From positions 124,001-188,000 of the forward strand of contig JAPDRO010000022.1 of the NCBI GenBank assembly GCA_030247885.1: a stretch of DNA of 64,000 bases. Reading direction: 5' to 3'. Positions 1-64,000 of the stretch are shown here, one piece after another (positions within the stretch are counted from its first letter, which is position 1; each line of letters starts with the position of its first letter). The DNA is from Taxawa tesnikishii (nom. ined.) (taxonomy: Eukaryota > Ascomycota > Dothideomycetes > Dothideales). Made by a program: the position numbers and the translations under genes. The notes below the pieces were generated by a model. The model saw only the letters and a list, made by a program, of their open reading frames with translations. It did not search any database and was not told the DNA's origin.

Positions 1-254
1 CTGTATCCCGGTCAGCACACTGCGTCTCTTGATGAGCGAGGTCACTACGTACTCTCGGTCACGTTGTTTAGGAACGGTGAGGCGCGCTTCTGAAGACGCG
101 GGTTCTGGAAAGTAGGATGGAAGGCATTAGTGCGCTCGACGATGGGCTGAACACGCTCAACCCTCTTGAATGCATCGATGGCACGGCCATTGGCAGCGGC
201 GACACCTTCCAGGCAAAGGCCTGCAAAGGCGCTGAGGGTTAGCGAGGAATGCAT
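1..254 (-). CDS. Secreted serine carboxypeptidase (S10-like), 5' end only
   Basis: Seen: the ATG at 254 opens a hydrophobic signal peptide (MHSSLTLSAFAGLCLEGVAA), followed by a propeptide-like stretch ending QKRASPFLNNVTE. Exon 1 is 254-53. A donor GTACGT starts at 52, and the reverse strand reaches a CAG acceptor exactly at base 1 with a CTGAC branch site just before it, so intron 1 is 52 nt and exon 2 lies outside the window. Known: fungal vacuolar or secreted S10 carboxypeptidases have a KR processing site followed by an N-glycosylated SPFL-N-T motif just before the mature enzyme. Inferred: a carboxypeptidase of that family. The catalytic Ser, Asp and His are outside the window, so the assignment rests on the propeptide junction alone; another secreted hydrolase is possible. 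Confidence 0.5.
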
Positions 255-1172
255 GGTGACGCTGTGTTAGTTGACAGAATGAAACCCTCCAGATGAAGCA
301 AAGCACACCCACACTCTTATATAGTCACCGTGGCCTGATCAAGACGAACAGAGCCATTGCGGCGGTAACCTCGCTGTTCCTAAATGAGAAGGAGCAGTCT
401 GTTCAAGTTTGTCCGTCTGCTTGGCACGTAGTAGACGCTTCGCAAGGTGCGCAAGATACGGGATACAGAATTCATCTACATGGCCCGCAGTAGCTGGGGG
501 CTAGATACTACCATATGTCAGCGATTCGCCCGCCAGGTACGGATGAGTATGCAGGAAGATACTTAGACAGTTGTCTAAGCAACACCTTGCCGGATGTGGC
601 TGGTCGGTTATGCGTGAAAGCCTTGTCTTTGGGGCTTCCCGTTGCTTGAATGACGCCCGCATGCGTGAAGGATGAGATCCGGATGCTACGATGATTGCGC
701 GATCCGCGAATTATGTTATGGGGTACTATAAAGTTGCGGCGGTGTCGTGTGTCGTACGCTCGTCACCTTCCTAGAGAGTGAAGGCTTCTCTTGGCATGTG
801 TGGAGATTTCCACCCCGGCATCAGCAAAGCAATCTACGCCAAATTGATAGCGACGATTTTGAACGCGAGCACGGATGCATCACTCAGTACGATGCAGTCT
901 TCGCGCAATTTGCAACAGAAAAGCATTGCATGACGGAGGGAAACTGCAAATCCCATGGTCACTGACAAGGCAGAGCCAGTACAGTCAGGGTAAAACTCTC
1001 ACCACGATAACAGCCCGTTGCGGATATCTCTACAAATGCCCCCAACGCCGAGAGCGCCTCGCTCATCGTAGCACATAACGTGCCTCTGGACCATAATAGG
1101 CCATAGCCATTCAGACCGTGATCGTTTCCAGAAGATGCCACGAGGCAGCCATGAAGGCCTCGGAGGCCCTCC
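255..1172. other. Intergenic region upstream of the carboxypeptidase and downstream of chitin synthase
   Basis: No coding region recognised. The side near 254 should hold the promoter of the carboxypeptidase and the side near 1172 the 3' UTR of chitin synthase. Only short chance reading frames and no repeats are visible. Confidence 0.5.
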
Positions 1173-4100
1173 TTACACGCCTCTAAACACTCTGACCACA
1201 AGGAACCAACACGCGCCCACAAACCTAAACGCACTGAGCGCTGCAACACTCCACAGCACGACCGCCATATAGATCGTTGTGCGTTGATCATCGCTGTCTG
1301 TGCTTACGCTAACTCTCTGAATGCCACCAGCATTCAGCACCACCGCCGCGAGCGCCAGGTTGCAGAACATCCACGCCAGCACGACCGCGCTTCGGAAGCC
1401 CTTGTAGTAGTCCTCGTGCTTGTCGGCCTGGCTGACGACCTTCTTGGGTGGCTCCCACTTTGTCGCGAAGGCGCGGAGTTCGGCCTCGTACTGTGAGTTG
1501 AGATCGGCGTCATCGGTCGGGATGGCCACGTCGACTTTGCCGCCGGGCTTGGTCGTGGCCGAGGGCAGTTTCTCGGCCTTGTCGTCTCCCTTGGTACCCC
1601 ATGTGATGTCGTGGGTGTTGCAGAAGGCGTAAACGTTGAGGATGTTGATGTAGGTAGGCGTGAGGAGCAGGTATTGGATGAACGAGGTGAACATGTGCCA
1701 GGGGTCGAGGAAGAGGAAGGAGACGACGAAGTACAGGACGTATGTACTGGCCATGGAGACGATGAGGGTGAAGAAGATTTTGTTGGTGAAGAGGACGGAG
1801 AAGCTGAAGTGTTCGCTCTTGAGCTGCTCTTGCACGGATTTGACCGTGATGAATACGGTCGCAAACATGAGGTACCTGAAGAAGCAATGTTAGTCATCAT
1901 GTCGCTGTTGTCAGCGCAGTGTATGTGATTGGACTTACGCCATGAGCACGATCCAGAAGTAGACTTGGGCCAGGTACAAGCGATTGTTTCCCTGCGGCCG
2001 GTTGCCTAACGCAAGGACGAAACAAGTCACCAGCGTAGCAAGATACATCCATTCGAAAATGACTGATAGAGCCTTTCCTGGGGGAAAGTTGAGGGACGAA
2101 TCTGACAGTGACGTCGTAAGGATACGGAAGACCAGGAAGAAGTTACCCTGTGCACGGGACAGTCAGCAAAAGAAGCACTCAGAGGAATGCAATGAAACCC
2201 ACGATTTGAAACCAAGCGAAAATCATGTTGATGGTTTGGTAGGTGAACTCAATCAGGAACATGAGGTTGCGCAAGAAGGAATGGCTGCTCCGATAGATTT
2301 GGTACCAGTGTCCAAGAGCGTAGACCGCGGCGAAGAAACTACCGTTCAGCCAACGTCTTCGCTGCAGAATAAAGTCGGCCATTTCCGTAGGCACATCGGT
2401 CTCTCCGGTGGCCGACTTGACATACTGCAGAATCCAGGAACAGTTGCGCTTCGATACCAGCTCGAAACAAAGGATGCGGTCCTCGGCCAGGTACATGTTG
2501 GCTGTGAAGATACCCGCATTGGCGCCATGCATCTTTTCACCCAGGAAGTACTTCTCCAGGGGGCCTTGACCCGTCTTGTCGTTCTGCAAGGCGAGGTACC
2601 TGTAGGCTGAGAAGGCACCAGGAAGCACAGAAATGAAGCCGAACGCCGACTCGAGCGGCTTGTCCAGAATGTTGCTCATCTTGTACTCGAAGTTCTGCGC
2701 AGCCACCAATGGATTGAGGAGGGGCTTGCCATGGCCCAGCATAGCCTTGATCTCACCACACGCGCCACCGCACATCGGCTCCTTGTCGAACGCCTTCCAG
2801 AGCTGGTAGATCGAATCTTTGCCTGGCTTGGTACCCGCATCGATGAGCACGCAGATGTTGGGGTCAAGAACGCTGCCGAACGCCTGGAAAAACCATCTAT
2901 GAGAGTTGATCTTCTTCTGATTCTTCTCTTTCAAGCAGAAGAGCATCTGCACTGGAGTGTTGCCCTTCTTGACCTGCACAACGCCCTTCTTGATCTCCAG
3001 CGCCATTTGAGTAGTGTACTAAACGACGTCAGCAAAGTCAAAGCAAATTGCGGAATGCTACCCACCTCGTAGATGTGCGCCGTCACGTCCTTTCCGTTTA
3101 CTTGTTGCTTCGCGATTCCGTCTTGGTAGACACCCATAGCAGCCAAAACGGCTCTCGTTCTCGGGTTGATCTTCGCACGTCCATCGCTGACCACGCAAAC
3201 TACAATCTTCTTCCAGGCTTCTTTGCCCCACATCTTGCTGCTGTTCCGCGAGTTCATGTATTCGATGTTTTTAATAACACCGATCATAGTTCTGGCGAAC
3301 AGCTCATCCTCCTCGTTATACATGGTAACCACAATGAAAAGCTCGGTCTGCCTTGGTTTTGCGAACAACCTCTGGCGGAGAGTGAAGCGCTCATCGTAGA
3401 AATCCGCTGGATCGCAAGTGGCGGCGGAGTAACGCATATGCGTGAACTCGTCACGCTCCGGTGGCTGTGCGTGCGGAATCTGGTTGAGCAATCTTGGGGG
3501 TACGGGACAATCGAGTACGAGGTTTCCGTTAAAGAGCTGAACTTCCTTTACCGTCTTCCACCTCCTTATGGGCGCGGCACTTGGAGCAGGTGTTTGGTTG
3601 TAGGCATTCTCAATATCCGCTTGCTCGTGTTCGACGGGCGTGGGCATTTGGTGCGGATCGGGGCCATATGCGGTATCTGGCTGCAGTATCGGCCTAGTGT
3701 CCACGTCATCCTGCCAATAATGCGATGGTTGCATCCCCTCTCCTTCTTCATGTGGTGTGAGCTGAGGCTGGTAAGGCTCGTTGTAGTACGCATCATGGTG
3801 CGCTTGTGGTGATATGGCATAGTCTCCACCGCTGCTGTGAGGTTGGTATGTTGGATTGTCAGAGTAAGGATGATGTTGCGCATCATAGCCTTCGTTGTGT
3901 CCGTAACTGTTTGGAATGTTCTCTACGGAGTACTGTACCAGGATCGTGATCAGCATCCCACACTCTTGGTTCACTTCAGATTGTACCCACCGTTGGCTGC
4001 ACCTGTAGCCTGTCACCTGGCGTTCCAGGTCCGCGACCAGGCCCCATAGGCATTTCTAGTGGTTCTTGGTGGTGGTACGATCGATCTTGGAGCTGGTATG

Positions 4101-4460
4101 ATTGCGGCGGCATCCGTCCAGGAGAGGGTGTGCGATCCATTGGGGGTCGCTGGGTGTGATCCATGAATGGGTTCTGCGGATGTGCGCCGTATTCGTCGTC
4201 TGGCGAATGCCCGTCTCCGTATACTGCAGAACTGCGTGGTTAGTTTCAGATGTGTGGAGGGTGCGGCTTTGGTAGAAGGTGTGCAAGCTGACGAGGGCCG
4301 CGTGGCCGTGGCCGTGGCCGGGTCAGGAATGCTTGTGAACAAATCACCCAAGGTATGTTTCACCACGTCCTCATTTACTCTCATATGACCTCCTTGCTCT
4401 TGCGCTTCATGTGTCTCGGTATATGCTATTGCGGCACTCACCAAGATGGCTGTAACTCAT
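1173..4460 (-). CDS. Chitin synthase, division 1 (class I-III type), about 948 aa
   Basis: A plasma-membrane enzyme that polymerises UDP-GlcNAc into cell-wall chitin. Proposed exons: 4460-4442, 4223-3991, 3932-3066, 3018-2203, 2147-1939, 1875-1173. They sum to 2847 nt, exactly in frame. Residues 1-165 are a Pro/Gly/Tyr/His-rich tail. The chitin synthase N-domain follows, with [13 protein letters not shown] and [14 protein letters not shown]. The GT2 catalytic core carries [35 protein letters not shown] near residue 436 and the signature [11 protein letters not shown] near 596. Several membrane helices lie in the last two exons. [10 protein letters not shown] and GTKPGKDS look class III-like to me, but class I cannot be excluded. 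The least certain part is the 19-nt first exon (MSYSHL) and its 218-nt intron. Without them the next ATG, at 4164, would drop about 26 residues. Confidence 0.93.
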
Positions 4461-5040
4461 GTTGGCGACGGTTTGCTCAGCTCAAATCCAGTATTGGTAT
4501 CTTCCTCTTCCCAGCTACTCGAGGCAGCAAACGCGACTTGAGACAGCTGCAATCTGTTGTCAAACTACGGTATGCCTCGAAGTTGGGCGTCGCCGAAGAT
4601 CAGGAACGGTAACGATGGTGCAGCGGGAAGGCTTTGTTTCAGATTAGATGGCGGGCTGTTTGCCAACGTCCTTGTAAACAAACGGGGTACTCCTATGCGA
4701 AGGACGTGACGACAAGGACAAAGGGAACAGCTATTTCCAGCAAATGTATCTGCCAGCAACGACGGAAAGATGGGGTTCTTGGACTAAAGGAGAAGATGGA
4801 CCGTTGCCCAGGCGAGTTCGGCCTCCTGCACCTAGGACGGTAAGGATCTGAGGTCATACGGGGAACATGTACACAGCCCGCTCGCTTTCAGCTGGTGTTG
4901 CGCGTTGCCAGGCTGCGTGAGAAGCTTGCTCCACAATCGATCTTGCATCGCCCTGTTTGGCCGCGCAATCATACAAGTCACTATATACACTACATCAATC
5001 AAGCCGGACGATCTGCCTTCCTGCGCCTCGAGGAAATGGC
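4461..5040. other. Intergenic, chitin synthase promoter side
   Basis: About 580 bp between the 5' end of chitin synthase and the 3' end of the rRNA methyltransferase gene. No reading frame with recognisable similarity and no repeats. It should hold the chitin synthase promoter. Confidence 0.5.
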
Positions 5041-6981
5041 TCAATAAGAATCTCTCCGATGCAGTTGCCGTGTTCCTACGCGTTGCAGTGAAACACGCAG
5101 CAGACGCGAAACAGCGTCTCTTCTTGGCGTGGCTAACGCGTGGAGGCTAGAGGCTAATGATGGTTTATTTATATCCTGATAAAAGTCCCTGAAGATCACT
5201 CCACGCTGACCAAGAATTTGGCGGTGACAATAATGTATGTCGCTACTAGTACACATGGACTTTATGTTGTTACAACATGTTGTTACAACGAAAGTGCAAG
5301 GGCATGCGACGAGCCCGTATGTACAACCTTTAGGGCTGCCTGGACGGTCTAGCATCTTCCTCTCCCGGCAATTCGTCTGTGCCTTCAGCAGGCCGCTTTT
5401 GGTTCTGGCCCCTCCCTTGTACCTGTACAAAATCCTAGGCTCTGGTGGCGGTCGCGTAAAGGCTTCGAGCAGTACTGCTGCCGCCGAGCTCACGTTGATG
5501 CTATCCACCCCCACATCAACAACCTCATCACCCTTCTCTCGTCGCGCACCCTCAATCGTTACCTCAAAGGTGGCTGCTCTCCGCAGTGCCGTCCTCAGAC
5601 CCTCGCCCTCACCACCAAGCATCAGGATAGATGGCCTACCGACCTTCAAAGCGAGCGGGCTCAGCAGCGTTGCGGTTGACAGTTGAGCTTTTCGAGGAGC
5701 AGGCCCGGCGGACGCATATACATTCCAACCGTCCCTCGTGGCCTGAGAGATGAAATTGCTGGGTCGTTGGACAGCAAGAACATTGAGGGCTTCAGTAGCA
5801 CCAGCAGCGGCTTTGATAAGGACCGGGGAATTGATAGGTGCGCATGTGTTGACGCTGATTCCGACAGCCGTGACACCATAGAAGTAGCAGGTACGCAAAA
5901 TATTCCCCAGATTGCCAGGATCCGTGATCCCGTCAAGAAACACAATCAACGGATTTCGTGATGGGCGCTGCGGGACTTTGAGGGAGGTCGGGGCGCCGTT
6001 GATGGCTCTTTCTTCAGCGCTTTGCGCTTTGCTGCTCAAGACGAGCGGGATGCTCAAGAAGCTGGGATCAAAAGCACCCATGGAATCTATAGGCGGAAAG
6101 GGCAGAGGTGACGCTTCGACAATGACACCGTTGTGCGGCCGTCCCCCAGCCATGTGATCCATCTCCCGTAAGAACGTGTTTCCGACTTGCTTTATCGTGG
6201 CATTGCACTCTTTGGCCAGACGCGCGATCTCCGCGCCATTGCCGTCCTCGTCATTGAACGCACGACTGTGCAGATACACTTTGTAAATCTTTCTCTTTCG
6301 AGATTTCAATACTGCAATTACCACGTTCGCTCCGTATAGAAATTCAGATGCTGCAGTCGTGTATGGTATTGATACCGGATCATTTCCAGAGTCTGCTTCT
6401 TCAAGCTGTCTGCTACTCTGTGTAGGTCCTGAGACGCGAGCTTTCCTTCTCGGATAATCGTGAGCGTCGAGAGTCTGTGTTGACGGCCCTTTCCTGGGAC
6501 TTCGAGACTCATGTCTCGGAGGGCGAAATCCAAGATCGCTGGATGAGGAAGTGCTTTCGAACTCCTCAACATCCCTGTCTCTCTCCCTGGTTGATCTGTG
6601 TCTGGTTGGTTCCTGGCCTCCTGGAGCCTTCGCTTCGTCTTGAGCATAAAGTTCCCGTCCGGATTTTGGCTCTAGACGCCCAGCATCCGTTCGGTTATTG
6701 TCTTTATGGTATGGACTCCTATCCGAATCTTGGAAATCGGGACGCCGTCCAAGCTGCGGCCTTAGCCGTGAACGACTAGTCTTGTCATGTTCCTTGCGGT
6801 ATGCGCTCCGCGACGATTGTACTTGTTCGCGGACGGATAGGGTGCGCGGCCTTCCGCCTGTTCTGCTTTCTCGGAGGCCCTGTTTGATGGCAGATAGCGT
6901 AGACCTCTTGCGAACAATGGAACCAATAAAGCTGCTGATAGTGAAGGGACTCCTCGTCGATGGGGTAGTGGCTGATATCAT
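5041..6981 (-). CDS. MRM1: Mitochondrial 21S rRNA (guanosine-2'-O)-methyltransferase, SpoU/TrmH family
   Basis: Known role: Mrm1 transfers methyl from S-adenosylmethionine to the ribose 2'-O of a guanosine in the peptidyl-transferase loop of mitochondrial large rRNA. Seen: a single uninterrupted frame. I chose the ATG at 6981 because the residues after it (MISATTPSTRSPFTISSF...) look like a mitochondrial presequence; ATGs at 7008 and 7128 are also in frame. A charged, disordered stretch runs to about residue 220, then a SpoU substrate-binding-like part (FLYGANVVIAVL), then the SPOUT knot with all three motifs: LIVFLDGITDPGNLGNILRT near 347, ILMLGGEGEGL near 453 and INVSSAAAVLLEAF near 493. 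About 140 residues follow motif 3, which is long for the family and of odd composition, so the true C-terminus may come earlier through an unseen intron or base error. Divergent from Mit1, 388 bp away. Confidence 0.88.
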   Translation of the reverse strand: MISATTPSTRSPFTISSFIGSIVRKRSTLSAIKQGLRESRTGGRPRTLSVREQVQSSRSAYRKEHDKTSRSRLRPQLGRRPDFQDSDRSPYHKDNNRTDAGRLEPKSGRELYAQDEAKAPGGQEPTRHRSTRERDRDVEEFESTSSSSDLGFRPPRHESRSPRKGPSTQTLDAHDYPRRKARVSGPTQSSRQLEEADSGNDPVSIPYTTAASEFLYGANVVIAVLKSRKRKIYKVYLHSRAFNDEDGNGAEIARLAKECNATIKQVGNTFLREMDHMAGGRPHNGVIVEASPLPFPPIDSMGAFDPSFLSIPLVLSSKAQSAEERAINGAPTSLKVPQRPSRNPLIVFLDGITDPGNLGNILRTCYFYGVTAVGISVNTCAPINSPVLIKAAAGATEALNVLAVQRPSNFISQATRDGWNVYASAGPAPRKAQLSTATLLSPLALKVGRPSILMLGGEGEGLRTALRRAATFEVTIEGARREKGDEVVDVGVDSINVSSAAAVLLEAFTRPPPEPRILYRYKGGARTKSGLLKAQTNCRERKMLDRPGSPKGCTYGLVACPCTFVVTTCCNNIKSMCTSSDIHYCHRQILGQRGVIFRDFYQDINKPSLASSLHALATPRRDAVSRLLRVSLQRVGTRQLHRRDSY

Positions 6982-7368
6982 GGTTTGTTCAGGGCAAAAA
7001 GATGGCATTGATGGAGCCACATTAAACTCCGATGTCCGTGCGCGAACCCTAATTGGGGTAGTGTCTCTCCACAATTCGCGTCTTCCACGTCCATGTATGT
7101 AAATGTAAATATAACTATCACGAATCACGAATCACCTCTCCTGTTTCTCTTCTCCGATGGACGTGAGGTTAAATGTTGGACGTGTTAAGAGGTGACGAGG
7201 AGCACTATATCAGATCAAACTCCTCCTGGACGCGCCTTATCACTCGCGACAATCGACCGCGACCTCGCGCCTCTTACTAGGCGTACTTTCTATTGCACAG
7301 GAACTGCGAGCCTTTAAACACCGTGTTCTCTAAACCCGGATCGCGCAAGATACACGAGAACAGCCAAA
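6982..7368. promoter_or_regulatory. Bidirectional promoter region MRM1/MIT1
   Basis: The two starts are head to head with 387 bp between them, so both promoters must lie here or overlap the 5' UTRs. GC-rich with CGCG-containing stretches near 7240-7275 and a short TATA-poor pyrimidine-rich tract. No binding site can be named from sequence alone. Confidence 0.5.
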
Positions 7369-10300
7369 ATGGCGGCCCTCCGCGCGACCTCCTCCCCGGA
7401 TGACGAGCTAGGCGACATCTCCAAATGGACGAAGCGCACCGCGCCCACCAAGGCGGCCACCACAGCTATAGTAACTACTCCAGCAAAGTCGACCGTGTTC
7501 AAGCCAACGGCGTCAGTGTCGGTCAGGTCCAGCCCGCGTAGTGTATCGCGGGAGGTCTCCGTGCCCATCGCTGTCAAGGTGCCCGACATCGCGTCGCGCA
7601 TGCAGGGATATATCGACTACACTGAAGGCAACGATATGGTGAGGCAGGTGCTGAAGCAGGAGACGGGAAGAGGAGGGCTCATTACGTATGAGGTGGAGTT
7701 TGAGGATTATCATACAGAGCAGGTAAGCGACTACCTCTGCCGGCAAAGAACCGGTTAGGCGAAGCAACAAGAGTTGGTAGCCGGGCAGCTGTGACCTTCT
7801 TGCTGTCTCAATTGTTGAGTTCAAATATTCTTGCGTCTCCATTGTTACTTCATTCACGGTTTTTCCTGATTGGGAATTGGCACGAGGTTGCCTGCAATCT
7901 TACTTACAATCAGGATCTCTACCACTCTCTTCCTTCACATCTTCACGCCTTTCTTTTTCATCATAGTACGTATTTCTATGACAACGATCTCATCAGACAT
8001 TCGTTCGACAAGATCTTCAATACCAGTTCTTTCCCAATTTTGGCTATTATCAGCGAACACACAGTGTGTCTCGGTTGAAGAGCTACTCCAGAGCAGTATA
8101 CTAACAGATCACTCATAGATCAGTTTCCAAGAGCTACTAGATTACGAGAACGGCCAGGAAGCACTCCGCGAGTTCGAGGAGTCAATGGCAAAGGAATCCG
8201 AAAGTGAAGAAAGCGAAGAGAGCGACAATATGGTGGCGTCGAGGAGATCCAACCCGCGCAAAACCCGCAAGGATGAATATGTGAAGACTGCAGACTACGT
8301 GGAGGCCTCAGATGATGACGATGAGGTCGCAAGCGTCGAGTTCGCTCTTTCTGGCGATTCTGAGGAAGAAGATCAACCAAAGCTTCGCCGATCTCGACGT
8401 GTCGTAGAGAAGCCAACTACCCGAGGTGGTGCAGCACGATCTCTGCGTAACACTCGACAGAGTCAAAGATCGGCAGACACAGATGATGAGGAAGATGAAG
8501 AGGTGCTCTCAGACAACGAGATCCCGTTCCTCCAGTCAGATGTTCTACCTTCGCGCAAGCGCAAGCGTGGGCTTCGGTCGTTAGGGCCAAGCCAGCCGTC
8601 CCACACACATGACGGCATCAACTATGACAAGGCTCCCAAGCCACGCCGTGAGGGCGTTCGGCAATCGGGAAGGGCTACAAGACATCGAGGCGGCATGGAA
8701 GAAGTGGACATAAACGACATCTACCGTTCAGATTCAGAGCCTCGCCCAGTCGCGCCACCAAAGGCTGTCGCAGTACGCGAGATCTTCAAGGACCTTCCAC
8801 GCAACAATGACTTTCGTCAACGTCATTGCCAACAGTGCGATACCTGTGGGAACGGTACTAATTTTGGCCCACTTGTCTACTGTCAAGGCTGTGTCCTGGC
8901 CTACCACAAAGGCTGCCTGGGTCATCGGACGACGCGCGAGCATCTGGTCACTAAGGTCGGGGACGGCGGTTTCGTCCTGCAGTGTCGGCGCTGTATCAGC
9001 TTCCCACGGAAGAAGGAGCATACTGCTCCTGTACAAAGCAGGTGCCAAGACTGCAAAGAAGATGGCCCTAGCTGTCGCCCGTTCCGAGCACGTAAGACTC
9101 CAGCACAGGAGCAGAAAGAGCGCGAGGAGAACAACGGGGAGGATCCAGTCTACCCAGTCGATCCCGCCCTTATCAACAATGCTGATAACGTCATGTTTCG
9201 CTGCACCAACTGCTGGAGGGGTTTTCACTTCGAGCATCTGCCATCTCGCTCAGATGTTATGGACCTTGACACGGACTCCATGGCTGCGCAGCGATTTGCG
9301 GAGTATTCCCAGGACTGGCGCTGCAAGGAGTGTGTGACCATGCCTGCTAAGGTCAGCGGACTCGTAGCTTGGAAGCCGGTGGATGAAGACACTTATGACA
9401 CCCGACTGACTTTCGAAGAGATTGACGAAGATGAGAAGGTGTATTTGGTTCGCTGGGAGAACAAGTCCTACTTCCAAGCAACCTGGATGCCCGGTGCATG
9501 GGTGTGGGGCGTCACTAACGGCGTCATGCGCAAATCATTCGCCAAGCGCGAGGAAGCACGTTTACCTAAGATGCGGACAGAAGACGCCATCCCCGAGGAT
9601 TTCTTACGGACAGACATCGTGCTAGATGTTAAGTACACTAGCTATGTCGATATCTCCACCGAGGAGATTGACAAGGCTCGCATACGTGAGGTGGATCAGG
9701 CGCTTATCAAATTCAAGGGGCTTGGATACGAAGACGCGGTCTGGGAGAAGCCTCCCTTGCCTGAAGATGGAGATCGCTGGACGGACTTCGTCACGGCGTA
9801 CAATGACTGGGTTCTCGGCAAGCATGTACACACTCCCAAGGCGGTGCCGCTGAAGTCCCGTCTAGAGAAGGCTCGCAGTCAAGATTTCGCTGCGAAGTTG
9901 GAGAAGAAGAAGCAGCCTGACAATCTGATCGGCGGAGAGCTTATGAAGTATCAGATGGAAGGCCTCAACTGGCTTTGCTACAAGTGGTACAGCCAAAAGA
10001 ACGCGATTCTGGCTGACGAGATGGGTCTCGGAAAGACGATTCAGGTCATCAGTTTCCTTGCGACCCTTGTTCACGACTGGAACTGCTTCCCTTTCCTTGT
10101 TGTAGTGCCAAACTCTACCTGTGCCAATTGGAGGCGTGAGGTCAAGCAGTGGGCGCCCTCGCTGAGGGTAGTTGCTTATTTCGGCAGCAAGGACGCGAGA
10201 GATATGGCCCACCGGTACGAACTCTTTCCGCGAGCCAGCAAGGATCTCCGATGTCACATCGTGGTCACTTCATATGACGCCGCGGCCGACGACAGCTGCC

Positions 10301-12850
10301 GCAAGTTTTTCAAGAGCCAGCCGTGGCAAGCTCTGATTGTGGACGAAGGCCAGCGGTTGAAGAACGACAAGAACCAGCTTTACACCGCCTTGTCTGCAAT
10401 CAAGTTTCCGTTCAAGCTGCTTCTTACGGGTACACCACTGCAGAACAATGCACGTGAGCTATTCAACCTTTTGCAGTTTCTAGATGACAGCTTTGACGCT
10501 GCTCGACTGGAGGAGGAATATAACGAGTTAGACTCGACGACCATCCCAAAATTGCACGACTTGATCCGACCCTTCTTCTTGCGTCGTACTAAGGCACAGG
10601 TTCTTACCTTCCTTCCGCCAATGGCGCAGATCATTGTACCCGTGTCGATGTCTGTAGTGCAGAAGAAGCTGTATCTCTCCATTCTCGCCAAGAACCCAGA
10701 CTTGATCCGCGGAATTTTGGGTGGAGGAAAGGACCTGCACGCCAAAGAGCGTGCAACCTTGAGTAACATCTTGATGCAGCTCCGGAAGTGTCTCTGCCAC
10801 CCTTTCGTTTACAGTCAGACCATCGAAGAGAGAAACGTCTCATCAGCAGTCAGCCACCGTAACCTGGTGGAAGCTAGTGGCAAGTTGCAGCTCCTGGAGT
10901 TGCTGCTCCCGAAGCTTCACGAACGTGGACACAGAGTTCTGATCTTTAGTCAATTCCTGGATATGCTAAACATCGTTGAGGACTTCCTTGATGGCTTGGA
11001 GCTTCAGTACCAGCGTCTGGACGGCTCGATGGGCAGCTTGCAGAAACAGAAGCGCATTGACGAGTTCAACGCTCCTGACTCGCCTCTCTTTGCCTTCTTG
11101 CTTTCCACCCGTGCCGGTGGTGTCGGCATCAACCTTGCAACCGCAGATACCGTAATCATCCTCGATCCAGACTTCAACCCACACCAGGATATCCAGGCAC
11201 TGAGCAGAGCTCACCGTATCGGTCAGAAGAAGAAGGTACTATGCTTTCAGCTCGTGACGAGAGCCAGTGTCGAGGAAAAGATTACTCAAATCGGCCGCAA
11301 GAAGATGGCACTCGACCATGTCTTGATCGAGCAGATGGATGCCGATGACGCGGATGACCGTGACCTTGCGGAGATTCTTCGCCACGGAGCGGCAGAGCTG
11401 TTCAACGACGACGGAGAACGCGATATCAAATACGACAACGCTTCTATTGACAAACTTCTTGACAGGAGCCATATGGAGGATACCCAAGCCGGCGAGGACA
11501 AATCTGCAGAAAGCCAGTTCTCCTTCGCCAGAATTTGGGCCAATGACCATCTAGAGAACACGCTTCCAGATACCGAAGAGGAAGCTCCTGACCCTACTGT
11601 GTGGGACAAGATCCTGAAGGAGAGAGAGCGTGCGGCGGCGGCCGAGGCTGCAGCAGCTCAGCAAGCGTTTGGTAGAGGAAGGCGGGCTAAAGCTGTATCT
11701 ATCCTCCGTTATGCACTTCGTGATTGAAGATCGCTAACACGCTACAGGCTATGAACTACGCGACGGAGCATGGCAATGACGAAGCTGCGCCCGGCCTGCA
11801 ACCGTCGCCTCCGTCCAAGAAGGGCAAGAGGCAGGTGAATGACAGTGACACAGATTTTCAAGCGGAGAGTGAAGAGGACAGCGGTCCAGACGAGACTGAC
11901 GCGGTCAGCGACCGTATGGATCTCGCGGACGGTCAGAGGCCTGAGGTGCCACCCAAGGCTATCAAGCCAAAGACCGGTAAGGGAAACATCTCCTCAACTA
12001 CATCACCACCGAAGGCACGGGTCAAGAAGGCTACCAAAGTATTGGCCAAACCGAGGGCTTCTACTTCAAATATGAAGAAGCCAACGGCCAAGGCCAAGGT
12101 CAACATGTCCACACCAAAGCAGCCTTCAGCGAGCGGCGGCAACAAACCCAAGCCTCCCGCCCCAGAGAGCAACAGCGCGCTCGATCTAGGCTCTCAGGTG
12201 CGCCTTGTTGAAGCGACTGATAACATCGCTAATGGACGTATCGTTGGCGCCGACGAAGAGCTCATCTCGTCCAATGCCCCGGCAGCGGCCTCGACGTCAA
12301 TGGTGCCGCTTATCATAGACCTCACCTTGAACGACGAAGCGGCACCGATAATACCTCCATTCACGCCTGCAGAGCCCACAATCCCCCGCGAACCATGAAT
12401 GCATCTTGCTAACCGTCGTTCCGCAGCACCCACATTCCGCAGAGTCAGTCTACCCACGCCCCGCCGCTCATACACAATCGATGGTCTTCCCATGCACCCC
12501 GGCACATCCACCACCATTTTCAACCCCACGAATGCCCCTCCGCCACCCTCAATCCAACAAACCTCAACCTTCCTCCCATGGTCGGTTGTGTCGCCTGTGA
12601 AAGCATCCATGCACTCGGCAGCTGTCCGCTCAAAGTGGCAGGCGTGGAGCACTGCAACCTCTGCGGCATCGCGCACTACGGCCACGGCCGTATCTGCCCA
12701 CACATCCAATCAGAGACGCAGGTCAGGGAGATGCTGGCCGCTCTCAAGCAGTCCCCAGAAGCGGGTCACCTGATCAGAGAAGCGAAGAAATATCTCGTCG
12801 GCGTCAAGGGAGCGCTGGTGCAGAAGAAGAAAACGTTGCAGCAGCAACAA

Positions 12851-12881
<31 letters not shown>

Positions 12882-12949
12882 TACCGGTTGCGCCTACGAG
12901 CACGAATTCCCCTGGGGTTGCAGATGGAATGTCGAACGTTTCGTCGTGA
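7369..12949 (+). CDS. CHD-type chromatin remodeller, Mit1-like (SHREC ATPase)
   Basis: Exons 7369-7722, 8119-11694 and 11748-..., with introns of 396 and 53 nt. Then comes a C-terminal part ending at 12949 whose junction near 12300-12580 I could not resolve. Order: an N-terminal region with YEVEFEDYHTEQ joined to ISFQELLDYENG; acidic disorder; a PHD-like zinc region from CQQCDTCGNG (about residue 355) and a second cluster CTNCWRGFHF..CKEC (about 480); a chromo-like segment VYLVRWENKSYFQATWM; the SNF2 ATPase with DEMGLGKT (about 751), Walker B DEGQ (about 860) and SRAHRIGQ (about 1146). A basic tail contains a SUMO-interaction-like LIIDLT. The end is a Cys/His cluster CVACESIHALGSCP..CNLCGIAHYGHGRICPH and a poly-Gln run. 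Known: Mit1 in fission yeast is the nucleosome-sliding subunit of SHREC in heterochromatin. Inferred: the same role here. Confidence 0.88.
12839..12881 (+). repeat. CAG/CAA repeat coding poly-Gln in the Mit1 tail
   Basis: A run of CAG and CAA codons giving about 14 glutamines near the C-terminus of the remodeller. Mixed CAA/CAG at the start and pure CAG later suggest recent expansion of the 3' part. Confidence 0.9.
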
Positions 12950-13289
12950 TGATTAAGTTAGGCCGATGTGGTAGGGTGAAGGGTGGATGGAGGGTGGCTT
13001 GTTCTTTCTCAACTTTGCACATGACTCCTGCTACTCCATGTAGATATAGTGATAGGCAGCGTTATGCCATTGCTTCTGCAGGAGCTGTCGACTCGTTAGT
13101 TCCATAATTCCGTGATCGAGCCTGGAACCTCTCGTCGCCGTCTCATAACGCACACCACCGCCACCACTACACCCGCCGCCACAAAACCTGTTGCTGCAAA
13201 TACATCAAGTCACGCGTGCCAGACCGGTGAAACCCAGTTTCAACGGACCCTCGAAACCCGTGGCGGAACGATACAGTTTCCCGTCCTGT

Positions 13290-13302
13290 CCCCCCCCCCC
13301 CC
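13290..13302. repeat. C13 homopolymer
   Basis: Thirteen consecutive C in the 3' flank of Mit1, followed closely by a (CAA)n tract at 13315-13335. Confidence 0.95.
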
Positions 13303-13899
13303 GTAAACCACGTCCAACAACAACAACAACAACAACTCGAACCGTCTCGAAGCAGAAGAAGGCTAGCTCAAGGGAACAAAGACGCTGCCACCGTAGGGAC
13401 CCTCTCTCCGGGTTCCGGGCCGTGACTATATACAGCCTGCAGTCTCAAATCTCTGCGACCGTCATGCAAAAAACTGCGCGAAAAAAAACAAAGCAGGGTC
13501 GGCTCGAGCTATATATGTATGTACAGCTCTCTCCTCTGATTCGAGATAACCCAAATCACAGGTGTAGTTTGATCGGAAATCCTTCGCGTTTACAGCGAAC
13601 TTTTACGGCCTGGGGTCTTGCTTGGAACATCCCGCGTCTATATAGCTGGGACCGTTGTCGTGTGCAAGCAGCGCAATCCTTCTTGCCCATCCCTGTTTTT
13701 TCCGACCACAAACCCGAGCGGGTCAGGATCTCGGCTTCTCAATGAAGACAAATGCCCCCTCAAGGAAACGGTAAGGAAGGGTTTGGAATTCATGATCGTT
13801 TTGTTTCTGATTACTCGCATGTGCTACCTGTCCTATCTACTCCGCCTACGCCGCCCCCAAGGGGAAAATGACCGGGTTGGGACAGCAGTCGCACAGGGG

Positions 13900-13917
13900 C
13901 ACACACACACACACACA
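13900..13917. repeat. (CA)9 microsatellite
   Basis: Nine perfect CA dinucleotides in the intergenic region between the Mit1 and eIF2-beta genes. Confidence 0.95.
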
Positions 13918-14178
13918 CCTGTCAACTGCAAACTCTCCACTCGCATTGCCCTTTTTCCTTCCTCTCTCCATATCCTCATGCCAGCGAGTGAGTCAGCGCG
14001 TTTTCGCATTCCGTGCTCCCCAAGCCCCCCAGCGCCCCCCCCCCCCTTTCCTCGCATTCCCAACGACGGACCCACATGAGAACAAGACAGCCTAAGAGCA
14101 CACTGGACACCATATCTACGACTCGCCCACAACTTGCCCCAACTTCTCCCCGCTCGAAGCAGCTCGGCGTAAACGTTT

Positions 14179-15318
14179 TTAGCCTTGCTGTCTGCGACGC
14201 TTTCCGACCTGTGCCGAGAAACCGGTCTTGATGGCGGCGACCGACCGACGAGAACCGCAGGAGTTGCAGGTAACGAAGTAGAGACGGTTTTCGCCCTTGT
14301 TGAGTTCGGTGTCTGGCGAGCGGCAGGTCTTGCAGGTGACGTATTCGACTGTAGGGTGTTGTTAGTGGATTGCTGGATTGATGGGTTGATGTGATGGGGT
14401 AACCAGAGGGTTAAAGGGGCGCGTGAGAATAGCGGAGGAGAGAGGGGCCGGGTTGGGTGTAAGGCCGAGTTGAATCGGGGGAGCAGAGTGACAGAGAAGA
14501 GAAGGGGGGGGGGACATACCAATATACCGCCTCAACACATTCTCAATCTGCTTCTGCTGGAAACGACCCTTAATGACCAATCTCCTGCTTCCGTCCACCG
14601 AACCACTCGTTCCCAACTCGGCGAACAAGAACTGCGTAACGTGCTCATCCGTCCTCTTCATGCGCTTGCAAATCTCGGCAATGTTGGCGAAAATCGTCTT
14701 CTTGTTGCCTTCACGGAGACACTGCGGCGGCGGGATCTTGTAGCTCTTGCTACCGGAGGAGGCGAGGTCGGGGTGGTGGGAGTGCAGCTGGGTGAAGAAG
14801 CGGGAGAGCAGGAGCGGGTATTGGATAGACACTGTGCTGTCATGCGACCAAATGCCTGTGCCCTTCTCCAAATCGCCTTCCTGCTCGACCGATGGCTCCT
14901 CGGCCGCCTTCTCGGCTTCCTCGTCCGCGTTGTCGACGGCGCCGGCCTCAGCCAGCTTAGCCTCGAAGTCGTCGGCATCGGCGGTCTTAACCTTCTTCTT
15001 CTTTTTCTTCTTGAGGGCGGAGGGGTCGAACTCGCCATCCGCGGCGGGGGCCTCTGCATCTTCGTCATCGGCCTTCTTCTCCTTCTTCGATGACGTCTTC
15101 TTCTTCTTCTTTGCTAGCCCGGCGAACATGTCGGCCATTTCGTCGACTTCTTTGTCGCCGCCTTCGGGTGCGGAGTGGGCTTGGGCGCTGTCTTTGTCGC
15201 CATGTTCGCCGTTCGTCTGGGTGACTTCGCCGTTGCTGTCAACGATGGTGGTGCCTTCGCTAAAGGCCACAGACTTGCGCTGCTTCGCGGGCGCGGGTGA
15301 GGTCTCCTGTTGCACCAT
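14179..15318 (-). CDS. Translation initiation factor eIF2 subunit beta
   Basis: Known: eIF2-beta is part of the GTP-binding complex that brings Met-tRNAi to the 40S subunit; its Lys-rich blocks bind eIF5 and eIF2B. Seen: exons 15318-14520 and 14348-14179, 969 nt in frame, 322 aa, with a 171-nt intron that contains a G10 tract. Two lysine blocks are present ([13 protein letters not shown] and KKKKKKKVK) where the yeast protein has three. The eIF2B_5 core follows, with [29 protein letters not shown] and [17 protein letters not shown]2-C2 zinc ribbon (CKTC near 271, CNSC near 292) sits in exon 2, and the end is VGKRRRQQG. Frame intact. Divergent from Mim2, 418 bp away. Confidence 0.96.
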
Positions 15319-15736
15319 GGTGGGTTAGAATTTGTGTGGACGTGGATGTGGGTATGGATGAGGGGCTGATGGTGGTGGGAAATTGTTTCGGTGTTGGTGT
15401 TGAAGTAACAGGTGGTGAGATGAGGTGGTAGTTAGACGTACTGTGTCGGCCATGATTGCAGTCGGGCGTATGTGGTCAGCTGCAAGCTTCTGTCGACTTC
15501 CTTCCAGTAGCAAGAGGTGGTGGTTGTGCTTTGACTCACCTCACCAAGCTTGCGTCAGAGGGAAACCGCGACCCTCCGGCTAATGTTCGGAAGATGGCGC
15601 CTACCACGAGCATGTATGGTAGTCCATCTCAGTACGTATCACTACACGATACACACATATTGCTACATCCCTTCTCCGCGTAGTAATCGAACAGACGCTC
15701 AGCCAGCTGCAGACACAGCCGTAAAGCACGCCCGCC
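15319..15736. promoter_or_regulatory. Bidirectional promoter region eIF2-beta/MIM2
   Basis: 418 bp between two head-to-head start codons. The eIF2-beta side is rich in GGTG/GTGG runs (pyrimidine-rich on the transcribed sense strand), as in many translation-factor leaders. The position is the only firm evidence; no site is named. Confidence 0.45.
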
Positions 15737-16152
15737 ATGTCCGACATGCTCGCCGAAGGCCCTCTCATGTCCGACTCCTCCTACCAGGACATCTCCTACA
15801 CCGTTTCCGGCGACGAGGTCGACTCCTCCCCTCCACTTCCGCCTCCACAACCTCACTCTCCCCTCCGAAGAGGAAGCAGAAAGCGACGCCGAGCGGGAAT
15901 GGCGCGAGAGCTTGCAACAACTAGAACTGCTCTTGACCATGGTGCTGGTGCCGTACCTGGGGAAGTACTTTGGCCGGAAGGCTGCCTACTGGGGTAAGAA
16001 TGAGCGGGGGCGTGATGACACGACTATCTGGGCTGATTGACGGCGTAGGTTGGGCACGGTTCATGGAGTGGAAATACCCTGTGAGCGTCGAGGTCACAAG
16101 TCCGGGACTGTTCAAGGGTGCTGGAGCTGTCGAGGCTGCCGCTTCACTGTGA
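15737..16152 (+). CDS. MIM2: Mim2-like mitochondrial outer-membrane import protein, 101 aa
   Basis: Known: Mim2 partners Mim1 in the MIM complex, which inserts alpha-helical proteins into the mitochondrial outer membrane and helps assemble TOM. Seen: exons 15737-15817, 15873-15993 and 16049-16152 with two 55-nt introns, 306 nt in frame. The product has a short acidic N-terminus (SYTVSGDE joined to EAESDAEREWRESL). Then comes one membrane helix, LELLLTMVLVPYLGKYFG, then RKAAYWGWARFMEWKYP and a C-terminal AGAVEAAASL. The block from REWRESL to FMEWKYPV is the conserved part of fungal Mim2 as I remember it. The first intron begins GTCGAC, a weak donor, and has a strong pyrimidine tract. The alternative is a base error in a continuous exon, but the frame offset fits an intron better. 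Confidence 0.75.
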
Positions 16153-16888
16153 GGTCGCGGTGAGGTAGGCTTCGGTTACGCCGCACGAGTGTATGCAAAC
16201 TGGCTTCGGTGGAGTCCATGGCAGGAAATACGACAAGAACTGAATAAGGCCAAAGAGCTGGTCTCTTAAGAGGATCCTGCTGGTTGGGGAGGGAGCAGAT
16301 ACCAGGGACGCAACTGAGCTTGCTATGAGGATAGTAGCTGGGCTGTGAACAATTGAAAAGGCCACGAATCGCATTAGCCCGCAGTCCCAGAGGAGGTCGG
16401 AGGGATGCAACGCTGTACGACAAGCCGTGGTTGTGGGATAGGGCAAGTGGGGAAAGTCGATGATGCATGAGACAAGCCGCACACACATACATCGGCACAG
16501 ATACATGATACCCATTGGATGCATGCGTATTCGTTTCAGGAGCACATCACGAAAACAGGAATGAGGAGCGGCAATGTTAATAAGATAAACCGGTTCTATT
16601 GCGATAGCGGTTGATGCTATACATGCTGGGTATGTACGTTTGAGATCAAATAAATCGTGTCGAAGACCGCCTCCATGTATCCCTCTCCAGCCCTCACTTT
16701 TTCCATCAAACGACAAAAGAAATATCAGAACGAAAATGAGACGATATGAAGTGTGCGTTCAAGCTCTCTTTCCGTGTGCAGTCAAGCTCTCTTTCTGCAG
16801 GGCAAAAGACGACAGAAAGGAAAGGATATATAACGCCCATGGGCACGAAAAGTAAATATCAACAACGACAACGATCTCCATTGCCCCT
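16153..16888. other. Intergenic between convergent genes
   Basis: About 735 bp between the 3' ends of Mim2 and the half-zinc-cluster regulator. AT-richer stretches at 16570-16870 with AATAAA-like sequence near 16649 would suit 3' processing. No coding region recognised. Confidence 0.5.
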
Positions 16889-19167
16889 CTATACGGGGAC
16901 AACCAGACCCTTGTACACTCCGCCGATACAAGAACCAAGATCCAATCGTGAAACCTTTGACGAACGACAAGCCGCGTGCGATCTCACCTTCGCACCCGAC
17001 AGTAGCAATCCCGAGGCAGACGAGCCAGACGAGCCCGACAGCACCGTACCACGACCCTGAACAGCGAGTATAGCTACAGCAGCAGCAAGTAGTACCAGGT
17101 CTGAGTACCGGACCCAGAAGAGCAGCGATTTCGCAAGCATAGCTAGCACACCCGCACAGAGAAGTGGGAACGAGGCCCAGGCGGAACGGGTCTGTCCATG
17201 TAGTAACATGTCTTTGACCCTATCTCCTTCGGTGCGTAGATGCCCTGGGGCCCGGGAGTCGGTGTACCCCGGAGTCCAAGAGTCGGAAGGACGACGCATT
17301 CCTGCTGACGTGACTTGAGGTACCCGCAGAGAGCCCGTCGACCCTGCGCCGGATGAGGCGCTAGACGGTGAGAGCCCGCCATAGAGGCCTTCGGACGCTG
17401 TGGCGTTGGAGCTGGGCTGGGATGACTGTACGCCCGCTTGTGCTGGTGATGCAGATACGGGGACGGGCGAGCTGATCTGGTGGACTTGCAATAGTCCGGG
17501 GCTGGGTCCTTGTAGTAACGCGCTGCTGGACGAGCCTTGAAGTGACGCGCTGCGGGATAGTCCTTCGGACAGTACCGCGTTGCTGGACGAAATATGACGG
17601 CGCAGACTACTGACGGCTTGAAGACTTGGCGTTCGGGGCGAACAACTTCTTGCACAGACGTACTGGATGAGCTGGGCTGGACTGAGCCTTGAGACGGGGA
17701 TTGAATGGGTTCTTGTAGTCCTTGTGGTGACGTTCCCTGTGCGGTCGCACGGACTAGGCCAGCTTGAGCTGCGGTCTGGGGTAGGGACTCAACAGGTCCT
17801 TGTATTACTGGTCGAGCGGCCCGGCCTTGTAGCAATGGAGATTGGGTGGACCCTTGTGGTAACGTTTGAGCGGCCCGTACTTGTAGTAATGGCTGGGCGG
17901 TTCCGTTTGCAATCGTACGGGTCTGAACTGTACCTTGGACCAGATCGGAGTAAGCGTTGTGTCGACTGTAGATTGCAGCGCTTTCCTGTACAGAGGTAGC
18001 ATTAGGGCGTTGAGCAGCGTGGGCGTGGAAGGTGTGGGTCGGCGCCAGTGGCTCGGTGACTCCGTAGAAGAGGTCGTTGCCTGCGGCAAGGTCGGCGAGT
18101 GGGGCGTCGATTAGGGTGAAGTCTTGAGTGTTGCTCCATGGCCATGGTTGCGTTTCGCCGGCTAGGCTCATCGGGGCTTGTGAAGCGAAGTTGAAGTCGA
18201 CCATGTCGCCGAAGTCGAAGTTTGAGTTCGTCTCATCAAGCACAGTGAGAGTCATGGCGGCGTCAGTGCTGAGGAAAGCGAAGGGGTCGTCGCTGAAGTC
18301 TGCTAGAGACGAAGGCGGTGGTGGCTGTGTTTCAGCGGCTGGTGCCTTGGATCTTTGGCTCGTCGTGACGGACCTGCTCACTTGATTAGAAACCACGTGC
18401 GGCGTGTTGGTCAAGCTCACTGACCTTTTGGAAGCGCCCTTCTGCGAGAGGGTCTCCATTTGTGCCTGGTTGTGGTGGCACTTTCGCTTGCGCTTTGCGC
18501 ACTTGTCGCAAGCCTTGACGATGCGTCGCTTGCGGTACTCGATCTTCTCGGTTTCAGTCATCTTGCGCCGCACGCGGGTCTTAGGCTGAGTCTGGGAAGA
18601 CAGGCTGAAGACGCTGGTCATCTGGTCGAGTGCTGGCGGGCTGGCAGTGCTGTCGAGCCGTTAGCGGGATTCTCTTCTGCCATGGGAGTTGGGCGAGCGT
18701 TCAGAGAAAAGACAAGAGAACCGACCTGCGAGTGGGTTGCCTGCTGAGGGTGGCTGGTTGCGCAGCCGGAGAAGCAAGAGATGCCGGGGTCGCCCAGCCG
18801 AGCAGGTCGGGACTGCTGAATGCCGAGGAGGAAGAGGCGGAGGGGTAGGAAGACCAAGGGGAGGCGGCGGAGCTTTCGAAAGATGCGGTGGATTCTGCTG
18901 GCATGGTCGGCTCGGAAGGTGCGAGAGCAGCTTGGTTTTTGAGCTGTTCTTCATCGCGCTCCCTCATGAGAAATTCGATGACAGCGTTTCGCATGCGCTC
19001 GGAGTGGGTTTTACAAGAGGATAGTGAGCCTTGAGAGCGAAGAAAAGCTCGTCCGAGTCCTTTGGTGGGTAGAACTGGGGAGGAGCGCAGGGGTCGAATG
19101 GTTCGTTAAGGACGTTGTCACGGTAGACAAGGAAACCGGGAGAAGGCAGAGACATGGAGAAATCCAT
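16889..19167 (-). CDS. Half-zinc-cluster regulator with predicted C-terminal membrane helices, about 726 aa
   Basis: Exons 19167-18722 and 18621-16889 (100-nt intron). The sum is 2179 nt and becomes 727 codons if two bases are added. One is at the T4 run 19009-19012, where the frame must pass from AHYPLV to KTHSERMRNAVIEFLM. The other is at the G4 run 17636-17639. Seen: an N-terminal block DFSMSLPSPGFLVYRDNVLN; a basic segment KTRVRRKMTETEKIEYRKRR followed by ACDKCAKRKRKC (Cys near 187, 190 and 197), which is only the first half of a Zn2Cys6 cluster. Next is a Gln/Pro/Ser-rich low-complexity region with repeated LLQG units, then two hydrophobic segments near 634-675 (FPLLCAGVLAMLAKSLLFW and DLVLLAAAVAILAV). 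This resembles a conserved but, as far as I know, uncharacterised Pezizomycotina family. A membrane-tethered transcription factor is an inference. Confidence 0.65.
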
Positions 19168-19352
19168 TGCGGAATAGTTTTGAAGGAGAATAGGGTTTTG
19201 TGGAAAGGTCTGAATGGTTGGCAACGTCTCTGCGGTAGGGCAGAGAGGGGGTGAGACTGTAGATGGACTAAGGATAGTGATAGTGATAGTGATTCGGATC
19301 AAGTGTAATGCTTGCTGGTGTGTTTGTGTTTGTGTGTCGCCCTTGGCGAAGG

Positions 19353-19386
19353 GCGAAGAGCGAAGAGCGAAGAGCGAAGAGCGAAG
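19353..19386. repeat. Tandem heptamer GCGAAGA, about 5 copies
   Basis: Four perfect GCGAAGA units plus a partial fifth, about 190 bp upstream of the half-zinc regulator start, probably in its 5' UTR or promoter. Confidence 0.9.
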
Positions 19387-20186
19387 TTGAACTTCTCGTC
19401 GCTCTCGTGGTGGAGGTGTGTAGGAAGGAAGGGAACAGAAGGATGCTGAGGACGCGAGGCAGAGCGCTGGATAGATAAATCGCACTGTGACAGTTTGTGG
19501 TAGCCTGACGATGCGAGGGTGCAGCTCGGTGTCGAAGACTCGACACCGCACCTCCCAAAGCGTGCTAGCGCGGCGCTGGTACGCTTTGGGAATGGCCGGC
19601 CTGCCAAAGCGAAACTCAATTGGAGTGAGTCAACGCGATCGTCCGGGCAGCCTCAAGTTCAGTCATCCTTTGCGGCCGTTACGTGAGGAGAGGGGAGGAA
19701 GCTGCCACGCCATGCTGTGCTACTGCCGTGCTATCGCTGCGCTGTGCTGTGCTGTGCTGTCCTGATGATCCTGCCTGCAAATGGATAACCATCTCTATTT
19801 CTATACAAGAATCCATCACGCTGAACACAGCAAGAGTATGGAAACAGCAGAATGCAATTCACGTGAAAGCCACAATGTGCATCCGTATGCGTGGTCAGCC
19901 CTGTGCGACGTGGTGGTGAGATGCGGTTGTGTTGCGTGCAGTATGGGAGTTTGAGGACGTCGTAGGGAATAAGTTCATGTGTCAGTCTTGGGTCGCAGTC
20001 AAGGGCAAAGGCTGGTAGGGCAAAGGGGTGGGAGCCAGCTTGGCAGTTGAACGCTCTCTCGCTCTGTATGCATAGAAAGCAAGGCACGCCTGCATTGTTG
20101 TAGCACCGCGTCGTCCCGGACATGGAAGTGCCGTGTGCCGTTGAGCTACTCAAAGCCCATCTGGTGTGCTGCTTGGTCCTCTGCAA

Positions 20187-20222
20187 GATACAGGATACAG
20201 GATACAGGACACAGGATACAGG
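20187..20222. repeat. Tandem heptamer ATACAGG, 5 copies
   Basis: Five units of ATACAGG with one variant (ACACAGG), followed by GGTAC x4 at 20344-20363. Both lie upstream of AIM24. Confidence 0.9.
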
Positions 20223-20861
20223 GCTGTCTAGCACTGGAACAGATCTGGAGATGCGAGCGGTCCGTGCCCAGTCTGTTTCAGCTTCAGCTTCAGCTCCAGC
20301 TCCATTCTCCGCTCGAACCTGCTGCTGTCTTTCTTCCATGCCAGGTACGGTACGGTACGGTACACATACCAAACATATCCACACAATCTCACACTTTGCC
20401 AAGGAACACCGCTGCATCTCCGTCTCCGTCTCTGTCTCTGTCGCTGTCAGACATGGCCGGCTGATCTAATCCAAGCAGAACGCCACGGCCGCCCATGCTG
20501 TAGCCGCCCACTCCTGCCCCGCTTCCTCTGGCGCTTCGCATCATCTACCAATGGCGTTTCGACACCTGAGTAGCACATGCGCGTCCGGCGCGTCGTCTGA
20601 CATTCTAATATCTGACCGAAAGCAGCTCTCGTAGGTACTCTCATATTCGACTATCATCTTTCCTTACCTGTCACTACCATTCATTCCCACTCCATCCCCA
20701 CGTACTCGTGATATACCGGTCGACAAGCATCCGCGTTGTGAGACATAGGACAACCGGAATAGCCCTTGTACCACAGACGACGCTGTCCTGTCTTCCTTTG
20801 TCTCTTCCTCCTCCGGCTACTTGCCGAAGTCACGCTTCTTGATATAGCAACTACACTCAAC

Positions 20862-22348
20862 ATGTCTGCAAGTCAAGCGCAGTATTTCGCTCGTAAGTCC
20901 GTGTCTTTCTCTGGTATTCTCCCCTTTACTGACAATCGCCAGCACCTCCCCAAGGTACAGTAAGCGTGCGATCAACCGCAGAATGCCATACTGATCGTAT
21001 AGGGGACGACCGTCCGTCTCCACCGCCTGAGCAAACGTCTTACTTCCCGCCGCCTCAGTCTCACACTTCTCCTAACGGATCCTACTCCTATCCTCCGCCT
21101 CCGCAACAGCAGCCCCAGCAACAGTACCCTTCGCCGGACAACTGGCGGGCATCCTACATACCGACTCCACCACCACCGCAACAGCATTTCACTCCACCTC
21201 CGCAACAGCAACAACAGAGGCAGCACTTTACTCCTCCGCCCACATCATCATCCCAGCAACAGTTCACGCCTCCCCGACGCACGCAGTGGGAGAAGTCCCT
21301 TCTCCATCACCACAATTCCAGCCTCCGCCGCAACAGAGTCTTCCAGTCTACCCCGGACCACCACAGAACGCCGCAGCTGCACCAGTGCAAGAGAAGACAC
21401 ACATGAATACTACACAAGCGGTCAGCACCCCGGGAGGTGCACCCTCGCAGGCCCACTTCGTAGGAGCCGGAACTACAGTCGACGACGTGGGCACTTTCAA
21501 CGGAGGAAGCTACAGGGTCAGCCACCGGGACACTAATACCGTTCTGACCATCCAACTGGCCATGGGGTGTCCGTTGACGGTCAAGCCGGGCGCCATGATC
21601 GCAATGTCACCAACAATGACACTAAAGGGCGCAGTGAAGTTCTCATTGAAGAAGCTCGCCATTGGAGGACAGATGTCGGCGTCCACATTTACCGGGCCGG
21701 GAGAGTTGCTGCTCGCGCCGGCTTCGCTGGGCGATATCACCAATATCAGATTGACGGGCAGTGAGACGTGGAGTGTAGGAAAAGACGCCTTTCTGGCATG
21801 CACCCAAGGTGAGAACATCCTCTCGTCTGATATGGAGCGGATAGTGGGCCAACTCACACGCTCGCAGGTGTTACGAAGGACTACAAAGCGCAGGGCATCA
21901 GCAAAGCAATCTTTTCCGGCGAAGGACTGTTTACGTTCAAAATGTCCGGCGTTGGCTTGGTCTGGATCACCAGCTTAGGCGCCATTATCCGAAAAGATGT
22001 GAGCGACACCTTCCTCCCCCTTCCTCACCTGTTCCGCGCAAAGCTGATGTTTCGGAATAGCTCCAAGCAGGCGAGAAATACATCATCGACAACGGGCACC
22101 TCGTTGCCTGGAACTGCGATTACAAACTCGAGCGCATCGCGAGCGGTGGTATCATCTCTAACATGAGCGCTGGCGAAGGCCTTATTTGCAAATTCACTGG
22201 TGAGTACATATCCCTCGGCATCCGAAGCGAGAAAGAGTGACCCGACTGATGTGAACGTGATGTTGCAGGTCCAGGAACCGTCTTCATGCAGAGCAGAAAT
22301 CCAGTCGCATTTGCTGCGTGGCTTGCAGGTCAAGGTCTGCAAGTGTAA
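20862..22348 (+). CDS. AIM24-family protein (DUF124/TB2-like), 399 aa
   Basis: Exons 20862-20892, 20943-20954, 21003-21808, 21868-21998, 22061-22199 and 22269-22348. The sum is 1199 nt, one short of 400 codons. The missing base fits the C4 run 21272-21275, where TPP must continue into [16 protein letters not shown]. The N-terminal third is Pro/Gln-rich low complexity ([10 protein letters not shown]). Residues from about 175 on are a complete AIM24 beta-barrel: [88 protein letters not shown] and a terminal [18 protein letters not shown]. Known: yeast Aim24 is an inner mitochondrial-membrane protein linked to MICOS. This version has no obvious presequence, so it may be a cytosolic paralogue. 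Exon 2 is only 12 nt. Confidence 0.85.
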
Positions 22349-23832
22349 AAACCCTTCAGTTCAGATTGTCAGACTTGGTGCACGAGAGCAGATTGTGGCG
22401 GATTGAGCCTGTTTAGGCATCCCGTGCTGCGCTATTACCACAAGTCTGAGAGAGCTAAAGAACCCCCAAGGTGTGGGGGGTACTGATACCCTAAAATACC
22501 CCAATCCAGTGCCGTACTTACTACTCCTGACCCTTCACCCCGATGTCCTTCATCCCGATAGTTCGAGTTCGTACAGTTCCGCAAACCGCCTCCGCGCCTT
22601 ATTGGTGGTGCCCTCGTCCCCGTTCCCGTCACCCGTTCGCCGATCTAGCCTCTTCCGCCGGCCCCTGCGGCGGTCCAGGTCTCCCCGCGGGTTTGCGTCG
22701 AGAATACCAGCCCCCACCCGTCGCCTCTCCACTTCCCTGAGACACTTGATGGCGTTTTCGGACAGGCGCATGTCGCTTTGTGTTCTCCTGAGAACGGACA
22801 CGAATGCGCGTTTGCGTCTTTGACCGACCTGGACTACGGACAAGCGGGAGTGCTGAGTGAAACCCGTCCTCAGGGGAACGGGTCAGTTCAGGTTCGAAAG
22901 ACAGGCAGGTCATCCCAAGGCAGGGGGTCCAGTATCAGAACGTTCCGCAAGCAAGAGGACAAGTAGCGCAAGATAAGGCCGGTTGCTGCTTCCTCTCGAA
23001 CCCCTGAGTACACTACGGCCAGCGATGATGCGGCCAGGGCCTTGTTCCCAACGCGCCGTAGACCCAGCCCGACGGTGGCTCTGTTCGAAGGGGCGGGCGT
23101 GTGGCGAGTTAGTCCGCAGCGGAGCAGAGCGCAAAGGGGGGGGGGGGGGTATGTGTACGGTTGCTGGCCCGTTGCGGGATGCGGACGGCGGAGCTTTGGG
23201 ATTTCAGGCCTGCTCTCGAGAGGCAGTGAGCTGGCATCGGTCTCGGTCTGTCTGTTCGGAGGCGAGAGTCTAGCGAAGGCGTCAGCGGCTGACGAAGACT
23301 TCAAACGCTCACGGGCTGTCCTCCTGGCCGTTGTGGATGGCGGACCGTGAAGTCCCTGGCCAGAGTCTGCTCTCGAGAGGTAGTGGATTTCGATCAACAG
23401 TGGTCTATGGCGAATGCAAGAGGGTGACGAGGAGTGTCTGTAGCAGAGAGACGATGTATGAGGTTTCTTGTTTGCTCCCTTGAACCCGAACGTGCCGTGG
23501 CCGGCGAGTGTGAGAAAGAGTAGTACCTGTTCTTGGGGAGTAGTGGATTTCAGTCCACAACAGTTGCACGAATGCAAGAGTTGCGTGGGGTTAACATGTA
23601 GCAGGTGAAAAGTGCAGAAAGTCGAGAAGCAGTTTTTTTGTCTACAGTCCAGAGGAGCTATAAGCTTTCCGTACTATACAACCTCTCTACTTACACACTT
23701 TCTCCACACCTCACCCACTGCTACTATGCTTCACATATCAACAGACTTTCCGCAGCAAACCTTAAAGAGTCGCCTACTTGTCGTGTTTGATCTGTTTCTT
23801 CGTCATGCTTGGTCCGCTTCTCCATTGCCTTC
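22349..23832. other. Intergenic between convergent AIM24 and CCDC47 genes
   Basis: 1.5 kb with no supported gene. It contains a G14 run at 23136-23149 and a weak repeated motif GTAGTGGATTTC at about 23382 and 23544, each followed some 30 bp later by GAATGCAAGAG, which suggests an old local duplication about 162 bp apart. Longer open frames on the minus strand have no recognisable similarity. Confidence 0.5.
23136..23149. repeat. G14 homopolymer
   Basis: Fourteen consecutive G in the AIM24/CCDC47 intergenic region. Confidence 0.95.
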
Positions 23833-25357
23833 TCATGCCTTGACGGTCTTCCGACCCATGCTCTTCCTCATGTTCTTCTCCCTCTCCTTCTCCAAGAACT
23901 TCCTCGACTCCTCAGCGCTCATGCCCTTGAGCTTCCTGTCGCGTTCCTCCTTCTTCGCTTTGTCGCTCAGCAGCTTGCGTTCCTCGGCCTTCTCCTCCTC
24001 GTCCTGCCGTTTGATCTTACGCATCTCGTCCTCGCGCGTCTGGCGCACACGACGCATGACTTCAGGGCGGAAATGTGCGGCGCTGACGAGATGGTCCGGC
24101 AAGCGGAGGAAGTAAGAGAAGAGAGGGAGGTCGTGGGGGTTGGTGCTGGAGTTGAAGCGGAGGGAGAGTTGGATGCGCTTTTGGGGACGAGCTCGTCGAG
24201 TCTGGATCGCGTGTCAGTGTCTGAATAGCGGCGTGTAGTGTGCAGTGCGATTGAGCAAACTTACTTTTTCGGCGCATCCATGGGCATGTCCGTGATGACG
24301 AGCGCCTCGAGGTCTTCGCCGCAGCTCTCGATAGCCTTGATGAGATCGGGGGTGAGCAGGGTTTCGGTGATCTCGGCGCTCTCGCTCATGACGGTGGCCC
24401 ACTGAGGCAGCTTCGGGTGGTCTTTGGTGGTGGTGAGACTGATGTCGTATCTCTCATCGCGCAAGCGCTTCATCTGGTCCTTGTGCGCAACAACCCACAC
24501 GAAGCCATCATACGTGCTGTCCCTGCCCCTTCTCTCGACCTCCTCGCCCCTTGCTCTCGGGATGACTTGAGCCTCCTTTCCGTCAAAAGCGTAAATGGTG
24601 ATCTCGGCCTTCTCAGTCGGCGCAGGCATGCTCTCGAAGAAGAACCCAATGGCGGCATCACCGATGAGCGCGAGCGGGTTGTAGCGTTTCAGCAGGGACA
24701 GCTTGATATCGACAAACGCAACGTTCTGTCTTCCAGTCGCGTAGCTGACAAACACGTCCTTGCTCTTCTCCTTCAGGGCCTCCTCTGGCGCCTCGAGCCC
24801 CTGCGCGCTCATGGCCTTGGCTAGACCCTGGCTCTGCACATCAGCAGCGCTGGGGCTGTTGCGTCTACCGCCGAACCCTACAGACGCGAACTCCTGCTGG
24901 AGCGAAGGCGTATGTGCGGCCATCCAAGAACGGGCTTTGCGACGGTTGGTGCGCGTGCCGTAGACGTGAATCAGGACGACCAGGGCCAGGAAGGGCAAGA
25001 TGAACATCTCGAGGTAGAAGTCGGCGAGGGTGACGCGTTCGTGCACGCGGTACCATTTGGTGTAGGGTCGGCCCTGCATGGCTTGGACATTACCACCCCA
25101 GAATGAAGGGGTTTCCCTGTGGGTGAGGCTTCTGGGGTCACATAGAGGGAGGTGGGCGATGGTGCGGCGGGAGATGCGAAGTCGGCAAAATCTGAGCACA
25201 AGTCGCGCGTCAGTGATGTTCAATGGCTCTGCTCATAAAGCTTCCCATCCCTGCGAAGCTGAATTGTCGACCTGTTCGTACCTGCATCTTGCGAAGGAGC
25301 TGGCGCGGCCGACGACGACGACTTTGCGCCGAAGAAGCCCTTGACAAAGTCGGCCAT
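23833..25357 (-). CDS. CCDC47/DUF1682-family ER membrane protein, 457 aa
   Basis: Known: CCDC47 is a subunit of the PAT complex that, with the ER translocon, helps multipass membrane proteins fold. Exons 25357-25282, 25191-24265 and 24201-23833 (introns 90 and 63 nt). The sum is 1372 nt, reaching 458 codons if two bases are added. One is at T4/G4 24179-24186, where LDELVPK must run into KRIQLSLRFN. The other is probably at G4 25108-25111. Seen: an N-terminal MADFVKGFFG; Ala/Ser/Pro linker ending in DFADFA; YTKWYRVHERVTLADFYLEM then one membrane helix LPFLALVVLIHVYG; a DUF1682 core with VSYATGRQNVAFVDIKLSLL, NPLALIGDAAIGFFFE and DGFVWVVAHKDQMKRLRDER; FSYFLRLPDHLV; and a long charged Lys/Glu helix at the C-terminus, a hallmark of the family. 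Confidence 0.88.
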
Positions 25358-25793
25358 TTTCCCAGCAACCTCAGGAGTCGTAAGCAAGGGGAGGTGGAGG
25401 GAGGTGGAAGGTGTTTGCGGATTGGGCACCTCCTCGCGTGGACTGAATTGACTGTGGTGGGTGGTGGGTGCGACGGACTGCGGTATGAGGTCAAGGTGCT
25501 TAGCCAGCTTGGCCGAAACGAGGGGCGTAAAGAACAGCTCACTACGGAAGCTGCCAAGTATGCTCTACGATAAAAACCGCCTAGTGTTATCTATGGTACC
25601 ATCCTACTATTACGCATCCGGTTACTCTGGCTCACTGCAACACTGCCACAGTGAACGTGTCCGGGGTGCAACATTCGTAAAGTTCGTGCGGACATGTCGA
25701 CAGTGCCACTACTGTGCACAGGTGGCTATCCTGTAACTACCGTCTCAATCATGCGTCCCATCGCGTACAACCGATGCTTTCTCCACGTCATGA
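25358..25793. other. Intergenic
   Basis: 435 bp between the CCDC47 start and the 3' end of the C2H2-MHR factor. It should contain the CCDC47 promoter. No gene or repeat seen. Confidence 0.5.
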
Positions 25794-28715
25794 CTAGAAC
25801 CAGCCCTCTTCATCTCCTCTTTCAGCAAGCTTCCCCAACACATCTGTCGCTACCTTTGCCAACCCGTAACTCCCACTCTTCCTGATCCTCGCGGCCGTCC
25901 ACCGCAATACCACCTCCACCAAGCTCAATGCCACCGCTCCGCTTCCATTCTCTACCTGCTCCAGCAGCTGTCGGAACGTGTAATCCAATTCGGCTCGTCT
26001 CAGCGGCTGCCGTGTCGCTGAGACACCACCAGTGGCTTGGTGAGCGGCGTACTTGAGGGGGATATGGGAGAGGTTGTTTGCGGCGTAGGAGCGGGCCCAG
26101 AGCACGAGGGAGGCGAGATGCAACGCCCAGGGGGCGAAGAGGAGGCCAGTGCTCCAACCTCTGCTCGCACCGTCGCTCTGCCAATCCGTGTTTACATTGT
26201 TCTTGCTGTCGTTGGCGACGAGACGCAGTATCTCCCATGCGTGCGCCACTGCAGTGTCCACGGCTCGAGGCGCTGAAGTTGTGAGCTCGAACGTGTCATC
26301 GGATTCGTTGCATGTTGAGTTCAGTGCCCAGCTTCTGACCTCCGCGCGTGCTGTTGCGAACTCTACCGCGTCCACAATCTTTTCGGTGACAAGCCAGGAT
26401 TCGCCGCTGACTGCCAAAAGGGCCCTGACTGGAGTGGATCGCGCGAGACTGAAAGTATGGTAGGCCAACCTTGTCCGGTGAGACGAGTAGGGGTTTGGTC
26501 TTGTATCCAGAGCAGGGTCGCTGCAAAGAATGATGAGCTGACAGTGCAGGAGATCCACGTGATCAATTTGAAGTATGCTGTCTCGACGGAACTGTGTCAT
26601 CGGGTAGTACGGTTGTTGGAGCGTAGGTGATGATGCTGGATGAAGTGCTTTTACCGGCGTCAGAACCATCGAGATGAGTTCGGTTAAGTGAGATTCTGCG
26701 ACCCCGATTTCCAGCACGAGCGATCGACCAAACAGGAGCGAGTGTTGTCTGTCCAACACATAGTACGCTACGAACAAGCGATCCGCAAGCTGTGCATACT
26801 CTGTAGATTGGTCGGGGTCCAGCTGTGCAGAACCCGATGCTACCGCATCATACCGAGATGTAGGTTCTAGGGTCGTGCGAAGCTGGCAAGTCAGCGAAGG
26901 TCGTGATGTTGACGCAATTGAAAACTCACTGATTGGTAGGCAAGGCAAAACGCGGTCGAGAAAGCCCGAAGCGGTCGTCGAGCTTTGAAAACGGAAAACA
27001 ACTCGACCGAGAAGATCGCCTGCATATCACATAACCGGAAGGAATGGGTTGTCGCCTGCTCCCTCTGCGTTCTTGTCAGATAGGGTCTGCTCTCAGTGAG
27101 CATCATTCCATACCTCCCGCAGACATTGCAAGCAGCTCTCATGGATGGAGATGGCTGTTTTATCCTGCCCCAGACAATGCGCGCCTAGGGCAAGCATAGT
27201 AGCCCTCAACAGGGGATTTGCTTGCTCAAGCATGAATGTGTCCCGGTGAAGGATAGGAAATACAGGATGTATGCACTCCCAGTAAGCCTCAAGATAGTTG
27301 AGATTCTCCCTATACTCATCAGAAGCCAAAGCTTGATCAAGAGCGAACGACAGCACCTTTTGTTGTTCCAGCTCGTCCCTCTCCGCGGGGTCATACTGTA
27401 GCCCTCGCCGTGGTTCACCAACATGTTCCTCGCCCCGTACGTATCGTAAACCTGCTCCATGGGCGGATCTGGTGCTTCCATATCGTAAGAGGATTCGGAG
27501 ATGCTGTACGTCGAATATTGGTTCATTGGGGGTATCATCTCTGTTGGATACATGATTGAGGATGTGTTGGACAACGGGGAGCGCGAGGTTGCAGGGTGCA
27601 TGTAGTAGTTGTTTCCAGCACTCAGATAATTGGAAGATTGGCCTCGGGTTTGATAAATGGAGGAACTGGTCGCGAGGGACAGGGCGTTCCATGGTGATTC
27701 GGTTCCACCGGCGTGCTGAAACGGATTGTTCCACTGCGCACCAATGCCCAAACCATCTTGAGCTGCAGGCTCAGGGGTAATATGCAGCGATGGTTGGGGC
27801 TGGGACTGGGGTGGTGTGGAGGTGTAGCTTGGTGGAAAGCTAGGGAAACAAGTCAGCACTGAGCGGTTCAGGTGTCACAAATATTCCACGGCGATCGTTG
27901 TTGCAGACAAACAATGAGAGCGGTTTTGCCAGCTTCAGACCTTCCGATGCTGCTGGTTCAGCGAAGAAAACCGTGCTGGTAGATACGCACCTTGCGTTGT
28001 CCCTTGTTTCCCACACAGCATCTGGATATGCAGGTCCATGCGTAACGTTTGAGTACTGCTGCTCAGCGGCAGCGGCAGGCGCACTAATCGTCCGTAAGCC
28101 GCTGGGCCTTCGACCCGGGATGTTGCCGCTGTCTGGAGCCGATGATGGACGACTTGAGCCACCGCGAGAGCGTAGTGAAGGTGTTGATGAACTGCTGCTT
28201 CGATGACATGTTAGTCCATGGAAGAGAACTTCAGATGGTTCGCCTAACTCACTGCCGTGCTTTATGTCTTATGAGCAGGTCTTCTCGATGGAAAGACCTT
28301 TCGCAACCTTCCAAATCACAAGGGAATTCGCCCGGTTCATGGTTCTTTTGATGTCGCCTGCAACTGCTGTTAGTTCGTTGCCATATCTGGAGGTTTTGCG
28401 TCGTACTTCAAGTGCTCGTTGCGCGTGTAAACCTATCGAACAAGTAAGCCTCGAGCTCGACAACTCTGATCAACTCGCTAGATATGAACGCCAGATAGAA
28501 ACCTGCACAAACGCCAAAACGCCTTTGGCTTCCTCGTTGGGGTGACTCCGAAATTGGTTGAGAAGTGCGTGGTCTTGCACACAAAACGGCAGTCCTACCT
28601 TTCCACATATTTCACACTCGTGTATCCGCAAACCCTTGGTTGCTTTCTTAATGCGCCCGGTTGCGGTGAGTCGAACTTCAGGATCACCTTCCATCAAGTG
28701 CTTTTGAGAATCCAT
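25794..28715 (-). CDS. C2H2 zinc-finger transcription factor with fungal MHR domain, 798 aa
   Basis: Exons 28715-28599, 28432-28407, 28357-28253, 28197-27991, 27839-27114, 27055-26930 and 26882-25794. The sum is 2396 nt, or 799 codons if one base is restored at G4 27387-27390. Two tandem C2H2 fingers are assembled across four small exons: CEICGK|VYTRNEHLK|RHQKNH, then CDLEGCERSFHREDLLIRH. A Ser/Pro linker follows. The fungal-specific transcription-factor domain (MHR, Fungal_trans) begins near NYLEAYWECIHPVFPILHR and continues through ALGAHCL, AIFSVELFSVFKARRPLR and RLFVAYYVLDRQHSLLFGR. Known: the layout of two N-terminal C2H2 fingers plus MHR is a recognised Pezizomycotina class of nuclear regulators. 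The target genes cannot be told from sequence. An in-frame ATG further upstream (28925) would add 70 low-complexity residues; 28715 is preferred because conservation starts just after it. Confidence 0.88.
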
Positions 28716-30827
28716 AGCGGCGGAGGTTGCGGAAGAGCCGCGCTGATTCAAGGGTCGTCTTGGCCCCAGGTGAGGGGTGGATCTGGGGCAATTTGTACTG
28801 GCACTCCTCGCCTGTCCTGGAATGGCGTCTTTGTTTTTGCGGTGTTCTTTCGTCTTTTGCGATGCGTTACCTGTAGACTGCGTGCGGGTATCGGCACGGT
28901 TGTTTCTTGTTGACTCTCGCGCCATGACGGAGGATCTCTCGGAAACTTATATGTGGTTTCAAGTATTGCTGCTGAACAGAGCAAGAGCACTCGACAAGGG
29001 TTTCCCCAGAGACGCAGACGAGCGCAAGGCAAAGGAGGAAGGACTATAGGTTCGGACTAATTCCAGAAGAGAGAGTGTCGGATCTTGTTGGCTGGTTGTT
29101 GGATGTATAAACATAGGGCACAATGATATGCAAGCGCAGTAGCTGAGAGGGCTGAGTTTAAGACTGACGACTCACGGAATCGAGGCTCCACGGAAGAGAA
29201 AAGAGTTACTGGATCGAAGATAGAATTCAGGAACAATTGCATGCTTACTGATGCAGATCGATGGTTGGCACACGTTTGAAACGAAGACAGTGTCTGCTAG
29301 GCGGCTCCAGGCAGCTCATCAATGACGAAGTACCATGGTTTAAGGTAGACGTCTGGACGCAATTAGCACACGCATACATGGTAGGGCTGCAGCAAAGGAT
29401 TCAGTACCATCCACATCGACGTCCGCCATAGCGCGGGATGGATCAAGGGCCGTGCCTGAGTTCAGGTCCGGCTGGCGCACAAAGTTTCTAGTGTTGGTAG
29501 CGTTCCCCTCGGGGAGTTGTGGCGAGCAATCGGAGCTAGCGGCATAGTATGGTTCCGCCGTGAACATGAGGCATGCCGACTACGGCCTTACCGAAACACA
29601 ATCTGCAAACACGCGACGATTAACGTCTGCGTCCGCACAAGAAAAGAAAAGGAACATGTTGTTTCTGCGAGGGAGCTCGTGCCACCGTTTAGATGTGTTC
29701 ATACGTGCAATTACGTGCGCTCGCACTAGTGAGCGAGCTGGTGATAGGCTGGGCGACGCACTATTTTGAGGTGCAGTTGCAGGATACAGCATCGAATAGT
29801 GGCTTCCGAAGCCGAATTTGTGCAGGATTAGCCTTGCGGCCCGAGGCAACAAAGCGTAATTAATGGAGCAGGTTCGCTCGCGACATGCTGCAATCTCGCG
29901 GAGTCATATCGGAGAGCTTGGCTTCCAGTGCAGTGGTGTAGTTAGCTAGAGATGCTATACCACAGCGGGCGTGGTACAAACAAGCAGGTTCCCTATGGGT
30001 GCACGACCGCAGTGTGGATGCCGCCCGTTCCATCGCGTCCGTCAGCCTGCAGGGGCCCCTCCTACACCGGTCGGGAAGGTATCGAATGGAGTCGCAGAAG
30101 TCCAGAAGATCTTCATCCCTAGGGTTAGCATGGAAGAGGACACATAGAGCCATCTGGAGTGTCGACTAGGCGTCCCCGTGATGAGCAAGCGGAATGCCCG
30201 AGATCTCTTGCGATTTTCAAAGAAGTTCGCGCTCACCGACGAGGAGTCACCGAGATCAACAAGAAGATCAACGAGGAGGAGAGCAGATGAGGTTTGGTGT
30301 GCGGGGAAAACGCCGGGATGTTTTCCACGTGCCCAGCAGCCCAGCCCAGTAGACAGCTCCCGCTCTATAACAGCTCCCGACATATGACTGCTTAGATTGT
30401 TCAAGCAAGTGTGACTGCGGGTCAAGGCAAAGCGGCTCTCCGTGTCATCGGGCCATCGCTGCAAGCGAGTCTCTGTTTTACACCCGCGTCCCCGTGTTTC
30501 AGATTGATTCTGATCATGAAATGGGACGCCTGGAAGATCCCACCAGGCCCTCAGCCGCATCCCTGTTACTCATTAACCTAGCTTTACTCAAATTCCCATT
30601 GGACGCTAATGTTAGCAATGCGCGCAATCCTTGATCCGCTGCCGTGCTTCGACTCTCCGACCTTCCCCATTCGATCATCATTCTACATTTGAGTCGTCCT
30701 GGTTCCATCTGGGACTTCGGTACTTTGGGAGCCTGCTCTTGGCGCCAAGTTCTCCTTCTGTAGGGTTCCCAGGGGTTTGACTAGTTCCAGATTGTCCAAG
30801 TATCAGCCTCGAGGATCGTGAGCCCTA
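28716..30827. other. Gene-poor region left of the TIR element
   Basis: 2.1 kb. The promoter of the C2H2-MHR factor should occupy the left part. Several open frames of 60-170 codons on both strands show no domain, signal or splice pattern I can support. The right part adjoins the TIR element. It may contain decayed sequence, but I cannot name it. Confidence 0.45.
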
Positions 30828-30896
30828 TCAAGCGCCCCTCGATCTGTTGATACAGACACCCCAGCTCGCTTATCAGCGCGATCGTTATACCCGAGC
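30828..30896 (+). repeat. Left terminal inverted repeat of the MITE
   Basis: Begins TCAAGCGCCCCTCGATCT and ends near ATACCCGAGC; pairs with 31191-31259. Confidence 0.8.
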
Positions 30897-31190
30897 CACG
30901 TGACATGCTTCGAGTCATGCATCGTAGAATTGGCACCGTAGGTTTCGAACTATTCATCATGCATGCAACACTATGTCCTTGATCGAAGATGCTTCCAAAG
31001 GGCTTGGTAATGCGTCTATTACATACAATATTATGTCTTCGTATATCGGCGAAAACTTCGGTAATGCCTTCATTACTATTAGTGGATTAGCATACATGAT
31101 TAGCATACTCATACACACCTTGGCAAGATAGGAGGCCGTTAAGCATCTTGACTCAAGACCTGAATAATGAATTTTTCAGCGTAGGACGCA

Positions 31191-31259
31191 GCTCGGGTAT
31201 GAGAATTACGCTGATAAGCGAGCTGAGGTGCCTGTATCAATAGATCGAGGGGCGCTCAA
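31191..31259 (-). repeat. Right terminal inverted repeat of the MITE
   Basis: Its reverse complement begins TTGAGCGCCCCTCGATCT; pairs with 30828-30896 at roughly 84% identity by eye. Confidence 0.8.
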
Positions 31260-31872
31260 TAGTGCTCACGCTCGAGCATAGGCTACAACGGTATAGTCTA
31301 TCCTGTACGGCATCCAACAAGAGATGTCGGTGGTCGACCGTATACAGCAAGCGTGTATCAAGGCAAATTAACGGTCTCGGCGAACAACGATTCCGGCTGG
31401 CGGCAGCACATTCCTCTATCATAACCTCAGTCCATCAGAGGATTGCTAGCAACTACCGCGTCTTGTGCTGGGACAATCAAGGCGAACTCATACGGAGGCA
31501 AATAACAAACATCAGAGGATTCTTCAACCAGATTGCCTGCAGATTCGAGGGCCAGTGCCCACAACACTTGGTTCCAAAAACATTATCCAATCGGCCGACC
31601 GCTACTGCCCGCCAGCAGCTTTACGATGTAGCAATTGTGGAAATCCAAACGCCAAGTTTCCTGTGCCTCTACAGCCGCTGCTAGATGCCAAAGATGAGAG
31701 CAAGATCCTCTACGTCTGGACACCCTGCATGTATGCACGCAGGATGAGGTTACTCTTGCCTGATGTATGGATTATGCGGTCCGGAAAGGAGACCTCGGAA
31801 AATCCAGTCCATGGCCCGCGAACTGCGCGAACGGCTCCTCGGTTGTAATCATGGCAGGAAGACCAGGACAAT
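31260..31872. other. Intergenic between the MITE and the C2H2/coiled-coil gene
   Basis: About 610 bp. A plus-strand frame of 140 codons begins at 31262, next to the element, but has no recognisable domain and is not supported as a gene. Confidence 0.4.
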
Positions 31873-34341
31873 TCAATACTTGTTCACTGTTACCGGAGTT
31901 TGACGGTGTAGGCAATACTGCTGTAGAACGCGGCATGTCGGTTCCAGGAACGCCCCATTAGTTCTCAGGATGGAGCAAATGGGGCGCATCTCGCTTGATC
32001 GAGCGAAGGGCATGATTGGGTAACGGAGAATAGACGACCAGGTTTCCATAAGAGTACGAATTATGTCCTCGAGCCTTCCGTTCTGTTCGGTCTCTCGTTC
32101 GGCCTGCTTTTCAAGTTGAACAATCTTCAAATCCTTTTGGTGAGATTCGCACTCATACTGGCGATTGCGCGCCTCAACTCCTTGAAGTCGATCGCACAGA
32201 TTTCTGAGCTTGTCTAGTTGCTGCTGGGCATTGTTCGATCGCTTCTGTGCCCGTGGCCTATCCTCAGCACCATGAGCTTGCCGTACGCTGAACGTGAAAG
32301 CTAAGTTGGTGTCAAAGCTCGAACACAACCGTACATATGAATCTGACACTCACTGGGATCTGGAATCACAACCGACGTGTTTGTGGGAGTGAGATGACAT
32401 GACTCATACAGAAACCCGAAAAGATCTTTCAGATCAGCTTTGGTGCCCTCGGGATTGGTTGAGCGTCTTGGTCTGGGTGGGCAGCAGTTCTTGCGCCAAA
32501 CATGACGGCGATTGACAGGAGACTGTGTTGCATCGCACGCAGAAGATATGCACTGCACTGTACAACCAGCGTGGACGTTCAGCTCCTCCACTTGCTCGAA
32601 ATGCTCGTAACACCGTAAGCATACGAAGATACCGTGTTTGTCTTTGAAAGCTTTTCTATTGACTCGATCAGCGATCCCCATGCAGCAGGACCAATCTCGA
32701 GGAGCTTACAGCAGTTCGGAGGGTGTCGGAGTTTTACCAGAGCAATTGTCGATAAAACAAGAAATCTGCCAACTTTCTTTCACATTCAGACCGTCATCGC
32801 CACCAGGATCCGGTGGATCCCCGAACGCTTTGTGCCGTTTGTTGTTCCGGCCACCATCATCGCCTGAGCCGCCTGAGGTGTCGTCCAGAAATGGGCGCTT
32901 GCTGCCACCTTCTCTTGTATGGTTGCCGGACTCGCCACTAGAGGTTTGTGAAGAGTTTCCGGACGTCGCGCTTTCGCTCCGGCTGCCATGTTGGTGCTGT
33001 CTGTAGCCCTTCTGTGGAAGGATCTCAGCAAGGTGCAACGACTCCGCCACTTCGACTCCCATTTCATCGTTTCCCTCTTGCTCAACTGACCCGGCATCGC
33101 TCCAGGATCCTTTGTCGCTCACACAATCGCTGTAACATGGCAAACCACGAGGGCTATCAGCTAACGATGCACTCAGATCATCGATGATCCATCTGATTTG
33201 CCCCAGCAGACCTTCTGAAGGCTCGGCCAAAGGCGCTGAAGGCGCTCCGCCATCACCGCTAGACAAAATAGAGCCAGGTGTGTCGGAGGGCTCGCTAGGG
33301 GGCAGGTCTCTAATCGGTACATTATGTGCGTTGTGGACTTGAAGCACGTCGTCTGGAAAAGTCTCCAGCCATGTGGTAAGTGCAGTTCCGCTGATACCTT
33401 GTCCTGTGGCATCTGCGGCAACAACCGCTTTGGTGTTCACTTTCGAGCCAGGTGTTCCGGAGACTGTTTCTGCAAGGACTGGAAACTCAGTGACCCTGTT
33501 GTCTTGCCGTGATCTGGACTGTGCCGGTATCAGGGGCCGAACACCGTCAATCTGTTTTGCCACAGAGGACCTTTCTGGTGTAGTCGTCTTGGGGATCCCA
33601 GTTCTGGGGACTTTGGAACGCTGGTTGTCTTGGATGCAAGACGGACCGTTCCTGACGAACTCGTTTCGGATGATCGTATCGTTGGGGAGTATAAATGTTC
33701 GAGGAGGGACTGTTTGTGACGGTTGCTTTGCATATGCCTCATTAGGCTGTACTTGCTCGTGAAAGCTTCGCGAATGTTGCACCCTTGGAGTGTGCAGCAT
33801 CTCTCGGAGCCTTGATACCACTCCTGGTATCTCCTGTTTGTGCTATGAGTGCTTGCAACTCATGATGCTTCATCACCGACGTACCGTGCGAGGTATTCAT
33901 CAGATTGCCAGATAGATTCGTGACTGGGCACGGTTCTGCTACTACCACTCGACTTGTAGAGCGAAAACGCAGCCGGTGTTGTAGGTAGTTTAGACCGTTT
34001 ATCAGCTTCAAACGTGCCATGTGGAGGACCATCGCTGATGAAAGCGGTTATATCCGTGTTGTAATCCCGTTCCAGTTGACAGTCGAGATTGATCGGATCC
34101 GTTTGTGTCCAATCAGTGTTTGTGTAACCTTCACTTGCTTGATCATTTGATGGTATAGCTCGTTGTGATTCCTGCCACGATGGGTGTGGAAGCGCCCAAC
34201 TATCGAAGACAGAATCATCTAATGATGACTGCGTGGTGGTAGCAGTGTTCGTTAGAGATGAACAAGAGCTCTCCGAGGATTTGGAGGGGAAGCTGAACGT
34301 CGCCCCTCATTCGCTGAATGCGGTCGTCTGAAGTGTTCCAT
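31873..34341 (-). CDS. C2H2-type zinc-finger protein with C-terminal coiled coil, about 770 aa
   Basis: Exons 34341-33885, 33833-32710, 32655-32354 and 32300-31873 (introns 51, 54 and 53 nt). The sum is 2311 nt and reaches 771 codons if two bases are added, at G4 34286-34289 and G4 33684-33687. The start MEHFRRPHSANEG is chosen because this makes every phase agree. Seen: a Ser/Thr-rich N-terminus; one C2H2 finger, CTLQGC..F..KYSLMRHMQSNRH, near 170-190. A long disordered Gly/Asp/Ser region contains KRHKAF. A second Cys/His region runs from ISCFIDNC through KDKHGIFVCLRCYEHFEQVE, ELNVHAGCTVQC and RRHVWRKNCCPP. It ends with a coiled coil of about 80 residues (QLDKLRNLCDRLQGVEAR onwards). The middle part recalls a fungal C2H2 family common in plant-associated ascomycetes. 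Function unknown; a nuclear role is likely. Confidence 0.65.
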
Positions 34342-35058
34342 TGTATTTGTTCATTGGGACGGTAGTAGCGTCAGGTAGGACGGAGCGTTCTGCATGGTAC
34401 GTTTACTCGCGAATACACGCGTTCACAAATGTGCATCTGGTCAGCAATTCCGTTCTGCCGGATAGGTTTTAATCACGAAATGGTGGCAAGCCAGCTAGGT
34501 TGCCTGCTTGGGATGGAAGCTCTGCTTGCGAGACAAAAAAGCCTTGAGAACGGTTTCTCCCCATGCTCTTGAGTGTCGTGGAAGACTCATTTGGATGAGT
34601 GATCCCGAAGCTGCGCATTGCTCTCTGTTCGAGTTGGCAGGCAAGTTAATCCTCGGGAATCAACTTGCTGTTTTCCAACAACTTGTCTGCAAGTCGTTGG
34701 CGCGAAATATGACGTAATCTCACAGTGGCTGTTCAGCTGACCCCAAGCAACAAAGCAGTCGAGTACAATTAGTGAATCGAACTTTCCATCCAAGTTGCCC
34801 ACAAGAGCCTTCTGTAACTTGATCCTATTTCCTTTGCACGGAATGTTTCTTCTCAACTCGTGCGCTCGTTGGACACGATATTTGCCGTGTTGCAAGTGAT
34901 GGTGATTTGCTATCATGCCTTGCCGAGTTGCAAATAAATTGAGAGAAGTAGCAAAGGCCTAATACAAAGGCCGCCTATGAGACCAAAAATCATGGACCGG
35001 ATCGAACTCACCCGGAAGCATAGCACCCACCTTCTACCGCATCACCGCCAGATATCCA
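34342..35058. other. Intergenic, divergent promoter area
   Basis: 717 bp between the starts of the C2H2/coiled-coil gene and the small membrane protein. No repeats or gene seen. Confidence 0.5.
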
Positions 35059-35795
35059 ATGTTCACCGGAAGTTTGAGCATACTCAACGAAGATAAGGCT
35101 ATCGAACGTGAGGAGTTGGGGCTCAGCCGCTGTTCACCTGCTCCCTTTGCTCGTGTTCCAACCCCACCTCAATTATGGGTCGGTCTCGAGACCTTGAGAG
35201 GTATTCGGATGGTTGATCAGTGTGAGTTTCCTGGCGCGGCACCACAAGTTATGGAGGGGCTTTGGGCGTGGTACAAGCAGAAAACGGCAGGGTGGAAACA
35301 TGCTGTGCTCGCAAAGATCCTCTGCAAGAGGCCGATGGTTGCGATTGGCACACTGCAAGCTGTGAGTGTAAGTCGGGAAAACGAGAGATGGTGACTAATC
35401 AGTTTCAGAGCTGTACAGCTGTCATTGAGGCGCAGGACTTCCCGCATGCCACCCAATTCGAATCACTCGAACGGAATGATCTTCTCACACGCGGTCTAAT
35501 GGTCCCGTCGTCTCTCGTGGATGCCGGCAGCTTCTTCGAACGCGACACATCGTTCCTTGTTAACCAGCCGGCTGGTGCAGCTGCTCCCTGCCATCGCCAC
35601 GTCCTTTTCGTCGGCCTCGAGGCAGACAGGAACTCTCTTGGATACTATGCTGTTACAGCGGCGCTGCTCGCGTTCATCGCGGGTGTTATCACCGCAGTGT
35701 GTAAGCACGACGTCGGAACAGGGGCTGAAGTAGGAGCAGGTGTCGGCGGCACTATGGGACTGATTCTGGTGTATGTTTTCTGGAGGTTGAGTTAA
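35059..35795 (+). CDS. Uncharacterised small membrane protein, 229 aa
   Basis: Exons 35059-35361 and 35409-35795, with a 47-nt intron GTGAGT...CAG, 690 nt in frame. No named domain recognised. The central segment AIGTLQA|SCTAVIEAQDFPHATQFESLERNDLL and the block SFFERDTSFLVNQPAGAAAP look like conserved regions of a fungal family I have seen only as hypothetical. Two membrane helices close the protein, YYAVTAALLAFIAGVITAV and a Gly-rich GTMGLILVYVFWRL, separated by a Gly/Ala hinge. The first 50 residues are weakly supported and the true start could be the ATG opening MVDQCEFPG near 35209. Location and function are unknown. Confidence 0.6.
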
Positions 35796-36205
35796 GTTGT
35801 TGTCTGAACAAGGCACACAGGCAACGACATCCTTTCGATGGGAGCCTGGAATTGGAAAAACGTGGTCTTGGGTTGTAGCTGTCGTGTACTATCTCATCCC
35901 GTAAACTCTCGATATAACCAGTGGTGGGCAATCTGTAGGCCAATATGCCCGGTACCTAAAGATGCACCTTCGGCTCAAGTATGTTGTGCTACACAGCGCA
36001 AGTCCATCAGGTAAAGGTGGGTTTGACTCTAGACCTTCCCCAGATCTGCCAATCTGCCAATCGGGCGCCGAAGTCGGAGTGGTTCCGGCTTAGCTGCATG
36101 CGCGTTGGAAAAAGCCAGAGCTTGAGGCTTGCGACTCACACAGCAACCGCATATTATCTCCCTGCATCGCGAACCTCTTCCTTCTCATTCTCATATACCC
36201 CAAAA
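35796..36205. promoter_or_regulatory. Upstream region of ILV5
   Basis: 410 bp before the reductoisomerase start. The last 40 bp are the typical CT-rich leader ending in CCCCAAAAATG. No specific operator can be named from the sequence; Leu3- or Gcn4-type sites would be expected for this pathway, but I did not find a convincing TGACTC. Confidence 0.4.
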
Positions 36206-37644
36206 ATGTCTTCCCGCACAGCAAGCAGAGCCGCCACCCGCGCATTGAGGCAATTGAGCCGTCCTGCTGCCCACCAGCAGCGCACTTTCCTGACTGCAGC
36301 CCTCAACGCTGGCAGGCAGACTGCGCCCAAGCAGCTGCTCCCAAAGGCCACCTTCGCTGCCCAGCAGACCAGAGGCATCAAGACCGTCGACTTCGCTGGC
36401 ACGAAGGAGGACGTTTTCGGTATGTGTCGACTCGTTACATTCATACAACATGTGCCTTTGAACGGGACGAGGCAGGAGCTGACATGGCCTCTACAGAGAG
36501 AGCCGACTGGCCGCGCGACAGACTTCTTGTGAGTAGCATCAACCATCACCTCCAGCTTCACCACACCCCAAAACGAGCTCGGCGACTGACTTTGTCATTA
36601 CAGGAATACTTCAAGAATGACACTCTTGCTCTGATTGGTTACGGCTCCCAGGGTCACGGCCAGGGTCTCAACCTCCGTGACCAAGGTCTCAATGTTATTG
36701 TTGGTGTCCGCAAGGATGGTGCCTCATGGAAGGAGGCCATCCAGGATGGCTGGATTCCCGGCAAGAACCTGTTCGACATCGACGAGGCCATCAACAAGGG
36801 CACAATCATCATGAACCTGCTTTCCGATGCCGCCCAGGCCGAGACATGGCCACACATCAAGCCAATGCTCACCAAGGGCAAGGTGCGTACAAAACACAAA
36901 AAAACCAAAATTGGGAAGCCGGTGCAATGAACCTAACACATGGCTCTGATAGACCCTCTACTTCTCTCACGGTTTCTCCCCGTTTTCAGGGACCAGACCA
37001 AGGTCGAGGTCCCATCCGACATCGACGTTATCCTCGTCGCCCCCAAGGGTTCCGGCCGTACCGTCCGCACCCTCTTCCGTGAGGGCCGTGGTATCAACTC
37101 TTCCATTGCCGTCTACCAGGACGTTACGGGCAAGGCCAAGGAGAAGGCCATTGCCATGGGTGTTGCCGTCGGTTCCGGTTACCTCTACGAGACCACCTTC
37201 GAGAAGGAGGTCTACTCCGATTTGTATGGTGAGCGTGGTTGCCTGATGGGTGGTATCCACGGTATGTTCCTCGCTCAGTACGAGGTCCTGCGTGAGCGCG
37301 GCCACAGCCCCTCTGAGGCCTTCAACGAGACCGTTGAGGAGGCCACTCAGTCTCTCTACCCTTTGATCGGTGCCAACGGCATGGACTGGATGTATGCCGC
37401 TTGCTCCACCACTGCCCGTCGTGGCGCCATCGACTGGTCCAGCCGCTTCAAGGACACCCTGAAGCCCGTCTTCGATGACCTGTACACCTCTGTTCAGACC
37501 GGCGAGGAGACCCGCCGCACTCTCGAGTACGCCGGCCAGAAGGACTACCGTGAGAAGTTCGAGGCTGAGATGCAGGAGATCCGCGAGCTGGAGATCTGGA
37601 GGGCTGGCAAGGCTGTGCGTAGCTTGAGACCCGAGAACAACTAG
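36206..37644 (+). CDS. ILV5: Ketol-acid reductoisomerase (acetohydroxyacid reductoisomerase), mitochondrial
   Basis: Known: the second step of valine, leucine and isoleucine synthesis, an NADPH-dependent alkyl migration and reduction in the mitochondrial matrix; in yeast it also packages mtDNA. Exons 36206-36419, 36497-36538, 36604-36882 and 36953-37644 give 1227 nt, exactly in frame, 408 aa. The 42-nt exon 2 encodes ERADWPRDRLL and is easily missed. Seen: a basic presequence (SSRTASRAATRALRQL) up to about residue 60, the Rossmann motif LIGYGSQGHGQG, VGVRKDGASW, the class I knotted domain with ERGCLMGGIHGMFLAQYE, the metal-binding region ETVEEATQSLYPLIG, and a C-terminus VRSLRPENN. All expected regions are intact. 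Codon use is strongly biased to C-ending codons, which suits an abundant protein. Tail to tail with the laccase. Confidence 0.97.
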
Positions 37645-39013
37645 ACAACGACACGTCTGGGGGGTGTGGACGACGAATAGTCTGACCTAAACACTGGGGG
37701 ACGGGAAGCGGTGGGGAGGTCCGTGTGGTGGTGAAGAGGAGAGGAGATGCTTTGCTTGTATAACGCAACAGTGGGCCCGGTTTCGGCCGCTGTCGCTTTG
37801 TAGACTTAGGCGCTGAGGTGCGGTCGATCCGCTCGATGCGAAATCAACAAAAAGCTGGTATCGGCGTTTTCTCCCTTGAAAGACACATCTTCTTTAACAG
37901 TCGCCGTGCGTACTCTCGCTTATTGCTTGGTTGACGAAGGTGTTCACGTTACGGATCTATTCCTACCCTTTCGACGACTGGCTGTGGAGCTGGATACATG
38001 CAATGGGGCCAATATGTGAACTTCGTTCGATCATGTTTACAGCGCGCTTGCGGTTGAGGGACTGATGGGCATGAGTGCGATGCGATGCGTCAACAGGGTA
38101 TTAACCCCGGGGATTGCGTCCTTGTACAACTGCTGGGATGCCCCGCTGGTTTCTAACATCGGAAGGATGGGAGGACGGGGCTGGTATATAGAAGCCGGGA
38201 ATGAGCTTCGAGAGTCTACGCTTGTCAAGGCAGTGGAAGGTACGAGTTGATTCGCATTGCAGGACTACGTCCTTCTTCTGCGCATGGCCACCCGCCTTCC
38301 TGTATCCTCGTACATGGCCATCACAGCGGAGAAGTCGCGCCACGATAATACCGCTCAACCGCCTCCGTTGGCGTGGTCTGGTTGAATGTATCCGCCGCCC
38401 AGATGCAGCAGCTCCGCCTCGTAGATCCAGAACAAAAGGATATCCGCCCCACGCTCTGGACAGGGATATATATCCACACAGGTGTCCCATCGAATTGAGA
38501 TCCGCCACGAGCTGGTCCCTGAAGTGGGAAACATTCTAAACAGTCAAAGAAACGAAGAAGGCTTCAGCAGGAGAAAAAAAGGCGGCCTCGAGGCCCCTCT
38601 CACATATATCCTCTTCTAATCTACACGGAACATCCTGCACAGACGGGCTGGCTCTCTACAACCCGAGGCCACCCCATATATTTGACTATACAAAAACCAA
38701 CCCCAAGGGTTACCTTCCATCGTTGAAGAATGTAAACCAAAGTCCGCCGTTGTTTTCCCTTGTCCGACTGCCTTCTCCCCGGGGGACGTTTCGGTCGTGA
38801 AAGTTAATGATTACACCCGGGAACCCTTTCTGTTCCGCCATGCTGAATTAGGATGATGGGTACGCGATCACGAAGTAAGAGTGCGAGAGGGGTATATGTC
38901 CCAAGAAAGAGATTTGCAAGAAGAAGAAGAAAAAAAACATTAGCGACATGCGAGACAAGACACGGATAAACGCCGGAGCCCGAAGGTATAGGGTGGAGGG
39001 AGAGACGAGACGT
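37645..39013. other. Intergenic between convergent ILV5 and laccase
   Basis: 1.37 kb holding both 3' UTRs. No gene recognised. The stretch 38560-38760 is AT-rich with runs of A near the laccase 3' end. Confidence 0.5.
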
Positions 39014-42000
39014 TTAGACACCGGAGTCGTCGGTGGAGAGGTCGTGGTTGTCGGCCCACTTGCGCCAGGTGGCACAAGTGTCGTCGAGCATGCAGGTGTC
39101 AGACACGTTGCCCTTGATGTACTCCTGGCCCTCGATGATCTGGAGGGCGAAACCCATGGAGACGTGCCAGCCGATGTGGCAGTGCATGAGCCAGGCACCT
39201 GGGTTGTCGGTGTAGAAGGCAAGCACCAGGTAACCACCCTGACCGGTTGGGCCGTCACCGGGCAAGAACGCCACGTCACGACGCGGAGGGTTGTTCAGGT
39301 TCAGGGTTGGGTTGGCGGCCTCGTAGGTACCGTAGCCGTGGGCAAGGACGAAGAAGTCGTGACCGTGCAAGTGGATAGGGTGACCGAGAGGGACTGGAGA
39401 CTCGATGATGATGTAGACCCACTCGCCAAGGTTGGGGACCTCGATGGCAAGGTTGCCAGAGTAGTCGGGCACGGTGCCGTTGTTGACGATATCGTAGAGG
39501 GTGGCATCGGCCCAGTTGGTTTGGAAGGTGGTGCCATCGAGGTACCAGCGGTACAGGTTGATCGGGTTGGAGTTGGAGACGATGACAGTGTGCTCGATCT
39601 GCTGGGAGGAGGCACCGACGGTCATTGGGGCAATGGGGACCAGATTGGTGGAGTTCTCGTCAACACAGTAACCGACCGCAGTGTCGCCAAGGTACTTGCG
39701 GTCGTAGTCGTACGCGGTGGAGTTCGGGCTGCCACTGTAGCCGCTGTAGTTGATGATGGCCTTGATGTCGTAGCTCTGGATGGTGGAAGCGCAAGCGTTC
39801 TGGTTGTCGAAGCGCATCCAGTAGCTTCCGGGAGTCTGGTCGGCAGTGACAACAATCTCGTAACGCTGACCGATGTTGATGTTCAGGATGTCGGTTTCGT
39901 AAGGCACGATGGGGACGAAGTCAGCGGAGATGACCTGGAACTTGTGGCCGTCGATGTAGAACTTGTAGGTAGACTGGATGGCACCATTGAGCAGACGGAT
40001 CAGGTACTTCTTGCCCGGCTCGAAGTCAGTTGGAACAGTGTAGCGCACACCAGTCTGGTTAGCGGTACCATCGGCACCCCAGGTGTTCTTGCCGTTGATG
40101 AGACCGTTGTCCATGGTGCGGACGCCGTTGATCTCCGCGTCGCGGTACATAGCGTCGACTGGGATATGGCTCCAGTCCTGAACGATGACAGGATCAAGCT
40201 CGACATCGTAGGTGGCAGAGTGAGGACCGTGGATGATGATAGGACCGAAGATACCCTCGTAGGTCTGGAGAGACAAGTGAGAGTGGTACCAGGAGAAACC
40301 GTAGTTCTCAGCCCTGAAGGTGTAGGTCATAGACTCGCCAGGAGCAAGGGCACACTGAGTGACAGAGACGACACCGTCCATCTCGTTGGAGTTGAGCTGG
40401 CGGAAACCGTGCCAGTGGACAGAGGTACCGTTGAGAGACATGCTGTTGGTGACAGTGATCTGGAGAATGTCACCCCAGTTGGCTTCGATGAGAGGACCGG
40501 GGGTCTGGCCGTTGACACAGAGGGCGGTGCGCTCAATGCCATCGGGAGACACAGTGCACTCGGTCAGGTCGAGCTGGACTGGGACAACGTTGCAAGTGAT
40601 AGGGGTGTTTTCGTACGAGTTGGTGTTGACGTCGAAGCCACAGTATTGGCCGCTCCCTTGACCCTCACAAGGAACGCAAGCTGCGGTGGCAGTTGGCTTG
40701 ACAGAGCACAGGGTGGTGTTGGTGACAACGGTATGGTTGGGCGAGAGGCCAGGGCTGGGGAACAGGGGAGCAGCGGAGCTGGTGCTGGTAATGGTGGCGT
40801 TGCTCGAGGTGGTCGAGTTCAGGGACGCAGTGCTGGTGGTAAGAGGAGCGGTTGGGCCAACAGTGGTAGAGCTGGTGCCGTTGTAGCCAACCGAGGTGCT
40901 GGAGCTGGTAGTAACTGGGGCAGTGGGTCCAACGGGGACAGAGCTGGTGGTACCGTTGTAGCCGAAAGAGCTGGTGGAGGAAGAGCTGCTGGAGATGCTG
41001 AGCGTCACAGTGGAACCAGTGCCGGTTGGGCCAACGTAGGTGAAGCTAGTGCTGTTGTAGTTGACGGACGATGCAGAGCTGCTGCTGTCGGTACCGTATC
41101 CACCAGTGCCAGTTGGGTAAGATGGCAGACTGGAAGTCGAGCTGATGACAGTGTAGACACCGGTGCCGGGATAAGATGGCACAGTAGAAGAGGAGGTCTG
41201 GTTCTCGTATGGGGCTGGGACGCTGCTAGAGCTGTCGACGGTGCTGCTGGAACCAGTACCGACTGGGGCGGTTGGGTAGACAGGGCCGCTGTAAGTGGGA
41301 AGGCTGGAGGAGCTCTCACTGGAGAAGCTGGACGAACCAGTGGAGATCGGACCGACTGGGTAGGTGCTGCTGAGGGACGAGCTCAGGCTCGAAGAGGAAG
41401 AGCCGGTGCCGTAGCCGCCAGTTCCAATAGGGTAGGATGGAAGAGTTGAACTCGAGCTAGCGGAAGCGGAAGCGGAAGACGAAGAACCGGTCGAGATTGG
41501 GCCCACCGGGTAAGTCGAGGCAGAAGACACAGTGGAAGAGCTCGCGCTGGAGGAGACAGAGCTACTGTCAGCGTAAGCACCGGTACCCGTTGGGTAGGAT
41601 GGAACAGAGGTGGTGCCATTGCCGTATGGAGCATCGCTGGAGCTGACAGTGACTGGGACGGTGATGCAGGTTGTGGTCGAAACAACAGCAGTTGTTATGT
41701 AAGTGCTGGTCGAACCGCTGATGACCGACGTAGCAGTCGTCGTGTAAACCGTGCTTACAACGGTAGTGGTGCTGCCGACTGGAATGGTGATGGTGCTGGT
41801 GCTGTCGGCAGGAGTAGTGACGGTGCTGGAGCTCTCAGTGGCAGAGCTCGAGCTGCTGGACTCGGTGACCGGACCAGCTGGGTAAGTGCTGGACTCAGAG
41901 GCAGAGCCAGAGCTGGAAGCACTGGTTGGCTGGTAAACCGAGCCACTGTACGCTGGCAGGCTGTCGCTGGCGCTGTCGGAAACGGTCACAGACGAAGAGC

Positions 42001-42837
42001 TGCTCGATTCGGTGGCAGAGGCACCGGAGGAGGTAGGGCCGACTGGGCTGACCGGAGATGAGCTCGATTGAGAAGCAGAGGAAGGAAGAGAAGTAGAGTC
42101 CAAGCTGGAGCCGGACACAGTCGATGGCTCGTAAACAGAGCCGCTGTAGGTTGGGAGACCAGTGCTGGAGCTGGTAGACTCGGTGACTGGGGAAACCACA
42201 ACTGGGCCGGAGGAAGAGCTGCTGGCCTCGGACGCCATGCTGGTAAGAATGGAAGAGCTGTCATACGAAGGGAAGCCGCTGGTTGGGATGGGAGACGCGC
42301 TGGAGGCGGAGGCACTGGTGCCGGGGTAAGAGACGAGGCTGCCGCTCGAGCTTCCGGAGACAGGGCCGATGATGGTGGAGCTGCTGCTGGCGGGTGTGGC
42401 AGAAGCAACGGAGCTGCTGGCGGTAGATCCAGGGACCACAGACGAGGTGACGGTGTCAGTCTCAGTGTATGTGCTTGTGATGATGCTGGATGTGCTCAGG
42501 ACGGTTGTGGTGCCGGAGGTGGTGATGGTCTCGCCAGACAGGCAGGTTGTGATGGTGGTCTTGATAACGGAAGTCACGTAGACCTTGCTGCGGGAGCTGA
42601 AGCCGTGGTTCTCGGCCTGGGGGCCCATGGCTGGTAGGGCTGTGGTGCCTTGTAGGGCTGCGGCTTGTGCTCCTCCGCAGCCTTCTCCCACGCGCTGGCC
42701 CACTTGCCAAAGTTGCCAAAGTTCATCCAAGAGTTGTCGGCGGGCTTCTTGGCTTCCTGCTCACCCCATCCCTGGAATCCTGGTGCAGCGAGCGCCGGGA
42801 CAGCGCTGACTGCCGCGAGGGCGACGGCGAACCTCAT
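39014..42837 (-). CDS. Secreted ascomycete laccase (multicopper oxidase) with a long Ser/Thr-rich N-terminal stalk, 1274 aa
   Basis: Known: laccases oxidise phenols with four coppers and reduce O2 to water. One intronless frame, 3824 nt; restoring one base at the G5 run 42619-42623 joins the signal peptide (MRFAVALAAVSAVPALAAPG) in frame to the rest. Residues about 90-705 are Ser/Thr/Pro/Gly/Tyr-rich with repeated SYPTGTGGYG and YPVGPISTGSSS units, which should be heavily O-glycosylated. The oxidase (about 715-1274) has all copper motifs: HWHGF near 809, WYHSH near 849, HPIHLHGHDF near 1160, and HCHIGWHVSMGF near 1222. Phe occupies the axial type-1 position. The C-terminal DSGV is the plug processed in ascomycete laccases. 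A stalk over 600 residues long is unusual, as typical ascomycete laccases are 560-620 aa in total. Confidence 0.93.
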
Positions 42838-45800
42838 GGCGGAGAGGTGTGAAGGTAGTTGACGGTGCTGGAACGAATGCTGAACGAAGCAAGTCTATGT
42901 CTAGGTAACGATTGTGATAACGAAAGACAGACGGACGAACAAAGGCCGAACGAATGAAACCTGTGTCGAACAAATGCAGTACCCTACCTCTGGGATTGGG
43001 ACAGGTGTGCGCGAACTAAGCAAGTTGCACAGAGGTGCAGCAGCCTATCTTATAATTGCAAACATGGGCGCCCAATGACCCATCAACAGTAAGCACAGCG
43101 AGCCAAAGGATCCGCAGTGACGCTGTTTTAGGATACAGATACCAAGAGGTGCCATCTCCAGCCGCGGTGCCGGCCTGAGCTCTGGATTAGACGAGGCTTG
43201 TCTTTGCCCCATGCGGTTACGAGCATAATCTTCCCAAAGTAGAGTGAGGCTGGGTGTCAATGCTCATCAGAAACCGGCAGCAACAAGTGCCACGAGCGGC
43301 GTGCAACCGTGCCGCGTGATGGGAACGGGTTGAAGGAAACGTCGTTCGCCTGGGTGGCTGGGCGTCCTTGACGGTACCAAGGATGCAAGATACCACTAGA
43401 CATGCGGGCGGCAGCAAGAAAATGCCCCGATTTGCTCTTATCCCTACCGCTTTTCGTTAGCACGCAGACACCCTAGCTCGTATATGCAGACGGGTACCTA
43501 GCGCTGCTCCTGGACGGTTGACCCTTTGCGGTTGTTCATCCTGAACCACACCGTAACCTTGGACTCACTGCAGACCCCCAAGAAACATGGCGATTGTGCT
43601 CTCTGGCAAGATCAGAATCAGAAGAGGACGTCTAGCGGTTCTCTGGTGTAGAACGGCTCCCCTCCGGAGTTCTCACTCAGCTGCAAACGTTTGATTAAGG
43701 CACGGCTAGCCGTCGATTGGCGACTTTTTGGACTCAGGTACGGGGCGGATCCAAGCGTCGAAGCGGCTTGCTGGATGGGCGGGCGGCTGTTGTTCCTCTC
43801 GCGAAGTAGAGCCGCTATTCCCACAGGAGCAAGCAAGCACATCGCTACTACATACGGTAGGAGGTTTGATGGGCCGCTCGTTTCGCCTTGTCAGCCTTCT
43901 TCTTAGAGGCTGTTCACAGCCCACTTTTCATTTCCACAGACTGCGTTCTCTTCGTCGAGATGGGCCGATGAACCCGTCGCACGCGACACAAGGCGAATCG
44001 TTTGAACTGATTCAACTGCTTCAACTGCCCAATCCTCAAACACAACGCTCACAGCGTCACTGTTCTCAGCACCGTCATCGTGCCGTATGTGTCTCAACCG
44101 TCTGAGACCAGCCAACGTTCACGCAGCAACGCGAATTCATCGCTTTTTATCTCGTGCAATGGTATCGGTTGGTCGAATGCGATATGGGCAGTGCCAAGCT
44201 TCATCCTCTACCGCCGCTATGGAGCGCCGTCTAGTCTACGCTCGTAAAGCCTGCATCCTACCCAATAGTCTGCATTCTACCTTGCCATGCTGACTCGAGC
44301 TGATTGGCAAGAGATTCATATGTGCTTAATCTGCCCATTTTGATGTGCTCGTATCGTGTACAAGCGCAATCGGTCACTATCGTTGTCAATGTTTGTGTCA
44401 GCAGTGTGGAAGTGGCGTATGAAAGGAGACTGATTTCTCTGCCGAGTGACCCTGACGATCACATTGCCTGAATCACATGCAGAAGAAACACGAAGGCAGA
44501 CCCGAAAATAGCAGTTGCAAGGATCATGGCTAGCGCGGACCGCTACTGCAGGCACGAAAGCTAAAGTCCCGCTGGCCTATCTTGCAGAATTTCCAGCTCT
44601 CATCCCAGATTCTGGGAAGACGATCAAACGCCAGTTCTGATCGTGGGGTGTTTCTCTGTATCTTAGGCAGCAAAAGAAGCACCGTCGCGTAATTGTCATA
44701 GTCTGTCTTCTTTCTCCACCCGTGCTAGTTTGACTCTATACCGCGATCGCAGTTAGCTAGCTATCGCAGTGTGCAGAGTCGGTAACTCACGTGAGTCAGA
44801 AGGGCATCCGGCTAAGTGCATGCCGGCATGGCACAAGGATGATCGGCCAACGCCTGGTTTCTGACCCTTTGCCAACCGGAGTTTTTCTTCAAAGTGGAGT
44901 GGCAGAATCCTCCGTGACAGCGGCACTCCTGCATACGAGAAACCTGGCACTGTCTATCCATTAAGAACCATGCTAGCTTTCCCTAGAACCTTCGAGTTGG
45001 TCGCGCTCCAGGGCAAGGCAAAAAAACACGAGAGGGCTGGGTGCTTGGCTCGAATGGATCTGTAGAACCCCAGTCCTTCGTTGCAATCTCAACGGGGAGA
45101 ACGGCGGATCACAGCACACAGACACACGCTCACTCGCTTCGCAATTTCCACATAGATCCGTATCTCACGTCCAAGTGGAGATGGCCTGCTTGGGGTTTTG
45201 GTTCTGTCTGCCGCATGACGTATCCGCGCTATTTCAGGGGCCATCTCCAACGTCTTCCCATCGCCCGATCTCCAGAGAGAAGCACCATTGTTTGTTTGTG
45301 AGAGGCCCACGTTCGTGCGTTGTTTGCGGATTCGCTGGCGCCGAATCTTGCCGTGGCTGCCGTGGTATGGGGCAAAAATCACGTCCCACGCCTTACATCG
45401 AATTGTTATCTCTGCGCTAGACTGACAATGCATGCATGCGTGCGTGCTATTCGCGTTATTGAAGCACAACTCAACACTGTCTTGGCATTTCCCACGCAGC
45501 TGGAATCGCACAAGCTTGGCTCTCTATCGACGTTATCACATCTCCATGTCTTACTACACAAGCCACAGTTGCCTTTCTTGGCCTGCTCGCTTCGACTTCA
45601 CCAGCCTCCCCGTCGCTTGACGAAGTGCACGAGGCAGCGCTGAGCCCTGACGCCCCTCGCCGCAGGCAGGCCCGTCGGGCACGTCGGTGCAACCCGGTGT
45701 TTATCCCACGTGCATCTCCATATGCCCACCTTGCTGCCAATTCTGACAAGGTTACGAACAGCACCACTCTTCGCTACCAACCTCCAATTCGGCATTCCAG

Positions 45801-47159
45801 AACACCCAAGAGAAACGCTTGACTCTCATGGCAGCGCTGATCCGTCAGTCGGGGCAAGCGCAACCCGAACCCAACGACTCGGTCCGAACGGCGTGAGCCT
45901 GTCGAATACCTGGGAATAACACGACCGGCACCCCGAATGAAGAGCCAGCGAAAACGGCATACCGTCATGCCCGTTTGTGGAGTGCGCAAAACGGGCGACG
46001 AACTGCACGCTTCGCTTCTCAGCACTGTTCTCAACCTCTGCGTTGCCATCGTCGAAGTGCTGGTGAGAGAGAGTTGTCTCACTCAACGGCTCGACCGGCG
46101 CTGTCCTCGTTTCCAAAACCGTTCGGCACTCTATGTCAAGCCAAGCCCGAGCGCGCCGGTTGTGTGGTTGTGCGGGCGCCGTTGGTATGTATTCACTGTT
46201 GCATTTCTTGCGTCAGTCCGTAGTGTGCGAGGGCAAAAATCGGGTCTCGGTGCGTTGATGATCGATGGGAGAAAAGATCGCTCGAGTGGAGTGCGTGTGG
46301 TGGAGGTGTACAGTTGTCAAGCAAAGCTTCCTCGTACTCGGTATACCCGATGGGAGTGCTCACGGCAGGTCTTCTCTCAGCTGCTTACTTCCTTGGGGTT
46401 CGAACTTCCATCGTATGCTGCGTCGCGGCGCTGTTGATTTCATTGGATGCGCGCCATCGGCTAGTTTTTGTGCTACGATCCGGACTCCAATATTGTTCAT
46501 CACACATGTTGGAGGGCGCCATTCTCTCAGAGCAAACGCTGTCTGCAAAGACACTCGTTGCTCCGAATATTGCGAAATGTGGTCCGCACACTCGGTTGAC
46601 GTCGACCGTGGGTAGGATTCAGCATCTCCCTTACATTCACGCATAACAGAGGGCATTATCCTTCCGGCTCATGTCTACTTTCGTTTGACACGGGGATCAA
46701 CAACACGAGTTTCGGTGTGTTACAGGAAGACCTTGCACATCGCATACAATCTCTCGTAGCCCTCCTGAATGATCATCACAAATAAACACATCCCTGTCTT
46801 TCATTGTTTACTAATCCAGCTTAAGAATCACACTTGATCTTCCTCTCTACACAATGCTCAGACCTCGTCCAGAATGTATTGGATAGCGTTTCTACTACGC
46901 AAATACCGTAGATAGTCTGCGCACCAGCTCATCGTCCAACAAATTTCCCCACATGAACGGATCATGAGAACAGACGGGCAATTTGGTACGCAACTCCATC
47001 CTGATTCCAATACCTATCCGGGAACCCGCGTCGACCTCATCGTGAGGGAGCCTCACAAGCTCATCACACCCGCACGGAAAAGCGCCTCGCCGTCAACGCA
47101 ACCAACCGAAACGCCGAAAGACCAGCCAACGAATCCGCCATGATCATTCCACTTCCAAG

Positions 47160-47513
47160 ATGCAAGCTCTGGCAGATTGCCTCGATTCCTCTTTTGAAAA
47201 CGACTATTCCGCCGTCACGAAGCTCGACAATAGCTTCTCTTTCCAGTCCTTGTCTCCCATTGACGGATTCCTGTACGAGCCCATTGGACAATGCAGGAGT
47301 CCCTCGAGCTCTGACAACCCCATCAGCGCATGCCGGTGCAGGCGCAGCTCGCCGAGTCTCAACCGCGTGGTTCTCCCCCCCCCCCCCAAGACTCGACCCC
47401 GAGCTGTTTTTCTTCTCCGGGCTGGCTCTGGAACATCTGTTCCTGGGAGGCGAACGTCTTTCACACGTTTCCAACCCGAGCGAGCGGGCTGCGTTTCAAT
47501 TTGCGAATTGTGA
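47160..47513 (+). CDS. Possible hypothetical protein
   Basis: Low-confidence call. The frame opens with MQALADCLDSSFENDYSAV and KLDNSFSFQSL, a composition more protein-like than its surroundings. It crosses a C13 run at 47375-47387, where the frame is uncertain. In the next frame the same region reads DPELFFFSGLALEHLFLG and continues to 47589. No domain, signal peptide or membrane helix is recognised in the first frame. It could be noise. Confidence 0.2.
   Translation: MQALADCLDSSFENDYSAVTKLDNSFSFQSLSPIDGFLYEPIGQCRSPSSSDNPISACRCRRSSPSLNRVVLPPPPKTRPRAVFLLRAGSGTSVPGRRTSFTRFQPERAGCVSICEL
47375..47387. repeat. C13 homopolymer
   Basis: Thirteen C in a row, inside the possible hypothetical frame starting at 47160; its exact length decides which frame continues. 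Confidence 0.95.
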
Positions 47514-48091
47514 GATCCGCGATCTTTCTCCCGTCTTCTGCCGCCGGTTTTGGAACGCAGAGCGTCTTTCTCAACCCCCTCTGCAGTGACCGTCTTGTTT
47601 GAGTTTCCCTTCTCGTTTTCTTCTTCCCCCCTTCTTTTCGTTCTCGCACTCGCGGGACTCGCTGTTGTAGTGCTCTTCTTTCGCCGCATCCTGCAGTCTC
47701 TTCGTGTGCGGTATCGAGGAGTTGCTGGTGGAAATCGACATAGCGTGCCAGGTGTCGGTGGTGTCAAAGAAAACTACAAGTCTAGGACCAAAAGCTTATT
47801 GTCAGGATTTTGTAAGATACGGAAACTCGAAAGGAGAGTTTCAGTGCCAAGAAAATATGTGTCGAAGGAGAGAACAATGCGGACACACGAGAATATCCGT
47901 CTCGCCTTCGACAACACAGTGTTCGAGTCCCTGGCTCTCTACCATATACTGAGACAAGTGCGTAGTGACTCCAACTTCGTGAGACGTATTTTAATCATTG
48001 TTTTTCGCGTTCATCGCACGTCTTGAGATACAGAACGTGCCGGTCCAGCTCTCCAAAGAGCGGCGATCTATGCCGCAGAATCAGGACCCTC

Positions 48092-49014
48092 CTATGCCAC
48101 AAGTGCCGTCGCCACCACAACCGCAGCAAGCGCCACGAACGCCGGGACAGCGCCCAACCCGCTCGCAGCACCAGTCTGACTGCTGGTCTGCGCCGCAGCG
48201 CTCGCGGTACCACTCGCCGCAGCCGCCGTCGTGTTCGTCGCCGCCTCCTTTTCCTCCAGAGAGTAGCCCCCACACCCGTCGAGTTGACGCAGTCAGCGCC
48301 GGCAAGCAGCTGCGCGTCGTCGGTGAACGTGATATCCGCACACTATCTCCATCAGTCTTTCTCCCCAACAACCCGATCATTCACCCGCAGCAGTATGAGA
48401 GAAGGGAAGGATGGGAGGGAGGGAGGGAGATAGGACACTCGCTCGGAGGCTTGTTCGAAAAATTGGGACACCAAAACTTACGTTATACAGCGCATTCCCG
48501 GTATGACTGATCTGCACGAATTGCAAGCTCGCGTTGGTGCCGGCGACGATGCCCGCCTGCGCCAGCGCCGCGCGTCCGACTTGGGGCAGGCAGAAGGAGC
48601 CGTTGCCCGTCTGGTTGAAGTCGCCGAGGAGCGAGATGTTGAAGTTTGTCACGGTGTTGCCGAGGCCGAGGTTGATGTAGGTGAAGGCGAAGGGGTGCGA
48701 GACGTGCATGGAGACGGAACCGCCGGTGAGCGGCCACGCGGTGCGGTTGTTGGCCGATGTGTCTTGGGAGATGTTGGCGCCTGGGGACGGTGAGTAAGTA
48801 TGGAGGAGAGATGGGACTGGAGGAGGAAAGGGAACAGGAAAGGGAACAGGAAAGGGAAGGTGCAGGAGGGGAAAAGAGAGGACGACGCACAGGGCCAGAT
48901 CCATTCAGATGCGTCGTCGGCGAAGGCATCGCCGCGCCACCACGGGTATTGAACCGTGAAGTGTGCGGCGGTAAGGTGTAGCAGGCTCAGAAGGACAGCT
49001 ACGAGGACGGCCAT
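48092..49014 (-). CDS. BIM1-like (X325) copper-binding GPI-anchored surface protein, 224 aa
   Basis: Known: the family resembles lytic polysaccharide monooxygenases but has no oxidase activity; Cryptococcus Bim1 helps copper uptake at the cell surface. Exons 49014-48891, 48780-48482 and 48342-48092. The sum is 674 nt, becoming 225 codons if one base is restored at C5 48267-48271 (plus strand). Seen: signal peptide MAVLVAVLLSLLHLTAA cleaved before His, giving an N-terminal His-Phe-Thr (copper-brace histidine), PWWRGD, WIWPCAN, a second His in SVSMHVSHPFAF, N-glycosylation sites, GSFCLPQV and CADITFTDD; then an Ala/Ser/Thr linker and a hydrophobic tail VPAFVALAAVVVATALVA typical of GPI addition. 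The GPI tail is read only after the frame correction, which supports that correction. Confidence 0.85.
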
Positions 49015-49548
49015 GGTGTTCGTTGATGTTCGGTATGATATCGGGAAAGGCGTAGTATCACTGGGAGCAGAGGAAACTGTGTTGTAGAGAAGGAAACTGT
49101 GGAATGTACTTATCCCCCAGCAGGACGCAGGCATAGCCACTTTATACGCCATCGTCGCCTACCCTTTTCGCCAAGGCCTGTTCACAGGACGATGCATGTG
49201 GTGTGCATGTTCAGCGTCAGGAGCGGTCTAGAGGCGCGCCACCAATGCTACTGAAACACAGCCGTCTTCAACTGGCACGCTTCACAAGCGACACGGGCTG
49301 AACGTCTGCATACCAGACCGTTGCGTTCCGGTGTTTATAGCCCTCAAACTTGCTCAAGATTTCTCTTGGCGCGCCAAAATCCATCTCACCGTCTTGGCGT
49401 TCCCTCACCGCAGAACACGAGATATCCCGAGCGCAGGCCGTTGCACTGCTTCGAAGTGTATTATCAGGCACCTGAATACCCGATAGGTCCTAGCTGTATC
49501 CCGGTCCCAATGAAGAATACCCTCGTCCACATCCCGCCCACGCCGCTC
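49015..49548. other. Intergenic
   Basis: 534 bp between the BIM1-like start and the OPT transporter 3' end. It should carry the BIM1-like promoter. No gene or repeat seen. Confidence 0.5.
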
Positions 49549-52082
49549 TCAAAGATGCGGCACTCCCGCGCTCGCAAGCGCCAGGTTCACGATACTACAC
49601 AATCCCTCTCCCAGAATCAACCCGCTCGCAAGCACAATGATCGGCGTCTCGCTCTGCCCTCTCCAACCCCTCCAATACGCATTCACCAACCCACCAATCG
49701 TCCTGGCCAGCGTGAAACTCGGGGTGTTGTACATGCCCACCGCCACCGCGATGCCGCCCGGGATCCAACTTACCCATTTAGCCCGCTTGGAATTGCCGTA
49801 GATGCGCAGGGCGGTGAGTGCGGCGAAGAGAGCGGCGGCACCGAAGGCCCATTCGCCGACTTTTGGAGGTAAGCCTTGTCCGGTTACGAGGCGGGCGGTG
49901 AAGATCCAGACGTAGCCGGTCGGGACTTGGAACATGCCGCCTGGGACGGTGTAGACATGTGTGTAGAGCTTGTAGCTGCGGATCGTCAGTGGTGATTAAC
50001 TCTCTTCTGCTTTGGTAAATGGTAGGTGTTGCAAAGAAGAGAACAGAGAGAACAGAGAGAGAGAGAGAGAAAGGAAGAGGGAAAGGGTAGGGAAGGAGGG
50101 GTGGAACCACGTACACGCAAGCGCTGACAACGGCACCGAATCCGCTGCCGATCATTTGGCCGTAGAACTGGGCTTTGGGGCTTGCGCCGAGGAGGTGGCC
50201 TGTTTTGAGGTCCTGCATCATGTCGCCGGCCTGCAGGGCGCCGGACTCGCTGATCGCGCCCGCCAGCAGATTGATGATGACGGCGTTGGGCGACGAGGAC
50301 GGCGTGGCGAGCGCGAAGAACAGTTGCGTCAGTTTCGAGATGCCTGACACGGGGTTCAAGTCTGTTTCGCCGAGGGCGCGGACGCCCATTACGGAGAGCA
50401 GGAGCGCTGTGGGAGGTTAGCAGGTAGCAAGAGGTCAGAAGGGGTACGGGAAGGAAAGGCGGATGCGGGGCAGTCTACAAACCGAGAAGCAATGCGAGGA
50501 TAGTCAATGAGAGCGGGATCAGACTGGCGAAGGCGTAGTGGACTGCACCAACACAGACGCCCAACGATAGAAAGAGGCCGACGAGAGTGGTCTTCGTGCC
50601 AACGAGATGTTCAGGCGGTGCATCCGGTTCCGGTTGTGTATCCTGTTTGCTTTTCCCATTGGAAGCTCCGGAGTGATTCGCCGGCTGTCCATCTTCATTC
50701 AGATTCACCGGACTGTAACCTCTGAGTGTAGGGTTCATGAACCCGCGCAGGTCCTGTCGCCACGTGCCATTCTTGAGACTCCGCCGGGTTCTAGGAGCGT
50801 AGATGCGCGCGTAGTAGATGGTAGGACGCAGCACCAGCCAGCCAAGACTAACGACGGAATCGGCGAGCATGATCGCCAGACTGACCCAGACAATCCAGCC
50901 TTTGCTTCCGTGTTCCCAGTCACCGACCGGTCCTGCAGCCCAGCCCTTTGCTTTTGCGAGGGGTGACAGGATGCCCCAGCCAACAACAGCACCCAGAAGC
51001 ATATGCAATGTTGTGGCTGGACCCATAATGATGCCCTGCCCAACATACGCGGGGGACGGATTAAGAGTCCAGAGCCAGGTGTCTGCGAGGTACATGCCGA
51101 GGAAGGGTATATCATGCAGCCTGGGTATAAAGTACGAAGCGATGGTCTAAGGTATATGATGAGTGGTGGATTTGTTACAGAAGAGTATACAGAATTTCAA
51201 CGATACTATGGAAGAGAAAAGACGTACATATACAGCCGATACCCCGAAAGATATCGTAAGCAACCTTATCTTGGCCTTCCAGTCGTTGTGGTCATCCAGA
51301 CTCAGACCGCGCTCGTCCGCGTGCGCCGTCTCTGGGTACTGTTGCGGCGGCTGCTCGTCGTGCCCGCCCTCGGGGCCATTCGGAGCGCTCGCAATCAATC
51401 TTTGCTCCTCCTCGCGGCCCTCATCATCCCTCGTACCACTGTTCCCGTCATCACCATCGCCCATCTTCACGATTCCATGCTCTTTGTCCCCGCCATGCAA
51501 CACCCCGATCATCAGTGCCGTAGCCGTTCCAGACGGAAATTTGAGCTTCTCCCTTATAATAACCTCTTTCCTCAGGGGTACCGCGAACACGACACCAAAG
51601 AAGCATATCCCGAGCGCCCAAACGACCAAATGGCCCAATTTCAGGTTCAGTCCACCGCTCTGATCCGGCGTCTCCTCCGGCTTCAGCAGGAACTCGAGCG
51701 CGGGGATCACGCCCACGAATCCGCAACCCAGCGGCATCGTCCCCACAGCACCGGCGACCGTCTGCACAAGCACGTTCTCGACAGGCGTGAAGGGAAAGCG
51801 CAGAGAGGGCGCGAGCGTCTTGAAGACTGCGAATCCGATCAGTGCAGACGGCATGGCCATGCCAGAGATCCAGCCGGTCTGCAAACCGAAGTAGGTGTTG
51901 GAGAAGCAGATGACGACGCCGATGAGCAGGCCCACGATCAGCGACCGCAGCGTGAAATTCTGGGGCGCTGACGCCCGCGACACGAGCTCCGACTCGGCCG
52001 CTCTTCTGTCGAAGGAGGTCGAGGATCGGTTGGACGTCTCATCGCTCTCACGAGGATGCTGTGAGCCCCTGTCGGGCGCCAT
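49549..52082 (-). CDS. OPT-family oligopeptide/metal-chelate transporter, 743 aa
   Basis: Exons 52082-51234, 51146-50483, 50406-50115 and 49975-49549 (introns 87, 76 and 139 nt), 2232 nt exactly in frame. Seen: a Ser/Arg-rich cytosolic N-terminus, then many membrane helices. Characteristic segments are NFTLRSLIVGLLIGVVICFS with NTYFGLQTGWISGMAMPSAL, ENVLVQTVAGAVGTMPLGCG, KFPSGTATALMIGVLHGG, an acidic loop near 250, GQGIIMGPATTLHMLLGAVV, GVRALGETDLNPVSGISKLT, LLAGAISESGALQAGDMMQD and QFYGQMIGSGFGA. The NPVSGISK and GDMMQDLKTG motifs place it in the YSL/YGL114W-like branch rather than the peptide-transporting Opt1 branch. Known substrates of that branch in plants are metal-nicotianamine chelates; the fungal substrate is unknown. 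Divergent from PRMT3, 338 bp apart. Confidence 0.92.
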
Positions 52083-52420
52083 GGTATACTCTATATGAGA
52101 GCGATGTGTGAAGGAGGGGAGGAGGGGAAGGGGAAGGGGAAGGACAACAGGAGTCAATCAGAGGACGAGACGAGTAGAGACCTGTAGGAAACCAGAACAG
52201 GAAGGTGGATGAAGCGTGAATTGACGTGATCGCGCACCTTCCCCGGAAGGTGACGTTGATCGGCAGTTCGGCACTGAGCGGTACCGTACCGTACAGATTA
52301 GAGGGGTTTGGCTTGCTGTTCTGCATCAAAAAACATGCATACTCTTCTAGCCTAGAAATGGCTTTCTTGCGGCCGTTCCGCGATCTAATTCAACTCGGCC
52401 AAGTGCATTGCTGAACAAAA
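52083..52420. promoter_or_regulatory. Bidirectional promoter region OPT transporter/PRMT3
   Basis: 338 bp between head-to-head starts. Contains GGTACCGTACCGTACAG near 52279-52294 (overlapping GTACC repeats). The position is the main evidence; no factor can be assigned. Confidence 0.45.
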
Positions 52421-54241
<1,821 letters not shown>

Positions 54242-54545
54242 AGCAGCATCAGTGCTGTTGATGTGACTGACAATGCATATGAAGAGTTTTTGTTTGCTGG
54301 TTATGTGGCGCTCTCGAATGGCGTGACGAGCGTGTGTTCCCGTGCGGTCCCCTTTGGAGATCAACATGCAGTTGACCAATCACATCCAAAGGTCCTCCCA
54401 AGTGAGGGTCCACCATCAGGTGGAAGCCGGAGTGTCCAAATGGTATGAGCCACAACGGTCCTGATGTTTTCCTCAGAGTGCGACACGGTAGCAGTCAAGC
54501 GACATCCGTACCCGCAGGAACCATGCTAGCTAGAGCGGTAACATA

Positions 54546-56609
54546 CTAAAACGCCATCCTCCCCGTCTTAACCGTCTTCAGCACGCCCTCATCCGCTAAC
54601 TTCTCAATCAAATTCAAGAGCATAAAATCGCATCCCCGTTTAACAACCATGTTAACCGTAACCGGCACCCACTCCTCGTGAAAGGTGACATTGCTCATAT
54701 ACCTCACCTGCCCGATTGGTACGATGAAATCCGCACAGCCATAAATCGGGCATATGTTCGCCCCTGTGACCGCCGCCCCAGGCGGCTTGACCGCTAGAAA
54801 CGTGGTTCCGGGGCCGCCGTTAAGGTCTTCCTCACGGTAAGACGCCAATCCACCGGTCCCGATGTCGTAGAGCATGATGGACTCGGAGCAGCAGTCGGGC
54901 GTGCTGTATTGGAGATTCTGCTCGTACCATTGCACGGCGGCGTTTTTCTGCTCCAAGGCTGTTTGATACGCGGCTGCGGTGTACAGGCTTTCGTTATATG
55001 CGCGCCACCCCGGGCGGCGGGCGGAGTCTATGGGCGGAAAGCGGCCGTCGAAGAGCTCGGCCCAGCGGGTGATGAGCGGTTTGGCGACGACTTCCCATTG
55101 CGTGTAGCTATTGATGACGCCGAGTGGGCCATTAGCCAGAGCCGTCAGGTTGTTGACAGCGGAGTCGGACACGTTTTGCACTGTGGCGGTGAAGTTGAAG
55201 TGGGTGACTTTCATGTTAAAGATGCGTGTCATGTTGGCAATGAAGGCTTGCAGTACGGCTTCAGCGTCTGGGTTTGCGAGAGGAAGGTAGTCCGTTGGGT
55301 AAAGGATACGTTTTGGAAATGCGGTTGTATCGGGTACGACCAGTGGTGAGAGTCCCGTGGTGGCAGTGTCTTGGTATAAGGTCGGCGTGTACCAGGCCTT
55401 GGAGAACTTGATCCATTTCCAAGGATCCCGGCTGAAGACTCCTGCTGTGTCGGTTGCACCACCTAAAGGAATCACCCGATCCAGGTTCATGAGTCCCTGG
55501 CTAGGCCGCTGTCCGTAAGTTCCGGACACGGCAGCCGGCCGACGCATCGAGGACCCGGTGTCGCTGCCAATAGCGAAGTCGAGCCAGTCATACGCGGCGA
55601 TCGAGCATCCACCGCCTGATGAGGATGCCGAGCATGTCAACCAACCGTCGCCGCGCGGATTGAACGGATACTGTTCATCCTGCCAGTCCCAGGGGTTCGC
55701 ACCAGACGCAAACTGCGCCAGCTTGTATTTTCCAACCACGACACCGCCCAGGTCAATGATACGCTGGATAGACGGGGCAGTGCCATTCGCGATCGGCGTA
55801 ATGTACGCCCATGCCTGGCTTCCGCCGGAGGTCTGCAAGCCTTTGATGTCGAACAGGTCCTTGACAGCGACTCGTTCGCCCGCTAGCGGCCGGGTATCGC
55901 CCCAGCTGTAGATACGTGAAGGGACGGGGATGAGCGGGTCCCAAAATTTGGGCAGGAAAGCTCCAAGAGCGTTGTACGTGGCGTTGCTATCGTTTGAATC
56001 ATAGGCGCCAAATAGGAAATCGCGATAAGAGTCCGCATACAGCCGGTAGACAAGGGCAAAAGAGACAGTGGCTGGACCGATTGAAGCAACGTATGGACCT
56101 GCGGGCAGCGAGGCACTGCCCTCCACGTATGTGAGAGTGAACGGTCCGCTGATGTTGCGGCTCACAAAATTGGTGGACAGGAGCACGTGCGATGTGTTGT
56201 ATGACTCGAGATACGCGATGGCAGAAGTATCCAGCACTGGGTTACCTGCGGAAGAGGTGATGTACACACCCTCGAGGAAGTCTTCGCTGAAAACGTCGTC
56301 ACCGGTCAGATAGCTTTCAATGGTGCTCTGCAGCACACCGTCAGTGACCAGGGAGGTATTCGTTGAGATCACTGTAAAAGGGACACCATTGCTGCCAACG
56401 ATGCTTGCTGCAGACGAGCAATCCCCGCTTAGGGCCGCTTTTGGATGCTGGAGGTTCGCAAGGTACGTTAGATTTCCCAGCTCAAACAAGGCGTCTCCGT
56501 TTGGAGTTGGCTGAAGAAAAGTGTAAGGGTTACGCCTCAATATTGGTGCTCCTGTGACAAGTGAAATACAAACTGCCAAACTGGCAAAGGTCTGTGGGAA
56601 TGGAGCCAT
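54546..56609 (-). CDS. Secreted amidase-signature hydrolase with scytalone-dehydratase/Arp1-like N-terminal domain, 687 aa
   Basis: Single intact exon. The start at 56609 is chosen because it opens a signal peptide ([20 protein letters not shown]); an ATG 51 bp upstream would bury it. Residues 20-210 match the N-terminal module that fungal databases call scytalone dehydratase-like/Arp1 N-terminal (inference from recall). The amidase-signature fold follows. It shows the three residues of the Ser-cisSer-Lys triad: Lys in [13 protein letters not shown], Ser in [10 protein letters not shown] and the nucleophile in [16 protein letters not shown]. The last 150 residues include [20 protein letters not shown] and [18 protein letters not shown]. 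About ten N-glycosylation sites and paired cysteines suit secretion. Substrate unknown. Its 3' end faces that of PRMT3, 304 bp away. Confidence 0.88.
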
Positions 56610-57830
56610 GGCGTGAGCAGGAGCGAAGCAGAGGGGCCATCTGTCAACTGTGTTGCACACTCAACATACGTTCTATATGTAGCAAGCAACGCCGACAAGT
56701 AATCACTTATCTTGCCGTGCGTACCGCACATTGTCTACGTTCTTCTTGGCTGCAGCAAGTGAGTTTTGTAGATGCCTTTTCGGGCTCTGCAGGATCGAAC
56801 CATGGTTGTCTTTGAACAGAAGCCGTGCTTGGCTGCAGTAAACAGCCTTCGAGCGAACCCGATGCGTCGTTAAGCGTGGGGCTTATCTTCGCTGTCTGCT
56901 GGAGGTGCAAAGGAAGTTGCCCTATCTCAGATGCCAAGTGCGGAAATCCCGCAAAAGTGCAGAGCGGAATCGAACACTTGGCGTGTACTCGCACTCTGGA
57001 AAGCTCGAGGTCAGGTTCAGCGAAGTCCGCACAGACAGCAAGATGTGAGCATTGAGTGTGAGGTCTTGCCTGTACTGCAAAGTATATGTGCTGCTCGCGT
57101 GAACGACGCGGGTTCGCTGGTCTTGCTCGCCGCTGAGCCTCGCGCCTGCCAAAGGTTTCACGAACGTTGTTCGATTTTGCATGCATCCCTGACACAATGG
57201 CAATTCTCAAAATTCATCTTGTGGTCGCCGACGTGGCACGCTTTGTATGCAAGGACATGCCCTCCGCACTCAGTCCGGCTGCTACACAGCTTGCCGAAAA
57301 TTGGCAATGTCAAGGTTAACAACGAGTCCGCTAGGACAACAAGCAACGCGTGCGACAGATCCTTTGATGGCGCCATGAGCGCAGGTTGTTGAGGCAAAGA
57401 AGGCGAGGCTTGTAGAGCAGCGTTCGTGCGCTGTGAGCGGTTCGTATTTGTGAGGCTGCAATTCTGCACGGTCTATTCCGAGATCGCTGGTCTTGAAGCC
57501 AATGATCAGCACCCAGGGCGGGCATCTGCATCCGGTGAAGCACCGGGCAGGGATGCGGAGGGCGGACGTGCGACGCGACACAGGCAAACGTCGGCGTGCG
57601 CGCAGAAACGCAATGTTCTGTGTTGTTAGCGACCACAACAGCGGTGTTTTCGCGCCCCGCAGCACATGAACAGAGCAGCGAGGGAAGAGGCCGTGCGCCC
57701 GACATTGGCAAAGTCTGATAAGGACAACGTCCTTCTGGATTCGGCAGTCCGTTCCCCGGACATTCTTCCGCTGCGTGCTTGCCTGTCTCTGGCTAGTGAT
57801 GACGACTTGCCGTCGGAGTTGGCAGCAACA

Positions 57831-57886
<56 letters not shown>

Positions 57887-59018
57887 TGATAGTGTGGAAT
57901 ACTTGGGGAACCCTACCGGACTCCAGCTGACAGAAATGATGGTGCATGCGACAAGACGACGAATGAATGACTGCAGATGATGGCGGGCGTGCGTGCGTAC
58001 AGAGTCAGGGGCAGCCGCGGAAAAGCAAGGCGGTGTGCAAGCGCAGGAAAACGAAGCCCGCTGACCGCTTCAAGCAGACAGCTCTCTTGTGGCTGTCTTG
58101 TGGCTCTCTGCTGCAACACGCAGTCGTCTCACACAAGCATACGAGCAGAAGCAGACAGCGTTTCTGTCAAGCGCAAAGCTTCATCCGTCTCTTCGCTCAA
58201 CGGGCGGACTAACCGGACCGGGCAGTGATTGCCAACCTTATTCCCTAGCCTCCGTTCCTGTCGGTGTGTGGCGCTTGGTCTGCTTCTGCTTCCCCGGCCA
58301 AGCAGAGCAGCCTGGCTACGGGTGACGACCTTGGTCGTCCGATGCAAGCACGCAGCACACGCACTAACTGATTGAAGCCGTCTCGTCTCCGGAGTCATCT
58401 CGACCTTCTCTTCGACTCCTGGAACTCGCGTCTTCTTCTCCGTCCTCGTCTGGCACCGGCTTCTTGTCTTGCGTGTCTCTGTTCGGAGAAACAAGCGGTC
58501 ACGACGTCCCTATTCTTGAGTCATCAAGCCCGCTCTAGCGCTGTGTCACAAGAGCCTCCTCGACCATCTCGAGCAGCACCACCTTGATAAGCTCAACCAC
58601 CAAACACCGAGCTCGTGGTGCATCAAGGACCGCTTTGTCCTCGACCAGCTCCTCCTGATTTAGCACGCGTACCCTGGTGTCCTCTCAAGGCAAAGCTCAA
58701 AGCCACTTCTTGCGTGATATAGCTTGTGCCTCGCACGGAAATGGCGCAAGCGTAGCCGCGGAAAGCCAAAAACTGCTCGACACCACGACCTCTAAAGGAC
58801 TTGCATGTGGGCCTCGAGCTCTCTTCAGCATCTTCAACAGCTGCTTCTATCATGGATCATCCAACGATCCACATCAGACTCATCCCCAGACGCATTTGAC
58901 CTCGCGAGCCAGAACGCCATCCCCATACCGTCGGCAACTAGGTTGAGATACACCTAGCAGCCCTTCGAACAACACGACTTGATATATACGTATATCCGAA
59001 CATACGGAAACAGCAAGA
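56610..59018. other. Intergenic between divergent amidase and ATG13
   Basis: 2.4 kb with no supported gene. Contains a GCA repeat at 57822-57887. Long minus-strand frames here are mostly poly-Cys or Gln artefacts of that repeat. The last 300 bp before 59019 are likely ATG13 promoter and leader. Confidence 0.5.
57822..57887. repeat. (GCA)n trinucleotide repeat, about 22 units
   Basis: GCAGCAACAGCAACA followed by uninterrupted GCA triplets to 57887. It lies outside any supported gene. Confidence 0.95.
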
Positions 59019-61744
59019 ATGCACCAACATCCTCGTCCTGCGCCGAAGAGCGCCTCGCCCGCCAACGCTCCCCAAACCAACCCGATGAGAACCAACAACC
59101 AGAGGGAAGAGACATTCGCCCAATCTCAGTCCAGTCAGGAGCTCAGGGGCGATACGGAAAGAGACAGCAGCAGTAGAGACGGGGGAGCGAGGGAGGGCGC
59201 CCAGACGGGGCGTCTGCAGCATCGAACACAGAGATGGACAGGTTGAACTTGATTGTTCAGGTACATATATATACGCGCTCCTGGGAGTCCTTTGCGTACG
59301 GGAAGCTGACGAGGAGATACAGCATTTCTTTTCCAAGGCGGCGCTTATTATACTCTCGTCTCGTGTGGGCCTTTCGCCTGCATACACCAAGGACAATGAA
59401 ATCCGGCTTGACAAGTGGGTAAGTTTGCTTCTCTGTATCTCGTTGGACCCGTAATACAGGGACGAGGCAAGTCGGCCTTACCTGCATTCTGCTTGCAGTG
59501 GAGCCTGCCGGGTAGAGCAGAGCAGTGTAGGTATCGGAGCATTCTGGTTGAAGCAGGACTATCTTTATGCGTGGGCAGAGTGCTGTGCATGCCCATTCGT
59601 GCTCCATGCTCCATCATCTTGTCCCGATCAGGATACGCAGCAGACTCTACTCATTGCTCAGAGGTGTTTGTCCTTCTCTTTGCATCCGCCCTTGCCGTCT
59701 CTGTTTGTCCGTTGTAGAAAGGAGTTTGTGGCTCGCGCTCTTGCACAAAGAGGGCAGGATAGTTGCAGACACGGGCTTTATTCATTAGCCTAAAGTTTCT
59801 GTCTTCTTGATGACATTCCGGTGCTGATCAATGGTGCAGTTCAACATATGGCTCGAGGACACGAACGCTTTAAGCGATGTGTTGCAAGAATGGAAGACCA
59901 TGAATGCTGTCAAGCGGCGACCGTCTCGTCTAGTCATCGAGCTGTATCTTGACACGGCGAAGTTGACCCAGAACCAAACGCTCGTTGTAGTGGATGACGA
60001 GGGCAAACGGTGGTCGGTCGATGAGGCTCTGGAGAGGGAGGGCGTGTCAGGGACGCCTCCGCCCTCGGAGGTAGTTTATGAGCGCTGGACAATTAGCCTG
60101 GACGATCCCTCTACTGCACCAGCAGTGCAGCTCACAGATGCGCCGCCTAATGTCTACAAGAAGGGAGTGGTGTTGCTGAGGTCACTGTGGACGTACCTGC
60201 GGTTCCTACCTGCGTGGAAGCTCGGACGCCGCATGAATAGGCAAGCCGGTAACGTGCAAACCATAAAGCCGCGTTTCAGGATCTTCAGCGACGCGTCTCC
60301 GACACCACCACCGACAACTCTGACCTGCCCTCTCACATCAGACACATTGTCCACAACAGAAGATTATCACTTCGCACCTCTCCTCTGCGGCTTTGGCCCC
60401 TGAACATCCAAGTTACCTACCGAACCAACACGGATTTCCATGTCGAGTCTGCAGAACAGCTACTCTCTGAACATCTACTGGGAGCCGCATCCGGACAGCC
60501 CTTCCTTCAGCTATCTTCGGGGAAGGAGGTGAAGTGGGACAAATGGAGTATCGAATTTCACCCAAACACGGCCCACGATCCGAACAGGTGCCCGGAACTC
60601 GCCGAGTACACCAGACGTCTTCAGCAGGCGGGATGGACGTGCAACCTGATGGTCCTAGCCCCTCACGACGACATGATTACCCGAATTCCACCAGAGCTGG
60701 GCTTGCCGCCACTCCAAGCATTCAGGCTGTCCAGGACCGTCCCGGCCTTCTGGGTGAGACGCTTGTAGGTTCTGTGCCTACCAAATTACCGCCCGATCAC
60801 CGCACAGCTACGGGTTCGAAATCCTCACTCAAGTCCACCGAGGGCGGCATCTCAGCACAGCGGCGTCCGTCAGTCACATTCAACCCGTTCAAAGCAGGTT
60901 CATTGTCTTCTTCTCCCGGTACCACACAGCTTCCATCACCTTCGCCAAGCAGCTCGCTCGGCAGAAACGCAGCAGCGGCCACAGCAGCGATCAATACCCC
61001 TTTACGCACCAGCGAAACCGATCCTCCCTCTCTACACTACCACAACAGGCACTTCGCGCACCATCCGCCTCTACCATGCAAAACGAAAGCGCAATAGCAC
61101 CATCCTCAACATCTAGTTCGCCAAAACCAGCGCCCCTCCAGCGCTACTCCAGCTCCTTCAGCAACCGACGCGCGCGCTTCCTCCAGCGCTGGCAGCAAGG
61201 TCGACGAAGACGCGACTAGCAGCGGGCGTGGCAGCGTCTCCTCCGCGCGCCGCAGCTCCGCCACTATCGACCCCACGACTACTTCCACCTCCGACACCGC
61301 GCCCGCAGATGACTCGACCGACATCGCGGACTTCCTGAAGCTGCTGGATAAGGGCAGCAGAGGTCTGACATCCTTCTCGACCCCGGACGTGGCGGCGAAC
61401 AGCGCGCGCACCGCCGCGCAGTACAACCGCTTCGCAAGGATGAGGGATAGCACGGCCCAGCTGAGCGATAGTCTGAGTAGCAGCGTTATGCTGCATAGGA
61501 GCAGTACGTCGAGTTCGCGCGTGCCTCCGCTCTCCTCCTCCAGCTCGCCCGGCAAGACTGTTAGCCCGCTGACGCCGCATACGCCGGCTGTGCCGAGTAG
61601 GCTGAGAGAGGGCAGTGGGGAGGTGGGTGGGGGTGAGAGGGGGAGGAGAGGGACAGGGATGAGGGTGCGGGTGCGGGTGGTGGGGAGGGAGAAGAGGAGG
61701 GCGAGGAGCCGTTGCTTTTCGCCATGAGCGAGATGGGCCGCTAG
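59019..61744 (+). CDS. ATG13: Autophagy-related protein 13
   Basis: Known: Atg13 is the TORC1-regulated adaptor of the Atg1 kinase complex. Exons 59019-59260, 59323-59418 and 59840-61744, with introns of 62 and 421 nt. The N-terminus MHQHPRPAPKSASPANAPQT runs to EMDRLNLIVQ. The HORMA domain follows: FFSKAALIILSSRVGLSPAY, RLDKW|FNIWLEDTNAL, RPSRLVIELYLDT, TLVVVDDEGKRW, VVYERWTISLDD, NVYKKGVVLLRSLWTYLRFL. The disordered tail keeps Atg13 landmarks: QRRPSVTFNPFK, SSPKPAPLQRYSSSF, TDIADFLKLLDKG, AQYNRFARMRDS, GKTVSPLTPHTPAVPSRL and EEPLLFAMSEMGR. The frame moves to -1 several times, near G5 59181-59185, C4 60397-60400, C4 60659-60662, CCC 61026-61028 and G runs near 61681-61690. There is a further shift near 61170. 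The order of landmarks is intact, so the locus is complete but the sequence as given is not continuously open. Confidence 0.85.
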
Positions 61745-63396
61745 ATGGGCTAAATTGGGGCCGGAATCGGCGTAGGGTGGGAGGATTAGGAGTTAGGGGC
61801 AGTTGTATATAGCGTGGAGTTGGTGGTGTATAATTTGGTTTTCCGTTGTCCCCTTTGCGTATGCGGTCCCGTGGTTGGATGGTCCATGTGCCCGTCTCGA
61901 GCGTGGCGTGTGATGTAGGTTCACCATCGTGATGCGAAGGACTGGTATGGGTATATATGCATAAAGGCAGGAGCGGGAGAATGGTGGACAGAGCAGGACG
62001 GTCAGAGCGGCTGGTCACTCGATTACTAGTCTATGGCACGTTCTCAAACATGCGACTCGCACGTAAAACTATCTATACAGATGCAGGAGTGGAACAGCAA
62101 GTGGTAAGAGGTGGGCAGGTTTTGTAAGAGGAGAGATGTTCGCTGACCAACCCATGCCGCGGATCCGATAGTCCTGGTCCCATGAGGGGCTTCAAGCATC
62201 CTAGACGTACAGCAAAGATGCTACCCAGATGCAAAGTGCTTTCCGGCATATGTTGTGGTCGTTTTTGGGTCCGGCAATCTGCATTTGTATTTCTTTGCCC
62301 CACTGGGACTCGGGGGCCTTAGGTGTTCCTCGCTTGATGCGTTCTCAAAGTAATTCCGTAATTTGCGACAAGCAACCATCCAAATGCGGAGACGAGGAAA
62401 AGAAACGTAGCAGTTCTGGCGAAAAATGGGAGAAGTGAGCGCTTTGTTGGCCGCTAGCCCATCCGGCCGTGATATCGATCGGTTATATAGAATTCTCACA
62501 GGCGGCCTACGGGTTGTGGGGTTGCCTGTGTGAATGCGAGCAACATTCTGCCAAAGAAGTATACTGACTGTCGGAAAGAATAGTGTGCGGTGCTTACTGG
62601 CCGCTATGATTAGCGGGCTGTAGGGGTTTGATGTATAGGAGTTCTCGGAAATACTCAGATAATGGTGGTTCGAACATCTATACCAATGCGAAGTTGAAGG
62701 AGTAGAGGTGTGATCCAGGCAAGGGATTTAGGTTCGTTAATGGTGGTAAGGGTAAAGGTACAAGACAGGTGTAGCTTTTGAGAGAGAACCTGTCATATGT
62801 GTGCTATGTGTGCGTGCGGACAACCTCGGCCAGTGATTGGTTGATTGGCATCGGCATCCCACTTGGAGTGAATACATGCATCACCGAGCCGCAACCCCTC
62901 CCTGTGTTAACAAATAACTATACAATACTGTGTCTACTGCTTGAACTCCAGAATACTTCGCAGTAGTCCCATCTTCGAAACCTCTAGACTGTCAAGCACA
63001 CTATAGCCACCGGATCCATCTCGAAAGCACTCAAAACCGCATTCGCCACTCCACAAGACAAAGGAGCTTCGTCATAGATCGATTAGGACAGGACACGAAA
63101 CACAACACAACCGGAACAGGAACAGCATCGCCGCCATTCGCATCGCCGTCACTCGCATCGCCTCCATTCATCAAGTATATCGCGCAACACCAAGCCTTAT
63201 CGCCTCAGAAGAACTCGTCTACCGACTAAACTCAAGGAGAGCTCCCCGCCAGCTTTCCTTACCTTCTTCCTCCTTCTTGGGGACTTTCTAGGCTTCGTCA
63301 AAGCACCTTTAAACACGCTTTGATCCCCGTGATCATAGCGAGGTGCACTTGCCGAAGCGCCAGGAAAGTCTTCCCTGGTGCAACACCGTCTAGCCT
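61745..63396. other. Intergenic between ATG13 and the IBTK-like gene
   Basis: 1.65 kb. The left part should hold the ATG13 3' UTR. The right part (63100-63396) is a likely leader with short CATCGCC repeats near 63125-63165. No gene recognised. Confidence 0.5.
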
Positions 63397-64000
63397 ATGA
63401 GCAGCTATCTCTGGAAATATTATCTTCAAGATGATGTCGACCGATTTCGACATCTGCTGGAAACAGCAACTTATAATTTAAAGACGCCAGGACAAAAAGC
63501 CGGAGGCGGGCCACAGAATATCGGAAGTGGCGCAATAGTGGGAAGCCCGGGTGCACTGAGTACTTCTCCTACCCTTACTACCAAGAGTGGTCGCAAGAGC
63601 TCGGGATGGGGTCAGGCTGGAACACCACAAGGTGGACCTAGCACAGTCACTCTGACAAGAGCAGACATAAACTGGCGCGACGGGAACGGCCTGACCATAC
63701 TGCACCATGCGGCCTCTTCCACATCGGAGAATGCGGTCGACTTTGCGCAAGCGCTGATCGACCATCCCCTGACGGATCTCTATCTGCAAGACCAAGAGAA
63801 CGGCTGGACTGCGCTTCACAGAGCGTTCTATTTTGGGAACGTTACCATCGCGCGTACGATACTAGAGCGTGATGCGGAAGACGCGCTGTCCGGACAAGGA
63901 GGAGCGCACCATGCTGTTGGTTTGATCAAGATCAAGGATAAAGAAGGCCACGGTCCGCTTGACTTGTATTCAGCCACTATCAAGGACAGGACACTACGAC
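63397..64000 (+). CDS. Ankyrin-repeat protein, IBTK-like (ANK-RCC1-BTB family), 5' end only
   Basis: The frame opens at ATG 63397, has an in-frame stop just upstream (TAG at 63391), and stays open for 201 codons to the window edge, so it is a truncated gene rather than a chance frame. The N-terminus MSSYLWKYYLQDDVDRFRHL is followed by a Gly/Ser/Thr linker and two ankyrin repeats, INWRDGNGLTILHHAASS and ENGWTALHRAFYFGNVTIAR, then IKIKDKEGHGPLDLYSATIK. Known: fungal proteins with this N-terminus continue into RCC1 repeats and BTB/POZ domains and are compared with the inhibitor of Bruton tyrosine kinase, a cullin-3 adaptor. The downstream domains are outside the window, so that part is inference. 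Confidence 0.8.
   Translation, partial: MSSYLWKYYLQDDVDRFRHLLETATYNLKTPGQKAGGGPQNIGSGAIVGSPGALSTSPTLTTKSGRKSSGWGQAGTPQGGPSTVTLTRADINWRDGNGLTILHHAASSTSENAVDFAQALIDHPLTDLYLQDQENGWTALHRAFYFGNVTIARTILERDAEDALSGQGGAHHAVGLIKIKDKEGHGPLDLYSATIKDRTLR

What the first reader, a model, noticed from the sequence alone, without database searches (positions are those of the whole stretch)
17636..61744. Recurrent single-base losses at short homopolymers break at least nine conserved genes, always to the -1 frame
Seen: in the half-zinc regulator (G4 17636-17639, T4 19009-19012), AIM24 (C4 21272-21275), CCDC47 (24179-24186, G4 25108-25111), C2H2-MHR (G4 27387-27390), C2H2/coiled-coil (G4 33684-33687, G4 34286-34289), laccase (G5 42619-42623), BIM1-like (C5 48267-48271), PRMT3 (CCC 52803-52805, C5 53496-53500) and ATG13 (about six), conserved protein sequence jumps to the -1 frame at a run of 3-5 identical bases. 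Exon lengths divide by three only when exactly the inferred number of bases is added. Chitin synthase, eIF2-beta, Mim2, Ilv5, OPT and amidase need none. The losses never go the other way except perhaps once in ATG13. Inference: residual deletion errors in the consensus. Ordinary annotation would mislabel these as pseudogenes or add false introns. A real -1 recoding habit at homopolymers is the remote alternative.
Basis: partly seen in the sequence, partly recalled or inferred. Interest (0 to 1): 0.75.

Follow-up and report, generated by a model that had tools for sequence, protein, structure and literature searches.

The report
Lost bases in a fungal assembly
Several genes in this piece of a fungal genome look broken because single bases seem to be missing, mostly at short runs of one letter; this is most likely leftover sequencing error rather than biology, so it matters for annotation only.

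Summary
Largely right, and most likely an artefact. Of the 12 sites named outside ATG13, I support 8, call AIM24 probable, and could not establish 3 (half-zinc 17636, CCDC47 25108, C2H2 34286). In ATG13 one of "about six" is well supported. Ilv5, listed as clean, also shows a -1 jump, hidden by an acceptor-like TTTTCAG. The strongest case is PRMT3 site 2: solved PRMT chains continue from one frame to the other across about five bases. A codon-usage posterior blind to homopolymers falls on runs of 4 or more bases more than chance allows (5.0 of 16 against 1.8; 1 of 20,000 shifts; still 4 of 20,000 for the better set without Ilv5). In-frame XXXYYYZ slippery heptamers: none in 15 of 16 candidate overlaps, one in the weakest, though few were expected. 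A run-length spectrum that looked like shrinkage appears also in finished E. coli and is discarded. Best explanation: residual one-base deletion errors in the consensus, about one per 2 kb of the coding pieces I could define. No reads, relatives or organism name were available, so error is inferred, not shown. Low interest.

The parts
52799..52833 (+).
   Evidence: codon-only 90% interval; no run of 4 or more in the open overlap
53481..53503 (+). PRMT3-like gene, second -1 frame change (f2 to f1), inside the methyltransferase core; holds a run of five C
   Evidence: 2fyt chain 127 in one frame, 128 in the other, about 5 bases between
24157..24201 (-). CCDC47-like gene, -1 frame change just after a 63-nt intron (24264-24202) that itself keeps the frame
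   Evidence: 9i78 chain 4 residues 331 then 335; PF07946 211 then 214
36956..36996 (+).
   Evidence: KARI_N profile gap 91-102, three-frame view, 7toc alignment from chain residue 140, codon posterior 0.72 on a run
60395..60403 (+). ATG13-like gene, -1 frame change near the end of the ATG13 domain
   Evidence: PF10033 32-219 of 233 runs to within a codon of the stop; next frame continues; codon posterior does not localise it
42617..42651 (-). laccase-like gene, -1 frame change near the N-terminus
48257..48276 (-). BIM1-like gene, -1 frame change before the C-terminal tail
   Evidence: posterior 0.78 on runs
27384..27400 (-). C2H2-MHR regulator, -1 frame change
   Evidence: posterior peaks on the run
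33678..33700 (-). C2H2/coiled-coil gene, -1 frame change
   Evidence: posterior peaks on the run; no Pfam support
18989..19038 (-). half-zinc regulator, -1 frame change; a 71-nt intron is a rival reading
   Evidence: no Pfam support
21140..21396 (+). AIM24-like gene, probable -1 frame change in P/Q-rich sequence; place not resolved

Best explanation
The window is from a fungus, probably a filamentous ascomycete (inferred from MIT1-type remodeller domains), and its consensus carries residual one-base deletion errors, mainly at short homopolymers. Shown: in PRMT3 and CCDC47 conserved protein continues in the -1 frame, and over the candidates the frame change tends to lie on runs of 4 or more. 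Inferred: that the missing bases exist in the living genome and were lost in base-calling or consensus building, probably of long reads.
For: PRMT3 pieces match the same solved chains on both sides of about 5 bases. CCDC47 pieces match 9i78 at 68-331 and 335-455. Ilv5: KARI_N gap of 12 positions and 7toc alignment. ATG13: profile to 219 of 233 before the jump. A homopolymer-blind codon posterior puts 5.0 units on runs of 4 or more against 1.8 for a uniform placing over 16 candidates (1 of 20,000 circular shifts reaches it), 3.54 against 1.04 over 11 (0 of 20,000), 2.82 against 0.87 over those without Ilv5, which I had added after seeing its run (4 of 20,000), and 3.33 against 1.37 over 14, without Ilv5 and C2H2 34286 (19 of 20,000). 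In 3000 simulated random losses the method is unbiased (0.055 against 0.053) with a median placing error of 5 nt. Density: 11 jumps in a hand-made set of 21,056 nt of coding pieces. Ten genes of unrelated function are touched. Known error type: in nanopore assemblies of the fungus Drechmeria coniospora long-read polishing left at best 82% of 305 conserved single-exon genes correct, errors being mostly in homopolymers (PMC7500977, passages); Homopolish describes systematic indels in homopolymers (PMC8011154, passages).
Against: No reads or sister strains could be examined. PRMT3 site 1 has no run of 4 or more in its open overlap; AIM24 and ATG13 posteriors do not fall on their runs. The mean posterior on runs is 0.31 per site, against 0.55 for only 6 simulated losses in runs of 5 or more. 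The junction stretches are richer in runs than the simulated ones (uniform 0.11 against 0.053), so the simulation's P values flatter the case; the circular shifts are the fairer test. The Drechmeria paper found more insertions than deletions after polishing, and says PacBio-only fungal assemblies do not share the homopolymer problem, so a deletion-only pattern is not what every pipeline gives. Five noncoding G/C runs of 10-14 survive, unlike raw nanopore data (recalled). The deficit of G/C runs of 5-9 is seen also in E. coli and supports nothing. Two +1 shifts are unexplained.
Confidence: 0.9

Rival explanations
1. True mutations: the genes are real pseudogenes or the isolate carries genuine frameshift alleles.
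For: The sequence as given does break these reading frames.
Against: The PRMT3, CCDC47 and Ilv5 domains align well on both sides without in-frame stops in the aligned spans; ten unrelated genes in 64 kb, by one base and in one direction, is not how decay is expected to proceed (general knowledge).
Confidence: 0.05
2. Introns: the frame changes are ordinary introns misread as jumps.
For: explains half-zinc 19009, AIM24 and Ilv5 with introns; transitions in OPT, BIM1-like and chitin synthase are introns. In CCDC47 a 119-nt intron ending at 24146 would also give the new frame.
Against: PRMT3 site 2 leaves about 5 bases between aligned residues. Codon segments overlap at both PRMT3 sites and in laccase. 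The CCDC47 alternative would cut out residues that align to 9i78 from 335 on, and the other acceptor giving that frame runs into a stop after one codon. The Ilv5 intron would drop 12 profile positions.
Confidence: 0.03
3. Programmed or habitual -1 ribosomal frameshifting at homopolymers.
For: -1 frameshifting exists in Pezizomycotina: PaYIP3, with U UUU UCC, not itself a canonical heptamer, plus a pseudoknot (PMC3777964, passages). The better-supported jumps are all -1. One in-frame XXXYYYZ lies in the second, weak ATG13 overlap.
Against: No in-frame XXXYYYZ in the other 15 of 16 candidate overlaps; but only 1.5 were expected in the first 11, so the absence is not by itself significant. Runs of 3-5 in unrelated genes. 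PaYIP3 gave about 1% in yeast (perhaps more in its host, as the authors say), too little for genes that need full-length product. Downstream structures were not tested.
Confidence: 0.02

Closest known systems
Residual homopolymer indel errors in long-read consensus sequences (e.g. Drechmeria coniospora nanopore assemblies, PMC7500977)
   Same: Single-base indels at short homopolymers that break conserved fungal genes.
   Different: Here the better-supported jumps are all deletions, whereas that paper found more insertions after polishing; the technology behind this window is unknown.
PaYIP3 -1 programmed frameshift of Pezizomycotina (PMC3777964)
   Same: A -1 frame change between two open frames in a filamentous ascomycete gene.
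   Different: [quoted passage not shown] here many unrelated genes, and no XXXYYYZ at the better-supported sites.

Membership tests
Long-read consensus deletion error | Coding continues in the -1 frame where no intron explains it | tested here: met
   PRMT3 site 2, CCDC47; Ilv5 and ATG13 by profile
Long-read consensus deletion error | Preference for homopolymers, judged without homopolymer knowledge | tested here: met
   with calibration; PRMT3 site 1 is an exception (run of 3)
Long-read consensus deletion error | Deletions in one direction | tested here: inconclusive
   11 of 11 higher-ranked jumps are -1; two +1 shifts not followed up; 4 of 14 neutral pairs at 12 bits are +1, not inspected
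Long-read consensus deletion error | Accurate reads show other run lengths | not testable with these tools
   no reads held; no own genome held
Long-read consensus deletion error | Shortage of longer runs across the window | tested here: inconclusive
   deficit of G/C runs of 5-9, but 50 kb of finished E. coli shows a similar shape
Programmed -1 ribosomal frameshifting | In-frame X XXY YYZ slippery heptamer | tested here: not met
   0 in the overlaps of all 11 higher-ranked jumps; 1 in 16 candidates, at the weak second ATG13 site
Programmed -1 ribosomal frameshifting | Downstream stimulatory structure | not tested
   not run

The most novel reading that the evidence does not exclude
The run lengths are real and this fungus decodes many ordinary genes by -1 slippage at runs of 3-5 identical bases without canonical slippery heptamers, a habit of which I saw no report among the 12 of 18 papers listed (PaYIP3 being a single-gene case).
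Probability: 0.01. Interest if true: 0.95.

Novelty: not a real feature. Interest (0 to 1): 0.1.

Why it matters
Only for annotation: gene callers would call these genes pseudogenes or add false introns. My own splice model did so in Ilv5, where the intron it chose skips a dozen conserved profile positions. A homopolymer-blind codon posterior with simulated losses is a cheap check when reads are not at hand.

Tried and rejected
Run-length spectrum as proof of shrinkage: deficits of G/C runs of 5 and more looked telling, but 50 kb of finished E. coli K-12, mostly coding, shows a similar excess at 4 and deficit at 5-6, so it was dropped; no finished fungal sequence was at hand as a better control. 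Neutral scan: of 9 pairs at 16 bits, 4 are jumps discussed here (half-zinc among them), 4 are introns (two in AIM24, one each in OPT and BIM1-like), 1 is an antisense shadow over PRMT3; the 14 pairs at 12 bits were only counted. Paper searches (no paper; 11 listed) gave nothing that I used; (12 of 20 listed) I read none. Possible jumps in the MIT1 C-terminal part and near ATG13 60519 were scored but left open. The two +1 shifts were not pursued. Organism not identified.

Full report
What the window is. No whole genome is held for it. Pfam finds a MIT1-type remodeller (zf-PHD-like, MIT1 chromodomain, SNF2, C-terminal Mit1 zinc finger), chitin synthase, SpoU methylase, eIF2-beta, AIM24, CCDC47, a Fungal_trans regulator, Ilv5, a multicopper oxidase, BIM1-like, OPT, a PRMT, an amidase and ATG13. 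I infer a filamentous ascomycete; the species was not identified.

Do the frame jumps exist? In PRMT3 the piece in one frame reaches chain residue 127 of 2fyt at base 53495 and the piece in the -1 frame takes up residue 128 at base 53501: no intron fits. In CCDC47 the two pieces match 9i78 chain 4 at 68-331 and 335-455 and PF07946 at 1-211 and 214-326. A 63-nt intron lies between but keeps the frame, so a -1 change remains just after it. Of five AG sites tested after that donor, one earlier site gives the new frame but meets a stop after one codon, and one later site (119 nt) gives it but would cut out residues that align to 9i78. In ATG13, PF10033 positions 32-219 of 233 run to within a codon of the stop and the next frame continues; its 421-nt upstream intron fits the frame. 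Its codon posterior does not localise the jump. Laccase, BIM1-like, C2H2-MHR, C2H2/coiled-coil, half-zinc and PRMT3 site 1 rest on coding statistics and reading by eye.

Ilv5 is not clean: KARI_N lacks positions 91-102 between the two pieces, what look like those residues are read in another frame just before the second piece (the pattern is recalled, and a 26-residue piece found no relative), and the downstream piece aligns to 7toc from residue 140. An intron ending at TTTTCAG, as, would keep the frame but drop those positions. Half-zinc 17636, CCDC47 25108, C2H2 34286 and most ATG13 sites are not established; AIM24 is probable. Chitin synthase has a 47-nt intron with PF01644 running 88 then 87 across it.

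Are homopolymers preferred? I therefore computed, from codon usage alone, the posterior of the jump within the stretch where both frames are open. Over all 16 candidates, weak ones included, 5.0 units fall on runs of 4 or more against 1.8 for uniform placing (1 of 20,000 shifts). Simulated random losses give no bias (0.055 against 0.053) and a median placing error of 5 nt. The preference is real but not total: PRMT3 site 1 lies at a run of 3, and AIM24 and ATG13 do not localise.

Direction. All 11 higher-ranked jumps are -1. One search placed five -1 shifts (one, at 48801, is an intron of BIM1-like misread) and two +1 shifts that I did not pursue. The neutral scan gave 8 to 1 at 16 bits and 10 to 4 at 12 bits, mixed with introns.

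Mechanism. Eleven jumps in a hand-made 21,056 nt of coding pieces are about 5 per 10,000, near the Q33 that Homopolish's table gives for a Racon-polished nanopore assembly of a bacterium. A nanopore-only fungal genome shows the same damage, though with more insertions than deletions after polishing. Recoding: no in-frame slippery heptamer at any of the 11, one in 16 candidates; few were expected, so this is weak by itself. The better argument is the number of unrelated genes. True pseudogenes: domains are otherwise intact where aligned.

Noticed in passing
39017-42760 (-): The multicopper oxidase ORF is 1248 codons; the three Cu-oxidase domains start only at residue 733, after a long region that is Ser/Thr-rich at least in part of the first 120 residues printed.
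   Followed up: no
36956-36996 (+): Ilv5 has a -1 frame change that my splice model turned into a longer intron.
   Followed up: yes
12428-12696 (+): The MIT1 C-terminal zinc finger lies in another frame than the preceding coding stretch; a further -1 change or an intron.
   Followed up: partly
13290, 14035, 14504, 23136, 47375: Five G/C runs of 10-14 bases outside my coding pieces, where about 0.1 is expected, while there is none of 7-9 in the window.
   Followed up: partly
57822-57886; 12838-12881: GCA trinucleotide arrays of about 22 and 15 copies.
   Followed up: no
59419-59839 (+): A 421-nt intron fits in ATG13, long beside the 47-nt and 63-nt introns in chitin synthase and CCDC47.
   Followed up: no
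15827 and 61160 (+): The splice model placed +1 shifts here, against the one-direction pattern.
   Followed up: no
L001: Finished E. coli K-12 shows an excess of G/C runs of 4 and a deficit of runs of 5-6 against a second-order Markov model, so such spectra are a poor test for run shrinkage.
   Followed up: yes
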